A stretch of 64,000 nt of DNA from Reticulascus tulasneorum. Its lineage: Eukaryota > Ascomycota > Sordariomycetes > Glomerellales > Reticulascaceae. A program made the position numbers and the translations under genes. The stretch covers positions 496,001 through 560,000 of the forward strand of contig LSAX01000012.1 in NCBI GenBank assembly GCA_001557505.1. Reading direction: 5' to 3'. The notes beneath the pieces are model-generated. The model was given only the letters and a program-made list of their open reading frames with translations, was not told where the DNA came from and searched no databases. Shown here in pieces: positions 1 through 64,000 of this stretch (position 1 is its first letter; each line of letters begins with the position of its first letter).

Positions 1-1
1 C

Positions 2-3000
2 ACCGAGGACATCGGCAAACTCCTCACACAGCACGGCTTCCACCTCGTTGCGTGGGGCCACCCGTTCGGATACCGGCTTGCTTCTGGGTGCGATCTCGGC
101 TTTTCGAGCAAGCTGTTTCCGGTCGACCTTACCATTTGCATTAAGCGGCATCTGGTCTAGCACGATGATCCGAGCTGGGACCATGTACGATGGGAGCAGA
201 GCCTGTAGGTGCTCGCGAATCTGTGACTCGACCTGACGACCTTGTAGTCGCTGCAGTGGTCGGTTTGTGAGTGGGCCTGATGGCCGGGCGTGGCCGTCAG
301 TTGGAAACTGGAGTAGGACACGGGCGCCTTCTGGTGCGGGTGGATAATGATGGAAGACGGCATCGAGGGCGCCGTTCTGGTGCCTCTGCCGTGCCCAGCT
401 GATCTCCACACGGAATCCAGTTTCCTCGCCGACCTGCACGAGATCAGTTGCGGAAAGTGACGTGCAGCGACCGGCTGCATCGCGGACGGCCGACAGCCAG
501 GCTTCCCCGTCTAGCAAGCTCTGTGGATTCTCTCTGCCGCTGCCGTCGTCTTCTAGCGACTTGACAGTGTGATGTTCTATAATAGTCTTGCTATAAGGGA
601 TGTTGCCGACAGCGACGGCCTGTGCACCTGAAGAATTACGCAAAAGATGAAGCAGTTCCTTGCGGTCCATTTTGGCCAGTTCAAAGTCGACCCAGGCGTC
701 TGCTTCGATGGAGTGAACGGGTCGCGCTTGTTCTCCTGGACCCCGTATGTGCACGACGGCCGCGTAGCGGTAAGAGCTAAGCTCGTTCGTCGCTATCATT
801 CTCTTCGGCAGAATCTCGACGTGCTCGACATGACCAGACATCCGACTTGTTAGCCCTGTGAAGAAGGCTGGATCGACGAGCAGCTCTTCCTCACGTTCTT
901 CCAATTCTGCCATCTTTTGTCGGACACCATCTTTCGTCGCCTTTCTGCCTAGCGTATGTAGGGCCCTGGATGCGAGAAATTGCCTGTTGATTGCGTGGGA
1001 CCGCATGTCGCCGAAGAAGAGGCGTTTGACGCCTGGTATCTTGGCGAGGACGTCAATTACGTCAAACAAGTACTCCGGCGTGGGGAAGTACTGTGCCACG
1101 GAGTTGATCACCACCAAGTCTGGTCGAAGCCCCTCCAGCCGAGCCACGTCCATTGCTGTGCCGACGTGTATTTCGGCCTTGCTGGCAAGAGCCGGGATGG
1201 ACTTGATCGCGTCGGCGACGAACGTGGCCGCCGACCGTGAGGGCTCAAGGCCTACATAGCTCTGCAGCCCCTTGCTTCTCCCTAAATTGAAGAGCATCAT
1301 GCCCGTGCCGGTGCCGATTTCGAGCACATGGCCTGGTGGCTGGCTGTCCAGGAGCGTGTGCATAGTGTCGTCGAGCCACTCTCGCATCTCGCTCTTGTCA
1401 ATCGCGGTGCCGTCATACATGGATGTCCAGCCCATAAAGTCATTACCAATGGCAGAATCGCCGATGTCTTTAATGTCTGCATATGTGCTTGTCTCGAAGT
1501 GGTTCCCCCACCCTTCCACTTGGCTGCCGGCCTCGGCGTGCTCGAAGGACTCGTTGGCACTGGCTGCGACAAAGCCGACCATTTCCGGCCCCTGACCCTC
1601 TTGCATCCTGATAACCACGGCGGCGTCGCGCACAGCATCGTGGCGGAGCATGGCATGCTCCACCTCGGCCGGCTCAATGCGGTAGCCCCGGATCTTAATC
1701 TGCTGGTCCATGCGGCCAAAGAACTCGATCTGGCCGTCCTTGGGTCGGTACCGCACACGATCGCCCGTCCTGTATGCCCGGACGGATTCTCCGCTGATCG
1801 TCACCTGCACGAATCGGCCATAATCCAGGGCCTGATCCGTGTATCCTCGAGCCAGCCCATCTCCTGTGACGACCAACTCGCCCATCACGCCAAGAGGCAC
1901 GAGTTGCTGCTGTGGATCCATGATATAAGCACCGGAATTGCTCACGGCCTGCCCAATAGGAACTCCGTTCACATATGACTCGTCCTCCTCGATGTTATGG
2001 ATTGTACTAAGGATTCCGTTCTCAGTTGGGCCGTACGCATTGTAGACGCCGGTTCCAACGAGAGCTTGTGTCTGAATAGCGTCGCGTCTGTCAAATCGGT
2101 CGCCGGCAGCAAAGATAACATCTAGAGCACCGATTGCGGCAGGGATATTGGCCAAGCATTGCTTGAGCAGGGCTGGCGGAAGCATGGCCGCGCGGATCTG
2201 CTCCTGCGCAAACACAGCCTCGAGACTGCTGCTGTCTAAGGTGGTAAAATAGTCAATACATACCAGTGTCCCGCCGTTGAGCAACGGCGTATAGATCTCC
2301 CACATGGCGATATCAAATGCGATATTTGACAGATGCGCTACACGAGCTGATGCCGGCATCTTGGACACTACATTGCTTGTTTTCACGAGTCGTACAACGC
2401 TACGGTGCTCGACCATGACGCCCTTAGGCTTACCTGTTGATCCAGAGGTGAAGATGACAAATGCAAGACTTGTCGCGGAAGGTCGTGCGTCGGTGTCTGT
2501 GGTATCACCTGTAGTTGTAACTCCATGAATAGGATCATTTGGTTCGTGATGGCTTAAAGTATCCCCGATCCGGAGTAGCTCGACATCTGTAATCTTGATT
2601 CCTGGCGCTGGTACATCGGGGCCGAGCAGGACAAGCTTGTGTCCCTCAATGGAGGACAAGATGGCTTCGATACGAGCAGCCGGAACATTGACGTCGAGCG
2701 GTAGATAGGCGAGGTTCGCCTTGAGGATGCCGAAGAAGGCGACGATTGTCTGGCACGACCGAGGTGCCAGCACTCCAACAAGTGTCTCGGCTGCCATGTG
2801 CCGTCGGCGCAGCCATCTAGCTACCTCGTCTGATTCTCTATCCAGCTGGGCATAGGTAAGCCTCGAAGATGTGTCAGTGACGGCGATTGCGTCCGGACAA
2901 GCGGCGACCTGCTCTCGGAAGACTTCAACTACGCTAGACTCGCGAGGGTAGTCAGTGCGATCAATGTCGAGCAGCCCCATATCACGAAGCGCCGTCAGCC

Positions 3001-4345
3001 CTTGTGTGAGCGGTAGGGTCGCTATCGGCGCGTCAGGCTGATCGAGGGCCCGGCGTAGCACCTCTTGAAACACGGTGACCATGTTGCGGACCGTGTCGGG
3101 GTCGAAAAGGTCTGTCGCAAAAAGGACGCTGCCGCCGAGACGACTCGGCTCCTGGAATAGGTGGAACTCCAGATCAAACCGAGTCGATGCAGCTGACAAT
3201 ACTGGCTCTCCTAAGGCGCCCTCCAGTTGGATTTTACCAAGGTCTTGTTGAGAGTGTAGAGCAAACATGAGCTGTACCAACGGGTTCCGGGACGTGTCCC
3301 TTGACCCGGGGAGTAGTGCTGACACTATACGTTCGAAGGGCACGTCTTGGTTAGCAAATGCAGCTGTCGTTGTAGATCGAACCTGGCGTATTAGGGTTTC
3401 GAATGTATCGTCACTGTCGACAGTGATGCGCATGCATTGGGTGTTGACGAAGAAACCAATCAGATTTTCTAGCTCGGGCCGATTCCGGTTGGCGATGGGC
3501 GTACCAATGGTGGCGTCCTCAGAACCGGTAAGACGATAGTGAGTTGCGCGGAAGGCGGCGAGAAGCACGGCGAATGAGGTCGTCTGGTGGACTCGGCAGA
3601 ATGCTCGGAGGTTCTCGTATAGTGAACCGTCAATGACGAGCTGGACAACGCCGGCATTGCCAGACAGGACAGTCGGTCGTGGCAGGTCAGTGAGAAGCTC
3701 AGCGGGAGAGCTGTCGGCCAACTGTGTTGTCCAATACTCAAGCTGGCGCTCGTGCTCGGCCACCTGCTCGGCCTGCTTCTGCCACACGGCAAAGTCGCGG
3801 TACTGGATCGGAAGCGGGCTCACCTGCGACAGAGGATCGTGGCCTCGAAGGGCGGCAGCATAGAACTGATCCAGATCTTGCCGCAGGATATCGATAGACC
3901 AGCCATCGGAGATGATGTGGTGCATAACAATAGAGAGAATGTGGTCGTCATTTCCAAGTCGCAGCAGTGACACTCGCCACCCTGGTTCGGACGCCAGATC
4001 GAAGGGAGTGGTCTGTTCGTGCTGCAGCGACTGAAGGTAGCCGCCGTCTTGGTCGGTAGGCACATCGATCACTCTCAATCTTTCTGTGAGGCGCGAGTGG
4101 ACAACTTGGATGCCTACACCGTCCAGCTCTTCAAATGTGGTGCGGAGCGGCTCATGTCGCTGCTCTAGAGCAAGCACCGCAGAGGTAAGGGCTTCGATGC
4201 GAAGGGGTCCACGCATGCGCACCGCGAGCGGCATGAGATACCACGACGCACCGAGGTTGAGCTGATCCAGAAACCACAATCGGCCCTGGGCAAATGACTG
4301 CTCAACAGGTCCGGAGTATGGCGTGGGGAGGATGGGGCTGTGCGG
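2..4345 (-). other. Module w16: C-A-MT and start of T; N-methylated Val-like residue, cut by the window edge
   Basis: This is the last module before the edge. The C domain (about 2985-4345) has HHIISDG at 3902-3922. The A domain has [10 protein letters not shown] near 2418-2448, FDIAMWE at 2300-2314 and [10 protein letters not shown] near 2014-2046. The MT (about 255-1560) has LEIGTGTG at 1298-1324. A10 NGKVDRK lies near 130-155. Only the first residues of the T domain (ending EEFADVLG) are inside; the LGGHSL site lies beyond position 1. The code DIWMFAAILK is the w15 code with I at 236. Whether this is the last module before a cyclizing C domain or is followed by more modules cannot be seen. 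Confidence 0.93.
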
Positions 4346-7300
4346 TGTCGAACCGCGCCGGATGACAGCGGCGAGATCGGCGAGGACGGGCTGGTCGAAG
4401 ACGTCTTTGACCGACACACGAGCATCTAGCCGACGACTGATGCGGGCCGCAAGCTTCGTGGCCATGAGGGAGTGCCCGCCGAGATCAAAGAAGTTGTCGG
4501 TAACGCTGACCTCGACGCCGAGGACGTCAGCAAACTCCTCGCACAGCACGGCTTCCACCTCGTTGCGTGGGCCTACTCGTATAGATACCGGCTTGCCTCT
4601 GGGTGCGGTCTCAGCTTTTCGAGCAAGTTGTTTCCGGTCGAGCTTGCCATTTGCATTAAGTGGCATCTCGTCTAGCACGATGAGTTGAGCCGGGACCATG
4701 TAGGCGGGGAGCAGGTCCTGAAGTCGATGGCGGACCTGCCTTTCTACGAGCGTGTCAAAATGTTCTCGACTTTCTCGCTGGGCAATGAACTCATCCCGCC
4801 CGACAAGACTATCACTTTGTACCTTGATAAAGCCAACCAACTCCGGGCCCTGGTCGTCTTGCAGCCGGACAACAACGACAGCATCTCGCACTATATCGTC
4901 GCCGAGCATGGCATGCTCCACCTCGGCTGGTTCAATGCGGTGGCCGCGGATCTTGATCTGCTGATCCATGCGGCCAAAGAACTCGATCTGGCCGTCCTTG
5001 GGTCGGTATCTCGCGCGATCGCCTGTCCTGTATGCCCGGACGGTTTCTCCGTTAATTGTCACCTGCACGAATCGGCCAGAATCTAAGGCCGGATCTGTGT
5101 ATCCTCGCGCAAGCCCATCTCCCGTGACCACTAGCTCCCCCATCACACCAATAGGGACGAGTTGCTGCTGCGGATCCATGATGTAAGCGCCGGAATTGCT
5201 GACGGCCCTCCCAATGGGAACACCATTCACATATGGCTCATCCCCCTCAATGTTATAGATGGTACTAAGGATCGCGTTCTCAGTCGGACCGTACGCATTG
5301 TAGACGCCGGTTCCAACGAGAGCTTGTGTCTGGATCGCGTCGCGTCTGTCGAATCGATCACCAGCGGCGAAGATGACATCTAGGGCGCTGATTGTGGCAG
5401 GGATATTGGCCAAGCATTGTTTGAGCAGGGCTGGCGGAAGCATCGCCGCGCGGATTTGTTCCCGTGCGAACACAGCCTCGAGGCTGCTGCTGTCCAAGGT
5501 GGTAAAATAGTCAATGCATACCAGCGTCCCGCCGTTGAGCAACGGCGCGTAGATCTCCCACGTGGCGGCATCAAACGCAATGTTCGACAAATGCGCTACG
5601 CGAGCCGCTGCCGGCATCTTGGACACTACATTGCTTGTTTTCACGAGGCGCACAATACTGCGGTGCTCGATCATGACGCCCTTAGGCTTACCGGTCGATC
5701 CAGAGGTGAAAATGACATATGCAAGACTTGTCGCGGAAGGTTGTGCGACGCCGTCTGTGATATCATCTGTAGTGATAACCCCATTACTGACATCATTTGG
5801 TTCATGACGACTCAAAGTATCCCCGATCCGAAGCAGCTCGACGTCTGGACTCTCAATATCTGGTAATGTTACGTCCGGGCCGAGTAGGACAAGCTTATGT
5901 CCGTTAACAGCCGACAAGATGGCTTCGATACGAGCAGCCGGAACATTGACGTCAAGAGGTAGATAGGCGAGGTTCGCCTTGAGGATGCCGAAGAAGGCCA
6001 CGATTGTCTGGCACGACCGAGGTGCCAACACCCCGACAAGTGTCTCGGCTGCCATGTGCCGTCGGCGCAGCCATCTAGCTACCTCGTCTGATTCTCTATC
6101 CAGCTGGGCATAGGTAAGCCTCGAAGATGTGTCAGTGACGGCGATTGCGTCCGGACAAGCGGCGACCTGCTCTCGGAAGACTTCAACTACGCTAGACTCG
6201 CGTGGGTAGTCGGTGCAATCAATGTCGAGCAGCCCCATATCACGAAGCGCCGTCAGCCCTTGTGTGAGCGGTAGGGTCCCGATAGGCGCATCAGGCTGAT
6301 CGAGGGCCCGGCGTAGCACCTCTTGAAACACGGTGACCATGTTGCGGACGGTGTCGGGCTTGAAAATGTCTGTCGCATAAAGTACACTGCCGCCGAGACG
6401 AGCCGGCTCCTGGAATAGGTGGAACTCCAGATCAAACCGAGTCGATGCAGCTGATAGTATAGGCTCTCCTAAGACGCCCTTCAGTTGGATGTTGCCGAGG
6501 TTTTGTTGGGAGTGTAGAGCAAACATAAGCTGTACTAATGGGTTCCGGGACGTGTCCCTTGACCCGGGGAGTAATGCTGACACTATGCGTTCGAAAGGGA
6601 CGTCTTGGTTGGCAAATGCAGCTGTCGTTGTAGATCGGACCTGGCGTATTAGAGTTTCGAATGTATCATCACTATCGACGGTGATGCGCATGCATTGGGT
6701 GTTGACGAAGAATCCAATCAGATTTTCTAGCTCGGGCCGATTCCGGTTGGCGATGGGCGTACCTACGGTGGCGTCTTCGGCACCGGTAAGACGATAGTGG
6801 GTGGCGCGGAATGCGGCGAGAAGCACGGCGAATGAGGTCGTCTGGTGGACTCGGCAGAATGCTCGGAGGTTCTCGTATAGTGAACCGTCAATGACGAGCT
6901 GTACGACACCAGCATTGCCAGACAGGACAGTCGGCCGTGGTAGGTCAGTCAGAAGCTCGGCCGGAGAGCTGTCGGCCAACTGTGTTGACCAATACTCAAG
7001 CTGGCGCTCGTGCTCGGCCACCTGCTCGGCCTGCTTCTGCCATACGGCAAAGTCGCGGTACTGGATAGGAAGCGGGCTCACCTGCGACAGAGGATCGTGG
7101 CCTCGAAGGGCGACAGCATAGAACTGATCCAGCTCTTGTCGCAGGATATCCAATGACCATCCGTCATAGATGATGTGATGTATAACGATGGAGAGGATGT
7201 AGTCTTCATTTCCAAGTCGCAGAAGTAACACCCGCCACCCTGGTTCGGACGCCAGATCGAAGGGAGTGGTCTGCTCATGCTGCAGCGACTGGAGGTAGCC

Positions 7301-10300
7301 GCCGTCTTGGTCGGTTGGCACGTCGATCACTCTCAATTTCTCTGTCAGGCGTGAGTGAACAACTTGGACGCCGACGCCGTCCCGCTCTTCGAATGTGGTG
7401 CGGAGCGTCTCGTGGCGCTGCTCCAGAGCGAGAACCGCAGAGGTAAGGGCTTCAATGCGAAGCGGACCGCGCATGCGCACCGCGAGCGGCATGAGATACC
7501 ACGACGCACCGAGGTTGAGCTGATCCAGGAACCACAATCGGCCCTGGGCAAATGACTGCTCAACAGGTCCGGAGTATGGCGTGGGGAGGATGGGGCTGTG
7601 CGGTGTCGAACCGCGCCGGATGACAGCGGCGAGATCGGCGAGGACGGGCTGGTCGAAGACGTCTTTGACCGACACACGAGCATCTAGCCGACGACTGATG
7701 CGAGCCGCAAGCTTCGTGGCCATGAGGGAATGCCCGCCGAGATCAAAGAAGTTGTCGGTGACGCTGACCTCGAGACCAAGTATGTCGGCAAACTCCTCAC
7801 ACAGCACGGCTTCCACCTCGTTGCGTGGGGCCACCCGTTCGGATACCGGCTTACTTCTGGGTGCGATCTCGGCTTTTCGAGCAAGCTGTTTCCGGTCGAC
7901 CTTACCATTTGCATTAAGCGGCATCTGGTCTAACACGATGATCCGAGCAGGGATCATGTACGATGGGAGCAGAGCCTGTAGGTGCTCGCGAATCTGTGTC
8001 TCGACCTGGCGGCCTTGTAGCCTCTGCAGTGGTCGGTTTGTGAGTAGGCCCGATGGCCGGGCGTGGCCGTCGGTTGGAAACTGGATCAAGACACGGGCGC
8101 CTTCTGGTGCGGGTGGATAATGATGGAAGACGGCATCGAGGGCGCCGTTATTGTGCCACTGGCGGGCCCAGCTGATCTCTACACGGAATCCGGCCTCTTC
8201 GGCAACCTGTACGAGGTCGGTTGCAGACAGCGACGCACATCGGCCTGCTTTATTGCGGACGGCGGAGAGCCAGGCTTCCCCATCTAGTAGGCTCTGTACA
8301 TCGTCTCTATTGCTGCCGTCGTCATCTAGCGACTTGATAATATGGTTCTCTATCATAGTCTTCCTATAAGGGATGTTGCCGACTGCGACGGCCTGAGAGC
8401 CTGGGGACTTCTGCAGAAGATGAAGGAGTGCCTGGCGGCTCATCTTGGTCTGTTCAAAGTCGACCCAGGCGTCTGCTTCGATGGAGTGCACATGTCGAGC
8501 TTGTTCTTCTGGACCCCGTATGTGTAATACGGCCGCGTAGCGGTAAGAGCTAAGCTCGTTCGTCGCCATCATTCTCTTCGGCAGAATCTCGACGTGCTCG
8601 ACATGACCCGCCAGCCGACTTGTTAGCCCTGTGAAGAAGGCCGGATCGACGAGCAGCTCCTCTTCACGTTCTTCCAATTCTGCCATCTTCTGCCGGACGC
8701 CAGCTTTTGTTGCCTTTCCGCCTAGCGTATGTAGGGCCCTGGATGCGAGAAACTGCCTGTTAATTGCGTGGGACCGCATGTCGCCGAAGAAGAGGCGCTT
8801 AACGCCTGGTACCTTGGCGAGGACGTCAATTACGTCAAACAAATACTCCGGCGTGGGGAAGTACTGTGCCACGGAGTTGATCACCACCAAGTCTGGTCGA
8901 AGCCCCTCCAGCCGAGCCACGTCCATTGCTGTGCCGACGTGTATTTCGGCCTTGCCGGCAAGAGCCGGGATGGACTTGATCGCGTCGGCGACGAACGTGG
9001 CCGCCGACCGAGAGGGTTCGAGACCTACGTAGCTCTGTAGCCCTTTGCTTCTCCCTAAATTGAAAAGCACCATGCCGGTGCCGGTGCCGATTTCAAGCAC
9101 GTGGCCAGGGGGCTGCCCGTCAAGGAGAGCATGCATAGTGTCGTCGAGCCACTCTCGCATCTCGCTCTTGTCAATCGCGGTGCCGTCATACATGGATGTC
9201 CAGCCCATGAAGTCACTACCAATGGCAGAATCGCTGATTTCTTTAATGTCTGCATATGTGCTTGTTTCGAAGTGGTTCTCCCACCCTTCCACCTGGCTGC
9301 CGGCCTCGGCGTGCTCGAAGGACTCGTTGGCACTGGCTGCGACAAAGCCGACCATTTCCGGCTCCTGATCATCTTGCATCCGGACAACTACGGCAGCATC
9401 ACGTACAGTGTCGTGGCGGAGCAAGGCATGCTCCACCTCGGCTGGCTCAATGCGGTGGCCGCGGATCTTGATTTGCTGATCCATGCGGCCAAAGAATTCG
9501 ATCTGGCCGTCCTTGGGTCGGTACCGCACACGATCGCCCGTCTTGTATGCGCGGACGGATTTTCCGTTAATTGTCACCTGCACGAAGCGGCCATGGTCTA
9601 AGATTGGATCCATGTATCCTCGAGCAAGCCCATCTCCCGTGACGACTAGCTCGCCCATCACGCCAACGGGGACAAGTTGCTGCTGAGGATCCATTATATA
9701 GGCACCAGAATTGCTCACGGCCCTCCCAATGGGAACACCGTTCACATGTGACTCATCTTCTCCAATGTTGTAGATCGTACTGAGGATTGTGTTTTCGGTC
9801 GGACCATACGCGTTGTAGACGCCAGACCCAACAAGGGCTTGCGTCTGGATCGCGTCGCGTCTGTCGAATCGATCTCCGGCGGCGAAGATGACATCTAGAG
9901 CGCCGATTGTGGCAGGGATATTGGCCAAGCATTGTTTGAGCAAGGCTGGCGGAAGCATGGCCGCGCAGATTTGTTCCCGTGCAAACACAGCCTCGAGGCT
10001 GCTGCTGTCCAAGGTGGTAAAATATTCAATACATACCAGCGTCCCGCCGTTGAGCAACGGCGCGTAGATCTCCCACGTGGCGGCATCGAACGCAATGTTG
10101 GACAAATGCGCTACGCGAGCCGCTGCCGGCATCTTGGACACTACATTGCTTGTTTTCACGAGGCGCACAATACTGCGGTGCTCGACCATGACGCCCTTAG
10201 GCTTACCGGTCGATCCAGAGGTGAAAATGACATATGCAAGACTTGACGCGGAAGGTCGTGCGACGGCGACTGTGGCATTATCTGTAGTTGTAACTCCATT

Positions 10301-13300
10301 ACTAACATCATTTGGCGTGTGATTGCTTAAAGTATCCCCGATCCGGAGCAGCTCAACGTCTGGAATCTGTATATCTGGTGCTGGTACATCCGGGCCGAGC
10401 AGGACAAGCTTGTGTCCACCAACGGCCGACAAGATGGCTTCGATACGAGCAGCTGGAACATTGACGTCGAGCGGCAGATAGGCCAGGTTCGCCTTGAGGA
10501 TGCCGAGGAAGGCGACAATTGTCTGACACGACCGAGGCGCCAACACCCCGACAAGTGTCTCGGCTGCCATGTGACGCCGGCGCAGCCAACCAGCCACCTC
10601 GTCAGATTGTCGGTCAAGCTGAGCATAAGTAAGCCGCGAGGATAAGTCGGTGACGGCGATTGCGTCTGGACAAGCGGCGACCTGCTCTCGGAAGACTTCA
10701 ACTACGCTTGAGTCGCGTGGGTAGTCGGTGCGCTCAATGTCGAGCAGCCCCATATCGCGAAGCTCTGTTAGTCCATCCGTCAGTGGGAGCGCTGCAATCC
10801 GAATCTGAGGCTGATCGAGGGCCCGGCGTAGCACCTCCTGAAAGACGGTAACCATGCTGCGGACGGTGTCGGGCTCGAAAAGGTCTGTCGCAAAAAGTAC
10901 ACTGCCACCAAGGCAACCCACGTCTTGGAACAGGTGGAATTCTAAATCGAACCGAGTCGAGGAAGCCGTCAATAAGGGCTCTCCTACAACGCCATCTAAA
11001 CGGAATCTGCCAAGGTTTTGTTGCGAGTGTAGAGCAAACATGAGCTGTACCAACGGGTTCCGGGACGTGTCCCTTGACCCAGGGACTAGTGCTGACACTA
11101 TACGTTCGAAGGGGACATCTTGGTTAGCAAATGCAGCTGTCGTTGTAGATCGAACCTGGCGTATTAGAGTTTCGAATGTATCATCACTATCGACGGTGAT
11201 GCGCATGCATTGGGTGTTGACGAAGAAACCAATCAAATTTTCCAGCTCGGGCCGATTCCGGTTGGCGATAGGCGTACCAATGGTGGCGTCCTCAGAACCG
11301 GTAAGACGATAGTGGGTGGCGCGGAATGCGGCAAGCAGCACGGCGAACGAGGTCGTCTGGTGGACTCGGCAGAATGTTCGAAGGTTCTCGTACAACGAAC
11401 CGTCAATGACCAGCTGAACAACCCCGGCACTGCCAGACAGAACAGTCGGCCGTGGCAGGTCAGTGAGAAGCTCGGCCGGAGAGCTGTCGGCCAACTGTGT
11501 TGTCCAGTACTCGAGCTGACGCTCGTGCTCGGCCACCTGCTCGGCCTGCTTTTGCCACACAGAAAAGTCGCGGTACTGGATAGGGAGCGGTCTCACCTGC
11601 GACAGAGGGTCATGACCCCGAAGCGCTGTAGTATAGAACTGGTCCAGCTCTTGACGCAGGATATCCAAGGACCAGCCATCGGAGATGATGTGGTGCATGA
11701 CGATGGAGAGGATGTGGTCATCTTTTCCTAGCCGCAGCAGTGACACCCTCCAACCTGGTTCGGACGCCAGATCGAAGGGAGTGGTCTGTTCATGCTGCAG
11801 CGACTGGAGGTAGCCGCCGTCTTGGTCGGTTGGCACGTCGATCACTCTCAATTTCTCTGTGAGGCGTGAGTGAACAACTTGGACGCCAACGCCGTCCCGC
11901 TCTTCGAATGTGGTGCGGAGCGTCTCGTGGCGCTGCTCCAGAGCGAGAACCGCAGAGGTAAGGGCGTCGACACGAAGCGGACCGCGCATGCGCACTGCAA
12001 GCGGCATGAGATACCACGACGCACCGAGGTTGAGCTGATCTAGGAACCACAAACGGCCCTGGGCGAATGATTGCTCGACATATCCGGAGTATGGCGTGGG
12101 GAGGATGGGACTGTGCGGAGTCGAACCGCGCCGAATGACGGCGGCGAGATCAGCGAGGACTGGTTGGTCGAAGACGTCTTTGACGGACACGCGTGCATCT
12201 AGCCGGCGGCTGATGCGGGCCGCGAATTTCGTGGCCATAAGGGAGTGTCCTCCAAGATCAAAGAAACTGTCGGTGACACCGACCTCAACGCCGAGGATGT
12301 CGGCAAACTCCTCGCATAGCATGGCTTCCACCTCGTTGCGCGGGGCCACGCGTGCAGACCGTGACGCTTCACCTTTTGGCACCGCCTGGGCCCTTCGAGT
12401 CAGCTCTTTACGGTCAACTTTGCCGTTTGCATTGAGGGGCATCTTGTCTAGCACTACGATCCGAGCCGGAACCATGTATGATGGAAGGACGTTCTGTAAG
12501 CGGTTGCGTATTCTTTTTTCAGTTTGCATTGCAAATTCTTCCCTCCAACTTTCAGGGTCAACGGCAGCGTGAATTTGCATCCAATCCTTCTTGATCGATT
12601 CGTCGGTCCAGACTTCAGCGAAACCAAACATTTCCGGCTCCTGGTCGTCTTGCATCCGGACGACCACGGCAGCATCACGCACTGTGTCTTCGCGGAGCAT
12701 AGCCTGTTCTACCTCAGCTGGCTCTATGCGGTGGCCGCGGATCTTGACCTGCTGGTCCATGCGACCAAAGAACTCGATCTGGCCGTCTTTGGGTCGGTAT
12801 CGTGCTCGATCGCCCGTCCTGTATGCCCGCACGAGCTGGCCATGTATGGCGACCTTAATAAAACGGTTCACATCAATCGTCGGATCAGTGTAACCACGAG
12901 CCAGCCCATCTCCCGTGACGACCAGCTCGCCCATGACCCCGACGGGAACTAGCTGCTGGTGCGGGTCCATAATGTATACCCCAGAGCTGCTGACGGCTCG
13001 ACCGATCGGCACGCCATTCACATACGACTCGTCATCCCCGACATTGTAGATGGTACTGAAAGTTGTGTTTTCCGTTGGTCCGTAGACATGGCAAAAAGTG
13101 TGTCGAACTAGTTGCTGGGCCTTTAAGGCATCTTGTGGTCGCATTTTCTCACCTCCAGCAAGCAGTAACGATAGTCCGGTAATAAGGGACGGTATTTCGT
13201 CCAAATATTGTTTCAGGAGAGCCGTCGTTAAGAATGCAGCTCGGATATCCTCTCTCGAAAAGACTTGGGCCAGACTAGAAGGATCTAGAACAGTGAGGTG

Positions 13301-16300
13301 GTCGATGCAGACAACGGTCCCGCCATTTAAGAGCGGCGCGTAGATCTCCCACGTGGCGGCATCGAACGCAATGTTCGACAAATGCGCTACGCGAGCCGCC
13401 GCCGGCATCTCCGACACTACATTGCTTGTTTTCACGAGGCGTACAATACTCCGGTGCTCGATCATGACGCCCTTAGGCTTACCGGTCGATCCAGAGGTGA
13501 AAATGACATATGCAAGACTTGACGCGGAAGGTCGTGCGACGGCGTCTGTGGCATCATCTGTAGTTGTAACCCCATCAATAGGATCATTTGGTTCGTGATG
13601 GCTTAAAGTATCGCCGATCCGAAGCAGCTCAACGTCTGGAATCTGTATATCAGGTGCTGGTACATCGGGGCCGAGCAGGACAAGCCTGTGTCCGTCAACG
13701 GCCGACAAGATGGCTTCGATACGAGCAGCCGGAACATTGACGTCGAGCGGTAGATATGCCAGGTTCGCCTTGAGGATGCCGAGGAAGGCGACAATTGTCT
13801 GACACGACCGAGGCGCCAACACCCCGACGAGTGTCTCGGCAGCGATGTGCCGCTGGCGCAGCCATCCGGCAACCCCATCAGATTGTCTGTCCAGCTGGGC
13901 ATAGGTAAGCCTCGAAGATGAGTCAGTGACGGCGATTGCGTCTGGACAAGCGGCGACCTGCTCTCGGAAGACTTCAACTACGCTAGACTCGCGTGGGTAG
14001 TCGGTGTGATCAATGTCTAACAGCCCCATACCACGAAGCGCCGTCAGCCCCTGTGTGAGCGGTAGGGTCGCTATCGGCGCGTCGGGCTGATCGAGGGCCT
14101 GGCGTAGCACCTCCTGAAACAGCTTGACCATGCTGCGGACGGTGTCAGGCTCGAAAAGGTCTGTCGCGAATAGAACACTGCCACCAAGGAAATCCGCATC
14201 TTGGAACAAGTGGAACTCTAAATCGAACCGAGTCGATGCAGCTGACAATAAGGGCTCCCCTACAACACCATCTAATCGGATTCTACCGAGGTCTTGTTGC
14301 GAATGTAGAGCAAACATGAGCTGTACCAACGGGTTCCGGGACGTGTCCCTTGACCCGGGGAGTAATGCTGACACAATACGTTCGAAGGGCACGTCTTGGT
14401 TGGCAAATGCGGCTGTCGTTGTAGATCGAACCTGGCGTACTATTGTTTCGAATGTATCGTTGCCGTCGACGGTGATACGCATGCATTGGGTGTTGACGAA
14501 GAAACCAATCAAACTTTCCAGCTCGGGCCGATTCCGGTTGGCGATAGGCGTACCAATGGTGGCGTCCTCAGAACCGGTAAGACGATAGTGGGTGGCGCGG
14601 AATGCGGCAAGCAGCACGGCGAATGAGGTCGTCTGGTGGACTCGGCAGAATGTTCGAAGGTTCTCGTACAACGAACCGTCGATGACCAGCTGAACAACCC
14701 CGGCACTGCCAGACAGAACAGTCGGCCGTGGCAGGTCAGTGAGAAGCTCGGCCGGAGAGCTGTCGGCCAACTGTGTTGACCAATACTCGAGCTGACGCTC
14801 GTGCTCGGCCACCTGCTCGGCCTGCTTTTGCCACACGGCAAAGTCGCGATACTGGATAGGAAGCGGGACAACTTGCGATAGGGGATCATGACCCAGAAGG
14901 GCGGCAGCATAGAACTGGTTCAACTCTTGCCGCAGAATGTCCAATGACCATCCATCATAGATGATGTGGTGTATGACGATGGAGAGGATGTGGTCATCAT
15001 TCCCTAGCCGCAGCAGTGACACCCGCCACCCTGGTTCGGACGCCAGATCGAAGGGAGTGGTCTGCTCATGCTGCAGCGACTGGAGGTAGCCGCCGTCTTG
15101 GTCGGTTGGCACGTCGATCACTCTCAATTTCTCTGTGAGGCGTGAGTGAACAACTTGGACGCCGACGCCGTCCCGCTCTTCGAATGTGGTGCGGAGCGTC
15201 TCGTGGCGCTGCTCCAGAGCGAGAACCGCAGAGGTAAGGGCTTCAATGCGAAGCGGACCGCGCATGCGCACCGCGAGCGGCATGAGATACCACGACGCAC
15301 CGAGGTTGAGCTGTTCTAGGAACCACAATCGGCCCTGGGCAAATGACTGCTCGACAGGTCCGGAGTATGGCGTGGGGAGGATTGGGCTGTGCGGAGTCGA
15401 ACCACGCCGAATGACGGCGGCGAGATCGGAGAGAACGGGCTGGTCGAAGACGTCTTTGACGGACACGCGTGCATCTAGCCGACGACTGATGCGGGCCGCG
15501 AGCTTCGTGGCCATGAGGGAGTGCCCGCCGAGATCAAAGAAGTTGTCGGTGACGCTGACCTCGAGACCAAGTATGTCGGCAAACTCCTCGCACAAGACAG
15601 CTTCCACCTCGTTGCGAGGAGCCACCCGTACGGATACCGGCTTGCTTCTGGGTGCGGTCTCGGCCTTTCGAGCAAGCTGTTTCCGGTCGACCTTACCATT
15701 TGCGTTAAGCGGCATCTGGTTTAGTACGATGATCCGAGCTGGGACCATGTACGATGGGAGCAGAGCCTGTAGCTGCTCGCGGATCTGTGTTTCAACCCGG
15801 CGGCCTTGTAGTCGCTGTAGCGGTCGGTTTGTGAGTAGGCCCGATGGCCGGGCGTGACTGTCCATTGGGAACTGGATCAAGACACGGGCGCCTTCTTGTG
15901 GAGGTGGATAGTGATGGAAGACGGCATCGAGGGCGCCGTTCTGGTGCCACTGGCGGGCCCAGCTAATCTCTACACGGAATCCGGCCTCTTCGGCAACCTG
16001 TACGAGGTCGGTTGCAGACAGCGACGCGCATCGGGCTGCTGTATTGCGGACTGCGGAGAGCCATGCATCTCTGTCTATCGAGCTCTCTACGTCGTCTCTT
16101 CCGCTACCGTCGTCGTCTAGCGACTTGACGATGTGATGTTCTATAATAGTTTTACTATTCGGGATGTTGCCGACGGCGATAGCCTGTGAGTTTTGGGAAT
16201 TCCGCAAAAGTTCAAGGAGTGCCTGGCGGTCCATCTGAGCTCGTCCAAAATCAACCCAGGCGTCTGCTTCGATGGAGTGCACATGTCGCGCTTGTTCTCC

Positions 16301-19300
16301 TGGACCCCGTATGTGCACCACGGCCGCGTAGCGGTAAGAGCTAAGCTCGTTCGTCGCCATCATCCTCTTTGGAAGGATCTCGACGTGCTCGACATGACCA
16401 GACATCCGACTTGTTAGCCCTGTGAAGAAGGCTGGATCGACGAGCAGCTCCTCCTCACGCTCTTCCAATTCTGCCATCTTCTGTCGGACACCATCTTTCG
16501 TCGCCTTTCCGCCTAGCGTATGTAGGGCCCTGGATGCGAGAAATTGCCTGTTGGTTGCGTGGGACCGCATGTCGCCGAAGAAGAGCCGCTTGACGCCTGG
16601 TACCTTGGCGAGGACGTCAATTACGTCAAACAAATACTCCGGCGTGGGGAAGTACTGTGCCACGGAGTTGATCACCACCAAGTCTGGTCGAAGCCCCTCC
16701 AGCCGGGCCACGTCCATTGCTGTGCCGACGTGTATTTCGGCCTTGCCAGCAAGCGAGGGGATGGACTTGATCGCGTCGGTAACGAACATGGCCGCCGACC
16801 GGGAGGGCTCGAGGCCTACATAGCTCTGTAGCCCCTTGCTTCTCCCTAAATTGAAGAGCACCATACCCGTGCCGGTGCCGATTTCGAGCACATGGCCTGG
16901 TGGCTGGCTGTCCAGGAGCGTGTGCATAGTGTCGTCGAGCCACTCTCGCATCTCGCTCTTGTCAATCGCGGTGCCGTCATACATGGATGTCCAGCCCATA
17001 AAGTCGCTACCAATGGCAGAATCGCTGATTTCTTTAATGTCTGCATATGTGCTTGTTTCGAAGTGGTTCTCCCACCCTTCCACCTGGCTGCCGGCCTCGT
17101 CGTGCTCGAAGGACTTGTTGACGCTCGCCGCGACGAAGCCGACCATTTCCGGCTCCTGATCATCTTGCATCCGGACAACCACGGCCGCATCATGCACAGC
17201 ATCATGACGCAGCATGGCATGCTCCACCTCGGCCGGCTCGATGCGGTGGCCGCGGATCTTGATTTGCTGGTCTATGCGGCCAAAGAACTCGATCTGGCCG
17301 TCCTTGGGTCGGTACCGCACACGATCGCCCGTCTTGTATGCGCGGACGGATTCCCCGTTAATTGTCACCTGCACGAATCGGCCATAGTCCAAGGCCGGAT
17401 CTGTGTATCCTCGAGCCAGCCCATCTCCTGTGACGACCAACTCGCCCATCACGCCAACAGGCACAGGTTGCTGCTGCGGATCCATGATGTAAGCGCCGGA
17501 ATTGCTCACGGCCCTCCCAATGGGAACTCCGTTCACGTATGACTCTTCCTCTTCAATGTTATAAATCGTGCTAAGGATTCCGTTCTCAGTCGGGCCGTAC
17601 GCATTGTAGACGCCGGTTCCAACGAGAGCTTGTGTCTGAATAGCGTCGCGTCTGTCGAATCGGTCGCCGGCAGCAAAGACAACATCCAGGGCACCAATTG
17701 TGGCAGGAATATTGACCAAGTACTGCTTGAGTAGTGCAGGTGAAAATATGGCTGCGCTAACTTGTTCTCTCGCGAACACGGTCTCTAGAGCTTTGTCGTC
17801 TAGCATAGTGAAATAGTCGATGCAGACTAAAGTTCCACCATTCAGAAGCGTTGCCAGTATCTCCCATATTGATACGTCGAAGGCAATGTTAGTCAAGTGC
17901 GCCATTCGAACTGCAGGTGGTAGCTTTGACACGATGTTACCCTCCTTCACAAGCCGAATGATAGCACGATGCTCGACCATGACGCCTTTAGGCTTACCGG
18001 TCGATCCAGAGGTGAAGATGACATATGCAAGACTTGTCGCGGAAGGTCGTGCGACGACATCTGTGATATCATCTGTGTTTCTAACTCCATTGGTAGCACC
18101 ATTTGGTGTGTGATGGGTCAAAGTGTCGCCGATCCGGATCAGCTCGACATCTGGAATCTGGATATCTGGCTCTGGTATATCGGGGCCGAGCAGGACAAGC
18201 TTGTGTCCGTCAACGGCCGACAAGATGGCCTCGATACGAGCAGCTGGAACATTGACATCGAGCGGTAGATAGGCCAGGTTCGCCTTGAGGATGCCGAGGA
18301 AGGCGACAATTGTCTGACAAGATCGAGGCGCCAACACCCCGACGAGTGTCTCGGCAGCCATGTGCCGCCGGCGCAGCCATCCGGCAACCCCATCAGATTG
18401 TCGGTCCAGCTGAGCATAAGTAAGCCGCAAGGACGTGTCGGTGACGGCGACCGCGTCTGGACAAGCGGCGACCTGCTCTCGGAAGACTTCAACTACGCTA
18501 GACTCGCGGGGGTAATCGGTGTGCTCAATGTTGAGCAGCCCCATATTGCGAAGCTCTGCTAGCCCATCCATGAGCGGAATCGCAGCGATCGGGGTGTGAG
18601 GCTGGTCTAGGACATGGCGTAGAACCTCCTGGAAGGCGGCGACCATGCCACGGATAGTGTCGGGCTCGAAAAGGTCTGTCGCGAAAAGGACAGTACCGCC
18701 GAGACGACCGACCTCCTGGAATAAGTGGAACTCTACATCAAACCGAGTCGACGCAGCTATTGATACAGGCTCTCCTACAACGCCCTGCAACTGGATTCTG
18801 CCAAGGTCTTTTTGCGAGTGTAGAGCAAACATGAGCTGTACCAACGGGTTCCGGGACGTGTCTCTCGACCCGGGAAGGAGTGCCGACACGATGCGTTCGA
18901 AGGGCACGTCTTGGTTGGCGAATGCGGCTGTCGTTGTAGATCGAACCTGGCGTATTAGAGTTTCGAATGTATCGTCACTGTCGACAGTGATGCGCATGCA
19001 TTGGGTGTTGACGAAAAAACCAATTAAATTTTCCAGCTCAGGCCGATTCCGGTTGGCGATGGGTGTACCAAATGTGGCGTCTTCAGTGCCAGTGAGGCGG
19101 TAGTGGGTTGCGCGGAATGCAGCAAGCAGCACCGCAAACGAAGTTGTCTGGTGGACTCGGCAGAATGCTCGGAGGTTCTCGTATAACGAACCGTCAATGG
19201 CGAGCTGGACGACGCCGGCATTGCCAGATAGCACGGTCGGTCGTGGAAGGTCGGTCAGAAGCTCAGCTGGAGAGCTGTCGGCCAACTGTGTTATCCAGTA

Positions 19301-22300
19301 CTCGAGCTGGCGCTCATGCTCGGCCACCTGCTCGGCCTGCTTCTGCCACCCTGCAAAATCGCGGTACTGGATAGGAAGCGGGCTCACCTGCGACAGAGGA
19401 TCATGGCCCTGAATAGCCGCAGCGTAGAACTGGTCCAGCTCTTGCCGGAGGATATCGATAGACCAGCCATCGGAGATGATATGGTGCATGACAATGGAAA
19501 GGATGTGGTCGTCATTTCCTAATCGCAGCAATGACACCCTCCAACCTGGCTCGGATGCTAGATCGAAAGGAGCTGTCTGCTCCCGCTGAAGAGTATCAAT
19601 GTAGTTACCGGTTTCCGTAGCTGTTACATCAATCACTCGGAGCGTCTTTATACGTTCCGCTTGAATTACTTGCATACCGACGCCATTATGCTCTTCAAAC
19701 GTTGTCCGGAGTGTTTCATGCCGCTGCTCCAGAGCAAGAATAGCCGTTGCAAGCGCATCAATTTGGAGTGAACCGCGCATGCGCACCGCGAGCGGCATGA
19801 GATACCACGACGCACCGAGATTGAGCTGATCTAGAAACCACAATCGGCCCTGGGCAAACGACTGCTCGACAGGTCTGGAGTATGCGGTTGCGGGGATGGG
19901 ATTGTGTGGCGTTGAATTGCGACGGATGAAGGTGGCGAGATCGGCGAGGATGGGCTGGTCAAAGACGTCTTTGACGGACACGCGAGCATCCAGCCGGCGA
20001 CTGACTCGAGCCGCGAGCTTCGTGGCCATGAGAGAGTGTCCTCCGAGATCAAAGAAGTTGTCGGTGACGCTGACCTCGAGACCAAGTATGTCGGCAAACT
20101 CCTCGCACAAGACAGCTTCCACCTCGTTGCGAGGAGCCACCCGTACGGATACCGGCTTGCTTCTGGGTGCGGTCTCGGCCTTTCGAGCAAGCTGTTTCCG
20201 GTCGACCTTGCCATTTGCATTAAGCGGCATCTGGTCTAGTACGATGATCCGAGCTGGGACCATGTACGATGGGAGCAGAGCCTGTAGCTGCTCGCGGATC
20301 TGTGTTTCGACCCGGCGGCCTTGTAGTCGCTGTAGTGGTCGATTGGTGAATGGCCCAGATTGTCGGGCCTGGTCGTCCGTGGGGAACTGGATCAGGACAC
20401 GGGCGCCTTCTTGTGGAGGTGGATAGTGATGGAAGACGGCATCGATGGCGCCGTTATGTTGCCACTGCCTTGCCCAGCTGATCTCCACACGGAATCCGGC
20501 CTCTTCGGCAACCTGTATGAGGTCGGTTGCAGACAGCGACGCGCATCGGGCTGCTGTATTGCGGACAGATGAGAGCCAGGCTTCTCCGTCTAGTAAGTTC
20601 TGTACGTCATCCTTTCCGCTGCCGTCGTCATCTAGCGACTTGACAATGTGATGTTCTATGATTGTCTTGCTATAAGGGATGTTGCCGACAGCGACTGCCT
20701 GTGAGTTTTGGGAATCCCGCAAAAGTTGAAGAAGCGCCTGGCGGTCCATTTTGGCTCGTTCAAAGTCGACCCAGGCGTCTGATTCGAGGGCGCGTACATG
20801 TCGCGATTGCTCCCCTTGACCACGTATATACAAGACTGCCTCGTAGCGGTATGAGCTGAGCTCGTTCGTGGCCAGCATCCTCTTCGGTAGAATCTCGACG
20901 TGCTCGACATGACCTGGAAGCCGAGTTGTCAGCCCTGTGAAGAAGGCCGGATCGACGAGAAGCTCCTCTTCACGCTCTTCCAATTCTGCAATCTTCTGTC
21001 GCACCGCATCTTTCGTCGCTTTTCCGCCTAGCGCATGTACTGCCCTGGATGCGAGAAACTGTCTGTTGATTGCGTGGGACCGTATGTCGCCGAAGAAGAG
21101 GCGCTTGACGCCGGGCATGCGGACGAGGATTTCAATGACCTCGAGCAGATACTCCGGCGTGGGAAAGTACTGGACCACGGAGTTGATCACTACCAGGTCT
21201 GGTTGAAGCCCCTCCAACCGGGCCACGTCTGTCGCTGTGCCGACGTGTATCTCGGCCTTGCCGGCAAGAGCTGGGATGGACTTGATCGCGTCGGTGACGA
21301 ATATGGCGGCCGACGGCGAGGGTTCGAGGCCAACGTAGCTTTGGAGCCCACTGCCTTTGTCTAAGTTAAACAGTACCATTCCGGTTCCGGTGCCAATCTC
21401 GAGGACGTGGCCTGGCGGCTGGCCATCGAGGAGTGTATGCATGGCATCGTCGAGCCACTCTCGCATCTCGTTCTTGTTAATCGCGGTACCGTCGTACATA
21501 GATGTCCAGCCCATAAAGTCTCTACCAATCGCAGAATTATCAATGTGTTTAATGTCTGCATATCTGCTTGTTTCAAAGTGGTCACCCCACCCCTCCACCT
21601 GGCTGCCGGCCTCGTCTTCCTCGAAGGACTTATCGGCACTGGCTGCAACAAAGCCAACCATTTCGGGCTCCTGATCATCTTGCATGCGGACAACCACGGC
21701 GGCATCACGCACTATGTCCTGTCGGAGCATGGCATGCTCCACTTCAGCCGGCTCGATGCGGTGACCGCGGATCTTGATCTGCTGGTCCATGCGGCCAAAG
21801 AATTCGATCTGGCCGTCCTTGGGTCGGTACCGCGCACGATCGCCCGTCCTGTAAGCCCGGACGGACTCTCCGTTGATCGTCACCTGCACGAAGCGGCCAT
21901 GGTCCAAGACCGGATCTGTGTAACCTCGAGCCAACCCATCTCCCGTAACGACCAGCTCGCCCATGACACCAACGGGGACGAGTTGCTGCTGTGGATCCAT
22001 TATGCAGGTACCGGAATTATTCACGGCTCGCCCGATGGGAATCCCGTTCACATATGACTCGTTCTTCTCAACCTTATACATGGTACTTTGGATCCCATTC
22101 TCCGTCGGGCCATACGCGTTGTAGACACCACACCGGATAAGCGCTTGTGCCGCAAGCGCATCACGGCTGTCAAATCTGTCACCAACATTGAAGAGAACAT
22201 CTAGACTGCCAAGTACTGAGGGTATATCTGCCAGACACAGCTTCAGTAGCGCAGGTGTGAGCATGGCTACGCGGACTTGTTCTTGCATAAAGACTGTCTC

Positions 22301-25300
22301 AAGTGCGTTGCTATCCAGTGTGGTGAAATAGTCAATGCAGACCAGCGTTCCTCCATTCAGAAGTGCTGTGTATACCTCCTGCACCGATATGTCAAAGCCA
22401 AGATTTGACAAGTGTGCCACCCGAGGTGTCATGGGCAGTATGGACACGACATTGCTGTTTTTCACGAGTCGTAGGACGGCACGATGCTCAATCATCACAC
22501 CTTTGGGCTTGCCTGTTGACCCGGACGTGAACATTACATATGCGAGGCTTGTTGGAGAAGGCCGCACAGCGCTATTGGCATAATCATCCAGAATATCGTA
22601 GCCAAGCGTGTCGTCTACCCGTACCATTTCCACATCCTGTACCCGAACTTTTGGCGCTGCTACGTCAGAGCCGAGCAGGACGAGCTTGTGTCCCTCAACG
22701 GCTGACAAGATGGCTTCGATACGAGCAGCTGGAACATTGACATCGAGCGGTAGATAGGCCAGGTTCGCCTTGAGGATGCCGAGGAAGGCGACAATTGTCT
22801 GACAAGATCGAGGCGCCAACACCCCGACGAGTGTCTCGGCAGCCATGTGCCGCCGGCGCAGCCATCCAGCAACCTCATCGGATTGTCGGTCTAGTTGTGT
22901 ATAGGTCAATCGCGAGGATGAGTCGATGACGGCGGTTGCATCTGGACAAGCGGCGACCTGCTCTCGGAAGACGTCGACCAAGCTAGACTCGCGTGGGTAG
23001 TCGCTGCGCTCAATGTCGAGCAGCCCCATATTGCAAAGCCCTGCCAGCCCATTCGCGAGCGGAAGGGAAGTAATCGGGGTGTGAGGCTGGTCTAGGACGT
23101 GATGTAGAACCTCCTGGAAGACGGTGACCATGCCACGGATGGTGTCGGGCTCGAAAAGGTCTGTCGCGAAAAGGACAGTACCACCGAGACGACCGACCTC
23201 CTGGAACAAGTGAAACTCTAAATCGAACCGAGTCGACGCAGCTGTCGGTACAGGCTCTCCTACTACGCCTTCTAACTGGATCATGCCGAGGTCTTTTTGA
23301 GAGTGAAGAACGAACATGAGCTGTACCAACGGGTTTCGGGACGTGTCCCTCGACCCAGGAAGGAGTGCTGACACGATGCGTTCGAAGGGGACATCTTGAT
23401 TCGCGAATGCGGCCGTCGTAGTAGACCGGACCTGTTGCATCAATGTTTCGAACGTGTCATCACGATCGACGGTGATGCGCATGCATTGGGTGTTGACGAA
23501 GAAGCCGATCAGATTTTCCAGCTCCGGCCGATTCCGGTTGGCAATGGGCGTACCAATGGTGGCGTCTTCGGCGCCTGTGAGGCGGTAGTGAGTGGCGCGG
23601 AATGCGGCGAGCAGCACGGCGAACGATGTCGTCTGGTAGGCTCGGCAGAATGCCCGGAGCTTCTCGTACAACGAACCGTCAATGGCGAGCTGGACGACGC
23701 CGGCATTGCCAGATAGCACGGTCGGTCGTGGAAGGTCAGTCAGAAGCTCAGCGGGAGAGCTGTCGGCCAACTGTGTTGTCCAGTACTCGAGCTGGCGCTC
23801 ATGCTCGGCCACCTGCTCGGCCTGCTTCTGCCACACTGAAAAGTCGCGGTACTGGATAGGAAGCGGGCTAAGCTGTGATTGAGGGTCGTAGCCACGAAGC
23901 GCTGCGGAATATAGTTGTCCTAGTTCTCGGCGTATGAGATCGATAGACCAGCCATCGGATATAATATGGTGCATAACAATGGAGAGCACATGGTCGTTGT
24001 TTGCTATTCGCAGCAGTGATACCCTCCAGCCCGGCTCGGACGCGAGATCGAAAGAACTAGTCTGTTCCTGCTTTAGCGGCTGGAGGTACCCGCCATCAAG
24101 ATCAGCTGGCACGTCGATCACCCTAAGTTTCTCTGTGAGGTGTTCTCTAACAACTTGGACGCCGACGCCGTCGCGCTCTTCAAAGGTTGTCCTAAGGATC
24201 TCGTGGCGCTGCTCCAGAGCTAGTATCGCCGTGGTAAGGGCTTCAGTATGTAGCGGACCGCGCAGACGAACTGCGAGTGGCATGAGATACCACGACGCAC
24301 CAAGATTGATCTGATCTAGGAACCACAAGCGGCCCTGGGCGAACGACTGCTCGACTGGTCCAGAGTACGGGGCGGTAAGGATTGGGTTGTGCGGCTTCGA
24401 ACCACGCTGGATGACAATGGCAAGATCGGCCAGAACGGGCTGGTCGAAGACCTCTTTGACGGACACGCGGGCGTTCAGCCGCCGGCTGATGCGAGCCGCG
24501 AGCTTTGTGGCCATGAGGGAGTGTCCTCCGAGATCGAAAAAGCTGTCAGCAACGCCCACCTCGACGCCGAGGACGTCGGAAAACTCCTCACACAGCACGA
24601 CTTCCACCTCGTTGCGCGGGGCTACGCGTGCAGATGGCAACTTCTCAGCTTTCGACACGGTCTGAGCCCTTCGAGCAAGGTCTTTGCGGTCAACCTTGCC
24701 ATTTGCATTAAGGGGCATCTGGTCTAGTATTGTGATCCGAGCCGGGACCATGTACGACGGTAGCAGATTCTGCAACCGATTACGGATCTCTTTTTCAGTC
24801 TGAATCTCGAATTGTTCTTCCCAATTTGCCGAATTCACCGCACCGTGGGTCCGCGACAAATCCTGCTGAACAGTCTCGTCGGCCCGGACCACAACGAAAC
24901 CGATCATTTCTGGTTCTTGGTCACCTTGCAACCTAATAACGACGACTGCATCGCGCACAGCGTCATGGTGGAGCATGGCATGCTCCACCTCGGCCAGCTC
25001 AATGCGGTGACCCCGGATCTTAATTTGCTGATCCATGCGGCCAAAGAACTCGATCTGGCCGTCTTTGGGGCGGTACCGCGCGCGATCGCCCGTCCTATAT
25101 GCCCGGACAGACTCTCCTTTGATTCTTATCTGCACGAAGCGGCCTTGGTCCAGGACCGGATCTGTGTATCCTCGAGCTAGCCCGTCTCCTGTGACGACCA
25201 GCTCGCCCATGACACCAACAGGGACGAGTTGCTGCTGTGGATCCAGGATGTAAGCGCCGGAATTGCTGACGGCCCGCCCAATGGGAACTCCGTTCACATA

Positions 25301-28300
25301 TGACTCGTCCTCTTCGATGTTGTAGATCGTACTAAGGATTCCGTTCTCGGTTGGGCCATACGCGTTATAGACGCCGCCAGGCCCGACGAGGGTTTGTGCC
25401 TGGATAGCGTCGCGTCTGTCGAATCGATCGCCGGCAGCGAAGATGACATCTAGTGCACCAATTGTAGCAGGAATGGTGGCCAAATACTGCTTGAGTAGTG
25501 CGGGTGAAAATATGGCTGCGCTAACTTGTTCTCTCTCGAACACGGTCTCTAGAGCTTTACTGTCCAGGGTAGTAAAATAGTCGATACAAACCAGTGTTCC
25601 ACCATTCAAGAGCGCTGCAAGCATCTCCCAAATTGATACGTCAAAGGCAATGTTAGTTAAATGCGCCATTCGAACTGCGGGTGGTAGCCTTGAAGCTATA
25701 TTGCTATCCTTCACGAGCCGAAGAATAGCACGGTGCTCTATCATGACACCTTTAGGGCTACCGGTCGACCCAGACGTAAAGATGACATATGCAAGGCTTG
25801 TCGCGGAAGGTCGCACATCGGCGTCTGTGATTTCCTCTGTATTTATAACTCCATTAGTAGCACCATTTGGTACGTGATGGCTTAAAGTATCCCCGATCCG
25901 CAGCAGCTCGACGTCCGGAATCTGGATATCTGGCTCTGGCACATCTGGGCCGAGTAGGACAAGCTTATGTCCTTCAACGGCAGACAAGATGGCTTCTATA
26001 CGAGCAGCCGGAATATTAACGTCGAGCGGTAGATAGGCCAGGTTCGCCTTGAGGATGCCGATGAAGGCGACAATTGTCTGACAAGATCGAGGCGCCAACA
26101 CCCCGACCAGTGTCTCGGGCGCCATGTTTCTCAAGCGCAGCCATCCAGCAACCTCATCGGATTGTCGGTCTAGTTGAGCATAGGTCAGCCGCGAGGATGA
26201 GTCGCTGACGGCGATTGCGTGCGGACAAGCGGCCACCTGCTCTTGGAAGACGTCGACCACGCTAGAGTCTGTCGGGTAATCAGTGCGCTCGATGTCGAGC
26301 AGTCCCATATCACGAAGCCCTGCCAGCTCGTCCGTGAGTGGGAAAGTACCAATCGGTACGTGAGGCTGATCAAGTGCCCGGCGTAGCACCTCCTGGAAGA
26401 TGGTGACCATGCCGCGGATCGTTCGGGGCTCGAAAAGGTCTATCGCGAAAAGAACGAAACCGCTCAGACGATCTACCTCCTGGAAAAGGTGAAACTCTAC
26501 ATCGAACCGAGTGGACGTCGCGGTCGGTACAGGATCTCCTGTAACACCTTCCAACTGGACTCTGCCAAGGTTCTTTTGCGAGTGTAAAGCGAACATGAGC
26601 TGTACCAACGGGTTTCGGGACGTATCCCTCGACCCGGGAAGGAGTGCCGATACGATGCGTTCAAAGGGGACGTCTTGATTGGCGAAAGCGGCCGTCGTAG
26701 TAGACCGGACCTGCCGGACCAATGTTTCAAACGTGTCATCGCCATCAATGGTGATGCGCATGCATTGGGTGTTGACGAAGAAGCCGATCAGATTTTCCAG
26801 CTCAGGCCGATTCCGGTTGGCGATGGGCGTACCAATGGTGGCGTCTTCGGCACCTGTGAGGCGGTAGTGAGTGGCGCGGAAGGCAGCGAGCAGAACGGCG
26901 AACGATGTTGTTTGGTGGACTCGACTGAAGGCTTGGAGCCTTTCGTACAACGGACCGTCAATGGCGAGCTGGACAACGCCGGCTTGGCCAGACAGAACGG
27001 TTGGACGTGACAGATCGGCCAGAAACTCAGCCGGGGAGCTATCGGCCAACTGTGTTGTCCAGTACTCGAGCTGGCGCTGGTGCTCGGCCACCTGCTCGGC
27101 CTGCTTCTGCCATACGGAAAAGTCGCGGTACTGGATAGGAAGCGGGCTAAGCTGCGACAGAGGATCGTGGCCCCGAAGCGCTGCGGAATACAATTGTCCC
27201 AGTTCTCTGCGTAGGAGATCGATAGACCATCCATCGGAGATGATGTGATGCATGACGATGGAAAGCACGTGGTCGTCTTTTCCTAGCCGCAGCAGTGATA
27301 CTCTCCACCCCGGCTCGGACGTTAGGTCAAATGGAATGCTCTGCTCCTGCTGCAGCGCCTGGAGGTACCCGCCATCAAGATCGGCTGGCACGTCGATTAT
27401 CCTTAGTTTCTCTGTCAGGTGTACCCGAACAACTTGGAAGCCGACGCCGTCGCGCTCTTCAAACGTTGTCCTCAGGATCTCGTGGCGCTGCTCTAGAGCG
27501 AGCACCGCAGATGCAAGGGCTTCAATGTGAAGTGGTCCGCGCATGCGAACCGCGAGTGGCATGAGATACCATGACGCACCGAGATTGAGTTGATCTAGAA
27601 ACCACAAGCGGCCCTGGGCAAATGACTGCTCGACAGGTCCGGAGTATGGCATGGGAAGAATGGGATTATGTGGTGTCGAATTGTGCCGAATGACGGCGGC
27701 GAGATCGGCCAGGATAGGCTGGTCGAAGACGTCTTTGACGGACACGTGGGCGTCCAGCCGGCGGCTGATGCGGGCCGCAAGTTTCGTGGCCATAAGGGAG
27801 TGTCCGCCGAGATCGAAGAAGTTATCGGTGACACCTATCTCCGCGCCGAGGATATCGGCAAACTCCTCGCACAGCACAGCTTCCACCTCGTTTCGTGGGG
27901 CAACCCGTACGGATGCCGGTTCCCTGCTGGGCGCGGTCTCAGCCCTTCGAGCAAGTTGTTTCCGGTCGATCTTGCCATTTGCATTAAGAGGCAACTGGTC
28001 TAGAACAATGATCCGAGCCGGGACCATGTACGATGGGAGCAGAGCCTGTAGCTGCTCACGGATCTGTGTCTCGACCCGACGGCCTTGTAGTCGCTGTAGT
28101 GGTCGATTGGTGAATGGGCCGGATGGCCGGGTGTGGCCGTCGGTAGGAAACTGGATCAGGACACGGGCGCCTTCTTGTGCAGGTGAATGATGATGGAAGA
28201 CAGCATCGAGGGCGCCGCTATTGTGCCACTGCCGTGCCCAGCTGATCTCCACATAGAATCCGGCCTCTTCGCCAACCTGTATGAGGTCGGTTGCAGACAG

Positions 28301-31300
28301 CGACGCACATCGGCTGGCTGTATTGCGGACAGATGAGAGCCAGGCCTCTCTGTCTATCGAGCTCTCTACGTCGTCTCTTCCGCTGCCGTCGTCATCTAGC
28401 GACTTGACAATGTGATGTTCTATAATTGTCTTACTATAAGGGATGTTGCCGACTGCGACGGCCTGTGAGTTTTGGGAATTCCGCAAAAGTTCAAGGAGTG
28501 CCTGGCGGTCCATCTGAGCTCGTCCAAAATCGACCCAGGCGTCTGCTTCAATAGAGTGCACATGTCGCCCTTGTCCTTCTGTACCGCGTATGTGCACGAC
28601 TGCCGCATAGCGGTATGAGCTGAGCTCGTTCGTGGCCAGCATCCTCTTTGGAAGAATCTCGACGTGCTCGACATGACCCGCCAGCCGACTTGTCAGCCCC
28701 GTGAAGAAGGCCGGATCGATGAGAAGCTCCTCCTCCCGCTCTTCCAATTCTGCCATCTTCTGTCGGACGCCGTCTTTCGTCGCCTTTCCGCCTAGCGTAT
28801 GAATGGCTCTAGCTGCGAGAAACTGCCTGTTAATTGCGTGAGACCGTATGTCGCCGAAGAAGAGGCGCTTGACGCCAGGTACCTTGGCGAGGATGTCAAT
28901 TACGTCAAACAGGTACTCCGGCGTGGGGAAGTATTGTGCCACGGAGTTCACCACCACCAGGTCTGATCGAAGCCCCTCCAGCCGGGCCACGTCCATTGCT
29001 GTGCCGACGTGTATTTCGGCCTTGCCGGCAAGCGCTGGGATGGACTTGATCGCATCGGCGACGAACATGGCCGCCGACCGGGAGGGTTCGAGGCCGACGT
29101 AGCTCTGTAGCCCCTTGCTTCTGCCTACATTGAACAGGACCATACCCGTGCCCGTGCCGATTTCGAGCACGTGGCCCGGCGGCTGGCCGTCCAGGAGAGC
29201 GTGCATAGTGTCGTCGAGCCACTCCCGCATCTCGCTCTTGTTGATCTCGCTCCCGTCGTACATGGATGTCCAACCCATAAAGTCGCTACCAATGGCGGAA
29301 TCGCCGATCTCTTTAATATCTGCGTACGTACTTGTTTCAAAGAACTTCTCCCACCCTTCCACCTGGCTGCCGGCCGCGTCGTGCTCGAAAGACTCATCAA
29401 CGCCTGCCGCGACGAAGCCAACCATTTCGGGCTCCTGATCGTCAAGTAATCGGACAACCACGGCAGCGTCACGCACAGCGTTGTGGCGGAGCATGGCATG
29501 CTCCACCTCGGCCGGCTCGATGCGGTGGCCTCGGATCTTGATCTGCTGGTCAATGCGGCCAAAGAATTCGATTTGGCCGTCTTTAGGCCGGTATCTTGCT
29601 CGATCGCCCGTCCGGTATGCCCGGACGGACTCTCCGTTGATTGTCAACTGCAGAAAGCGGTCCTGGTCCAAAGCTGGATCAGTATATCCGCGAGCGAGAC
29701 CATCTCCCGTGACGACTAGTTCGCCCAAGACACCTTGGGGAACCAACTGTTGGTTCGGGTCCATAATGTAGGCTCCGGAGTTGCTGATTGCCTGCCCGAT
29801 TGGAACTCCGTTCACAAATGACTCGTTATTCCCGAGGTTATAGATCGTACTAATGACACCGTTCTCGGTCGGACCGTAGGCGTTGTAAACGCCAGCCTGA
29901 ACTAGGGATCGCACCATAATTGCATCGGAGCTGTCCAGTCGGTCTCCACCTACGTAGAGAACCTTCAAGTTGCTAAGTGTGGCCGGCATAGTTGCCAAAC
30001 ACTGCTTGAGTAAGGCGGGTGAAACCAAGGCTGCCTGGATCTGTTCTCGCTGAAACACAGCCTCGAGGGCTTTGCTGTCCAAGGTGGTGAAATAGTCGAT
30101 GCACACCAGCGTCCCACCGTTAAGGAGTGATGTGTAGATCTCCCATATTGCGGCATCAAAGGCGATATTGGCCAGGTGCGCCACGCGAGCTGCCCCTGGG
30201 AGCTTTGACACTGCGTTGCTCTGTTTCACGAGGCGCACAATGCTATGGTGCTCAACCATGACGCCCTTAGGCTTGCCGGTCGAGCCGGACGTGAAGATCA
30301 CATATGCCAGGCTTGTCGCTGAGGGCCTCACACCGGCATGGATACCATCGTCTAGCGCGTGTTGGTTTAGCGTATCGCTGATCCACACCAGTTCCAGGTC
30401 CGGGAGCTTAACATCCAGAACGGGCACGTCCGTACCGAGCAATACCAGCTTGTGGCCATTCACCGCTGACAGGATCTTCTCTATGCGAGGTGCCGGAATA
30501 TTGATGTCAAGCGGGAGATAGGCCAGGTTTGCCTTGAGGATGCCGAGGAAGGCGACGATTGTTTGACACGATCGAGGGGCCAACACCCCGACCAATGTCT
30601 CTGCCGCCATGTTTCTCCGGCGCAGCCAGAGGGACACCTTGTCAGACAGTTGGTCCAGCTGAGCGTAGGTCAGCTGCGAAGATAAGTCTTTGACGGCGAT
30701 CGCGCCTGGACAAGCGGCTACCTGCTCTCGGAAGACGTCGACCACGCTGGATTCCCGGGGGTAGTCAGTGCGCTCGATCTCGAGTAGCCCCATCCTGTGA
30801 CACTCGGCCAGCCCGTCTGTGAGTGGCAGAGTACCAATCGGCGCGTGAGGCTGATCAAGTGCCCGGCGTAGAACCTCCTGGAAGATGGTGACCATCCCGT
30901 GCATGGTTTTGGGCTCGAAAAGGTCTGTCGCGAAAAGCACGGTGCCGCTGAGGCGGTCTACCTCCTGGAACAGGTGGAACTCTACATCAAACCGAGTAGA
31001 CACCACTGTCGCCACAGGCTCTCCCGCTACGTCCTCTAACTGGATCCTACCAAGGTCTTCTTGCGAGTGTAAAGCGAACATGAGCTGTACTAACGGGTTC
31101 CGGGACGTGTCCCTCGACCCGGGAAGTAGTGCCGACACAATGCGCTCGAACGGGACGTCTTGATTGGCGAAAGCGGCCGTCGTAGTAGACCGGACCTGTC
31201 TGATTAATGCCTCGAATGTGTCATCGCCACCAAGAGCGATGCGCATACACTGGGTGTTGACGAAGAAACCAATCAAATTTTCTAGCTCAGGCCGATTCCG

Positions 31301-34300
31301 GTTGGCGATGGGTGTACCGATTGTGGCGTCTTCGACACCCGTGAGGCGGTAATGGGTAGCGCGGAAGGCGGCGAGCAACACGGCGAATGAGGTCGTCTGG
31401 TGGACTCGGCAGAAGGCCCGGAGTCTCTCGTACAGCGGACCATCAATGGCGAGCTGGACAACGCCGGCTTGGCCAGACAGGACGGTTGGACGTGGCAGAT
31501 CAGTCAAAAGCTCGGCGGGAGAGCTGTCGGCCAACTGTGTTGCCCAGTACTCAAGCTGACGCTCGTGTTCGGCCACCTGCTCTGCCTGCTTCTGCCACAC
31601 TGCAAAATCACGGTACTGGATGGGGAGCGGGCTAAGCTGCGACAGGGGGTCGTGGCCCCGAAGCGCTGCGGCATACAATTGTCCCAGTTCTCTGCGTAGG
31701 AGATCGATAGACCATCCATCGGAGATGATGTGATGCATGACGATAGAAAGAATGTGGTCGTCTTTTCCTAGCCGCAGCAGTGATACCCTCCAGCCCGGCT
31801 CGGACGATAGATCAAAAGGAGTGGTCTGCTCCTGCTTTAGCGACTGGAGGTAACCGCCATCATGGTGGTCTGGTACGTCGAGTACCCTCAGTTTGTCCTT
31901 GACACTTGTTTGGACAACTTGAAAGCCGACACCGTTATGCTCCTCAAATGTTGTCCTCAGGATCTCATGGCGCTGCTCCAGAGCGAGCACTGCAGAGGCG
32001 AGGGCGTCACTATGAAGTGGTCCGCGCATGCGTACCGCGAGCGGCATGAGATACCACGACGCACCGAGATTTAGCTGATCTAGGAACCACAATCGACCTT
32101 GAGCGAAAGACTGCTCGACAGGTCCGGTGTACGGGGTTGCCGGGATAGAGATATGCGGGGTCGAATTGTGCCGAATGATGGCAGCGAGATCGGCCAGGAC
32201 AGGCTGGTCGAAGACGTCTTTGACGGACACCCGCGTCTCCAGCCGGCGGCTGATGCGGGCCGCGAGCTTCGTGGCCATAAGGGAGTGTCCACCGAGATCG
32301 AAGAAGTTATCGGTGACGCCTATCTCCGCGCCGAGGATATCAGCAAACTCCTCGCATAGCACAGCTTCCACCTCGTTACGTGGGGCAACCCGTACGGATG
32401 CCGGTTCTCTGCTGGGCGCGGTCTCAGCCCTTCGAGCAAGTTGTTTCCGGTCGATCTTGCCGTTTGTATTGAGAGGCATCTGGTCCAGCAAGATGATCCG
32501 AGCCGGGACCATGTACGATGGGAGCAGAGCCTGCAGCTGCTCACGGATCTGTGTCTCGACCCGGCGGCCTTGTAGTCGCTGTAGTGGTCGATTGGTGAAT
32601 GAGCCAGATGGCCGGGCGTGACTGTCAGTTGGAAACTGTATCAGGACACGGGCGCCTTCTTGTGCAGGTGGATAGTGATGGAAGACGGCATCGAGGGCGC
32701 CGTTATGTTGCCACTGCCGGGCCCAGCTGATCTCTACACGGAATCCAGCTTCCTCGCCAACCTGTACGAGGTCGATTGCAGACAACGATGCGCACCGGCC
32801 GGCTGTATTGCGGACTGCCGACAGCCAGGCTTCTCCGTCTATCGAGCTCTGTACGTCATCTCTTCCGCTGCCGGCGTCGTTTAGCGACTTAACAACCTGT
32901 CGTTCTATAATTGTCTTGCTATAAGGGATGTTGCCGACGGCAATGGCTTGCACGTCTGGAGATTTTCGCAAAAGACGAAGGAGTGCCTTGCGGTCCATCT
33001 TGGTCCGTTCAAAGTCGACCCAGGCGTCTGCTTCGATGGATTGTACAGGCAGCACTTGTCCTTCCCGGCCGCGTATGTGCACGACGGCCGCATAGCGGTA
33101 GGAGCTGAGCTCGTTCGTGGCCAGCATCCTCTTTGGAAGAATCTCGACGTGCTCGACATGACCAGACAGCCGAGTTGTCAGCCCTGTGAAGAAGGCTGGA
33201 TCGACGAGAAGCTCCTCTTCCCGCTCTTCCAATTCTGCCATCTTCTGCCGCACGCCATCCTTCGTCGCTTTTCCGCCTAGCGTATGAACGGCCCTGGATG
33301 CGAGGAACTGCTTGTTAATTGCGTGGGACCGCATGTCGCCGAAGAAGAGGCGCTTGACGCCGGGCATTCGGACGAGGATTTCAATCACCTCGAGCAGATA
33401 CTCCGGCGTGGGGAAGTACTGTGCCACGGAGTTGACCACTACCAGGTCTGGTCGAAGCCCTTCCATGTTGGCCACGTCTGTTGCTGTGCCGACGTGTATC
33501 TCGGCCTTCCCAGCAAGCGCTGGGATGGACTTGATCGCGTCGGTAACGAACATGGCTGCTGACCGTGAGGGTTCGAGGCCTACATAGCTCTGCAGCCCCT
33601 TGCTTCTGCCTAAATTGAACAGAACCATGCCGGTGCCAGTGCCGATTTCAAGGACGTGGCCTGGCGGCTGGCCATCCAGGAGAGCGTGCATAGTGTCGTC
33701 GAGCCACTCCCGCATCTCGCTCTTGTTGATCTCGCTCCCGTCGTACATGGATGTCCAACCCATAAAGTCGCTACCAATGGCGGAATCGCCGATCTCTTTA
33801 ATATCTGCGTACGTACTTGTTTCAAAGAACTTCTCCCACCCTTCCACCTGGCTGCCGGCCGCGTCGTGCTCGAAAGACTTATCAGCGCTCGCTGCGACGA
33901 AGCCAACCATTTCGGGCTCCTGATCGTCATGTAACCGGACAACCACGGCAGCGTCACGCACAGCGTTGTGGCGGAGCATGGCATGCTCCACCTCGGCCGG
34001 CTCGATGCGGTGGCCTCGGATCTTGATCTGCTGGTCAATGCGGCCAAAGAATTCGATCTGGCCGTCTTTGGACCGGTATCTTGCTCGATCGCCTGTCCGG
34101 TATGCCCGGACGGACTCTCCGTTGATTATCACGTGCACAAAGCGGCCGTGGTCTAAGATTGGATCCGTATATCCTCGAGCAAGCCCATCTCCCGTGACCA
34201 CCAACTCGCCCATCACGCCAAGAGGCACGAGTTGCTGCTGCAGATCCATGATGTAAGCACCGGAATTGCTCACGGCCCGCCCAATGGGAACGCCGTTCGC

Positions 34301-37300
34301 ATATGGCTCGTTCTCTCCGATCTTGCAGATTGTACTGAATGTCGTGTTTTCCGTCGGCCCATAAACATGGCAGAAGGACTGTCGAACTAGTTGCTGCGCC
34401 TTCAGGGCATCCTGTGCCCGCATTTTCTCTCCTCCAGCAAATAGTATGTCTAGGTTATTAATGAGTGACGGTACTTGGATTAGATACTGTTTCAGAAGAG
34501 CTGTCGTAAAGAATGCAGCCTGGATCTTCTCCCTTGAAAAGATGTTGCCCAGTGTAGTAGGATCTAGAACAGTGATGTGGTCGATGCAGACAACCGTGCC
34601 GCCGTTTAGAAGTGGTGCATAGAGCTCCCAGGTCGCGGCGTCGAAGGCAACATTTGATAAATGCGCAACGCGAACGCGCCCTGGAACTCTTGGAAGTACG
34701 TTGCTTTGTTTCACAAGCCGAAGAATAGCACGGTGCTCTATCATAACACCTTTAGGCCTGCCAGTCGATCCAGATGTGAAGATGACATATGCAAGACTTG
34801 TCGCGGATGGTCGTTCGATGGTGGCTGTGGTATGATCTGTATTTGTAACTCCATTAATAACCCCATTTGGTGCGTGATAGCTTAAAGTATCGCCGATCCG
34901 CAGCAGCTCGACGTCTGGGATTTTGATATCTGGCGCTGGCACATCGGGGCCGAGCAGGACGAGCTTGTGTCCCGCAACGGATGACAAGATGGCTTCGATA
35001 CGAGCAGCCGGAACATTGACGTCGAGCGGTAGATAGGCCAGGTTCGCCTTGAGGATGCCGAGAAAGGCGACAATTGTCTGACAGGATCGAGGTGCTAACA
35101 CCCCGACCAGAGTCTCGGCCGCCATGTTTCTCCGACGCAGGTAACTGGCTAGCTTATCAGACAGTTGGTCCAGCTGAGCGTAGGTCAGCTGCGAAGACGA
35201 GTCTTTGACGGCGATCGCATCCTGGCAAGCCATCACCTGCTCTAGGAAGACGTCGACCACGCTGGAATCTCGGGGATAGTCAGAGCGTTCGATCTCGAGC
35301 AGCCCCATATCGCGATACTCTGCTAGCCCGTGCGTGAGCGGCAGAGTCGCAATCGGCGCTTGAGGCTGATCTAGTGCCCCGTGTAGCACCTCCTGGAAGA
35401 TGGTGACCATGCCCTGGATAGTTTTTGGCTCGAAGAGGTCTGTCGCGAACAGTACGAAACCGCCGAGGCGATCTACTTCCTGGAAGAGGTGAAACTCTAC
35501 ATCGAACCGAGTCGACGCAACTGTCCCCACAGGATCTCCTACTAAACCTTCTAACTGGATCCTGCCGAGGTCCTCTTGGGAGTGTAAAGCGAACATGAGC
35601 TGTACTAACGGGTTCCGGGATGCATCCCTCGATCCTGGAAGGAGTGCCGACACAATACGTTCAAAGGGAACGTCTTGATTAGCAAAGGCGGCTGTAGTAG
35701 TAGATCGAACCTGGCGCATCAATGTTTCAAATGTATCATCGTCGTCGACAGTGATGCGCATGCATTGGGTGTTGACGAAGAAGCCGATTAAGTTTTCTAG
35801 CTCCGGCCGATTCCGGTTGGCGATGGGCGTACCAATTGTAGCGTCTTCAGCACCAGTGAGGCGGTAGTGAGTAGCGCGGAATGCGGTGAGCAGCACCGCG
35901 AATGAGGTCGTCTGGTGGACTCGGCAGAAGGCCCGGAGTTTCTCGTACATCGGACCATCAATGGCGAGCTGGACAACGCCGGCTTGGCCAGATAGAACGG
36001 TCGGACGTGGCAGGTCGGGTAGAAGCACGGCGGGGGAACTATCGGCCAACTGTGTTGTCCAGTACTCGAGCTGGCGCTGGTGCTCGGCCACCTGCTCTGC
36101 CTGCTTCTGCCACACTGCAAAATCGCGGTACTGGATGGGGAGCGGGCTCACCTGCGACAGGGGGTCGTGGCCCCGAAGCGCGGCTGCATAGAACTGGTTC
36201 AACTCCTGCCGCAGGATATCCAAGGACCATCCGTCGGAGATGATATGGTGCATAACGATAGATAGAACGTGGTCGTCTGTTCCTAGTCGCAGCAGTGATA
36301 CTCTCCAGCCTGGCTCAGACGACAGATCGAATGGAGTGGTCTGCTCGTGCTGCAGCGACTGAACGTAGCCGCCGTCCTGCTCGGTTGGCACGTTGATCAC
36401 CCTCAGCTTCTCTGTGAGTCGTGAATGAATAACTTGGATTCCAACGCCGTCCCGCTCCTCGAACGTGGTGCGGAGCGTCTCGTGACGCTCCTCCAGAGCG
36501 AGTACCGCTGACGTAAGGGCTTCGATGTGAAGTGATCCACGTATGCGCACGGCGAGTGGCATAATGTACCATGATGCACCGAGATTAAGCTGATCCAGGA
36601 ACCAAAGTCGGCCCTGGGCAAACGACTGCTCAATAGCACCGGAATATGGCGTGGGGAGGATGGGGCTGTGCGGCGTCGAACCGCGCCGGATCACGGCGGC
36701 GAGATCGGCGAGGATAGGCTGGTCGAAGACGTCTTTGACGGACACACGGGCGTCCAGCCGACGGCTGATGCGAGCCGCAAGTTTCGTGGCCATGAGGGAG
36801 TGTCCACCAAGATCGAAAAAGTTGTCGGTGATGCTGACTTCGACACCGAGAATGTCGGCAAACTCCTCACACAGCACAGCTTCCACCTCGTTGCGTGGAG
36901 CCACTCTCGCGGATACCGGCTGTCTTCTGGGTGCGACCTTAACCCTACGAGCGAGTTGTTTCCGGTCAACCTTGCCATTTGCATTAAGAGGCAACTGGTC
37001 TAGGACGATGATCCGAGCCGGAACCATGTAAGATGGGAGCAGAGCCTGTAGCCTTTCGCGGATCTGTGTCTCGACCCGGCGGCCTTGTAGTCGTTGTAGT
37101 GGTCGATTGCTGAGTAGGCCAGATGGCCGGGCGTGACTGCCAGTTGGGAACTGGATCAGGACCCGGGCGCCGTGTTGGGCGGGTGGATAATGATGGAAGA
37201 CGGCATCGACGGCGCCGTTGTGGTGCCACTGTCGTGCCCAGCTAATCTCTACACGGAATCCGGTTTCCTCGCCGACCTGTACGAGGTCAGTTGCGGAAAG

Positions 37301-40300
37301 TGACGCGCATCGGCTGGCTGCATTGCGGACGGATGAGAGCCAGGCTTCCCCGTCTAGCAAACTCTGTACATTGTCTCTGCCGCTACCGCTGCCATCGTCG
37401 TCTAGCGACTTAACAACATGTCGTTCTATAATTGTCTTCTTATAAGGGATGTTGCCGACAGCGATGGCCTGTGCACCTGGAGAGTTCCGCAAAAGATGAA
37501 TCAGTGCCTGGCGGTCCATCTTGGTTCTGTCAAAATCAACCCAGGCATCTGCTTCGATGGATTGCACATGTCGCGCTTCTTCTCCTGGGTCGCGTATATG
37601 CACGACGGCCGCGTAGCGGTAAGAGCTGAGCTCGTTCGTGGCCATCATCCTCTTCGGCAGAATCTCAACGTGCTCGACATGATCCGCCAGCTGAGTTGTC
37701 AGCCCTGTGAAGAAGGCTGGATCGACGAGAAGCTCCTCTTCACGCTCTTCCAATTCTGCCATCTTCTGTCGCACGCCGTCTTTCGTCGCCTTTCCGCCTA
37801 GCGTATGTACGGCTCTGGCTGCGAGAAACTGCCTGTTAATTGCGTGGGACCGTATGTCGCCGAAGAAGAGGCGCTTGACGCCTGGTACCTTGGCCAGGAC
37901 ATCAATTACGTCAAACAAGTACTCCGGCGTGGGGAAGTACTGTGCCACGGAGTTCACCACCACCAAGTCTGGTCGAAGCCCCTCCAGCCGGGCCACGTCC
38001 ATTGCTGTGCCGACGTGTATTTCGGCCTTGCCAGCAAGCGCTGGGATGGACTTGATCGCGTCGGCGACGAACATGGCTGCCGACCGGGAGGGTTCGAGGC
38101 CTACATAGCTCTTTAAGCCCTTGCTTGTGCCTAAATTGAACAGGACCATGCCGGTGCCGGTGCCGATTTCAAGCACGTGGCCCGGCGGCTGGCCGTCCAG
38201 GAGAGCGTGCATAGTGTCGTCGAGCCACTCTCGCATTTCGCTCTTATCAATCTCGTTGCCGTCATACATGGATGTCCAGCCCATAAAGTCGCTACCAATG
38301 GCAGAATCGCCGATCTCTTTAATATCAGCATACGTGCTTGTCTCGAAGTGGTTTCCCCACCCCTCCACCTGGCTGCCGGCCGCGTCGTGCTCGAAGGACT
38401 CGTTGACACTGGCTGCGACAAAGCCGACCATTTCGGGCTCCTGGTCATCCTGTAGCCGCACAACCACGGCGGCGTCGCGCACAGCATTGTGGCGGAGCAT
38501 GGCATGCTCCACCTCGGCCGGCTCGATTCGGTGGCCGCGGATCTTAATTTGCTGATCCATGCGGCCCAAGAATTCGATCTGGCCGTCTTTGGGTCTATAC
38601 CGTGCACGATCGCCCGTCCGGTATGCCCGGATGGACTCTCCGTTGATTGTCACCTGCACGAAGCGGCCATGGTCTAAGATTGGATCCGTATATCCTCGAG
38701 CAAGCCCATCTCCCGTGACCACCAACTCGCCCATCACGCCAAGAGGCACGAGTTGCTGCTGCGGATCCATGATATAAGCACCGGAATTGCTCACGGGCCG
38801 TCCAATGGGAACACCGTTCACATGTGACTCGCCCTCTACAATGTTGTAAATCGTACTGAGGATTGTGTTTTCGGTTGGACCATACGCATTGTAGACGCCA
38901 GGCCCAACAAGGGCTTGCGTCTGGATCGCGTCACGGCTGTCGAATCGATCTCCGGCGGCGAAGATAACATCCAGGGCACCAATTGTGGCAGGAATATTGA
39001 CCAAGCACTGCTTGAGTAGTGCAGGGGGAAGCATGGCCGCGCGGATTTGCTCCTGCGCAAACACAGCCTCAAGGCTGTTGCTATCTAATATAGTAAAATA
39101 GTCGATGCATATGAGTGTCCCGCCATTCAGCAACGGCGCATAGATCTCCCATGTGGCAGCGTCGAATGCAATGTTGGATAGATGCGCCACACGAGCTGCT
39201 ACTGGCATCTTAGACACTACGTTGCTCAATTTCACAAGTCTTATAATGCTGCGGTGCTCCACCATGACGCCCTTGGGCTTGCCGGTTGATCCAGATGTGA
39301 AGATGACATATGCAAGGCTTGTGGCAGAGGGCCTGAGGCCGGCACCGGTTCCATCATCTAGCGTGGGGTGGTTTGGGATCTCATCGATACGCTGCAACTC
39401 GACGTCCGGATTTTGAACATCTAGAACGGGCACGCCGGTACCAAGTAACACCAACTTGTGCCCAGCCACTGCCGACAGGATATCCTCAGTACGAGCGGTT
39501 GGAAAATTGATATCAAGCGGTAGATAGGCCAGGTTTGCCTTCAAGATACCGAGGAAGGCGACAATTGTCTGACATGATCGAGGCGCCAACACTCCGACCA
39601 GAGTCTCTGCAGGCATGTTTCTCCGGCGCAGCCAGCCAGCCAACTTGTCAGACAGTCGGTCCAGTTGACCGTAGGTCAGCTGCGAAGACGAGTCTTTGAC
39701 GGCGATCGCGTCCGGACAAGCGACTACCTGCTCTCGAAAGACGTCGACCACGCTGGAATCTCGGGGATAGTCAGTGCGCTCGATCTCGAGCAGCCCCATA
39801 TCGCGATACTCTGCTAGCCCGTGCGTGAGCGGCAGAGTCGCAATCGGCGCTTGAGGCTGATCTAGTGCCCCGTGTAGCACCTCCTGGAAGATGGTGACCA
39901 TGCCCTGGATAGTTTTTGGCTCGAAGAGGTCTATCGCGAAAAGCACGAAACCGCCGAGGCGACCAACTTCCTGGAACAGATGGAACTCTACATCGAACCG
40001 AGTTGACGCAGCTGCTGCCACAGGCTCTCCCACTAGGCCCTCTAACTGGAACCTGCCGAGGTCCTCTTGTGAGTGAAGAGCAAACATGAGCTGTACCAAC
40101 GGGTTCCGGGATGTGTCCCTCGACCCGGGAAGGAGTGCCGACACAATGCGTTCGAAGGGCACGTCTTGGTTGGCGAATGCGGCCGTCGTAGTAGACCGGA
40201 CCTGTTGGACCAATGTTTCGAATGTATCGTCGCCATCAAGAGTGATGCGCATACACTGGGTGTTGACGAAGAAGCCAATCAAGTTTTCCAGCTCAGGTCG

Positions 40301-43300
40301 ATTCCGGTTGGCGATGGGCGTACCAATGGTGGCGTCTTCGGTGCCCGTGAGACGGTAGTGGGTGGCGCGGAATGCGGCGAGCAGCACTGCGAATGAGGTG
40401 GTCTGGTGGACTCGGCAAAAGGCCCGGAGTTTCTCGTACAGCGGGCCCTCAATGGCGAGCTGGACGACGCCGGCTTGGCCAGATAGAACAGTGGGACGTG
40501 GTAGGTCAGTCAGAAGCTCGGCCGGAGAGCTGTCGGCCAACTGTGTTGTCCAGTACTCAAGCTGGCGCTCGTGCTCGGCCACCTGCTCGGCCTGCTTCTG
40601 CCACACTGCAAAATTGCGATACTGGATGGGAAGCGGGCTCACCTGCGACAAAGGGTCGTCGCCCCGAAGCGCGGCTGCATAGAACTGGTCTAGCTCTTGG
40701 CGCAACACGTCGATGGACCATCCGTCAGAGATGATGTGATGCATAACGATGGAGAGAATGTGATCGTTTTCTCCTAGCCGCAGCAGTGACACCCGCCACC
40801 CTGGCTCCGACGTCAGATCAAAATGAGTGGTCTGCTCCTGCTGAAGAGTAGCAGCGTAGCTACTGTTTCCCGTGGCTGCTATATCAATCACTCGGAGCGT
40901 CTTCGTAGAGCCCGGCTGAATGACTTGCATTCCGACGCCATTCTGCTCCTTAAACGTTGTCCGGAGTGTTTCGTGCCGCTGCTCCAGAGCACGCAAAGCT
41001 GTGGTAAGCGCGTCAATATGGAGTGCGCCGCGCATGCGCACCGCGAGTGGCATCAAATACCACGATGCACCAAGATTAAGCTGATCTAGGAACCACAATC
41101 GACCCTGGGCGAACGACTGCTCGACGGGTCCGGAGTATGGGCTTGGGGAGATGGGTTTGTGCGGGGTCGAGTCGCGCCGGATGATGGCTGCGAGTTCGGC
41201 CAGGACGGGCTGGTCGAAGACGTCCTTGACGGACAAGCGAGCATCTAAACGACGGCTGATACGGGCCGCGAGTTTCGTGGCCATAAGAGAGTGTCCCCCG
41301 AGATCAAAGAAGTTGTCGGTAACGCTGACCTCTACACCAAGGATGTCGGCAAACTCTTCGCAGAGCACGACCTCCACCTCGTTGCGTGGGGCCACCCGTA
41401 CGTATACACGCTTGCTTTTTGGAGCGGTCTCGGCCTTCCGAACTAGCTCTCGCCGGTCGACCTTGCCATTGGCGTTGAGAGGCATCTTGACTAGCACGAT
41501 GATCCTATCCGGCATCATATAACGGGGGAACAAGGTCTGTAGGTGATCGAGAACCTGCTTCTCTATCTGCATCGCAAAATCTCTTCGACTTTCCGTCTCC
41601 CTAGCATCCTCGTCTTTTCCGATGGAATTGTTATTTTGTGCCACGACGAAGCCGACCAATTCCGGCTCTTGCTCGTCTTGCATCCGGAAGACAACGGCAG
41701 CATCGCGCACTGCGTCGTGACGGAGCATGGCATGCTCCACCTCCGCCGGCTCGATGCGGTGGCCTCGGATCTTGATCTGCTGGTCCAAGCGACCAAAGAA
41801 CTCGATCTGGCCGTCTTTGGGCCTATATCGCGCGCGGTCGCCCGTCCGGTATGCCCGAACGGACGCTCCGTTGATCGTCACCTGCACGAAGCGGTCATGG
41901 TCCAAGACCGGATCTGTGTAACCTCGAGCTAGCCCGTCTCCCGTGACGACCAGCTCGCCCATCACGCCTTCGGGAACCAACTGTTGGTTCGGATCCATAA
42001 TGTAGGCCCCAGAGTTGCTGATGGCTCGCCCAATGGGAACGGTGTGCACAAATGACTCGTTCTCCCCGATATTGTAGATCGTACTAATGACACCATTCTC
42101 GGTCGGACCGTAGGCGTTATAAACGCCAGCCTGAACTAGGGCTCGCACCATAATTGCATCGGAGCTGTCCAGTCGGTCTCCACCTACGTAGAGAACCTTC
42201 AAGTTGCTAAGTGTGGCCGGCATAGTTGCCAAACACTGCTTGAGTAAGGCGGGTGAAACCAAGGCTGCCTGGATCTGTTCTCGCTGAAACACAGCCTCGA
42301 GGGCTTTGCTGTCCAAGGTGGTGAAATAGTCGATGCACACCAGCGTCCCACCGTTAAGTAGTGCTGTGTAGATCTCCCATATTGCGGCATCAAAGGCAAT
42401 ATTGGCCAGGTGCGCCACGCAAGCTGCCCCTGGGAGCTTTGACAGTGCGTTACTCTGTTTCACGAGGCGTACAATGCTATGATGCTCAATCATGACGCCC
42501 TTAGGTTTGCCGGTTGAGCCGGACGTGAAGATCACATATGCCAGGCTTGTCGCTGAGGGCCTCACGCCGGCTTGGATGCCATCATCTGGCGCGTGTTGGT
42601 TTAGCGTGTCGCTGATCCACACCAGTTCCAGGTCCGGGAGCTGAACATCCAGAGTCGGCACGTCCGTACCGAGCAATACCAGCTTGTGGCCAGTCACCGC
42701 CGACAGGATCGCCTCGGTGCGAGCGGCCGGGACATTGACGTCAAGCGGGAGATAGGCCAAGTTGGCCTTGAGGACGCCGAGGAATGCGACAATTGTCTGA
42801 CAGGATCGAGGCGCCAACACCCCGACCAGTGTCTCGGCCGCCATGTTTCTCTGGCACAACCAGACGGCCAACTTCTCAGACAGTCGGTCCAGCTGATCAT
42901 AGGTCAGCTGCGAAGACGAGTCTTTGACGGCGATCGCGTCCGGACGAGCCGCTACTTGCTCCCGGAAGACGTCGACCACGCTGGATTCCCGGGGGTAGTC
43001 CGTCTGCTCGATCTCGAGCAGCCGCATATCGCTAAGCGGCGCCTGCCCATTGCTGAGCGGCAGGGTTCCAAGCGGCGCGTCGGGGTAATCCAGGGCCCGG
43101 CGTAGTACCTCTTGGAACACGGTGACCACCCCCTGGATAGTTTTAGGCTCGAACAGGTCTGTCGAAAAGAGTACGCTACCACCAACACGGTCCAGCTCCT
43201 GAAATAAGTGGAACTCTATATCGAACCGAGTTGATATAGCTGCTGGTATAATCTCTCCCGTTAGACCCTGGAACTGGATATTATCCAGGGCCTGCTGTGA

Positions 43301-46300
43301 ATGAAGGGCAAACATGAGCTGTACCAACGGGTTCCGGGATGTGTCCCTCGACCCGGGAAGGAGTGCCGACACAATGCGTTCGAAGGGCACGTCTTGGTTG
43401 GCGAATGCGGCCGTCGTAGTAGACCGGACCTGTTGGACCAATGTTTCGAATGTATCGTCGGCATCAAGAGTGATACGCATACACTGGGTGTTGACGAAGA
43501 AGCCAATCAAGTTTTCTAGCTCCGGCCGATTCCGGTTGGCGATGGGCGTACCAATTGTGGCGTCTTCGGCACCCGTGAGGCGGTAGTGGGTGGTGCGGAA
43601 GGCGGCGAGCAGCACTGCGAATGAGGTCGTCTGGTGGACTCGGCAGAAGGCCTGGAGTTTCTCATACAGCGGGCCCTCAATGGCGAGCTGGACGACGCCG
43701 GCATGGCCAGATGCGACGGTCGGTCGAGGGAAGTCAGTCAAAAGCTCGGCGGGAGAGCTTTCGGCCAACTGTGTTGTCCAGTACTCGAGCTGACGCTCGT
43801 GCTCGGCCACCTGCTCGGCCTGCTTCTGCCACACTGCAAAATCGCGGTACTGGATGGGGAGCGGGCTCACCTGCGACAGGGGGTCCTGGTCCTGAAGCGC
43901 GGCTGCATAGAACTGGACTAGTTCTTTACGTATGATGTCGATGGACAAGCCATCGTAGATGATATGGTGCATGACAATAGAGAGGATATGATCCTCTTTT
44001 CCTAGGCGTAGTAGTGACACCCGCCACCCTGGCTCAGATGCCAGGTCAAAGGGAGTGCTCTGCTCTTGCTGCAGCCTCTGTTGGTAGTTTCCGTCCTGCT
44101 CGTCTGGCACGTTAATCACCCTTAGCTCCTTCGTGCGGGTCGCCTGAACGACTTGCATGCCGACGCCGTCCCGCTCCTCAAACGTGGTGCGGAGCGTCTC
44201 GTGTCGCTGCTCCAGAGCGAGTACCGCTGAGGTCAGGGCTTCGATGCGAAGCGGCCCGCGCATGCGCACCGCGAGCGGCATGATGTACCACGACGTACCG
44301 AGATTGAGCTGATCTAGAAACCACAATCGGCCCTGGGCAAATGACTGCTCGACTGGTTCGGAGTATGGCGTGGGGAGGATGGGGCTATGCGGAGTCGAGC
44401 CATGACGGATGATGGCTGCGAGATCGGCGAGGACGGGCTTATCGAAGACCTCTTTGACTGTCACGCGAGCATCCAAACGTCGGCTGATGCGGGCCGCAAG
44501 CTTTGTGGCCATAAGAGAATGTCCTCCTAAATTAAAGAAGTTGTCGGTGATGCCAACCTTGACACCGAGGATGTCGGCCAACTCTTCGCATAGCACAGCT
44601 TCAACCTTGGTACGTGGTGCTACGTGTACGGAAACCGGCTTACTAGTCGGCACGATCTCGGCCTGTCGAGCAAGCTGTTTCCGGTCGACCTTGCCATTTG
44701 CATTAAGAGGCATCTGGTCTAGCACAATGATCCGAGCCGGGACCATGTAAGATGGTAGCAGAGTCTGTAGCTGCTCGCGGATCTTTGCCTCAACTCGGCG
44801 GCCTCGTAGTCGCTGGAGCGGTCGATTGGTGAGTAGGCCTAAAGGCCGGGCATGACTGTCAGTTGGGAACTGGATCAGGACACGGGCGCCTTCTTGGGCG
44901 GGTGGAAGGTGATGGAAGACGGCATCGAGAGCTCCGTTATGGCACCACTGCCGTGCCCAGCTGATCTCGACACGGAATCCGGCCTCATTGCCTAGCTGTA
45001 CGAGATCTGTTGCGGACAGCGACGCGCATCGGCCGGCTGTATTGCGGACAGCGGAGAGCCAGGCTGCACCGTCTAGCGAACTGCTGTGTTCGTCATTTCT
45101 GCCGCTGCTATCATCATCGAGTGACTTGATAACATGTCGTTCCAAAATTGTCTTGCTGTGAGGAATGTTGCCGACTGCGACCGTCATGTTGTCCGGCGAG
45201 CTCTTAAGGAGGCCGAGAAGTGCCCGGCCATCCATCTGTGACGCTTCAAAATCAACCCAGGCGTTCGTTCCAATTGTGTGAATACGCGGCGCATGTTTCT
45301 CTTGGCGGCGTAGGTAAACTATGGCCGTAAAGCGATACGAGCTAAGCTCATTCGTGACCTTCATTCTTTTCGGCAGGATCTCAACGTGCTCGACATGACC
45401 CGGCAGCCGGCTCATCAGCCCTGTAAAGAAAGCTGGATCGACGAGCAGCTCCTCTTCACGCTCTTCCAACTCTGCCATCTTCTGCCGCACGCCATCTTTC
45501 GTCGCTTTTCCGCCTAGCGCATGTAGGGCCCTGGATGCGAGAAACTGCTTGTTGATCGCGTGGGACCGTATGTCGCCGAAGAAGAGGCGCTTGACGCCGG
45601 GCATACGGACGAGGATGTCAATGACCTCGAACAGGTACTCTGGCGTGGGGAAGTACTGCGCTACGGAGTTGACCACTACCAGGTCTGGTCGAAAGCCCTC
45701 CAACCGAGTCACTTCTGTTGCTGTGCCGACGTGAATCTCGGCCTTGCCGGCAAGCGCGGGGATGGACTTGATCGCGTCGGTGACGAACATGGCCGCCGTC
45801 TGCGATGGTTCGAGGCCTACGTAGCTCTGTAGCCCCTTGCTTCGTCCCAAATTGAATAGGACCATGCCGGTGCCGGTGCCAATTTCAAGCACGTGGCCCG
45901 GCGGCTGGCCGTCCAGGAGCGTGTGCATAGTGTCGTCAAGCCACTCCCGCATCTCACTCTTGTCGATCTCGCTCCCGTCATACATGGATGTCCAGCCTAT
46001 AAAGTCACTACCAATGGCAGAATCGCCAATGTCTTTAATGTCAGCATATGTGCTTGTCTCGAAGTGGTTTCCCCACCCCTCCACCTGGCTGCCAGCATCG
46101 TCGTGCTCGAATGTCCCATCAGCGCTTGCGGCAACAAAGCCGACCATTTCGGGCTCCTGATTATCTTGTATGCGGACGACAACGGCAGCATCTCTCACTA
46201 TGTCGTTGCGGAGCATGGCATGCTCCACCTCGGCCGGCTCGATTCGGTGGCCACGGATCTTGATTTGCTGGTCCATTCGGCCAAAGAATTCGATCTGGCC

Positions 46301-49300
46301 GTCTTTGGGCCGGTACCGTGCGCGATCGCCCGTCCGGTATGCCCGAACAGACTCTCCGTTGATCGTCACATGCACGAAGCGTTCATGATCAAGGGTAGGA
46401 TCTGTGTAACCCCGAGCGAGTCCGTCTCCGGTGACTACTAGCTCGCCCATCACGCCAACAGGAACCAGATGCCGCTGTGGATCCATGATGTAGGCACCGG
46501 AATTACTCACGGCCCGCCCAATGGGAACGCCGTTCACGAACGACTCATCCTCTTCAATATTGTAGATGGTACTCAGGATCGCGTTCTCAGTTGGGCCGTA
46601 CGCGTTGTAGACGCCGGAACCCACGAGAGCTTGAGTCTGAATCGCGTCACGTCCGTCGAATCGATCTCCGGCGGCGAATATAACATCTAGGGCAGCGATT
46701 GTGGAAGGAATGTTGGCCAAGCACTGCTTGAGCAGTGCTGGCGGAAGTATGGCCGCACAGATATGTTCCTGCGCAAATACAGCCTCGAGGCTGCTGCTAT
46801 CCAATGTAGTAAAATAGTCGATACATACTATCGTCCCACCGTTCAGCAGCGGCGCGTAAATTTCCCATGTGGCCGCGTCGAATGCAATGTTTGATAAGTG
46901 TGCCACGCAAGCGCCTGCTGGTACCTTAGCCATAACGTTGCTCTGTTTCACAAGCCGAAGAATAGCACGATGCTCTATCATAACACCTTTAGGCCTGCCG
47001 GTCGATCCAGACGTGAAGATGACATATGCAAGGCTTGTCGCGGAAGGCCGTGCAACGGCGTCTGTAATACCATTTGTAGTTGTAACTCCATTCGTAGCAC
47101 CATTTAGTGTGCGATGGCTTAATGTTTCCCCGATCCGCAGCGTCTCCACGTCCGGAATCTGTATATCTAACTTCGGTACGTCCGGCCCGAGCAGGACAAG
47201 CTTGTGTCCCTCAATAGCCGACAAGATGGCTTCGATACGAGCCGCCGGAACATTGACGTCGAGCGGTAGGTACGCCAGGTTCGCCTTCAGGATGCCGAGA
47301 AAGGCGACGATTGTTTGGCACGACCGAGGCGCCAGCACCCCAACGAGTGTTTCGGCTGCCATGTGCCGTCGGCGCAGCCATCCAGCGACCTCGTCGGATT
47401 GCCGGTCCAGCTGAGCGTAGGTCAACCTTGAGGACGAGTCCGTGACGGCAGTTGCTTCCGGATGAGCAGCCACTTGCTCTTGGAAGACTTCAACTACGCT
47501 AGACTCGCGTGGGTACTTGGTACGCTCGATCTGAAGCAGTCCCATATCGCGAAGCCCTGCTAGCCCGTCTGTAAGCGGGACAGCTGCGATCATGGTCTGA
47601 GGCTGATCCAGGACGAGTCGTAGCAAGTCCTGGAAGATGTTGACCATGCCGCGGATTGTTTGGGGATCAAAAAGGTCTGTGGCGAAAAGCACACTGCCAC
47701 CAAGGCGAGCCGGCTCCTGGAACAGATGGAACTCCATATCGAACCGAGTCGATGCTGCTGATAATACCGGCTCTCCTGTAACGCCTTCCAGTTGGACTCT
47801 GCCGAGATCTTGTTGCGAATGTAGCGCAAACATGAGTTGCACTAACGGGTTCCGGGACGTATCCCTTGACCCGGGAAGGAGTGCCGACACAATGCGTTCA
47901 AAGGGCACGTCTTGGTTTTGATATGCGGCTGTCGTAGTAGATCGAACCTGGCGTATTAATGTTTCGAATGTATCGTCGCCATCGATGGTGATACGCATGC
48001 ACTGGGTGTTGACGAAGAAGCCAATCAAGTTTTCTAGCTCCGGCCGATTCCGGTTGGCGATGGGCGTACCAATGGTGGCGTCTTCGGCGCCTGTGAGGCG
48101 GTAGTGGGTGGCGCGGAATGCGGTGAGCAGCACCGCGAATAAGGTGGTCTGGTGGACTCGGCAGAATGCTCGGAGTTTCTCGTACATCGGACCGTCAATG
48201 GCGAGCTGGACAACGCCGGCTTGGCCAGAGAGAACAGTTGGACGTGGAAGGTCGGTTAGAAGCTCGGCGGGAGAGCTGTCGGCCAACTGTGTTGTCCAGT
48301 ACTCGAGCTGACGCTCGTGCTCGGCCACCTGCTCGGCCTGCTTCTGCCATACGGCGAAGTCGCGGTACTGGATGGGAAGCGGGCTCACCTGCGACAGGGG
48401 GTTGTGGCCTCTGACTGCGGCAGAATAGAACTGGTCCAATTCTTTGCGCAAGATATCGAGAGACCAGCCGTCAGATATGATGTGATGCATGACAATAGAC
48501 AAGATGTGGTCGTCTGTTCCTAGCCGCAGCAGTGATACTCTCCAGCCTGGCTCCGACGATAGATCAAAGGGAGTGGTTTGCTCGTGCTGCAGCGACTGGA
48601 CGTAGCCCCCGTCCTGGTCGGTTGGCACGTTGATCACCCTCAGCTTCTCTATGAGGCGTGAGTGAACAACTTGGATGCCGACGCCGTCCCGCTCCTCAAA
48701 CGTGGTGCGAAGCGTCTCGTGTCGCTGCTCCAGAGCGAGTACCGCTGACGTAAGGGCTTCGATGTGAAGTGGTCCCCGTACGCGCCCGGCGAGCGGCATA
48801 ATATACCATGATGCACCGAGGTTGAGCTGATCCAGGAACCACAATCGTCCCTGAGCAAACGACTGCTCAATAGGACCGGAATATGGCGTGGGGAGAATGG
48901 GGCTGTGCGGCGTCGAACCGCGCCGGATCACGGCGGCGAGATCGGCGAGGACGGGTTGGTCGAAGACGTCTTTGACGGACACACGGGCGTCCAGCCGGCG
49001 GCTGATGCGGGCCGCAAGTTTCGTGGCCATGAGGGAGTGTCCACCAAGATCGAAGAAGTTGTCGGTGATGCTGACCTCGATGCCGAGGATGTCGGCAAAC
49101 TCCTCGCACAGCACAGTTTCCACCTCGTTACGAGGAGCCACTCTGGCAGAAACCGGCTGTCTTCTGGGTGCGACCTCAACCCTTCGAGCAAGTTGTTTCC
49201 GGTCAACCTTACCATTTGCATTAAGAGGCAACTGGTCTAGAACGATGATCCGAGTTGGGACCATGTACGCTGGGAGCAGAGCCTGTAGCTGCTCGCGGAT

Positions 49301-52300
49301 CTGTGCCGCAACTCGACGAACTCGTAGTCGCTGGAGCGGTCTATTTGTGAGTGGGCCCGGTGACCGAGCGTGGCTGTCAGTTGGGAACTGGATCAGGACA
49401 CGGGCGCCTTCTTGGGCAGGCGAATGATGATGGAAAACAGCATCGAGGGCACCGTTATGGCACCACTGCCGTGCCCAGCTGACCTCCACGCGAAATCCGG
49501 CCTCCTCGCCGAGCTGTACAAGATCCATTGCAGATAACGACACGCATCGGCCGGCTTTGTTGCGGACAGCCGAGAGCCAAGCTTGCCCATCTAGTGCGCT
49601 CTGTACGTCATCAATGCCGCTTCCGTCGTCGTCTAGCGACTCGACAAGGTGTTGTTCTACAATTGTCTTGCTATAGGGAATATTGCCGACGGCGATGGCC
49701 TGCGCATCTGGAGAGTTCCGCAGAAGATTGAGAAGTGCGTGGCGGTCCATCTGGGCCCTCCTAAAGTCGACCCAGTCGTCTGGTTTGATGGCATGTACAG
49801 GCCGAGTTTGTCGCTCTGAGGCGCGAATGTGCACGACGGCCGAATACCGGTACGCGCTGAGCTCGTTCGTGGCCATCATTCTCTTCGGCAGAATCTCAAC
49901 ATGCTCGACATAGCCTGGCAGCCGACTTCTCAGCCCTGTAAAGAAGGCCGGATCAACGAGCAGTTCCTCCTCACGCTCTTCTATCTCTGCCATCTTCTGT
50001 CTCACACTATGTTTCGTCGCGTTCCCACCGAGCGCATGTATAGACCTGGCTACGAGAAACTGCCTGTTGATTGCGTGGGACCGTATGTCGCCAAAAAAGA
50101 GGCGCTTGACGCCGGGCATGCGGACGAGAATGTCAATTACCTCGAACAGATACTCCGGCGTGGGGAAGTACTGAACCACGGAATTGACCACCACCAGGTC
50201 TGGCCGAAGCCCCTCCAGCCGGGTCACGTCCGTTGCTATGCCAGTGTGTATCTCGGCCTTGCCGGCAAGCGCGGGGATGGACTTGATCGCGTCGGTGACG
50301 AACATGGCCGCCGTCTGCGATGGTTCGAGGCCTACGTAGCTCTGTAGCCCCTTGCTTCGGCCTAAATTGAATAGGACCATCCCGGTGCCGGTGCCGATTT
50401 CAAGCACGTGGCCCGGCGGCTGGCCGTCCAGGAGCGTGTGCATAGTGTCGTCGAGCCACTCCCGCATCTCACTCTTGTCAATCACACTCCCGTCGTACAT
50501 GGATGTCCAGCCCACGAAGTCGCTGCCAACGACAGAAGCGTCAACATCTTTGATGTTTGCATACGTGCTCATCTCAAAATGGTGCTTCCACGCTTCCACC
50601 TGACTACTTGCCTCGTCGTGCTCAAACGACTCATCGTCGATGGCTGCGACAAAGCCGACCATTTCGGGCTCCTGATCATCTTCCAAATGGACAACCACGG
50701 CCGCATCGTGCACTGCGTCGTGACGGAGCATGGCATGCTCCACCTCCGCCGGCTCGATGCGGTGGCCCCGGATCTTGATCTGCTGGTCCATGCGACCAAA
50801 GAATTCGATCTGGCCGTCTTTGGGTCGGTACCGTGCGCGATCGCCCGTCCGGTATGCCCGAACAGACTCTCCGTTGATCGTCACTTGCACGAAACGGTCA
50901 TGATCAAGGGCAGGATCTGTGTAACCCCGAGCGAGCCCGTCTCCGGTGACTACTAGCTCGCCCATCACGCCAACAGGAACCAGATGCCGCTGTGGATCCA
51001 TGATGTAGGCACCAGAATTGCTCACGGCCCGCCCAATGGGAACGCCGTTCACGTATGACTCACTCTCTTCAATGTTGTATATGCTACTGAGAACCCCGTT
51101 CTCGGTTGGGCCGTATGCGTTGTAGACGCCGGGTCCGACGAGCGATTGCGTCTGGATCGCGTCACGTCTGTCGAATCGATCTCCGGCGGCGAAGACGACA
51201 TCCAGAGAACCAATTGTAGCAGGAATATTGACCAAGTACTGCTTGAGCAGTGCGGGTGGGAAAATGGCTGCATTAACCTGTTCTCTCGCAAACACGGCCT
51301 CGACAGCTTTACTGTCCAAGGTAGTAAAATAGTCGATGCAAACCAATGTTCCACCGTTTAGGAGCGCTGCAAGCATCTCCCAAATTGATACATCAAATGC
51401 AATGTTAGTCAGGTGCGCCATTCGAAATGCGGATGGTAATCTTGACGCTATGTTGCTCTCCTTCACAAGCCGAATGATAGCACGATGCTCTATCATAACA
51501 CCTTTAGGCTTGCCAGTCGATCCAGACGTGAAAATGACATATGCCAGGCTTGTGGCGGAAGGCCGTGCAACGGCGTCTGTAATACCATTTGTAGTTGTAA
51601 CCCCATTCATAGCACCGTTTGGTGCGTAATGGCTGAAAGTATCGTCGATCCGCAGCATCTCCACGTCCGGAATCTGGATATCTGGCATTGGTACATCAGG
51701 GCCTAGCAAGACGAGCTTGTGTCCCACAACGGCTGACAAGATGGCTTGGATGCGAGCAGCTGGAACATTGACGTCGAGAGGTAGATAGGCCAGGTTCGCC
51801 TTGAGGATGCCGAGGAAGACGACGATTGTATGGCACGAGCGAGGCGCCAGTACCCCGACCATTGTTTCGGCCGCCATGTGCCGTCGGCGCAGCCATCCAG
51901 CAACCTCGTCGGATTGTCGATCCAGCTGAGAATAGGTAAGCCGGGAGGACGAGTCGGTGACGGCGATTGCGTCAGGACTAGCGGCCACCTGCTTTTGGAA
52001 GACTTCGACTACGCTTGACTCTCGTGGGTAGTCAGTGCGCTCAATCTCGTGCAGCCCTAGACCGCGAAGTGCGTTTAGCCCGTGCGTGAGCGGCAGTGCG
52101 GCGATCGGCGTGTGAGGCTCATCGAGGGCACGGTCTAGCACCTCCTTGAAGACGGTGACCATGGCCTGTATGGTTTTGGGCTCGAAAAGGTCTGTCGCGA
52201 AAAGCACGGTGCCGCTGAGACGATCTACCTCCTGGAACAGGTGGAACTCTACATCGAACCGAGTCGACGTAGCTGCTGTTACAGGCTCTCCCACTACACC

Positions 52301-55300
52301 CTCTAACTGGATCCTGCCGAGGTCCTCTTGCGAGTGTAAAGCGAACATGAGCTGTACTAACGGGTTCCGGGACGTGTCTCTCGACCCGGGAAGGAGTGCA
52401 GACACAATACGTTCAAAGGGGACGTCTTGGTTGGCGAATGCGGCCGTCGTAGTAGACCGGACCTGTTGGACCAATGTTTCGAACGTGTCATCGCCATCAA
52501 GAGTGATGCGCATGCACTGCGTGTTGACGAAAAACCCAATCAAGTTTTCCAGCTCCGGCCGATTCCGGTTGGCGATGGGCGTACCAATGGTGGCGTCTTC
52601 GGCGCCTGTGAGGCGGTAGTGGGTTGCGCGGAAGGCGGCGAGCAGCACCGCAAATGAGGTCGTCTGGTGGACTCGGCAGAAGGCTCGGAGTTTCTCGTAC
52701 ATCGGACCGTCAATGGCGAGCTGGACAACGCCGGCTTGGCCAGAGAGAACAGTTGGACGTGGAAGATCGGTCAGAAGCTCGGCGGGAGAGCTGTCGGCTA
52801 ACTGTGTTGTCCAGTACTCGAGCTGACGCTCTTGCTCGGCCACCTGCTCGGCCTGCTTCTGCCACATGGAAAAGTCGCGGTACTGAATGGGAAGTGGGCT
52901 CACCTGCGACAAAGGGTCGTCTCCCCGACGAGCGGATGCATAGAACTGACGCAGTTCTTTACGCATGATGTCGATGGACCATCCGTCATAGATGATGTGA
53001 TGCATAACAATAGAGAGGATGTGGTCGTCTTTTCCTAGCCGCAGCAGTGATACTCTCCACCCCGGCTCAGACCTTAGGTCAAATGGAGCGTTCTGCTCTT
53101 CCTGCAGCCTCTGGACGTAGCCTCCGTTTTGCTCGTCTGGCACGTCGATTATCCTTAGCTCCTTTGTGCAGCTATCCTGAACGACTTGCATACCGACACC
53201 GTCGTGCTCTTCAAATGTTGTCCTCAGGGTCTCGTGGCGATGTTCTAGAGTAAGTAAAGCCGTAGCAAGGGCGTTAATATCAAGTGGTCCGCGCATGCGC
53301 ACCGCGAGAGGCATGAGATACCACGATGCACCGAGGTCGAGCTGATCTAGGAACCACAGTCTGCCCTGGGCAAAGGACTGCTCGACAGGTCCGGAGTATT
53401 GCGCAGGGAGGATAGGGCTATGCGGAGTCGAACCGCGCCGGATGACGGCTGCGAGATCAGCGAGGACGGGCTGGTCGAAGACATCTTTGACGGACACGCG
53501 GGCATCCAGCCGTCGGCTGATGCGGGCTGCCAATTTTGTAGCCATGAGAGAATGTCCTCCGAGATCAAAGAAGTTTGCGGTGATGCCAACCTTGGCGCCC
53601 AGGACGTCGGCAAACTCCTCACACAGCACAGCTTCAATCTCGTTACGTGGGGCCATCCATTCGGACACTAGCTTGGTCTTCGGCACGGCTACGGCTTTCC
53701 GAGCAAGAATTTTCCGGTCGATCTTGCCATTTGCATTAAGAGGCATCTGGCCTAACACGATGATCCGACCGGGAACCATGTAAGACGGGAGCAGAGCCTG
53801 TAGGTGCTCGCGGATCTGTGTCTCGACCCGGCGGCCTTGTAGTCGCTGTAGCGGTCGATTCGTGAGTGGGCGTGGCCGGGCGTGGCCGTCAGTTGGAAAC
53901 TGGATCAGGACACGGGCACCATCCTGGGTAGGTGAATGATGATGGAAGACGGCATCGAGGGCGCCGTTCTGGTGCCACTGCCGTGCCCAGCTGATCTCCA
54001 CACGGAATCCAGCTTCCTCGCCAACCTGTACAAGGTCAGTTGCAGATAGCGACGCGCATTGGCTGGCTGTATTGCGGACAGCCAAGAGCCAAGCTTGCCC
54101 GTCTAGTGCGCTCTGTACATCATCAATGCCGCTTCCGTCGTCATCTAGCGACTCGACAAGGTGTTGTTCTACAATTGTCTTGCTATAGGGGATGTTGCCG
54201 ACGGCAATGGCCTGCGCATCTGCCGAGTTCCGCAGAAGATGAAGAAGTGCCTGGCGGTCCATCTGGTCCCTCCTAAAGTCGACCCAGTCGTCTGGTTTGA
54301 TGGCATGTACAGGCCGAGGTTGTCGCTCTGAGGCGCGAATGTGCACGACGGCCGAATACCGGTACGAGCTGAGCTCGTTAGTCGCCATCATTCTCTTCGG
54401 CAGAATCTCAACGTGCTCGACATAGCCTGGCAGCCGACTTTTCAGCCCTGTAAAGAAGGCCGGATCAACGAGCAGTTCCTCCTCACGCTCTTCCAATTCT
54501 GCCATCTTTTGCCGCACGCCATCTTTCGTCGCTTTTCCACCCAGCTCATGTACAGCCCTCGCGGCGAGAAACTGCCTGTTGATCGCATAGGACCGTATGT
54601 CGCCGAAGAAGAGGCGCTCGACGCCGGGCATGCGGACGAGGATTTCAATGACCTCGAATAGGTACTCTGGTGTGGGAAAGTACTGGACCACGGAATTGAC
54701 CACCACCAGGTCTGGTCGAAGCCCCTCCAGCCGGGCCATATCTGTTGCTGTGCCGACGTGTATCTCGGCCTTGCCGGCAAGAGCTGGGATGGACTTGATC
54801 GCGTCGGTGACAAACATGGCCGCCGTCTGCGATGGTTCGAGGCCTACATAGCTCTGTAGCTCCTTGCTTCCGCTTAAATTGAACAGGACCATGCCGGTTC
54901 CAGTGCCAATCTCTAGCACATGGCTGGGAGGCTGTCCATCGAGCAGCGTGTGCATAGTGTCGTCGAGCCACTCTCGCATCTCGGCCTTGTCAATCGCGGC
55001 ACCATCGTACATGGATGTCCAACCCATAAAGTCACTGCCAATGGCAGAAGCGTCGATGTCTTTGATGCCTGCATATGCGCCTGTCTCAAAGTGGTTTCCC
55101 CATCCTTCCACCTGGCTACCGGCCTCGTCATGCTCGAAAGCCTCGTCCGCGCTAGCTGCGACAAAGCCTACCATTTCGGGCTCCTGATCGTCTTGCATCC
55201 GGACAACAACGACAGCATCGCGCACTGCGTCGTGACTGAGCATGGCATGCTCCACCTCCGCCGGCTCGATGCGGTGGCCCCGGATCTTGATCTGCTGGTC

Positions 55301-58300
55301 CATGCGACCAAAGAATTCGATCTGGCCGTCTTTGGGTCGGTACCGTGCGCGATCGCCCGTCCGGTATGCCCGAACAGACTCTCCGTTGATCGTCACTTGC
55401 ACGAAGCGTTCATGATCGAGGGTAGGATCTGTGTAGCCCCGAGCGAGCCCGTCTCCGGTGACCACCAGCTCGCCCATCACGCCAACAGGAACTAGATACT
55501 GCCGCGGATCCATGATGTAGGCACCAGAATTACTCACGGCCCGCCCAATGGGAACGCCGTTCACGTATGTCTCATCCTCTTGAATATTGTAGATCGTACT
55601 CAGGATCGCATTCTCGGTTGGGCCGTATGCGTTGTAGACGCCGGGTCCGACGAGCGATTGCGTCTGGATCGCGTCACGTCTGTCGAATCGATCGCCGGCA
55701 GCGAGGACGACATCTAGAGAACCAATTGTAGCAGGGATATTGACCAAGTACTGCTTGAGTAATGCGGGTGAAAATATGGCTGCATTAACCTGTTCTCTCG
55801 CAAACACGGCCTCGAGAGCTTTACTGTCCAAGGTAGTAAAATAGTCGATACAAACCAATGTTCCACCATTTAGGAGCGCTGCAAGCATTTCCCAGATTGA
55901 TACGTCGAAGGCCATATTAGTCAGGTGCGCCATTCGAACTACGGGCGGTAGTCTTGATGCAATATTACTATTCTTCACAAGCCGAAGAATTGCACGATGC
56001 TCTATCATAACACCTTTAGGCTTGCCGGTCGATCCAGATGTGAAAAGGACATATGCCAGGCTTGTAGCGGAGGGTAGTAAGATGGCGTCTGTGGTATCAT
56101 CTGCAGTTGTAGCTCCATTGGTAACACCATTTGGTGCGTGATGGCTTAAAGTATCACCGATCCGCAGCATTTCCACGTCCGGAATCTGGATATCTGGCAT
56201 TGGTACATCAGGGCCGAGCAAGACGAGCTTATGTCCCGCAACAGCTGATAAGATGGCTTCGATACGAGCCGCCGGAACATTGACGTCAAGAGGTAGATAG
56301 GCCAGGTTCGCCTTGAGGATGCCGAAGAAGGCCACGATTGTCTGGCACGACCGAGGCGCCAACACCCCGACAAGTGTCTCGGCTGCCATGTGCCGTCGGC
56401 GCAGCCATCCTGCAACCTCGTCGGATTGTCGGTCCAGCTGAGAATAGGTAAGCCGGGAGGATGAGTCGGTGACGGCGATCGCGTCAGGACCAGCAACCAC
56501 CTGCTCTTGGAAAACTTCTACCACGCTCGACTCTTGTGGGTAGTTGGTGCGCTCAATCTCGAACAGCCCCTTATTGCGATAATCTGTCATTCCGTCCGCA
56601 AGCGGCAGTGCGGCGATCGGCGTGTGAGGCTCGTCAAGGGCACGGCCTAGCACCTTCTGGAAGATAGCGACCATGGCCTGGATGGTCTCGGGCTCGAAGA
56701 GGTCTGTCGCGAAAAGTATGCTGCCGCGGAGACGACCGACTTCCTGGAACAGGTGGAACTCTACGTCGAACCGAGTCGATGCCGCTGCCGCCACAGGCTC
56801 TCCCACTACGCCCTCTAACTGGATTCTCCCGAGGTCCTCTTGCGAATGAAGAGCGAACATCAGCTGTACCAACGGGTTCCGGGACGTGTCTCTCGATCCG
56901 GGAAGGAGTGCCGACACGATGCGTTCGAAGGGCACGTCTTGGTTGGCGAATGCGGCCGTCGTTGTAGATCGGACCTGGCGCATCAATGTTTCGAACGTTT
57001 CGTCGCTGTCGATACTGATACGCATGCACTGGGTGTTTACGAAAAAGCCAATCAAGTTTTCCAGCTCAGGTCGATTCCGGTTGGCGATGGGCGTACCAAT
57101 GGTGGCATCCTCGGCACCCGTGAGGCGGTAGTGGGTTGCGCGGAATGCGGCGAGCAGCACGGCGAATGAGGTCGTCTGGTGGACTCGGCAAAAGGCCCGG
57201 AGTTTCTCGTACAGCGGGCCTTCAATGGCGAGCTGGACGACGCCGGCGTGGCCAGATACCACGTTTGGACGTGGAAAGTCGGTCAGAAGCTCGGCGGGAG
57301 AGCTGTCGGCCAACTGTGTTGTCCAGTACTTAAGCTGGCGCTGGTGCTCGGCCACCTGCTCGGCCTGCTTTTGCCACATGGAAAAGTCGCGGTATTGGAT
57401 GGGAAGCGGGCTCACCTGCGACAGGGGGTTGTGGCCTCTGACTGCGGCAGAATAGAACTGGTCCAATTCTTTGCGCAGGATATCAAGAGACCAGCCGTCA
57501 GATATGATGTGATGCATGACAATAGAGAGAATGTGGTCGTCATTTCCTAGCCGCAGCAGTGATACTCTCCACCCCGGCTCGGACGTTAGGTCAAATGGAG
57601 TGTTCTGCTCTTGCTGCAGCTTCTGGAGATAGCCTTCGTCTTGCTCTTCCAGCACGTCGATCACCCTCAACTCCTTTGTTTGGCTCGCCTGAACGACTTG
57701 CATACCGACACCGTCCTGTTCTTGAAATGTCGTCCTTAGGGTCTCGTGGCGATGTTCCAGAGCAATCAAAGCTGTATTAAGGGCGTTAATATGAAGCGGT
57801 CCGTGCATGCGCACTGCAAGAGGCATGAGATACCACGATGCACCTAGGTTGAGCTGGTCTAGGAACCACAACCGGCCTTGAGCGAACGACTGCTCGACAG
57901 GTCCCGAGTATGTCGTTACAGGGATGGGACTGTGTGGATTCGAGTTGCGCCGGATGACGGCGGCGAGATCAGCGAGGACGGGTTGGTCGAAGACATCTTT
58001 GACGGACACGCGGGCATCCAGCCGTCGGCTGATGCGGGCTGCCAATTTTGTAGCCATGAGAGAATGTCCTCCGAGATCGAAAAAGCTGTCAGTGACACCG
58101 ACCTCGACGCCGAGGACGTCGGCAAATTCCTCGCATAGCATGGCTTCCACCTCGTTACGCGGGGCCACGCGTGCAGAAGGCGACGTCTCAGCTTTCGGCA
58201 CGGTCTGAGCTTTTCGAGCCAGCTCTTTCCGGTCGACCTTGCCATTTGCATTAAGGGGCATCTGGTCTAGCACTGTGATCCGAGCCGGGACCATGTACGA

Positions 58301-61300
58301 CGGTAGCATATTCTGCAACCTGTTGCGGATCTCTTTTTCAGTCTGCATTGCGAATTGTTCTTCCCAAGTTCCCAAATTCACCCCGCCGTGGTTCCGCTTC
58401 CAATTCTGCTCGACAAACTCGTCGGTGCGGACCACGACGAAAGCGAGCATTTCCGGCTCCTGATCACCTTGCAGCCGAACGACGACGACAGCATCGCGCA
58501 CAGCGTCGTGCTGGAGCATGGCATGCTCCACCTCAGCCGGCTCGATGCGGTGGCCCCGGATCTTGATCTGCTGGTCCATACGGCCAAAGAACTCAATCTG
58601 GCTGTCTTTGGGCCGGTACCGCACGCGATCACCCGTCCGATACGCTCGAACCAGCTTGCCGTTGATGCTGATCTGAATAAAACGGTCTTGTTCCAACGCC
58701 GAGTTCGTATACCCTCGAGCAAGCCCGTCTCCGGTGACGACAAGCTCTCCCATCACGCCAAGAGAGACGAGCTGCTGGCGCGGGTCCATGATGAATGCAC
58801 CGGAGTTACTGACAGCCTGGCCAATTGGAACCCCATTCACAAATGAATCACGGTCGCTAACGCTATATATCGTGCTAAGGATTCCGTTCTCCGTTGGACC
58901 GTACGCGTTGTAGACGCCAGACCGTACAAGTGCTTGCGCCTGGACTGCGTCGTGACTATCAAACCGATCACCGGCAGCAAATAGGACGTCTAAAAGACCA
59001 AGTATGGTTGGCATAATTGCCAGGCACTGCTTGATTAGGGAGGGCGTAAGTGTGGCTGCGGAGACTTGTTCTCGCACGAAAACATCGCCCAGAGCTTTCA
59101 TGTCAAGAGTGGTGAAAGAGTCGATGCAGACCAGGGTTCCTCCATTTAAAAGCGCGCCGTAGATCTCCCAGACTGACACATCGAATGCTATGCTCGTCAA
59201 ATGAGCCATCTTAACCCCCCTTGGCAGCTTGGATACGACAGTGCTCTTCCTCACGAGCCGTAGAATGCTACGGTGCTCGACCATGACGCCCTTCGGTTGG
59301 CCTGTTGAACCAGACGTAAATATGGCGTATGCAAGGGTTGTCGCAGAAGGTTCGAGGATAGCTGGAGAATCGACCGCACTAAAGTGACCCAGCGTATCGT
59401 CAATCTGCACTAGCTCCGTATCTGGAATCTCGACATCCGGAGCTGCTACGTCCTTGCCGAGCAGCACAAGCTTGTGTCCAGCGACAGTCGACAGGATCGC
59501 CCCGATGCGAGCTGCGGGAACATTAACATCCAGCGGCAAATAAGCCAGGTTCGCCTTGAGGATGCCCATGAATGCAACGACCGTCTGGCAAGACCGCGGC
59601 GCCAGCACGCCTATAAGTGTCTCGGCTTTCATGCTTCGCTGGCGTAACCAGACAGCCACCTCGTCTGATTTTCTGTCTAGCTCAGCATAGGTCAGCCGTT
59701 GCGATGAGTCCGTCACGGCTGTTGTTTCCGGGCATGCAGCCACTTGCTCGCGGAAGATATCAACCACACTCGACTCGCGAGGATAGTCAGTTCTCTCGAT
59801 GTCAAGCAGGCCCATACTGCGAAGCTCCGCCGTCCCATCGGTGAGCGGCATGGAAGTGATCGGCGTCTCGGGCTGGTCGAGCCCACGCCGTAGGATCTCT
59901 TGGAAGACAGCGACCATCCCCTGGATAGTCTTAAGCTCGAACAAGTCTGCAGCAAAGACAACGTTGCCGACCAGCCTCCCGGCCTCCTGGAACAGATGGA
60001 ACTCAATATCGAACCGAGTGGCTAACGTAGTTGGAATGGGTTCTCCCGTGACGCCCTCTAGGTGGATTTTCCCGAGATCCTGTTGAGAGTGCACGGCAAA
60101 CATGAGCTGCACCAATGGGTTTCGCGACGTGTCCCTCGATCCAGGAAGGAGAGCCGATACGATGCGCTCGAATGGCACATCTTGGTTAGCAAAGGCCGCT
60201 GCCGCTGTAGACCGAGTCTGCCGCACTAGTCCTTCAAATGTATCATCTTCTCCGACCGTAATACGCATACACTGAGTATTGACAAAAAATCCGATCATGT
60301 TCTCCAGCTCTGGCCGATTGCGATTGGCAATAGGCGTACCAATAGTCGAGTCTTCTGCACCCGTGAGGCGGTAGTGGGCTATGCGGAATGCTGCGAGCAG
60401 GGCCACAAAAGAGGTGACCTGATGTGCTCGACAGAATGCTCGAAGCTTCTCGTACACCGCGCCCTCGATAGCGAGCTGTACGACGCCTGCCTGACTGGAA
60501 AGCACGGTAGGCCGGGGTCGATCCGTCAAAAGCTCGGCTGGAGAGCTGTCGGCGAGCTGGTTGGTCCAGTACTCCAACTGTCGTTGATGCTCGGCCACCT
60601 GCTCATCTTGCTTCTGCCATAAAGCGAAGTCGCGGTACTGAATTGGAAGTGGCGCGACCTGTGATAGAGGGTCTTGACCACGGACTACGGCGTCATAGAA
60701 TAATCCCAGCTCTTGGCATAAGATATCTATGGACCAGCCATCGGCGATGATGTGGTGCATGACAATTGAGAGAATATGGTCGTCGTCCCCGAGCCGCAGC
60801 AGGGACACCCTCCATCCTGGCTCGGATGTCAGATCGAATGGAGTTGTCTGCTCCTGCTCTAGCACCTGGAGGTAGTTGTCGTTCTGGTCGGTGGGTACAT
60901 CAATCACCCTGAGCTCCTTGGTGGCGCTCGCTTGGATGACTTGCATCCCCACACCATCTTCCTCCATAAACCTCGTGCGTAGGGTCTCGTGGCGCTGCTC
61001 CAGAGCGTGCAGGGTAGTAGCGAGCGCGTCGGCGTGAAGCGCTCCGCGCAAGCGCACCGCGAGTGGCATGAGATACCACGTGGCTCCGAGGTTCATCTGT
61101 TCCAAGAACCAGAGGCGGCCCTGCGCAAACGACTGCTCAATAGGTCCCGAATTCGCGGTTGAGCGGATTGCCTTATGCGGAGCTGAGCCTCTCAGAATTG
61201 TGGCTGCGAGATCGCCAAGCACCGGATGGTCGAAGACTTCTTTGACAGACACGTGTGCATCAAGCCGACGGCTAATGCGTGCCGCAAGCTTTGTCGCCAT

Positions 61301-64000
61301 GAGTGAGTGACCGCCGAGATCGAAGAAGTTATCTTCGATGCCGACCTCGACTCCGAGAATATCGGCAAACTCCTCGCATAGTGATACTTCAATCTCGTTG
61401 CGAGGGGATATGATGGTGCGTTTGCCTCTATTCTTCCCTGTTCCTAGTGCAAGCCGCGATAGAGCCCGGCGGTCCACCTTGCCGTTAGTATTAAGTGGCA
61501 TCTGCTGAAGCACAATGATCCTCGATGGAATCATGTATGTCGGCAGAATAGTCCGTAGTGTAGTGCGCAAGTTATCCTCGATACTAGCTTCTAGATGTGC
61601 CATCTTAACTTCGCCGTCGTCCTGCTCTTCTGGCTGATTAGGTTCTCCCACATGGTTGGCACCTTTTCGACTAAGTGGTACAACACTAGTGCCCTCTCTT
61701 ACTGTTATGAAGCTAACGAGCTCCATATCCTGTTGTTCAGTCTCGTTCTGCTTCAATAGAGTAACCGCGTCTCTCACAGCGTTATGCCTGACTAGCACAC
61801 GCTCTATCTCTGCCGGCTCAACGCGGTGGCCTCGAACCTTTACTTGAACATCCATACGGCCATAGAACTCTAAGTAAGCGTCCTTCGATCGATACCGGAC
61901 GCGATCGCCTGTTCGGAACGCCCTTACCGGCTTTCCATCCACGATCACCTGTACGAAACGGTCTTGGTCGAGCTCCGGGTTTGTGTACCCTCGGGCAAGC
62001 CCGTCGCCAGTCACAACAAGCTCGCCCATAACGCCGAGGGGAACAAAACGCTGCTGTGAATCCATCACATATACCCCTGAGTTATTAATAACGCGACCGA
62101 CAGGCACGCCATTAGCGCACGAAACATCAGGAGTTACTCGGAAAAAGGTCGTTAGGATTGAGTTTTCACTCGGACCATAGCCATTAAACACAGCCATTCT
62201 TACTAGGTCTCTGGTCTTAGCTGCATCTCTCGGTGGGAACCGATCTCCAAGAACATAGACTGCATCAAGTTGACCTACAGCCTGGGGGGCTTGGTCGAGG
62301 ACTCTGGTCAGCAAGGCAGGCGTGATCATTCCGACCCGGACACCCTCCTGCTTAAAGATATGAGTGAGTTGCGTCGCATCTAGCGCCGCCATGGTGTCAA
62401 TGCAGACCAACTTATGGCCGTTGAGTAGCGCGGTACATATTTCAAATATTGACGGGTCAAAGGCGAGGTTTGTCATGTGGGCTACAGGTCCGTATGCCGG
62501 CCGTTGTTTGACGACGTTGACCAAGCTACGATGCGGTACCATAATTCCCTTCGGCTGGCCTGTTGAACCAGATGTGAAGATGACGTAGGCAAGGCTCGTT
62601 GCTGAAGGCTGCTCGGCGCTGTCTGCAATATCAACCGCCCCATGACCACCAACAGCATTGCCGATACGCACCAGCTCCACGTCCGGCACCTGAAAATCTG
62701 GAGCAGCTACGTCGTCGCCGAGCAGCACAAGCTTGTGTCCAGCGACAGTCGACAGGATCGCCCCGATGCGAGCTGCGGGAACATTGACATCAAGCGGCAA
62801 ATAAGCCAGGTTCGCCTTGAGGATGCCCATGAAGGCAACGACCGTCTGGCAAGATCGCGGCGCCAGCACGCCTACAAGTGTCTCGGCTTTCATGCTTCGC
62901 TGGCGTAACCAGACAGCCACCTCGTCTGATTTTCTATCTAGCTCAGCATAGGTCAGCCGTTGCGATGAGTCCGTCACGGCTATTGTTTCCGGGCATGCAG
63001 CCACTTGCTCACGGAAGATATCAACCACACTCGAATCGCGAGGATAGTCAGTTCTTTCGATGTCAAGCAGGCCCATACTGCGAAGCTCCGCCATCCCATC
63101 GGTGAGCGGCATGGAAGTGATCGGCGTCTCGGGCTGATCGAGCCCACGCCGTAGGATCTCTTGGAAGACAGCGACCATCCCCTTGATGGTTTCGAGCTCG
63201 AACAAGTCTGTAGCAAAGAAAACATTGCCCGCCAATCTTCCGGCCTTCTGAAACAGATGGAACTCAACATCGAACCGAGTGGTCACGGCAGTGGGTATCA
63301 GCTCCCCGGCCATGCCTTCTAACTGGATCTTGCCAAGGTCTTGTTGAGAGTGAAGAGCAAACAGAAGCTGCACTAGCGGGTTCCGGGACGTGTCCCTCGA
63401 CCCGGGCACGAGCGTTGACACGATGCGTTCGAAGGGCACGTCTTGATTGGCAAATGCGGCCGTCGTGGTAGATAGGACCTGCCGAATCAACGTTTCGAAT
63501 GTATCGTCGCTATCGATACTGATACGCATGCACTGGGTGTTTACGAAAAAGCCGATCAAATTCTCCAGCTCATGTCGGTTCCGGTTGGCGATGGGTGTAC
63601 CAATGGTGGCGTCTTCGGCACCCGTGAGGCGGTAGTGGGTAGCGCGGAAGGCGGCGAGCAGCACCGCGAATGAGGTCGTCTGGTGGACTCGGCAGAAGGC
63701 CTGGAGTTTCTCGTATAGGGGGCCTTCAATGGCGAGCTGGACGACGCCGGCATGGCCAGATACCACGGCTGGACGTGGAAAGTCGGTCAGAAGCTCGGCG
63801 GGAGAGCTGTCGGCCAACTGTGTTGTCCAGTACTCAAGCTGGCGTTGGTGCTCGGCCACCTGCTCGGCCTGCTTCTGCCACACGGCAAAGTCGCGGTACT
63901 GGATGGGAAGCGGTTTCACCTGTGACAGGGGGTTGTGGCCTCTGACTGCGGCAGAATAGAACTGGTCCAATTCTTGGCGCAAGATATCGAGAGACCAGCC
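2..64000 (-). CDS. Giant N-methylating multimodular NRPS (cyclosporin-synthetase-like), internal segment; both ends outside the window
   Basis: This is one uninterrupted reading frame of 21,333 codons with neither start nor stop in the window. It contains 16 elongation modules (C-A-T or C-A-MT-T), each expected to activate one amino acid as an aminoacyl-adenylate, load it on a phosphopantetheinyl carrier serine, N-methylate it from S-adenosylmethionine where an MT is present, and condense it with the growing peptide. Visible motifs are 15 LGGHSL carrier sites, 15 complete HHII(S/Y/A)DG condensation sites plus one cut by the edge, 16 adenylation domains with TSGSTG(K/Q/R/S)PKG and YGP(T/S)EN, and 10 MT domains with LEIGTGTG. 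All share one codon phase (lowest base = 2 modulo 3), so no intron or frameshift is indicated. The segment already exceeds cyclosporin synthetase (about 15,300 residues, recalled) and the 18-module peptaibol synthetase Tex1 (about 20,900, recalled). The family is certain; product and gene name are unknown. Confidence 0.97.
4346..7603 (-). other. Module w15: C-A-T, no methyltransferase; Val predicted
   Basis: The C domain (about 6235-7603) has HHIIYDG at 7160-7180. The A domain has [10 protein letters not shown] near 5675-5705, FDAATWE at 5558-5572 and [10 protein letters not shown] near 5270-5305. A10 reads NGKLDRK near 4635-4655. The T domain (4346-4570) has its serine at 4469-4471. The code DAWMFAAILK is Val-like. 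The A8-A9 linker (about 4720-4840) is short, with no MT. It lies between two methylating modules, so one secondary-amide Val is predicted between two N-methylated residues. Confidence 0.95.
7604..12118 (-). other. Module w14: C-A-MT-T; N-methyl-Val predicted
   Basis: The C domain (about 10755-12118) has HHIISDG at 11675-11695. The A domain has [10 protein letters not shown] near 10190-10220, FDAATWE at 10073-10087 and [10 protein letters not shown] near 9785-9820. The MT (about 8022-9350) has LEIGTGTG at 9071-9097. A10 NGKVDRK lies near 7890-7920. The T domain (7604-7830) has its serine at 7727-7729. The code DAWMFAAILK is Val-like. MT sequence is very close to that of w12 and w16, and the A core is very close to that of w15, which lacks an MT. 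Confidence 0.95.
12119..15394 (-). other. Module w13: C-A-T, no methyltransferase; pocket core shared with w8
   Basis: The C domain (about 14025-15394) has HHIIYDG at 14951-14971. The A domain has [10 protein letters not shown] near 13470-13500 and FDAATWE at 13349-13363, followed by the divergent core ([35 protein letters not shown]) at about 13060-13340. A10 lies near 12410-12440. The T domain (12119-12345) has its serine at 12242-12244. The code is DAWFLGVTFK. The A8-A9 linker (about 12500-12625) contains [14 protein letters not shown] and no MT. The sequence on both sides of the core is ordinary for this enzyme, so the core looks like an inserted subdomain. The substrate is not predicted. 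Confidence 0.93.
15395..19909 (-). other. Module w12: C-A-MT-T; N-methylated aliphatic residue
   Basis: The C domain (about 18540-19909) has HHIISDG at 19466-19486. The A domain has [10 protein letters not shown] near 17980-18010, FDVSIWE at 17864-17878 and [10 protein letters not shown] near 17575-17610. The MT (about 15820-17140) has LEIGTGTG at 16862-16888. A10 lies near 15690-15720. The T domain (15395-15620) has its serine at 15518-15520. The code DVWIFAAILK is the same as w10, so the two probably load the same residue (Val or Ile type), with and without N-methylation. The C-terminal half of the A domain and the T domain are very close to those of w11. Confidence 0.94.
19910..24394 (-). 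other. Module w11: C-A-MT-T; highly unusual pocket code (Q at 239, Q at 331)
   Basis: The C domain (about 23030-24394) has HHIISDG at 23951-23971. The A domain has [10 protein letters not shown] near 22500-22530, FDISVQE at 22379-22393 (Q where all other methylating modules have W), LFNVGDRF near 22185-22200 and [11 protein letters not shown] near 22100-22130. The MT (about 20325-21650) has LEIGTGTG at 21377-21403. A10 lies near 20205-20235. The T domain (19910-20135) has its serine at 20033-20035. The code DIQMFVAIQK is not one I can match to a known substrate. If the methylation pattern is aligned with cyclosporin synthetase, this module falls at the sarcosine (N-methyl-Gly) position; that is only positional. 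Confidence 0.92.
24395..27673 (-). other. Module w10: C-A-T, no methyltransferase; aliphatic code
   Basis: The C domain (about 26310-27673) has HHIISDG at 27230-27250. The A domain has [10 protein letters not shown] near 25745-25775, with S where most modules have K. FDVSIWE is at 25628-25642. The A5 region reads [16 protein letters not shown] near 25340-25385, with one extra glycine relative to the other modules. A10 lies near 24690-24715. The T domain (24395-24620) has its serine at 24518-24520. The code DVWIFAAILK equals that of w12, which does methylate. The A8-A9 linker (about 24780-24900) carries [13 protein letters not shown] in place of an MT, so an unmethylated aliphatic residue is predicted. 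Confidence 0.94.
29190..29394. repeat. 205-bp tract in the MT of w9 with no differences seen from 33675-33879 in the MT of w8
   Basis: I compared the two tracts base by base by eye. They match without a difference and end at mismatches on both sides (29189 versus 33674, and 29395 versus 33880). The tract codes for the N-terminal part of the MT just ahead of the SAM motif. Sequence on either side is similar but not the same, as expected for gene conversion or recent exchange. Confidence 0.88.
29909..30124. repeat. 216-bp tract in the A core of w9 with no differences seen from 42143-42358 in w6
   Basis: The tract covers the substrate-pocket region between A4 and A5 that holds pocket positions 278, 299 and 301. 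It matches w6 without a visible difference, bounded by mismatches at 29908 and 30125. w9 methylates and w6 does not, so the shared block is the specificity core only, not the whole module. Confidence 0.88.
33675..33879. repeat. Second copy (MT of w8) of the 205-bp tract at 29190-29394
   Basis: This is the partner of the tract in w9, 4485 bp away, which is the w8-to-w9 module period. Both copies are in the same codon phase. Confidence 0.88.
35289..35441. repeat. 153-bp tract at the C/A junction of w8 with no differences seen from 39780-39932 in w7
   Basis: The tract covers the end of the C domain, the linker and the first residues of the A domain, bounded by mismatches at 35288 and 35442. Copies are 4491 bp apart. 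Confidence 0.85.
36674..41164 (-). other. Module w7: C-A-MT-T; N-methyl-Val predicted
   Basis: The C domain (about 39800-41164) has HHIISDG at 40721-40741. The A domain has FDAATWE at 39149-39163 and [10 protein letters not shown] near 38860-38895. The MT (about 37090-38425) has LEIGTGTG at 38147-38173. A10 NGKVDRK lies near 36960-36990. The T domain (36674-36900) has its serine at 36797-36799. The code DAWMFAAILK differs from the recalled Val code DAWMFAAVLK only by I for V at 330. This module opens the stretch w7-w15 whose methylation order equals that of cyclosporin synthetase modules 3-11. The C/A junction shares a 153-bp tract with w8, with no differences seen. Confidence 0.95.
39780..39932. 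repeat. Second copy (C/A junction of w7) of the 153-bp tract at 35289-35441
   Basis: This is the partner of the w8 tract. It lies across the same C/A linker and in the same codon phase. Confidence 0.85.
41165..44392 (-). other. Module w6: C-A-T, no methyltransferase; Leu-like code
   Basis: The C domain (about 43025-44392) has HHIIYDG at 43949-43969, followed by L where all other copies have W. The A domain has FDAAIWE at 42377-42391 and [10 protein letters not shown] near 42085-42120. A10 lies near 41455-41480 and the T domain at 41165-41390, with its serine at 41288-41290. The code DAWLYGAVIK differs only at 331 from DAWLYGAVMK, recalled as the Leu code of cyclosporin synthetase. The A8-A9 linker (about 41545-41650) is short and charged, with no MT, so unmethylated Leu is predicted. 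Its substrate-pocket core shares a 216-bp tract with no differences seen with w9, which does have an MT. Confidence 0.94.
42143..42358. repeat. Second copy (A core of w6) of the 216-bp tract at 29909-30124
   Basis: This is the partner of the w9 tract, 12,234 bp away. Both modules read the same Leu-like code DAWLYGAVIK. Confidence 0.88.
44393..48910 (-). other. Module w5: C-A-MT-T; N-methylated aliphatic (Val-like) residue
   Basis: The C domain (about 47545-48910) has HHIISDG at 48467-48487. The A domain has [10 protein letters not shown] near 46985-47015, FDAATWE at 46865-46879 and [10 protein letters not shown] near 46578-46612. The MT (about 44810-46140) carries LEIGTGTG at 45863-45889. 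A10 lies near 44680-44705. The T domain (44393-44620) reads NLGGHSL rather than the usual DLGGHSL, with its serine at 44516-44518. The code DAWIFAAILK is one step (I at 278) from the Val-like code of w7, w14 and w15. MT sequence just before the SAM motif (near 45780-45930) is nearly the same as in w4. Confidence 0.94.
48911..53425 (-). other. Module w4: C-A-MT-T; N-methylated aliphatic residue
   Basis: The C domain (about 52060-53425) has HHIIYDG at 52982-53002. The A domain has FDVSIWE at 51380-51394 and [10 protein letters not shown] near 51085-51120. The MT (about 49325-50650) has LEIGTGTG at 50378-50404. A10 NGKVDRK lies near 49195-49225. The T domain (48911-49135) has its serine at 49034-49036. 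The code is DVWIFAAVLK (V at 330), close to the Val code DAWMFAAVLK that I recall for cyclosporin synthetase. The A-core is nearly the same as that of w3, suggesting recent duplication. The preferred residue is probably Val or Ile, delivered as the N-methyl form. Confidence 0.94.
53426..57937 (-). other. Module w3: C-A-MT-T; N-methylated aliphatic residue
   Basis: The C domain (about 56570-57937) has HHIISDG at 57494-57514. The A domain starts near 56570, with [10 protein letters not shown] near 56015-56045, FDVSIWE at 55892-55906 and [10 protein letters not shown] near 55600-55635. The MT occupies about 53840-55165, with its SAM-binding LEIGTGTGM at 54890-54916. It interrupts the A domain before A10 (NGKIDRK near 53720-53745). 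The T domain (53426-53650) has its carrier serine at 53549-53551. The code DVWILAAILK differs from the common aliphatic code by L at 299. It starts a run of three methylating modules. Like w4, w10 and w12 it has the [10 protein letters not shown] form of the pocket region. Confidence 0.94.
57938..61180 (-). other. Module w2: C-A-T, no methyltransferase; aliphatic-type code
   Basis: The C domain (about 59815-61180) carries HHIIADG at 60737-60757, the only copy with A at the fifth position, and overall it is the most divergent C domain here. The A domain (about 58165-59815) has FDVSVWE at 59168-59182 and [10 protein letters not shown] near 58890-58920. The T domain (57938-58165) has its LGGHSL serine at 58061-58063. 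The code DVWTFAAILK belongs to the aliphatic group of this enzyme, with T at 278. The A8-A9 linker (about 58330-58440) contains [14 protein letters not shown] where methylating modules have the MT, so the residue should be added unmethylated. The exact substrate (Val, Ile or another small aliphatic residue) is not certain. Confidence 0.93.
59456..59922. repeat. About 467-bp near-identical block of w2 shared with 62717-63183 of w1
   Basis: The block covers the end of the C domain, the linker and the N-terminal third of the A domain. I count about 13 mismatches by eye. Beyond it towards the pocket, w1 and w2 become very different, so the block has a sharp edge inside the A domain. Confidence 0.85.
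61181..64000 (-). other. Module w1: partial C - A - T, no methyltransferase; unusual pocket code
   Basis: This is the first module in the window. Its C domain (about 63080-64000) is cut: the edge falls on the G of HHxxxDG, so the catalytic histidines lie outside. The A domain spans about 61405-63080, with [10 protein letters not shown] near 62548-62578, the FDPSIFE pocket segment with key residues at 62444-62458, and the YGPSEN motif near 62165-62190. The T domain (61181-61405) has LGGHSL with its serine at 61304-61306. The pocket reads DPFMYLGILK, unlike every other module here: P at 236, F instead of W at 239, G at 322. The A8-A9 linker is a charged stretch of about 45 residues with no MT. 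It is the most divergent A core in the window, and its substrate is not predicted. The C domain resembles that of w3, while the first third of the A domain resembles w2. Confidence 0.93.
62717..63183. repeat. Second copy (w1) of the near-identical block at 59456-59922
   Basis: This is the partner of the w2 block, at an offset of 3261 bp, which is one C-A-T module period. Confidence 0.85.

Follow-up and report, generated by a model that had tools for sequence, protein, structure and literature searches.

Does a stretch of fungal DNA that is open in one frame from end to end lie within a single gene, and what would such a gene make? The window, i.e. the whole 64,000-nucleotide stretch analysed here, corresponds to C4:496001-560000 of the 1.40-Mb contig C4 from a filamentous ascomycete, in an assembly of 42.84 Mb and 35 contigs. 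Translation of the window in six frames showed that the minus-strand frame 2-64000 contained no stop in 21,333 codons, as the initial annotation had claimed, and that the remaining five frames contained 488 to 971 stops per frame. With the flanking sequences included, the frame was open from C4:563741 to C4:489864 (24,626 codons) and ended with a stop codon at 489861-489863, giving a full ORF, stop included, at C4:489861-563741 on the minus strand. The gene overran the window by ~3.7 kb on the upstream side and by ~6.1 kb on the downstream side, and its start and stop, both expected beyond the window, were located in these flanks. The first ATG was codon 10, from which computational translation yielded 24,617 residues with no in-frame stop (calculated mass 2,718,222, ~2.72 MDa), and the CDS including the stop was 73,854 bp long. 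No Ns were present in the window or in the flanking sequence of the gene, and Rfam and tRNA scans of the 64-kb window returned no matches. Since the module repeats showed regular domain spacing, no intron is needed in the gene, in agreement with the earlier statement that none was visible; a frameshift, which had been named as a sign against a single frame, was likewise absent, as the frame did not slip across its 24,626 codons. Divergence at codon positions 1/2/3 in the C+A parts of 17 modules was 0.154/0.092/0.410, which is the pattern expected for coding sequence under purifying selection. The window, covering codons 1248-22580, was confirmed as the interior of one unbroken fungal NRPS gene of ~74 kb, a frame larger than the window as had been proposed, and the sixteen modules previously counted in it were borne out as modules 2 (cut) to 17 (cut) of a total of 18.

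The domains of the ORF were mapped with HMMs built from its own domains. Eighteen A, 18 T, and 17 canonical C domains were found, in addition to a divergent C domain (C_T-like) at the C-terminus. The HHxxxDG motif was present in 17/17 canonical C domains and GG(D/H)S in 18/18 T domains. The N-terminal region was a divergent C-like domain with a weak partial match to the Pfam Condensation model, and HHxxxDG was absent from it. The C-terminus also matched Pfam Condensation and carried the motif SHALYDG, which we take to fit the motif rule for fungal C_T domains. In 11 of the 18 modules, an insert of ~420 residues separated the core of the A domain from its last segment; LEIGTGTG (SAM-binding) was found in all 11 inserts, and both of the two inserts scanned, one of them from module 5, matched Pfam methyltransferase (MT) models. 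An identification of these inserts as epimerisation domains was rejected on their position inside A domains and their methyltransferase matches. Identity among A domains 3-18 was 63-90%, A2 was 55-60% identical to A3-A18, and A1 was 26-29% identical to all others. The occurrence of A-inserted MTs in several modules, here 11 of 18, is the mark of N-methylating NRPSs of the cyclosporin/CYCLO type, and the gene is firmly predicted to belong to this class.

Table 1. Modules of the window gene and synthetase genes of contig C4. Modules 2-17 are given in window positions, based on the own-domain HMMs and the pocket-code alignment; coordinates with the prefix C4 are contig positions.
Feature	Position	Strand	Composition	Pocket code or other detail
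Module 1	C4:560.4-563.7 kb, outside window	-	with N-terminal C-like region	
Module 2	61187..64000	-	C (cut by window edge), A, T; no MT	DPFMYLGIL
Module 3	57947..61132	-	C-A-T	DVWTFAAIL
Module 4	53432..57889	-	C-A(MT)-T	DVWILAAIL; MT 53846-55126
Module 5	48917..53377	-	C-A(MT)-T	DVWIFAAVL; MT matched Pfam models
Module 6	44399..48862	-	C-A(MT)-T	DAWIFAAIL
Module 7	41174..44344	-	C-A-T	DAWLYGAVI
Module 8	36680..41116	-	C-A(MT)-T	DAWMFAAIL
Module 9	32168..36625	-	C-A(MT)-T	DAWFFGVTF
Module 10	27683..32110	-	C-A(MT)-T	DAWLYGAVI
Module 11	24401..27625	-	C-A-T	DVWIFAAIL
Module 12	19919..24346	-	C-A(MT)-T	DIQMFVAIQ
Module 13	15401..19861	-	C-A(MT)-T	DVWIFAAIL
Module 14	12125..15346	-	C-A-T	DAWFLGVTF
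Module 15	7610..12070	-	C-A(MT)-T	DAWMFAAIL
Module 16	4352..7555	-	C-A-T	DAWMFAAIL
Module 17	1..4297	-	C-A(MT)-T, cut by window edge	DIWMFAAIL
Module 18 and C_T-like domain	C4:489.9-495.8 kb, outside window	-	module 18 MT-bearing	
Synthetase 1	C4:17809-70620	-	17,604 codons; ~14 modules	5 MT
Synthetase 2	C4:80999-120043	-	13,015 codons; ~10 modules	4 MT
Synthetase 3	C4:130698-172046	-	13,783 codons; ~10 modules	6 MT
Synthetase 4	~C4:222080-255577	-	7,600 + 3,565 codons; ~8 modules	5 MT
Synthetase 5	C4:311041-355746	+	14,902 codons; ~11 modules	6 MT
Synthetase 6	C4:400716-468989	+	22,758 codons; ~16 modules	12 MT
Synthetase 7 (window gene)	C4:489861-563741	-	24,626 codons; 18 modules	11 MT

In size and module number the gene resembles peptaibol synthetases such as Tex1 and TratS (18 modules in Tex1, according to the accessible part of PMC11610996). 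The domain order rejected this identification: Pfam matches in the 1,000 codons at either end of the ORF included no thioesterase, no terminal reductase, and no N-terminal PKS (KS-AT) loader, nor was a KS-AT-ACP start found there. Peptaibol synthetases are not known to N-methylate, and the window gene has 11 N-methyltransferases, which leaves the peptaibol reading a negligible chance. A protein search with 5,000 residues (codons 1248-6247) scored 448 candidates, 447 of them at E <=0.001. Among the best 120 of the 448, the top matches were fungal NRPSs, including those of Elsinoe australis, Clonostachys solani, Colletotrichum higginsianum, and Myriangium duriaei, the first six with 49-60% local identity, and bacterial NRPSs stood lower at ~30-36% identity.

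The first module differed from the others in its pocket code as well. Codes were read by alignment to familiar anchor motifs, with the last position (Lys517) assumed. The A-domain code positions are those listed in the accessible part of PMC11253843. The code of A1 was GALLVAGSI, with Gly in place of Asp235. The same source, in that part, describes Gly at this position in A1 of enniatin synthetase, which activates D-hydroxyisovalerate, and A1 is for this reason read as a putative hydroxy-acid domain. Gly was also found in A1 of the relatives P0002, P0003, and P0006, and of the two sisters that were readable across the pocket, synthetases 2 and 4. A first A domain without Asp235 and a terminal C-like domain without thioesterase are the features of hydroxy-acid-primed synthetases (enniatin/KK-1 type), and both were present in the window gene. 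Among the other codes, those of A7 and A10 were identical and those of A9 and A14 nearly so, and modules 3, 4, 5, 11, 13, and 18 shared the type DVW(I/T)(F/L)AA(I/V)L. The code DAWMFAA(I/V)L presumably stands for valine, as in cyclosporin synthetase. When six code strings were looked up in the literature, DAWFLGNVVK alone turned up, in two papers, and it differs from every code read in the window gene. A-domain codes are poor predictors of fungal substrates.

From the domain order and the motifs, the gene very probably encodes an intronless, single-chain, 18-module N-methylating synthetase with a hydroxy-acid starter, 11 in-situ N-methylations, and a C_T-like cyclising release that would yield an 18-residue cyclodepsipeptide, grown mainly by module duplication within the gene and the longest of seven subtelomeric paralogues. 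Module 1 (C-like region, A1, and T) would load a 2-hydroxy acid, and modules 2-18 would contribute one amino acid apiece, mostly aliphatic ones. The MT-bearing modules 4, 5, 6, 8, 9, 10, 12, 13, 15, 17, and 18 would N-methylate their own residues in situ via the A-inserted MTs. At the C_T-like domain, the starter hydroxyl would attack the chain and release it as an 18-residue ring. We infer from the sequence the hydroxy-acid starter, the residue identities, the single use of each module, the ring closure, and the expression of the gene.

A synthetase of the same class might instead use an amino-acid starter as in cyclosporin synthesis, release a linear product, or skip or reuse modules, so that the product would not be an 18-residue depsipeptide. 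Module skipping has been reported for tex2 (accessible part of PMC11610996). SimA makes cyclosporin with D-Ala and itself lacks racemase activity, according to the accessible part of PMC3688495. Genes of hydroxy-acid-forming enzyme families, whose presence counts on the side of a hydroxy-acid starter, adjoin three other synthetases of the contig, not the window gene. D-2-hydroxyacid dehydrogenase family genes were found at C4:15.5-16.5 kb beside synthetase 1 and at C4:120.4-121.4 kb beside synthetase 2, the latter divergent from the start of that synthetase. An ApbA/ketopantoate-reductase-type match at C4:307983-308360 was located ~3 kb ahead of synthetase 5; among the sisters, this one had the A1 closest to that of the window gene (76%). 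In Beauveria, the hydroxy acid is made by a ketoisovalerate reductase whose gene adjoins the synthetase, as described in the accessible part of PMC10512319. The window gene had no neighbour among the 24 PF02826 and 5 PF02558 matches found in the genome, so its starter supply is without a local explanation. Against these readings stand the Gly that replaces Asp235 in A1, common to the two sisters and three relatives read, and the C_T-like end, 54-55% identical to the ends of P0002 and P0003, two proteins with the same layout. These departures from the 18-residue depsipeptide are improbable, and the hydroxy-acid-primed, cyclising synthetase remains the preferred reading.

The window gene was found to be the longest of seven paralogous synthetases spanning C4:17.8-563.7 kb near a telomere and occupying 353,559 nt of the 545,933-bp span. 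At least seven full-length A1-type domains were found in the genome, where 85 matches out of 159 candidates were scored; those of the six sisters were 67-76% identical to that of the window gene, and all other matches were at or below 40%. The C_T search, with 52 matches and 89 of 108 candidates scored, also gave at least seven full-length ends, the six sister ends being 60-66% identical to that of the window gene and other full-length matches at or below 33%, in addition to short remnants at C4:5642-5821 (52%) and C4:125886-126113 (49%). The module total of the seven synthetases was estimated as 87, a number obtained from the best 75 canonical C matches by counting C domains and adding one per gap >5 kb, with only the 18 modules of the window gene counted directly. 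The seven synthetases contained 49 full-length stop-free MTs, all on C4, and the further 10 of 59 MT matches, at C4:777-825 kb and C34:196 kb, were incomplete or interrupted by stops. Two further giant NRPS ORFs of 10,248 and 11,406 codons lay at ~C4:637-667 and 693-727 kb, without MT matches. A PF00664 ABC transporter piece and a P5C reductase were located at ~C4:184.7-193.7 kb. Between the two largest synthetases, at C4:469.2-477.7 kb, a PKS gene lay in pieces, with KS, AT, DH, MT, alcohol-dehydrogenase-like, and HR-PKS Rossmann segments matched in Pfam and a KR recognized by eye; the Bmt residue of cyclosporin is PKS-made (accessible parts of PMC3688495 and PMC6168864). Both the N-methylating, putatively hydroxy-acid-primed subtype and the seven-gene array go beyond what the initial annotation had described.

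Module DNA identity over the C+A part averaged 78% (range 69-90.5%), and repeats of this kind may be assembled wrongly, so that shorter genes or repeated modules might have been falsely joined into one frame. Such an artefact is very improbable. The longest exact internal repeat of the gene was 275 bp, the frame without a slip had a single start and a single terminal domain, each of the six sisters had one start and one end of the same types, and the 7,901-residue database relative had the same layout. The assembly gave no sign of collapse or false expansion, but any perfectly identical modules may have been merged. An endosymbiont or bacterial origin of the contig was rejected: C4 begins with (CCCTAA)12 and carries HET, NB-ARC/TPR, and NDC10-type genes, a Ty1/copia-like ORF, and an RPB2 gene near 1,364 kb. 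Because of this content, a dispensable chromosome is improbable as well. Among its best 120 protein matches, in a length range that leaves out full-length RPB2 records, RPB2 reached 87% identity with a metagenome protein and 80% with named proteins, and among the best 120 matches of a flanking oxidoreductase none was above 58%.

The surroundings of the gene bear on a further reading, in which it is silent or decaying, intact through recency and unused in an array already breaking down. One sister, synthetase 4, was split into its two parts by one in-frame stop at C4:244880-244882, and NRPS/MT remnants were scattered at C4:5.6-7.8, 12.5-13.1, 125.9-126.1, and 777-825 kb. A Ty1/copia-like ORF, identified by eye, and HET/NLR-type genes were found around the window gene. 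All motifs checked in the window gene were intact, and divergence between modules was 2.7-4.4x higher at third codon positions than at the first two. With this evidence on the other side, we regard a silent or decaying gene as improbable.

Comparisons among modules were informative about the growth of the gene. The MT of module 4 showed 79-87% identity to the other ten MTs in the window gene and 52-70% identity to the 38 in the six sisters. In a C-domain tree of 49 domains, made by a quick method with only 8 from two sisters and with long branches flagged among the relatives, 16 of the 17 C domains of the window gene formed one clade (SH-aLRT 97), the 25 C domains of three synthetases in the genome formed one clade (98), and the C domains of P0002 and P0003 paired by position (100). 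Module 3 had a C domain that grouped with those of the sisters (85), and the six C domains of the 13,015-codon sister did not quite form their own clade. Because of these MT identities and C-domain clades, the modules seem to have been amplified mainly within each gene, and similarity likewise suggests that the window gene would have reached its length mainly via internal module duplication.

The A domain of module 14 was scanned in 25-residue blocks against the A domains of its own ORF (A1, A2, and A9 excluded) and against A4 of P0002 and P0003, which has the same or nearly the same code as A14. Block 276-300 was 41% identical to the own A domains and 60-64% identical to A4 of the relatives. 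Blocks 226-275 showed a weaker shift (45-50% own vs 52-64% relatives), and block 201-225 was likewise nearer to the relatives (73% own vs 88-92%), while the flanking blocks were 54-97% identical to the own ORF and closer to it in nearly all cases. Since the other A domains of the window gene are also 48-53% identical to P0002 A4 in blocks 226-275, the case for a cassette lies mostly on block 276-300. We see in A14 a probable case of older pocket cassettes set in a homogenised backbone; alternatively, selection for a common substrate might suffice to explain the pattern. As a more tentative proposal, which we hold to be somewhat less than an even chance, the subtelomeric arm may be a running workshop in which one hydroxy-acid-primed ancestor gave rise to seven genes, each lengthened or shortened alone (8 to 18 modules, an estimated 87) by within-gene duplication and homogenisation, with pocket segments retained or swapped as small cassettes; in that case the window gene would be the longest fungal NRPS gene reported, making an 18-residue, 11-fold N-methylated ring peptide unlike known products.

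If these predictions hold, the product would be a large N-methylated macrocycle, the class that yielded cyclosporin and KK-1. Seven side-by-side paralogues of 8 to 18 modules make module gain and substrate change in NRPSs directly testable, because within- versus between-gene similarity and pocket segment versus backbone can be read from one assembly and followed across strains. Larger proteins, such as titin and algal polyketide synthases, occur outside fungi. Within fungi, the size of a single-chain assembly line is raised to 73.9 kb and 2.7 MDa, above the published ones found. In the accessible parts of the sources, tex1 is given as ~62.8 kb with 18 modules (PMC11610996), TratS as 69.6 kb with 21 modules (PMC12547593), a T. 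ophioglossoides gene as 52.5 kb with >17,000 residues (PMC4517408), and simA as 45.8 kb (PMC3688495); the window gene is longer than all four, although TratS has more modules. The initial annotation had ranked it above cyclosporin synthetase and Tex1, which holds (73,854 bp vs 45.8 kb and ~62.8 kb), and among the largest known fungal ORFs, which stands against the published lengths found, in a search that was not exhaustive and does not prove a record. Neither a longer fungal NRPS gene nor a comparable paralogue array was found in the literature searched, outside which most subscription papers lie, and the 120 best protein matches, at 5,565-7,989 residues, are too short a set to test the size record. 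The nearest parallel to the array, in the accessible part of PMC6367777, comes from T. inflatum, in which several peptaibol-type NRPSs are located at the ends of chromosomes.

Among known systems, Tex1 and TratS are nearest to the window gene in length and module number, but differ by their PKS start and reductase end (accessible parts of PMC11610996 and PMC12547593). Enniatin/beauvericin-type synthetases have a hydroxy-acid A domain of separate lineage fused to N-methylating modules, as the accessible part of PMC3688495 states; these and destruxin-type synthetases have far fewer modules than the window gene. The dtxS1 protein P0026 of Cladobotryum mycophilum also contains a Gly-type A domain, but as the second and not the first, and 6 A domains were found in it, compared with 18. 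Enniatin-type enzymes also differ in reusing their modules. P0003 (Clonostachys solani, 7,901 aa) and P0002 (7,887 aa) are like the window gene in A1 type and layout, being 53-56% identical to it at the N-terminus and 54-55% at the C_T-like end, but they have 6 modules with 2 MT instead of 18 and 11, and run on past the C_T-like end into another sequence, with PF02558 (ketopantoate-reductase type) among their precomputed domains. SimA shares a module array grown by tandem duplication, N-methylation, and a PKS in the region (accessible parts of PMC3688495 and PMC2823734), whereas it has 11 modules in 45.8 kb and incorporates D-Ala (PMC3688495, same part); cyclosporin synthetase proper, with 11 modules and amino acids as its only substrates, was rejected as an identification, since the window gene has 18 modules and an A1 in which Gly replaces Asp235. 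The KK-1 synthetase KK1B of Curvularia clavata is described in the accessible part of PMC10512319 as a 39,126-bp gene with 10 modules, 5 nMT, and a D-lactate starter. It resembles the window gene in its hydroxy-acid first module, its N-methyltransferase modules, and its form as one large gene, but its nMTs lie in modules 3, 5, 6, 7, and 9, as against 11 MTs in 18 modules and 73,854 bp. The 13,015-codon sister comes close to KK1B in length (13,041 aa), with MTs in modules 4, 5, 7, and 10. The KK-1 cluster, in the same part of that source, contains an ABC transporter, a 2-hydroxyacid dehydrogenase, and a P5C reductase, families that also occur within the C4 array, but one such synthetase where the array has seven paralogues. 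The best reading of these comparisons is that the window gene is probably built like the KK-1 and cyclosporin synthetases.

Six more giant synthetases, paralogous to the gene of the window, were located at 17809-468989 of C4 (contig LSAX01000012.1). Full-length open frames of 13,015 to 22,758 codons were retained in five of the six, and the remaining one was interrupted by an in-frame stop. Decayed ends of synthetases of the same type were also observed, and the methyltransferase-like pieces, located elsewhere on C4 and on another contig of the assembly (C34), are probably leftovers of additional N-methylating NRPSs. The A domains of two further giant NRPS ORFs on C4 represent a lineage separate from that of the seven-synthetase array.

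Features around the synthetases (numbered from the telomere end; L, stretches of C4)
Feature	Position	Remarks
Decayed synthetase-end remnant, array type	C4:5597-7771 (L009)	near telomere
Decayed synthetase-end remnant, array type	C4:12511-13120 (L010)	near telomere
FAD-dependent oxidoreductase	C4:75.0-75.9 kb (L024:5036-5908)	between synthetases 1 and 2
Decayed synthetase-end remnant, array type	C4:125886-126113	between synthetases 2 and 3
ApbA/ketopantoate-reductase-type match	C4:307983-308360	~3 kb ahead of synthetase 5
Highly reducing-type PKS gene	C4:469.2-477.7 kb (L027/L038/L011)	minus strand; fragmented in six-frame view
Ty1/copia-like retroelement	C4:483480-488798 (L011/L012)	assigned by eye; open frame 1,773 codons
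HET, NB-ARC/TPR and NACHT genes	C4:570-604 kb (L014-L017)	upstream of the window's gene
ORF with NDC10_II and GCR1_C domains	C4:615.3-617.8 kb (L018:5296-7830)	
Giant NRPS ORF, 10,248 codons	C4 ~637-667 kb	no methyltransferase matches
Giant NRPS ORF, 11,406 codons	C4 ~693-727 kb	no methyltransferase matches
Methyltransferase-like pieces	C4:777-825 kb; C34:196 kb	internal stops in most

The two largest synthetases were separated by the PKS gene, and the retroelement was positioned ~1 kb from the 3' terminus of the gene of the window. The NDC10_II/GCR1_C ORF is possibly a Crypton-type element. The HET, NB-ARC/TPR and NACHT genes, one of which contained 17 TPR_10 stretches, are fungal NLR-type genes, and the FAD-dependent oxidoreductase is kin of the fungal L-pipecolate/sarcosine oxidases.
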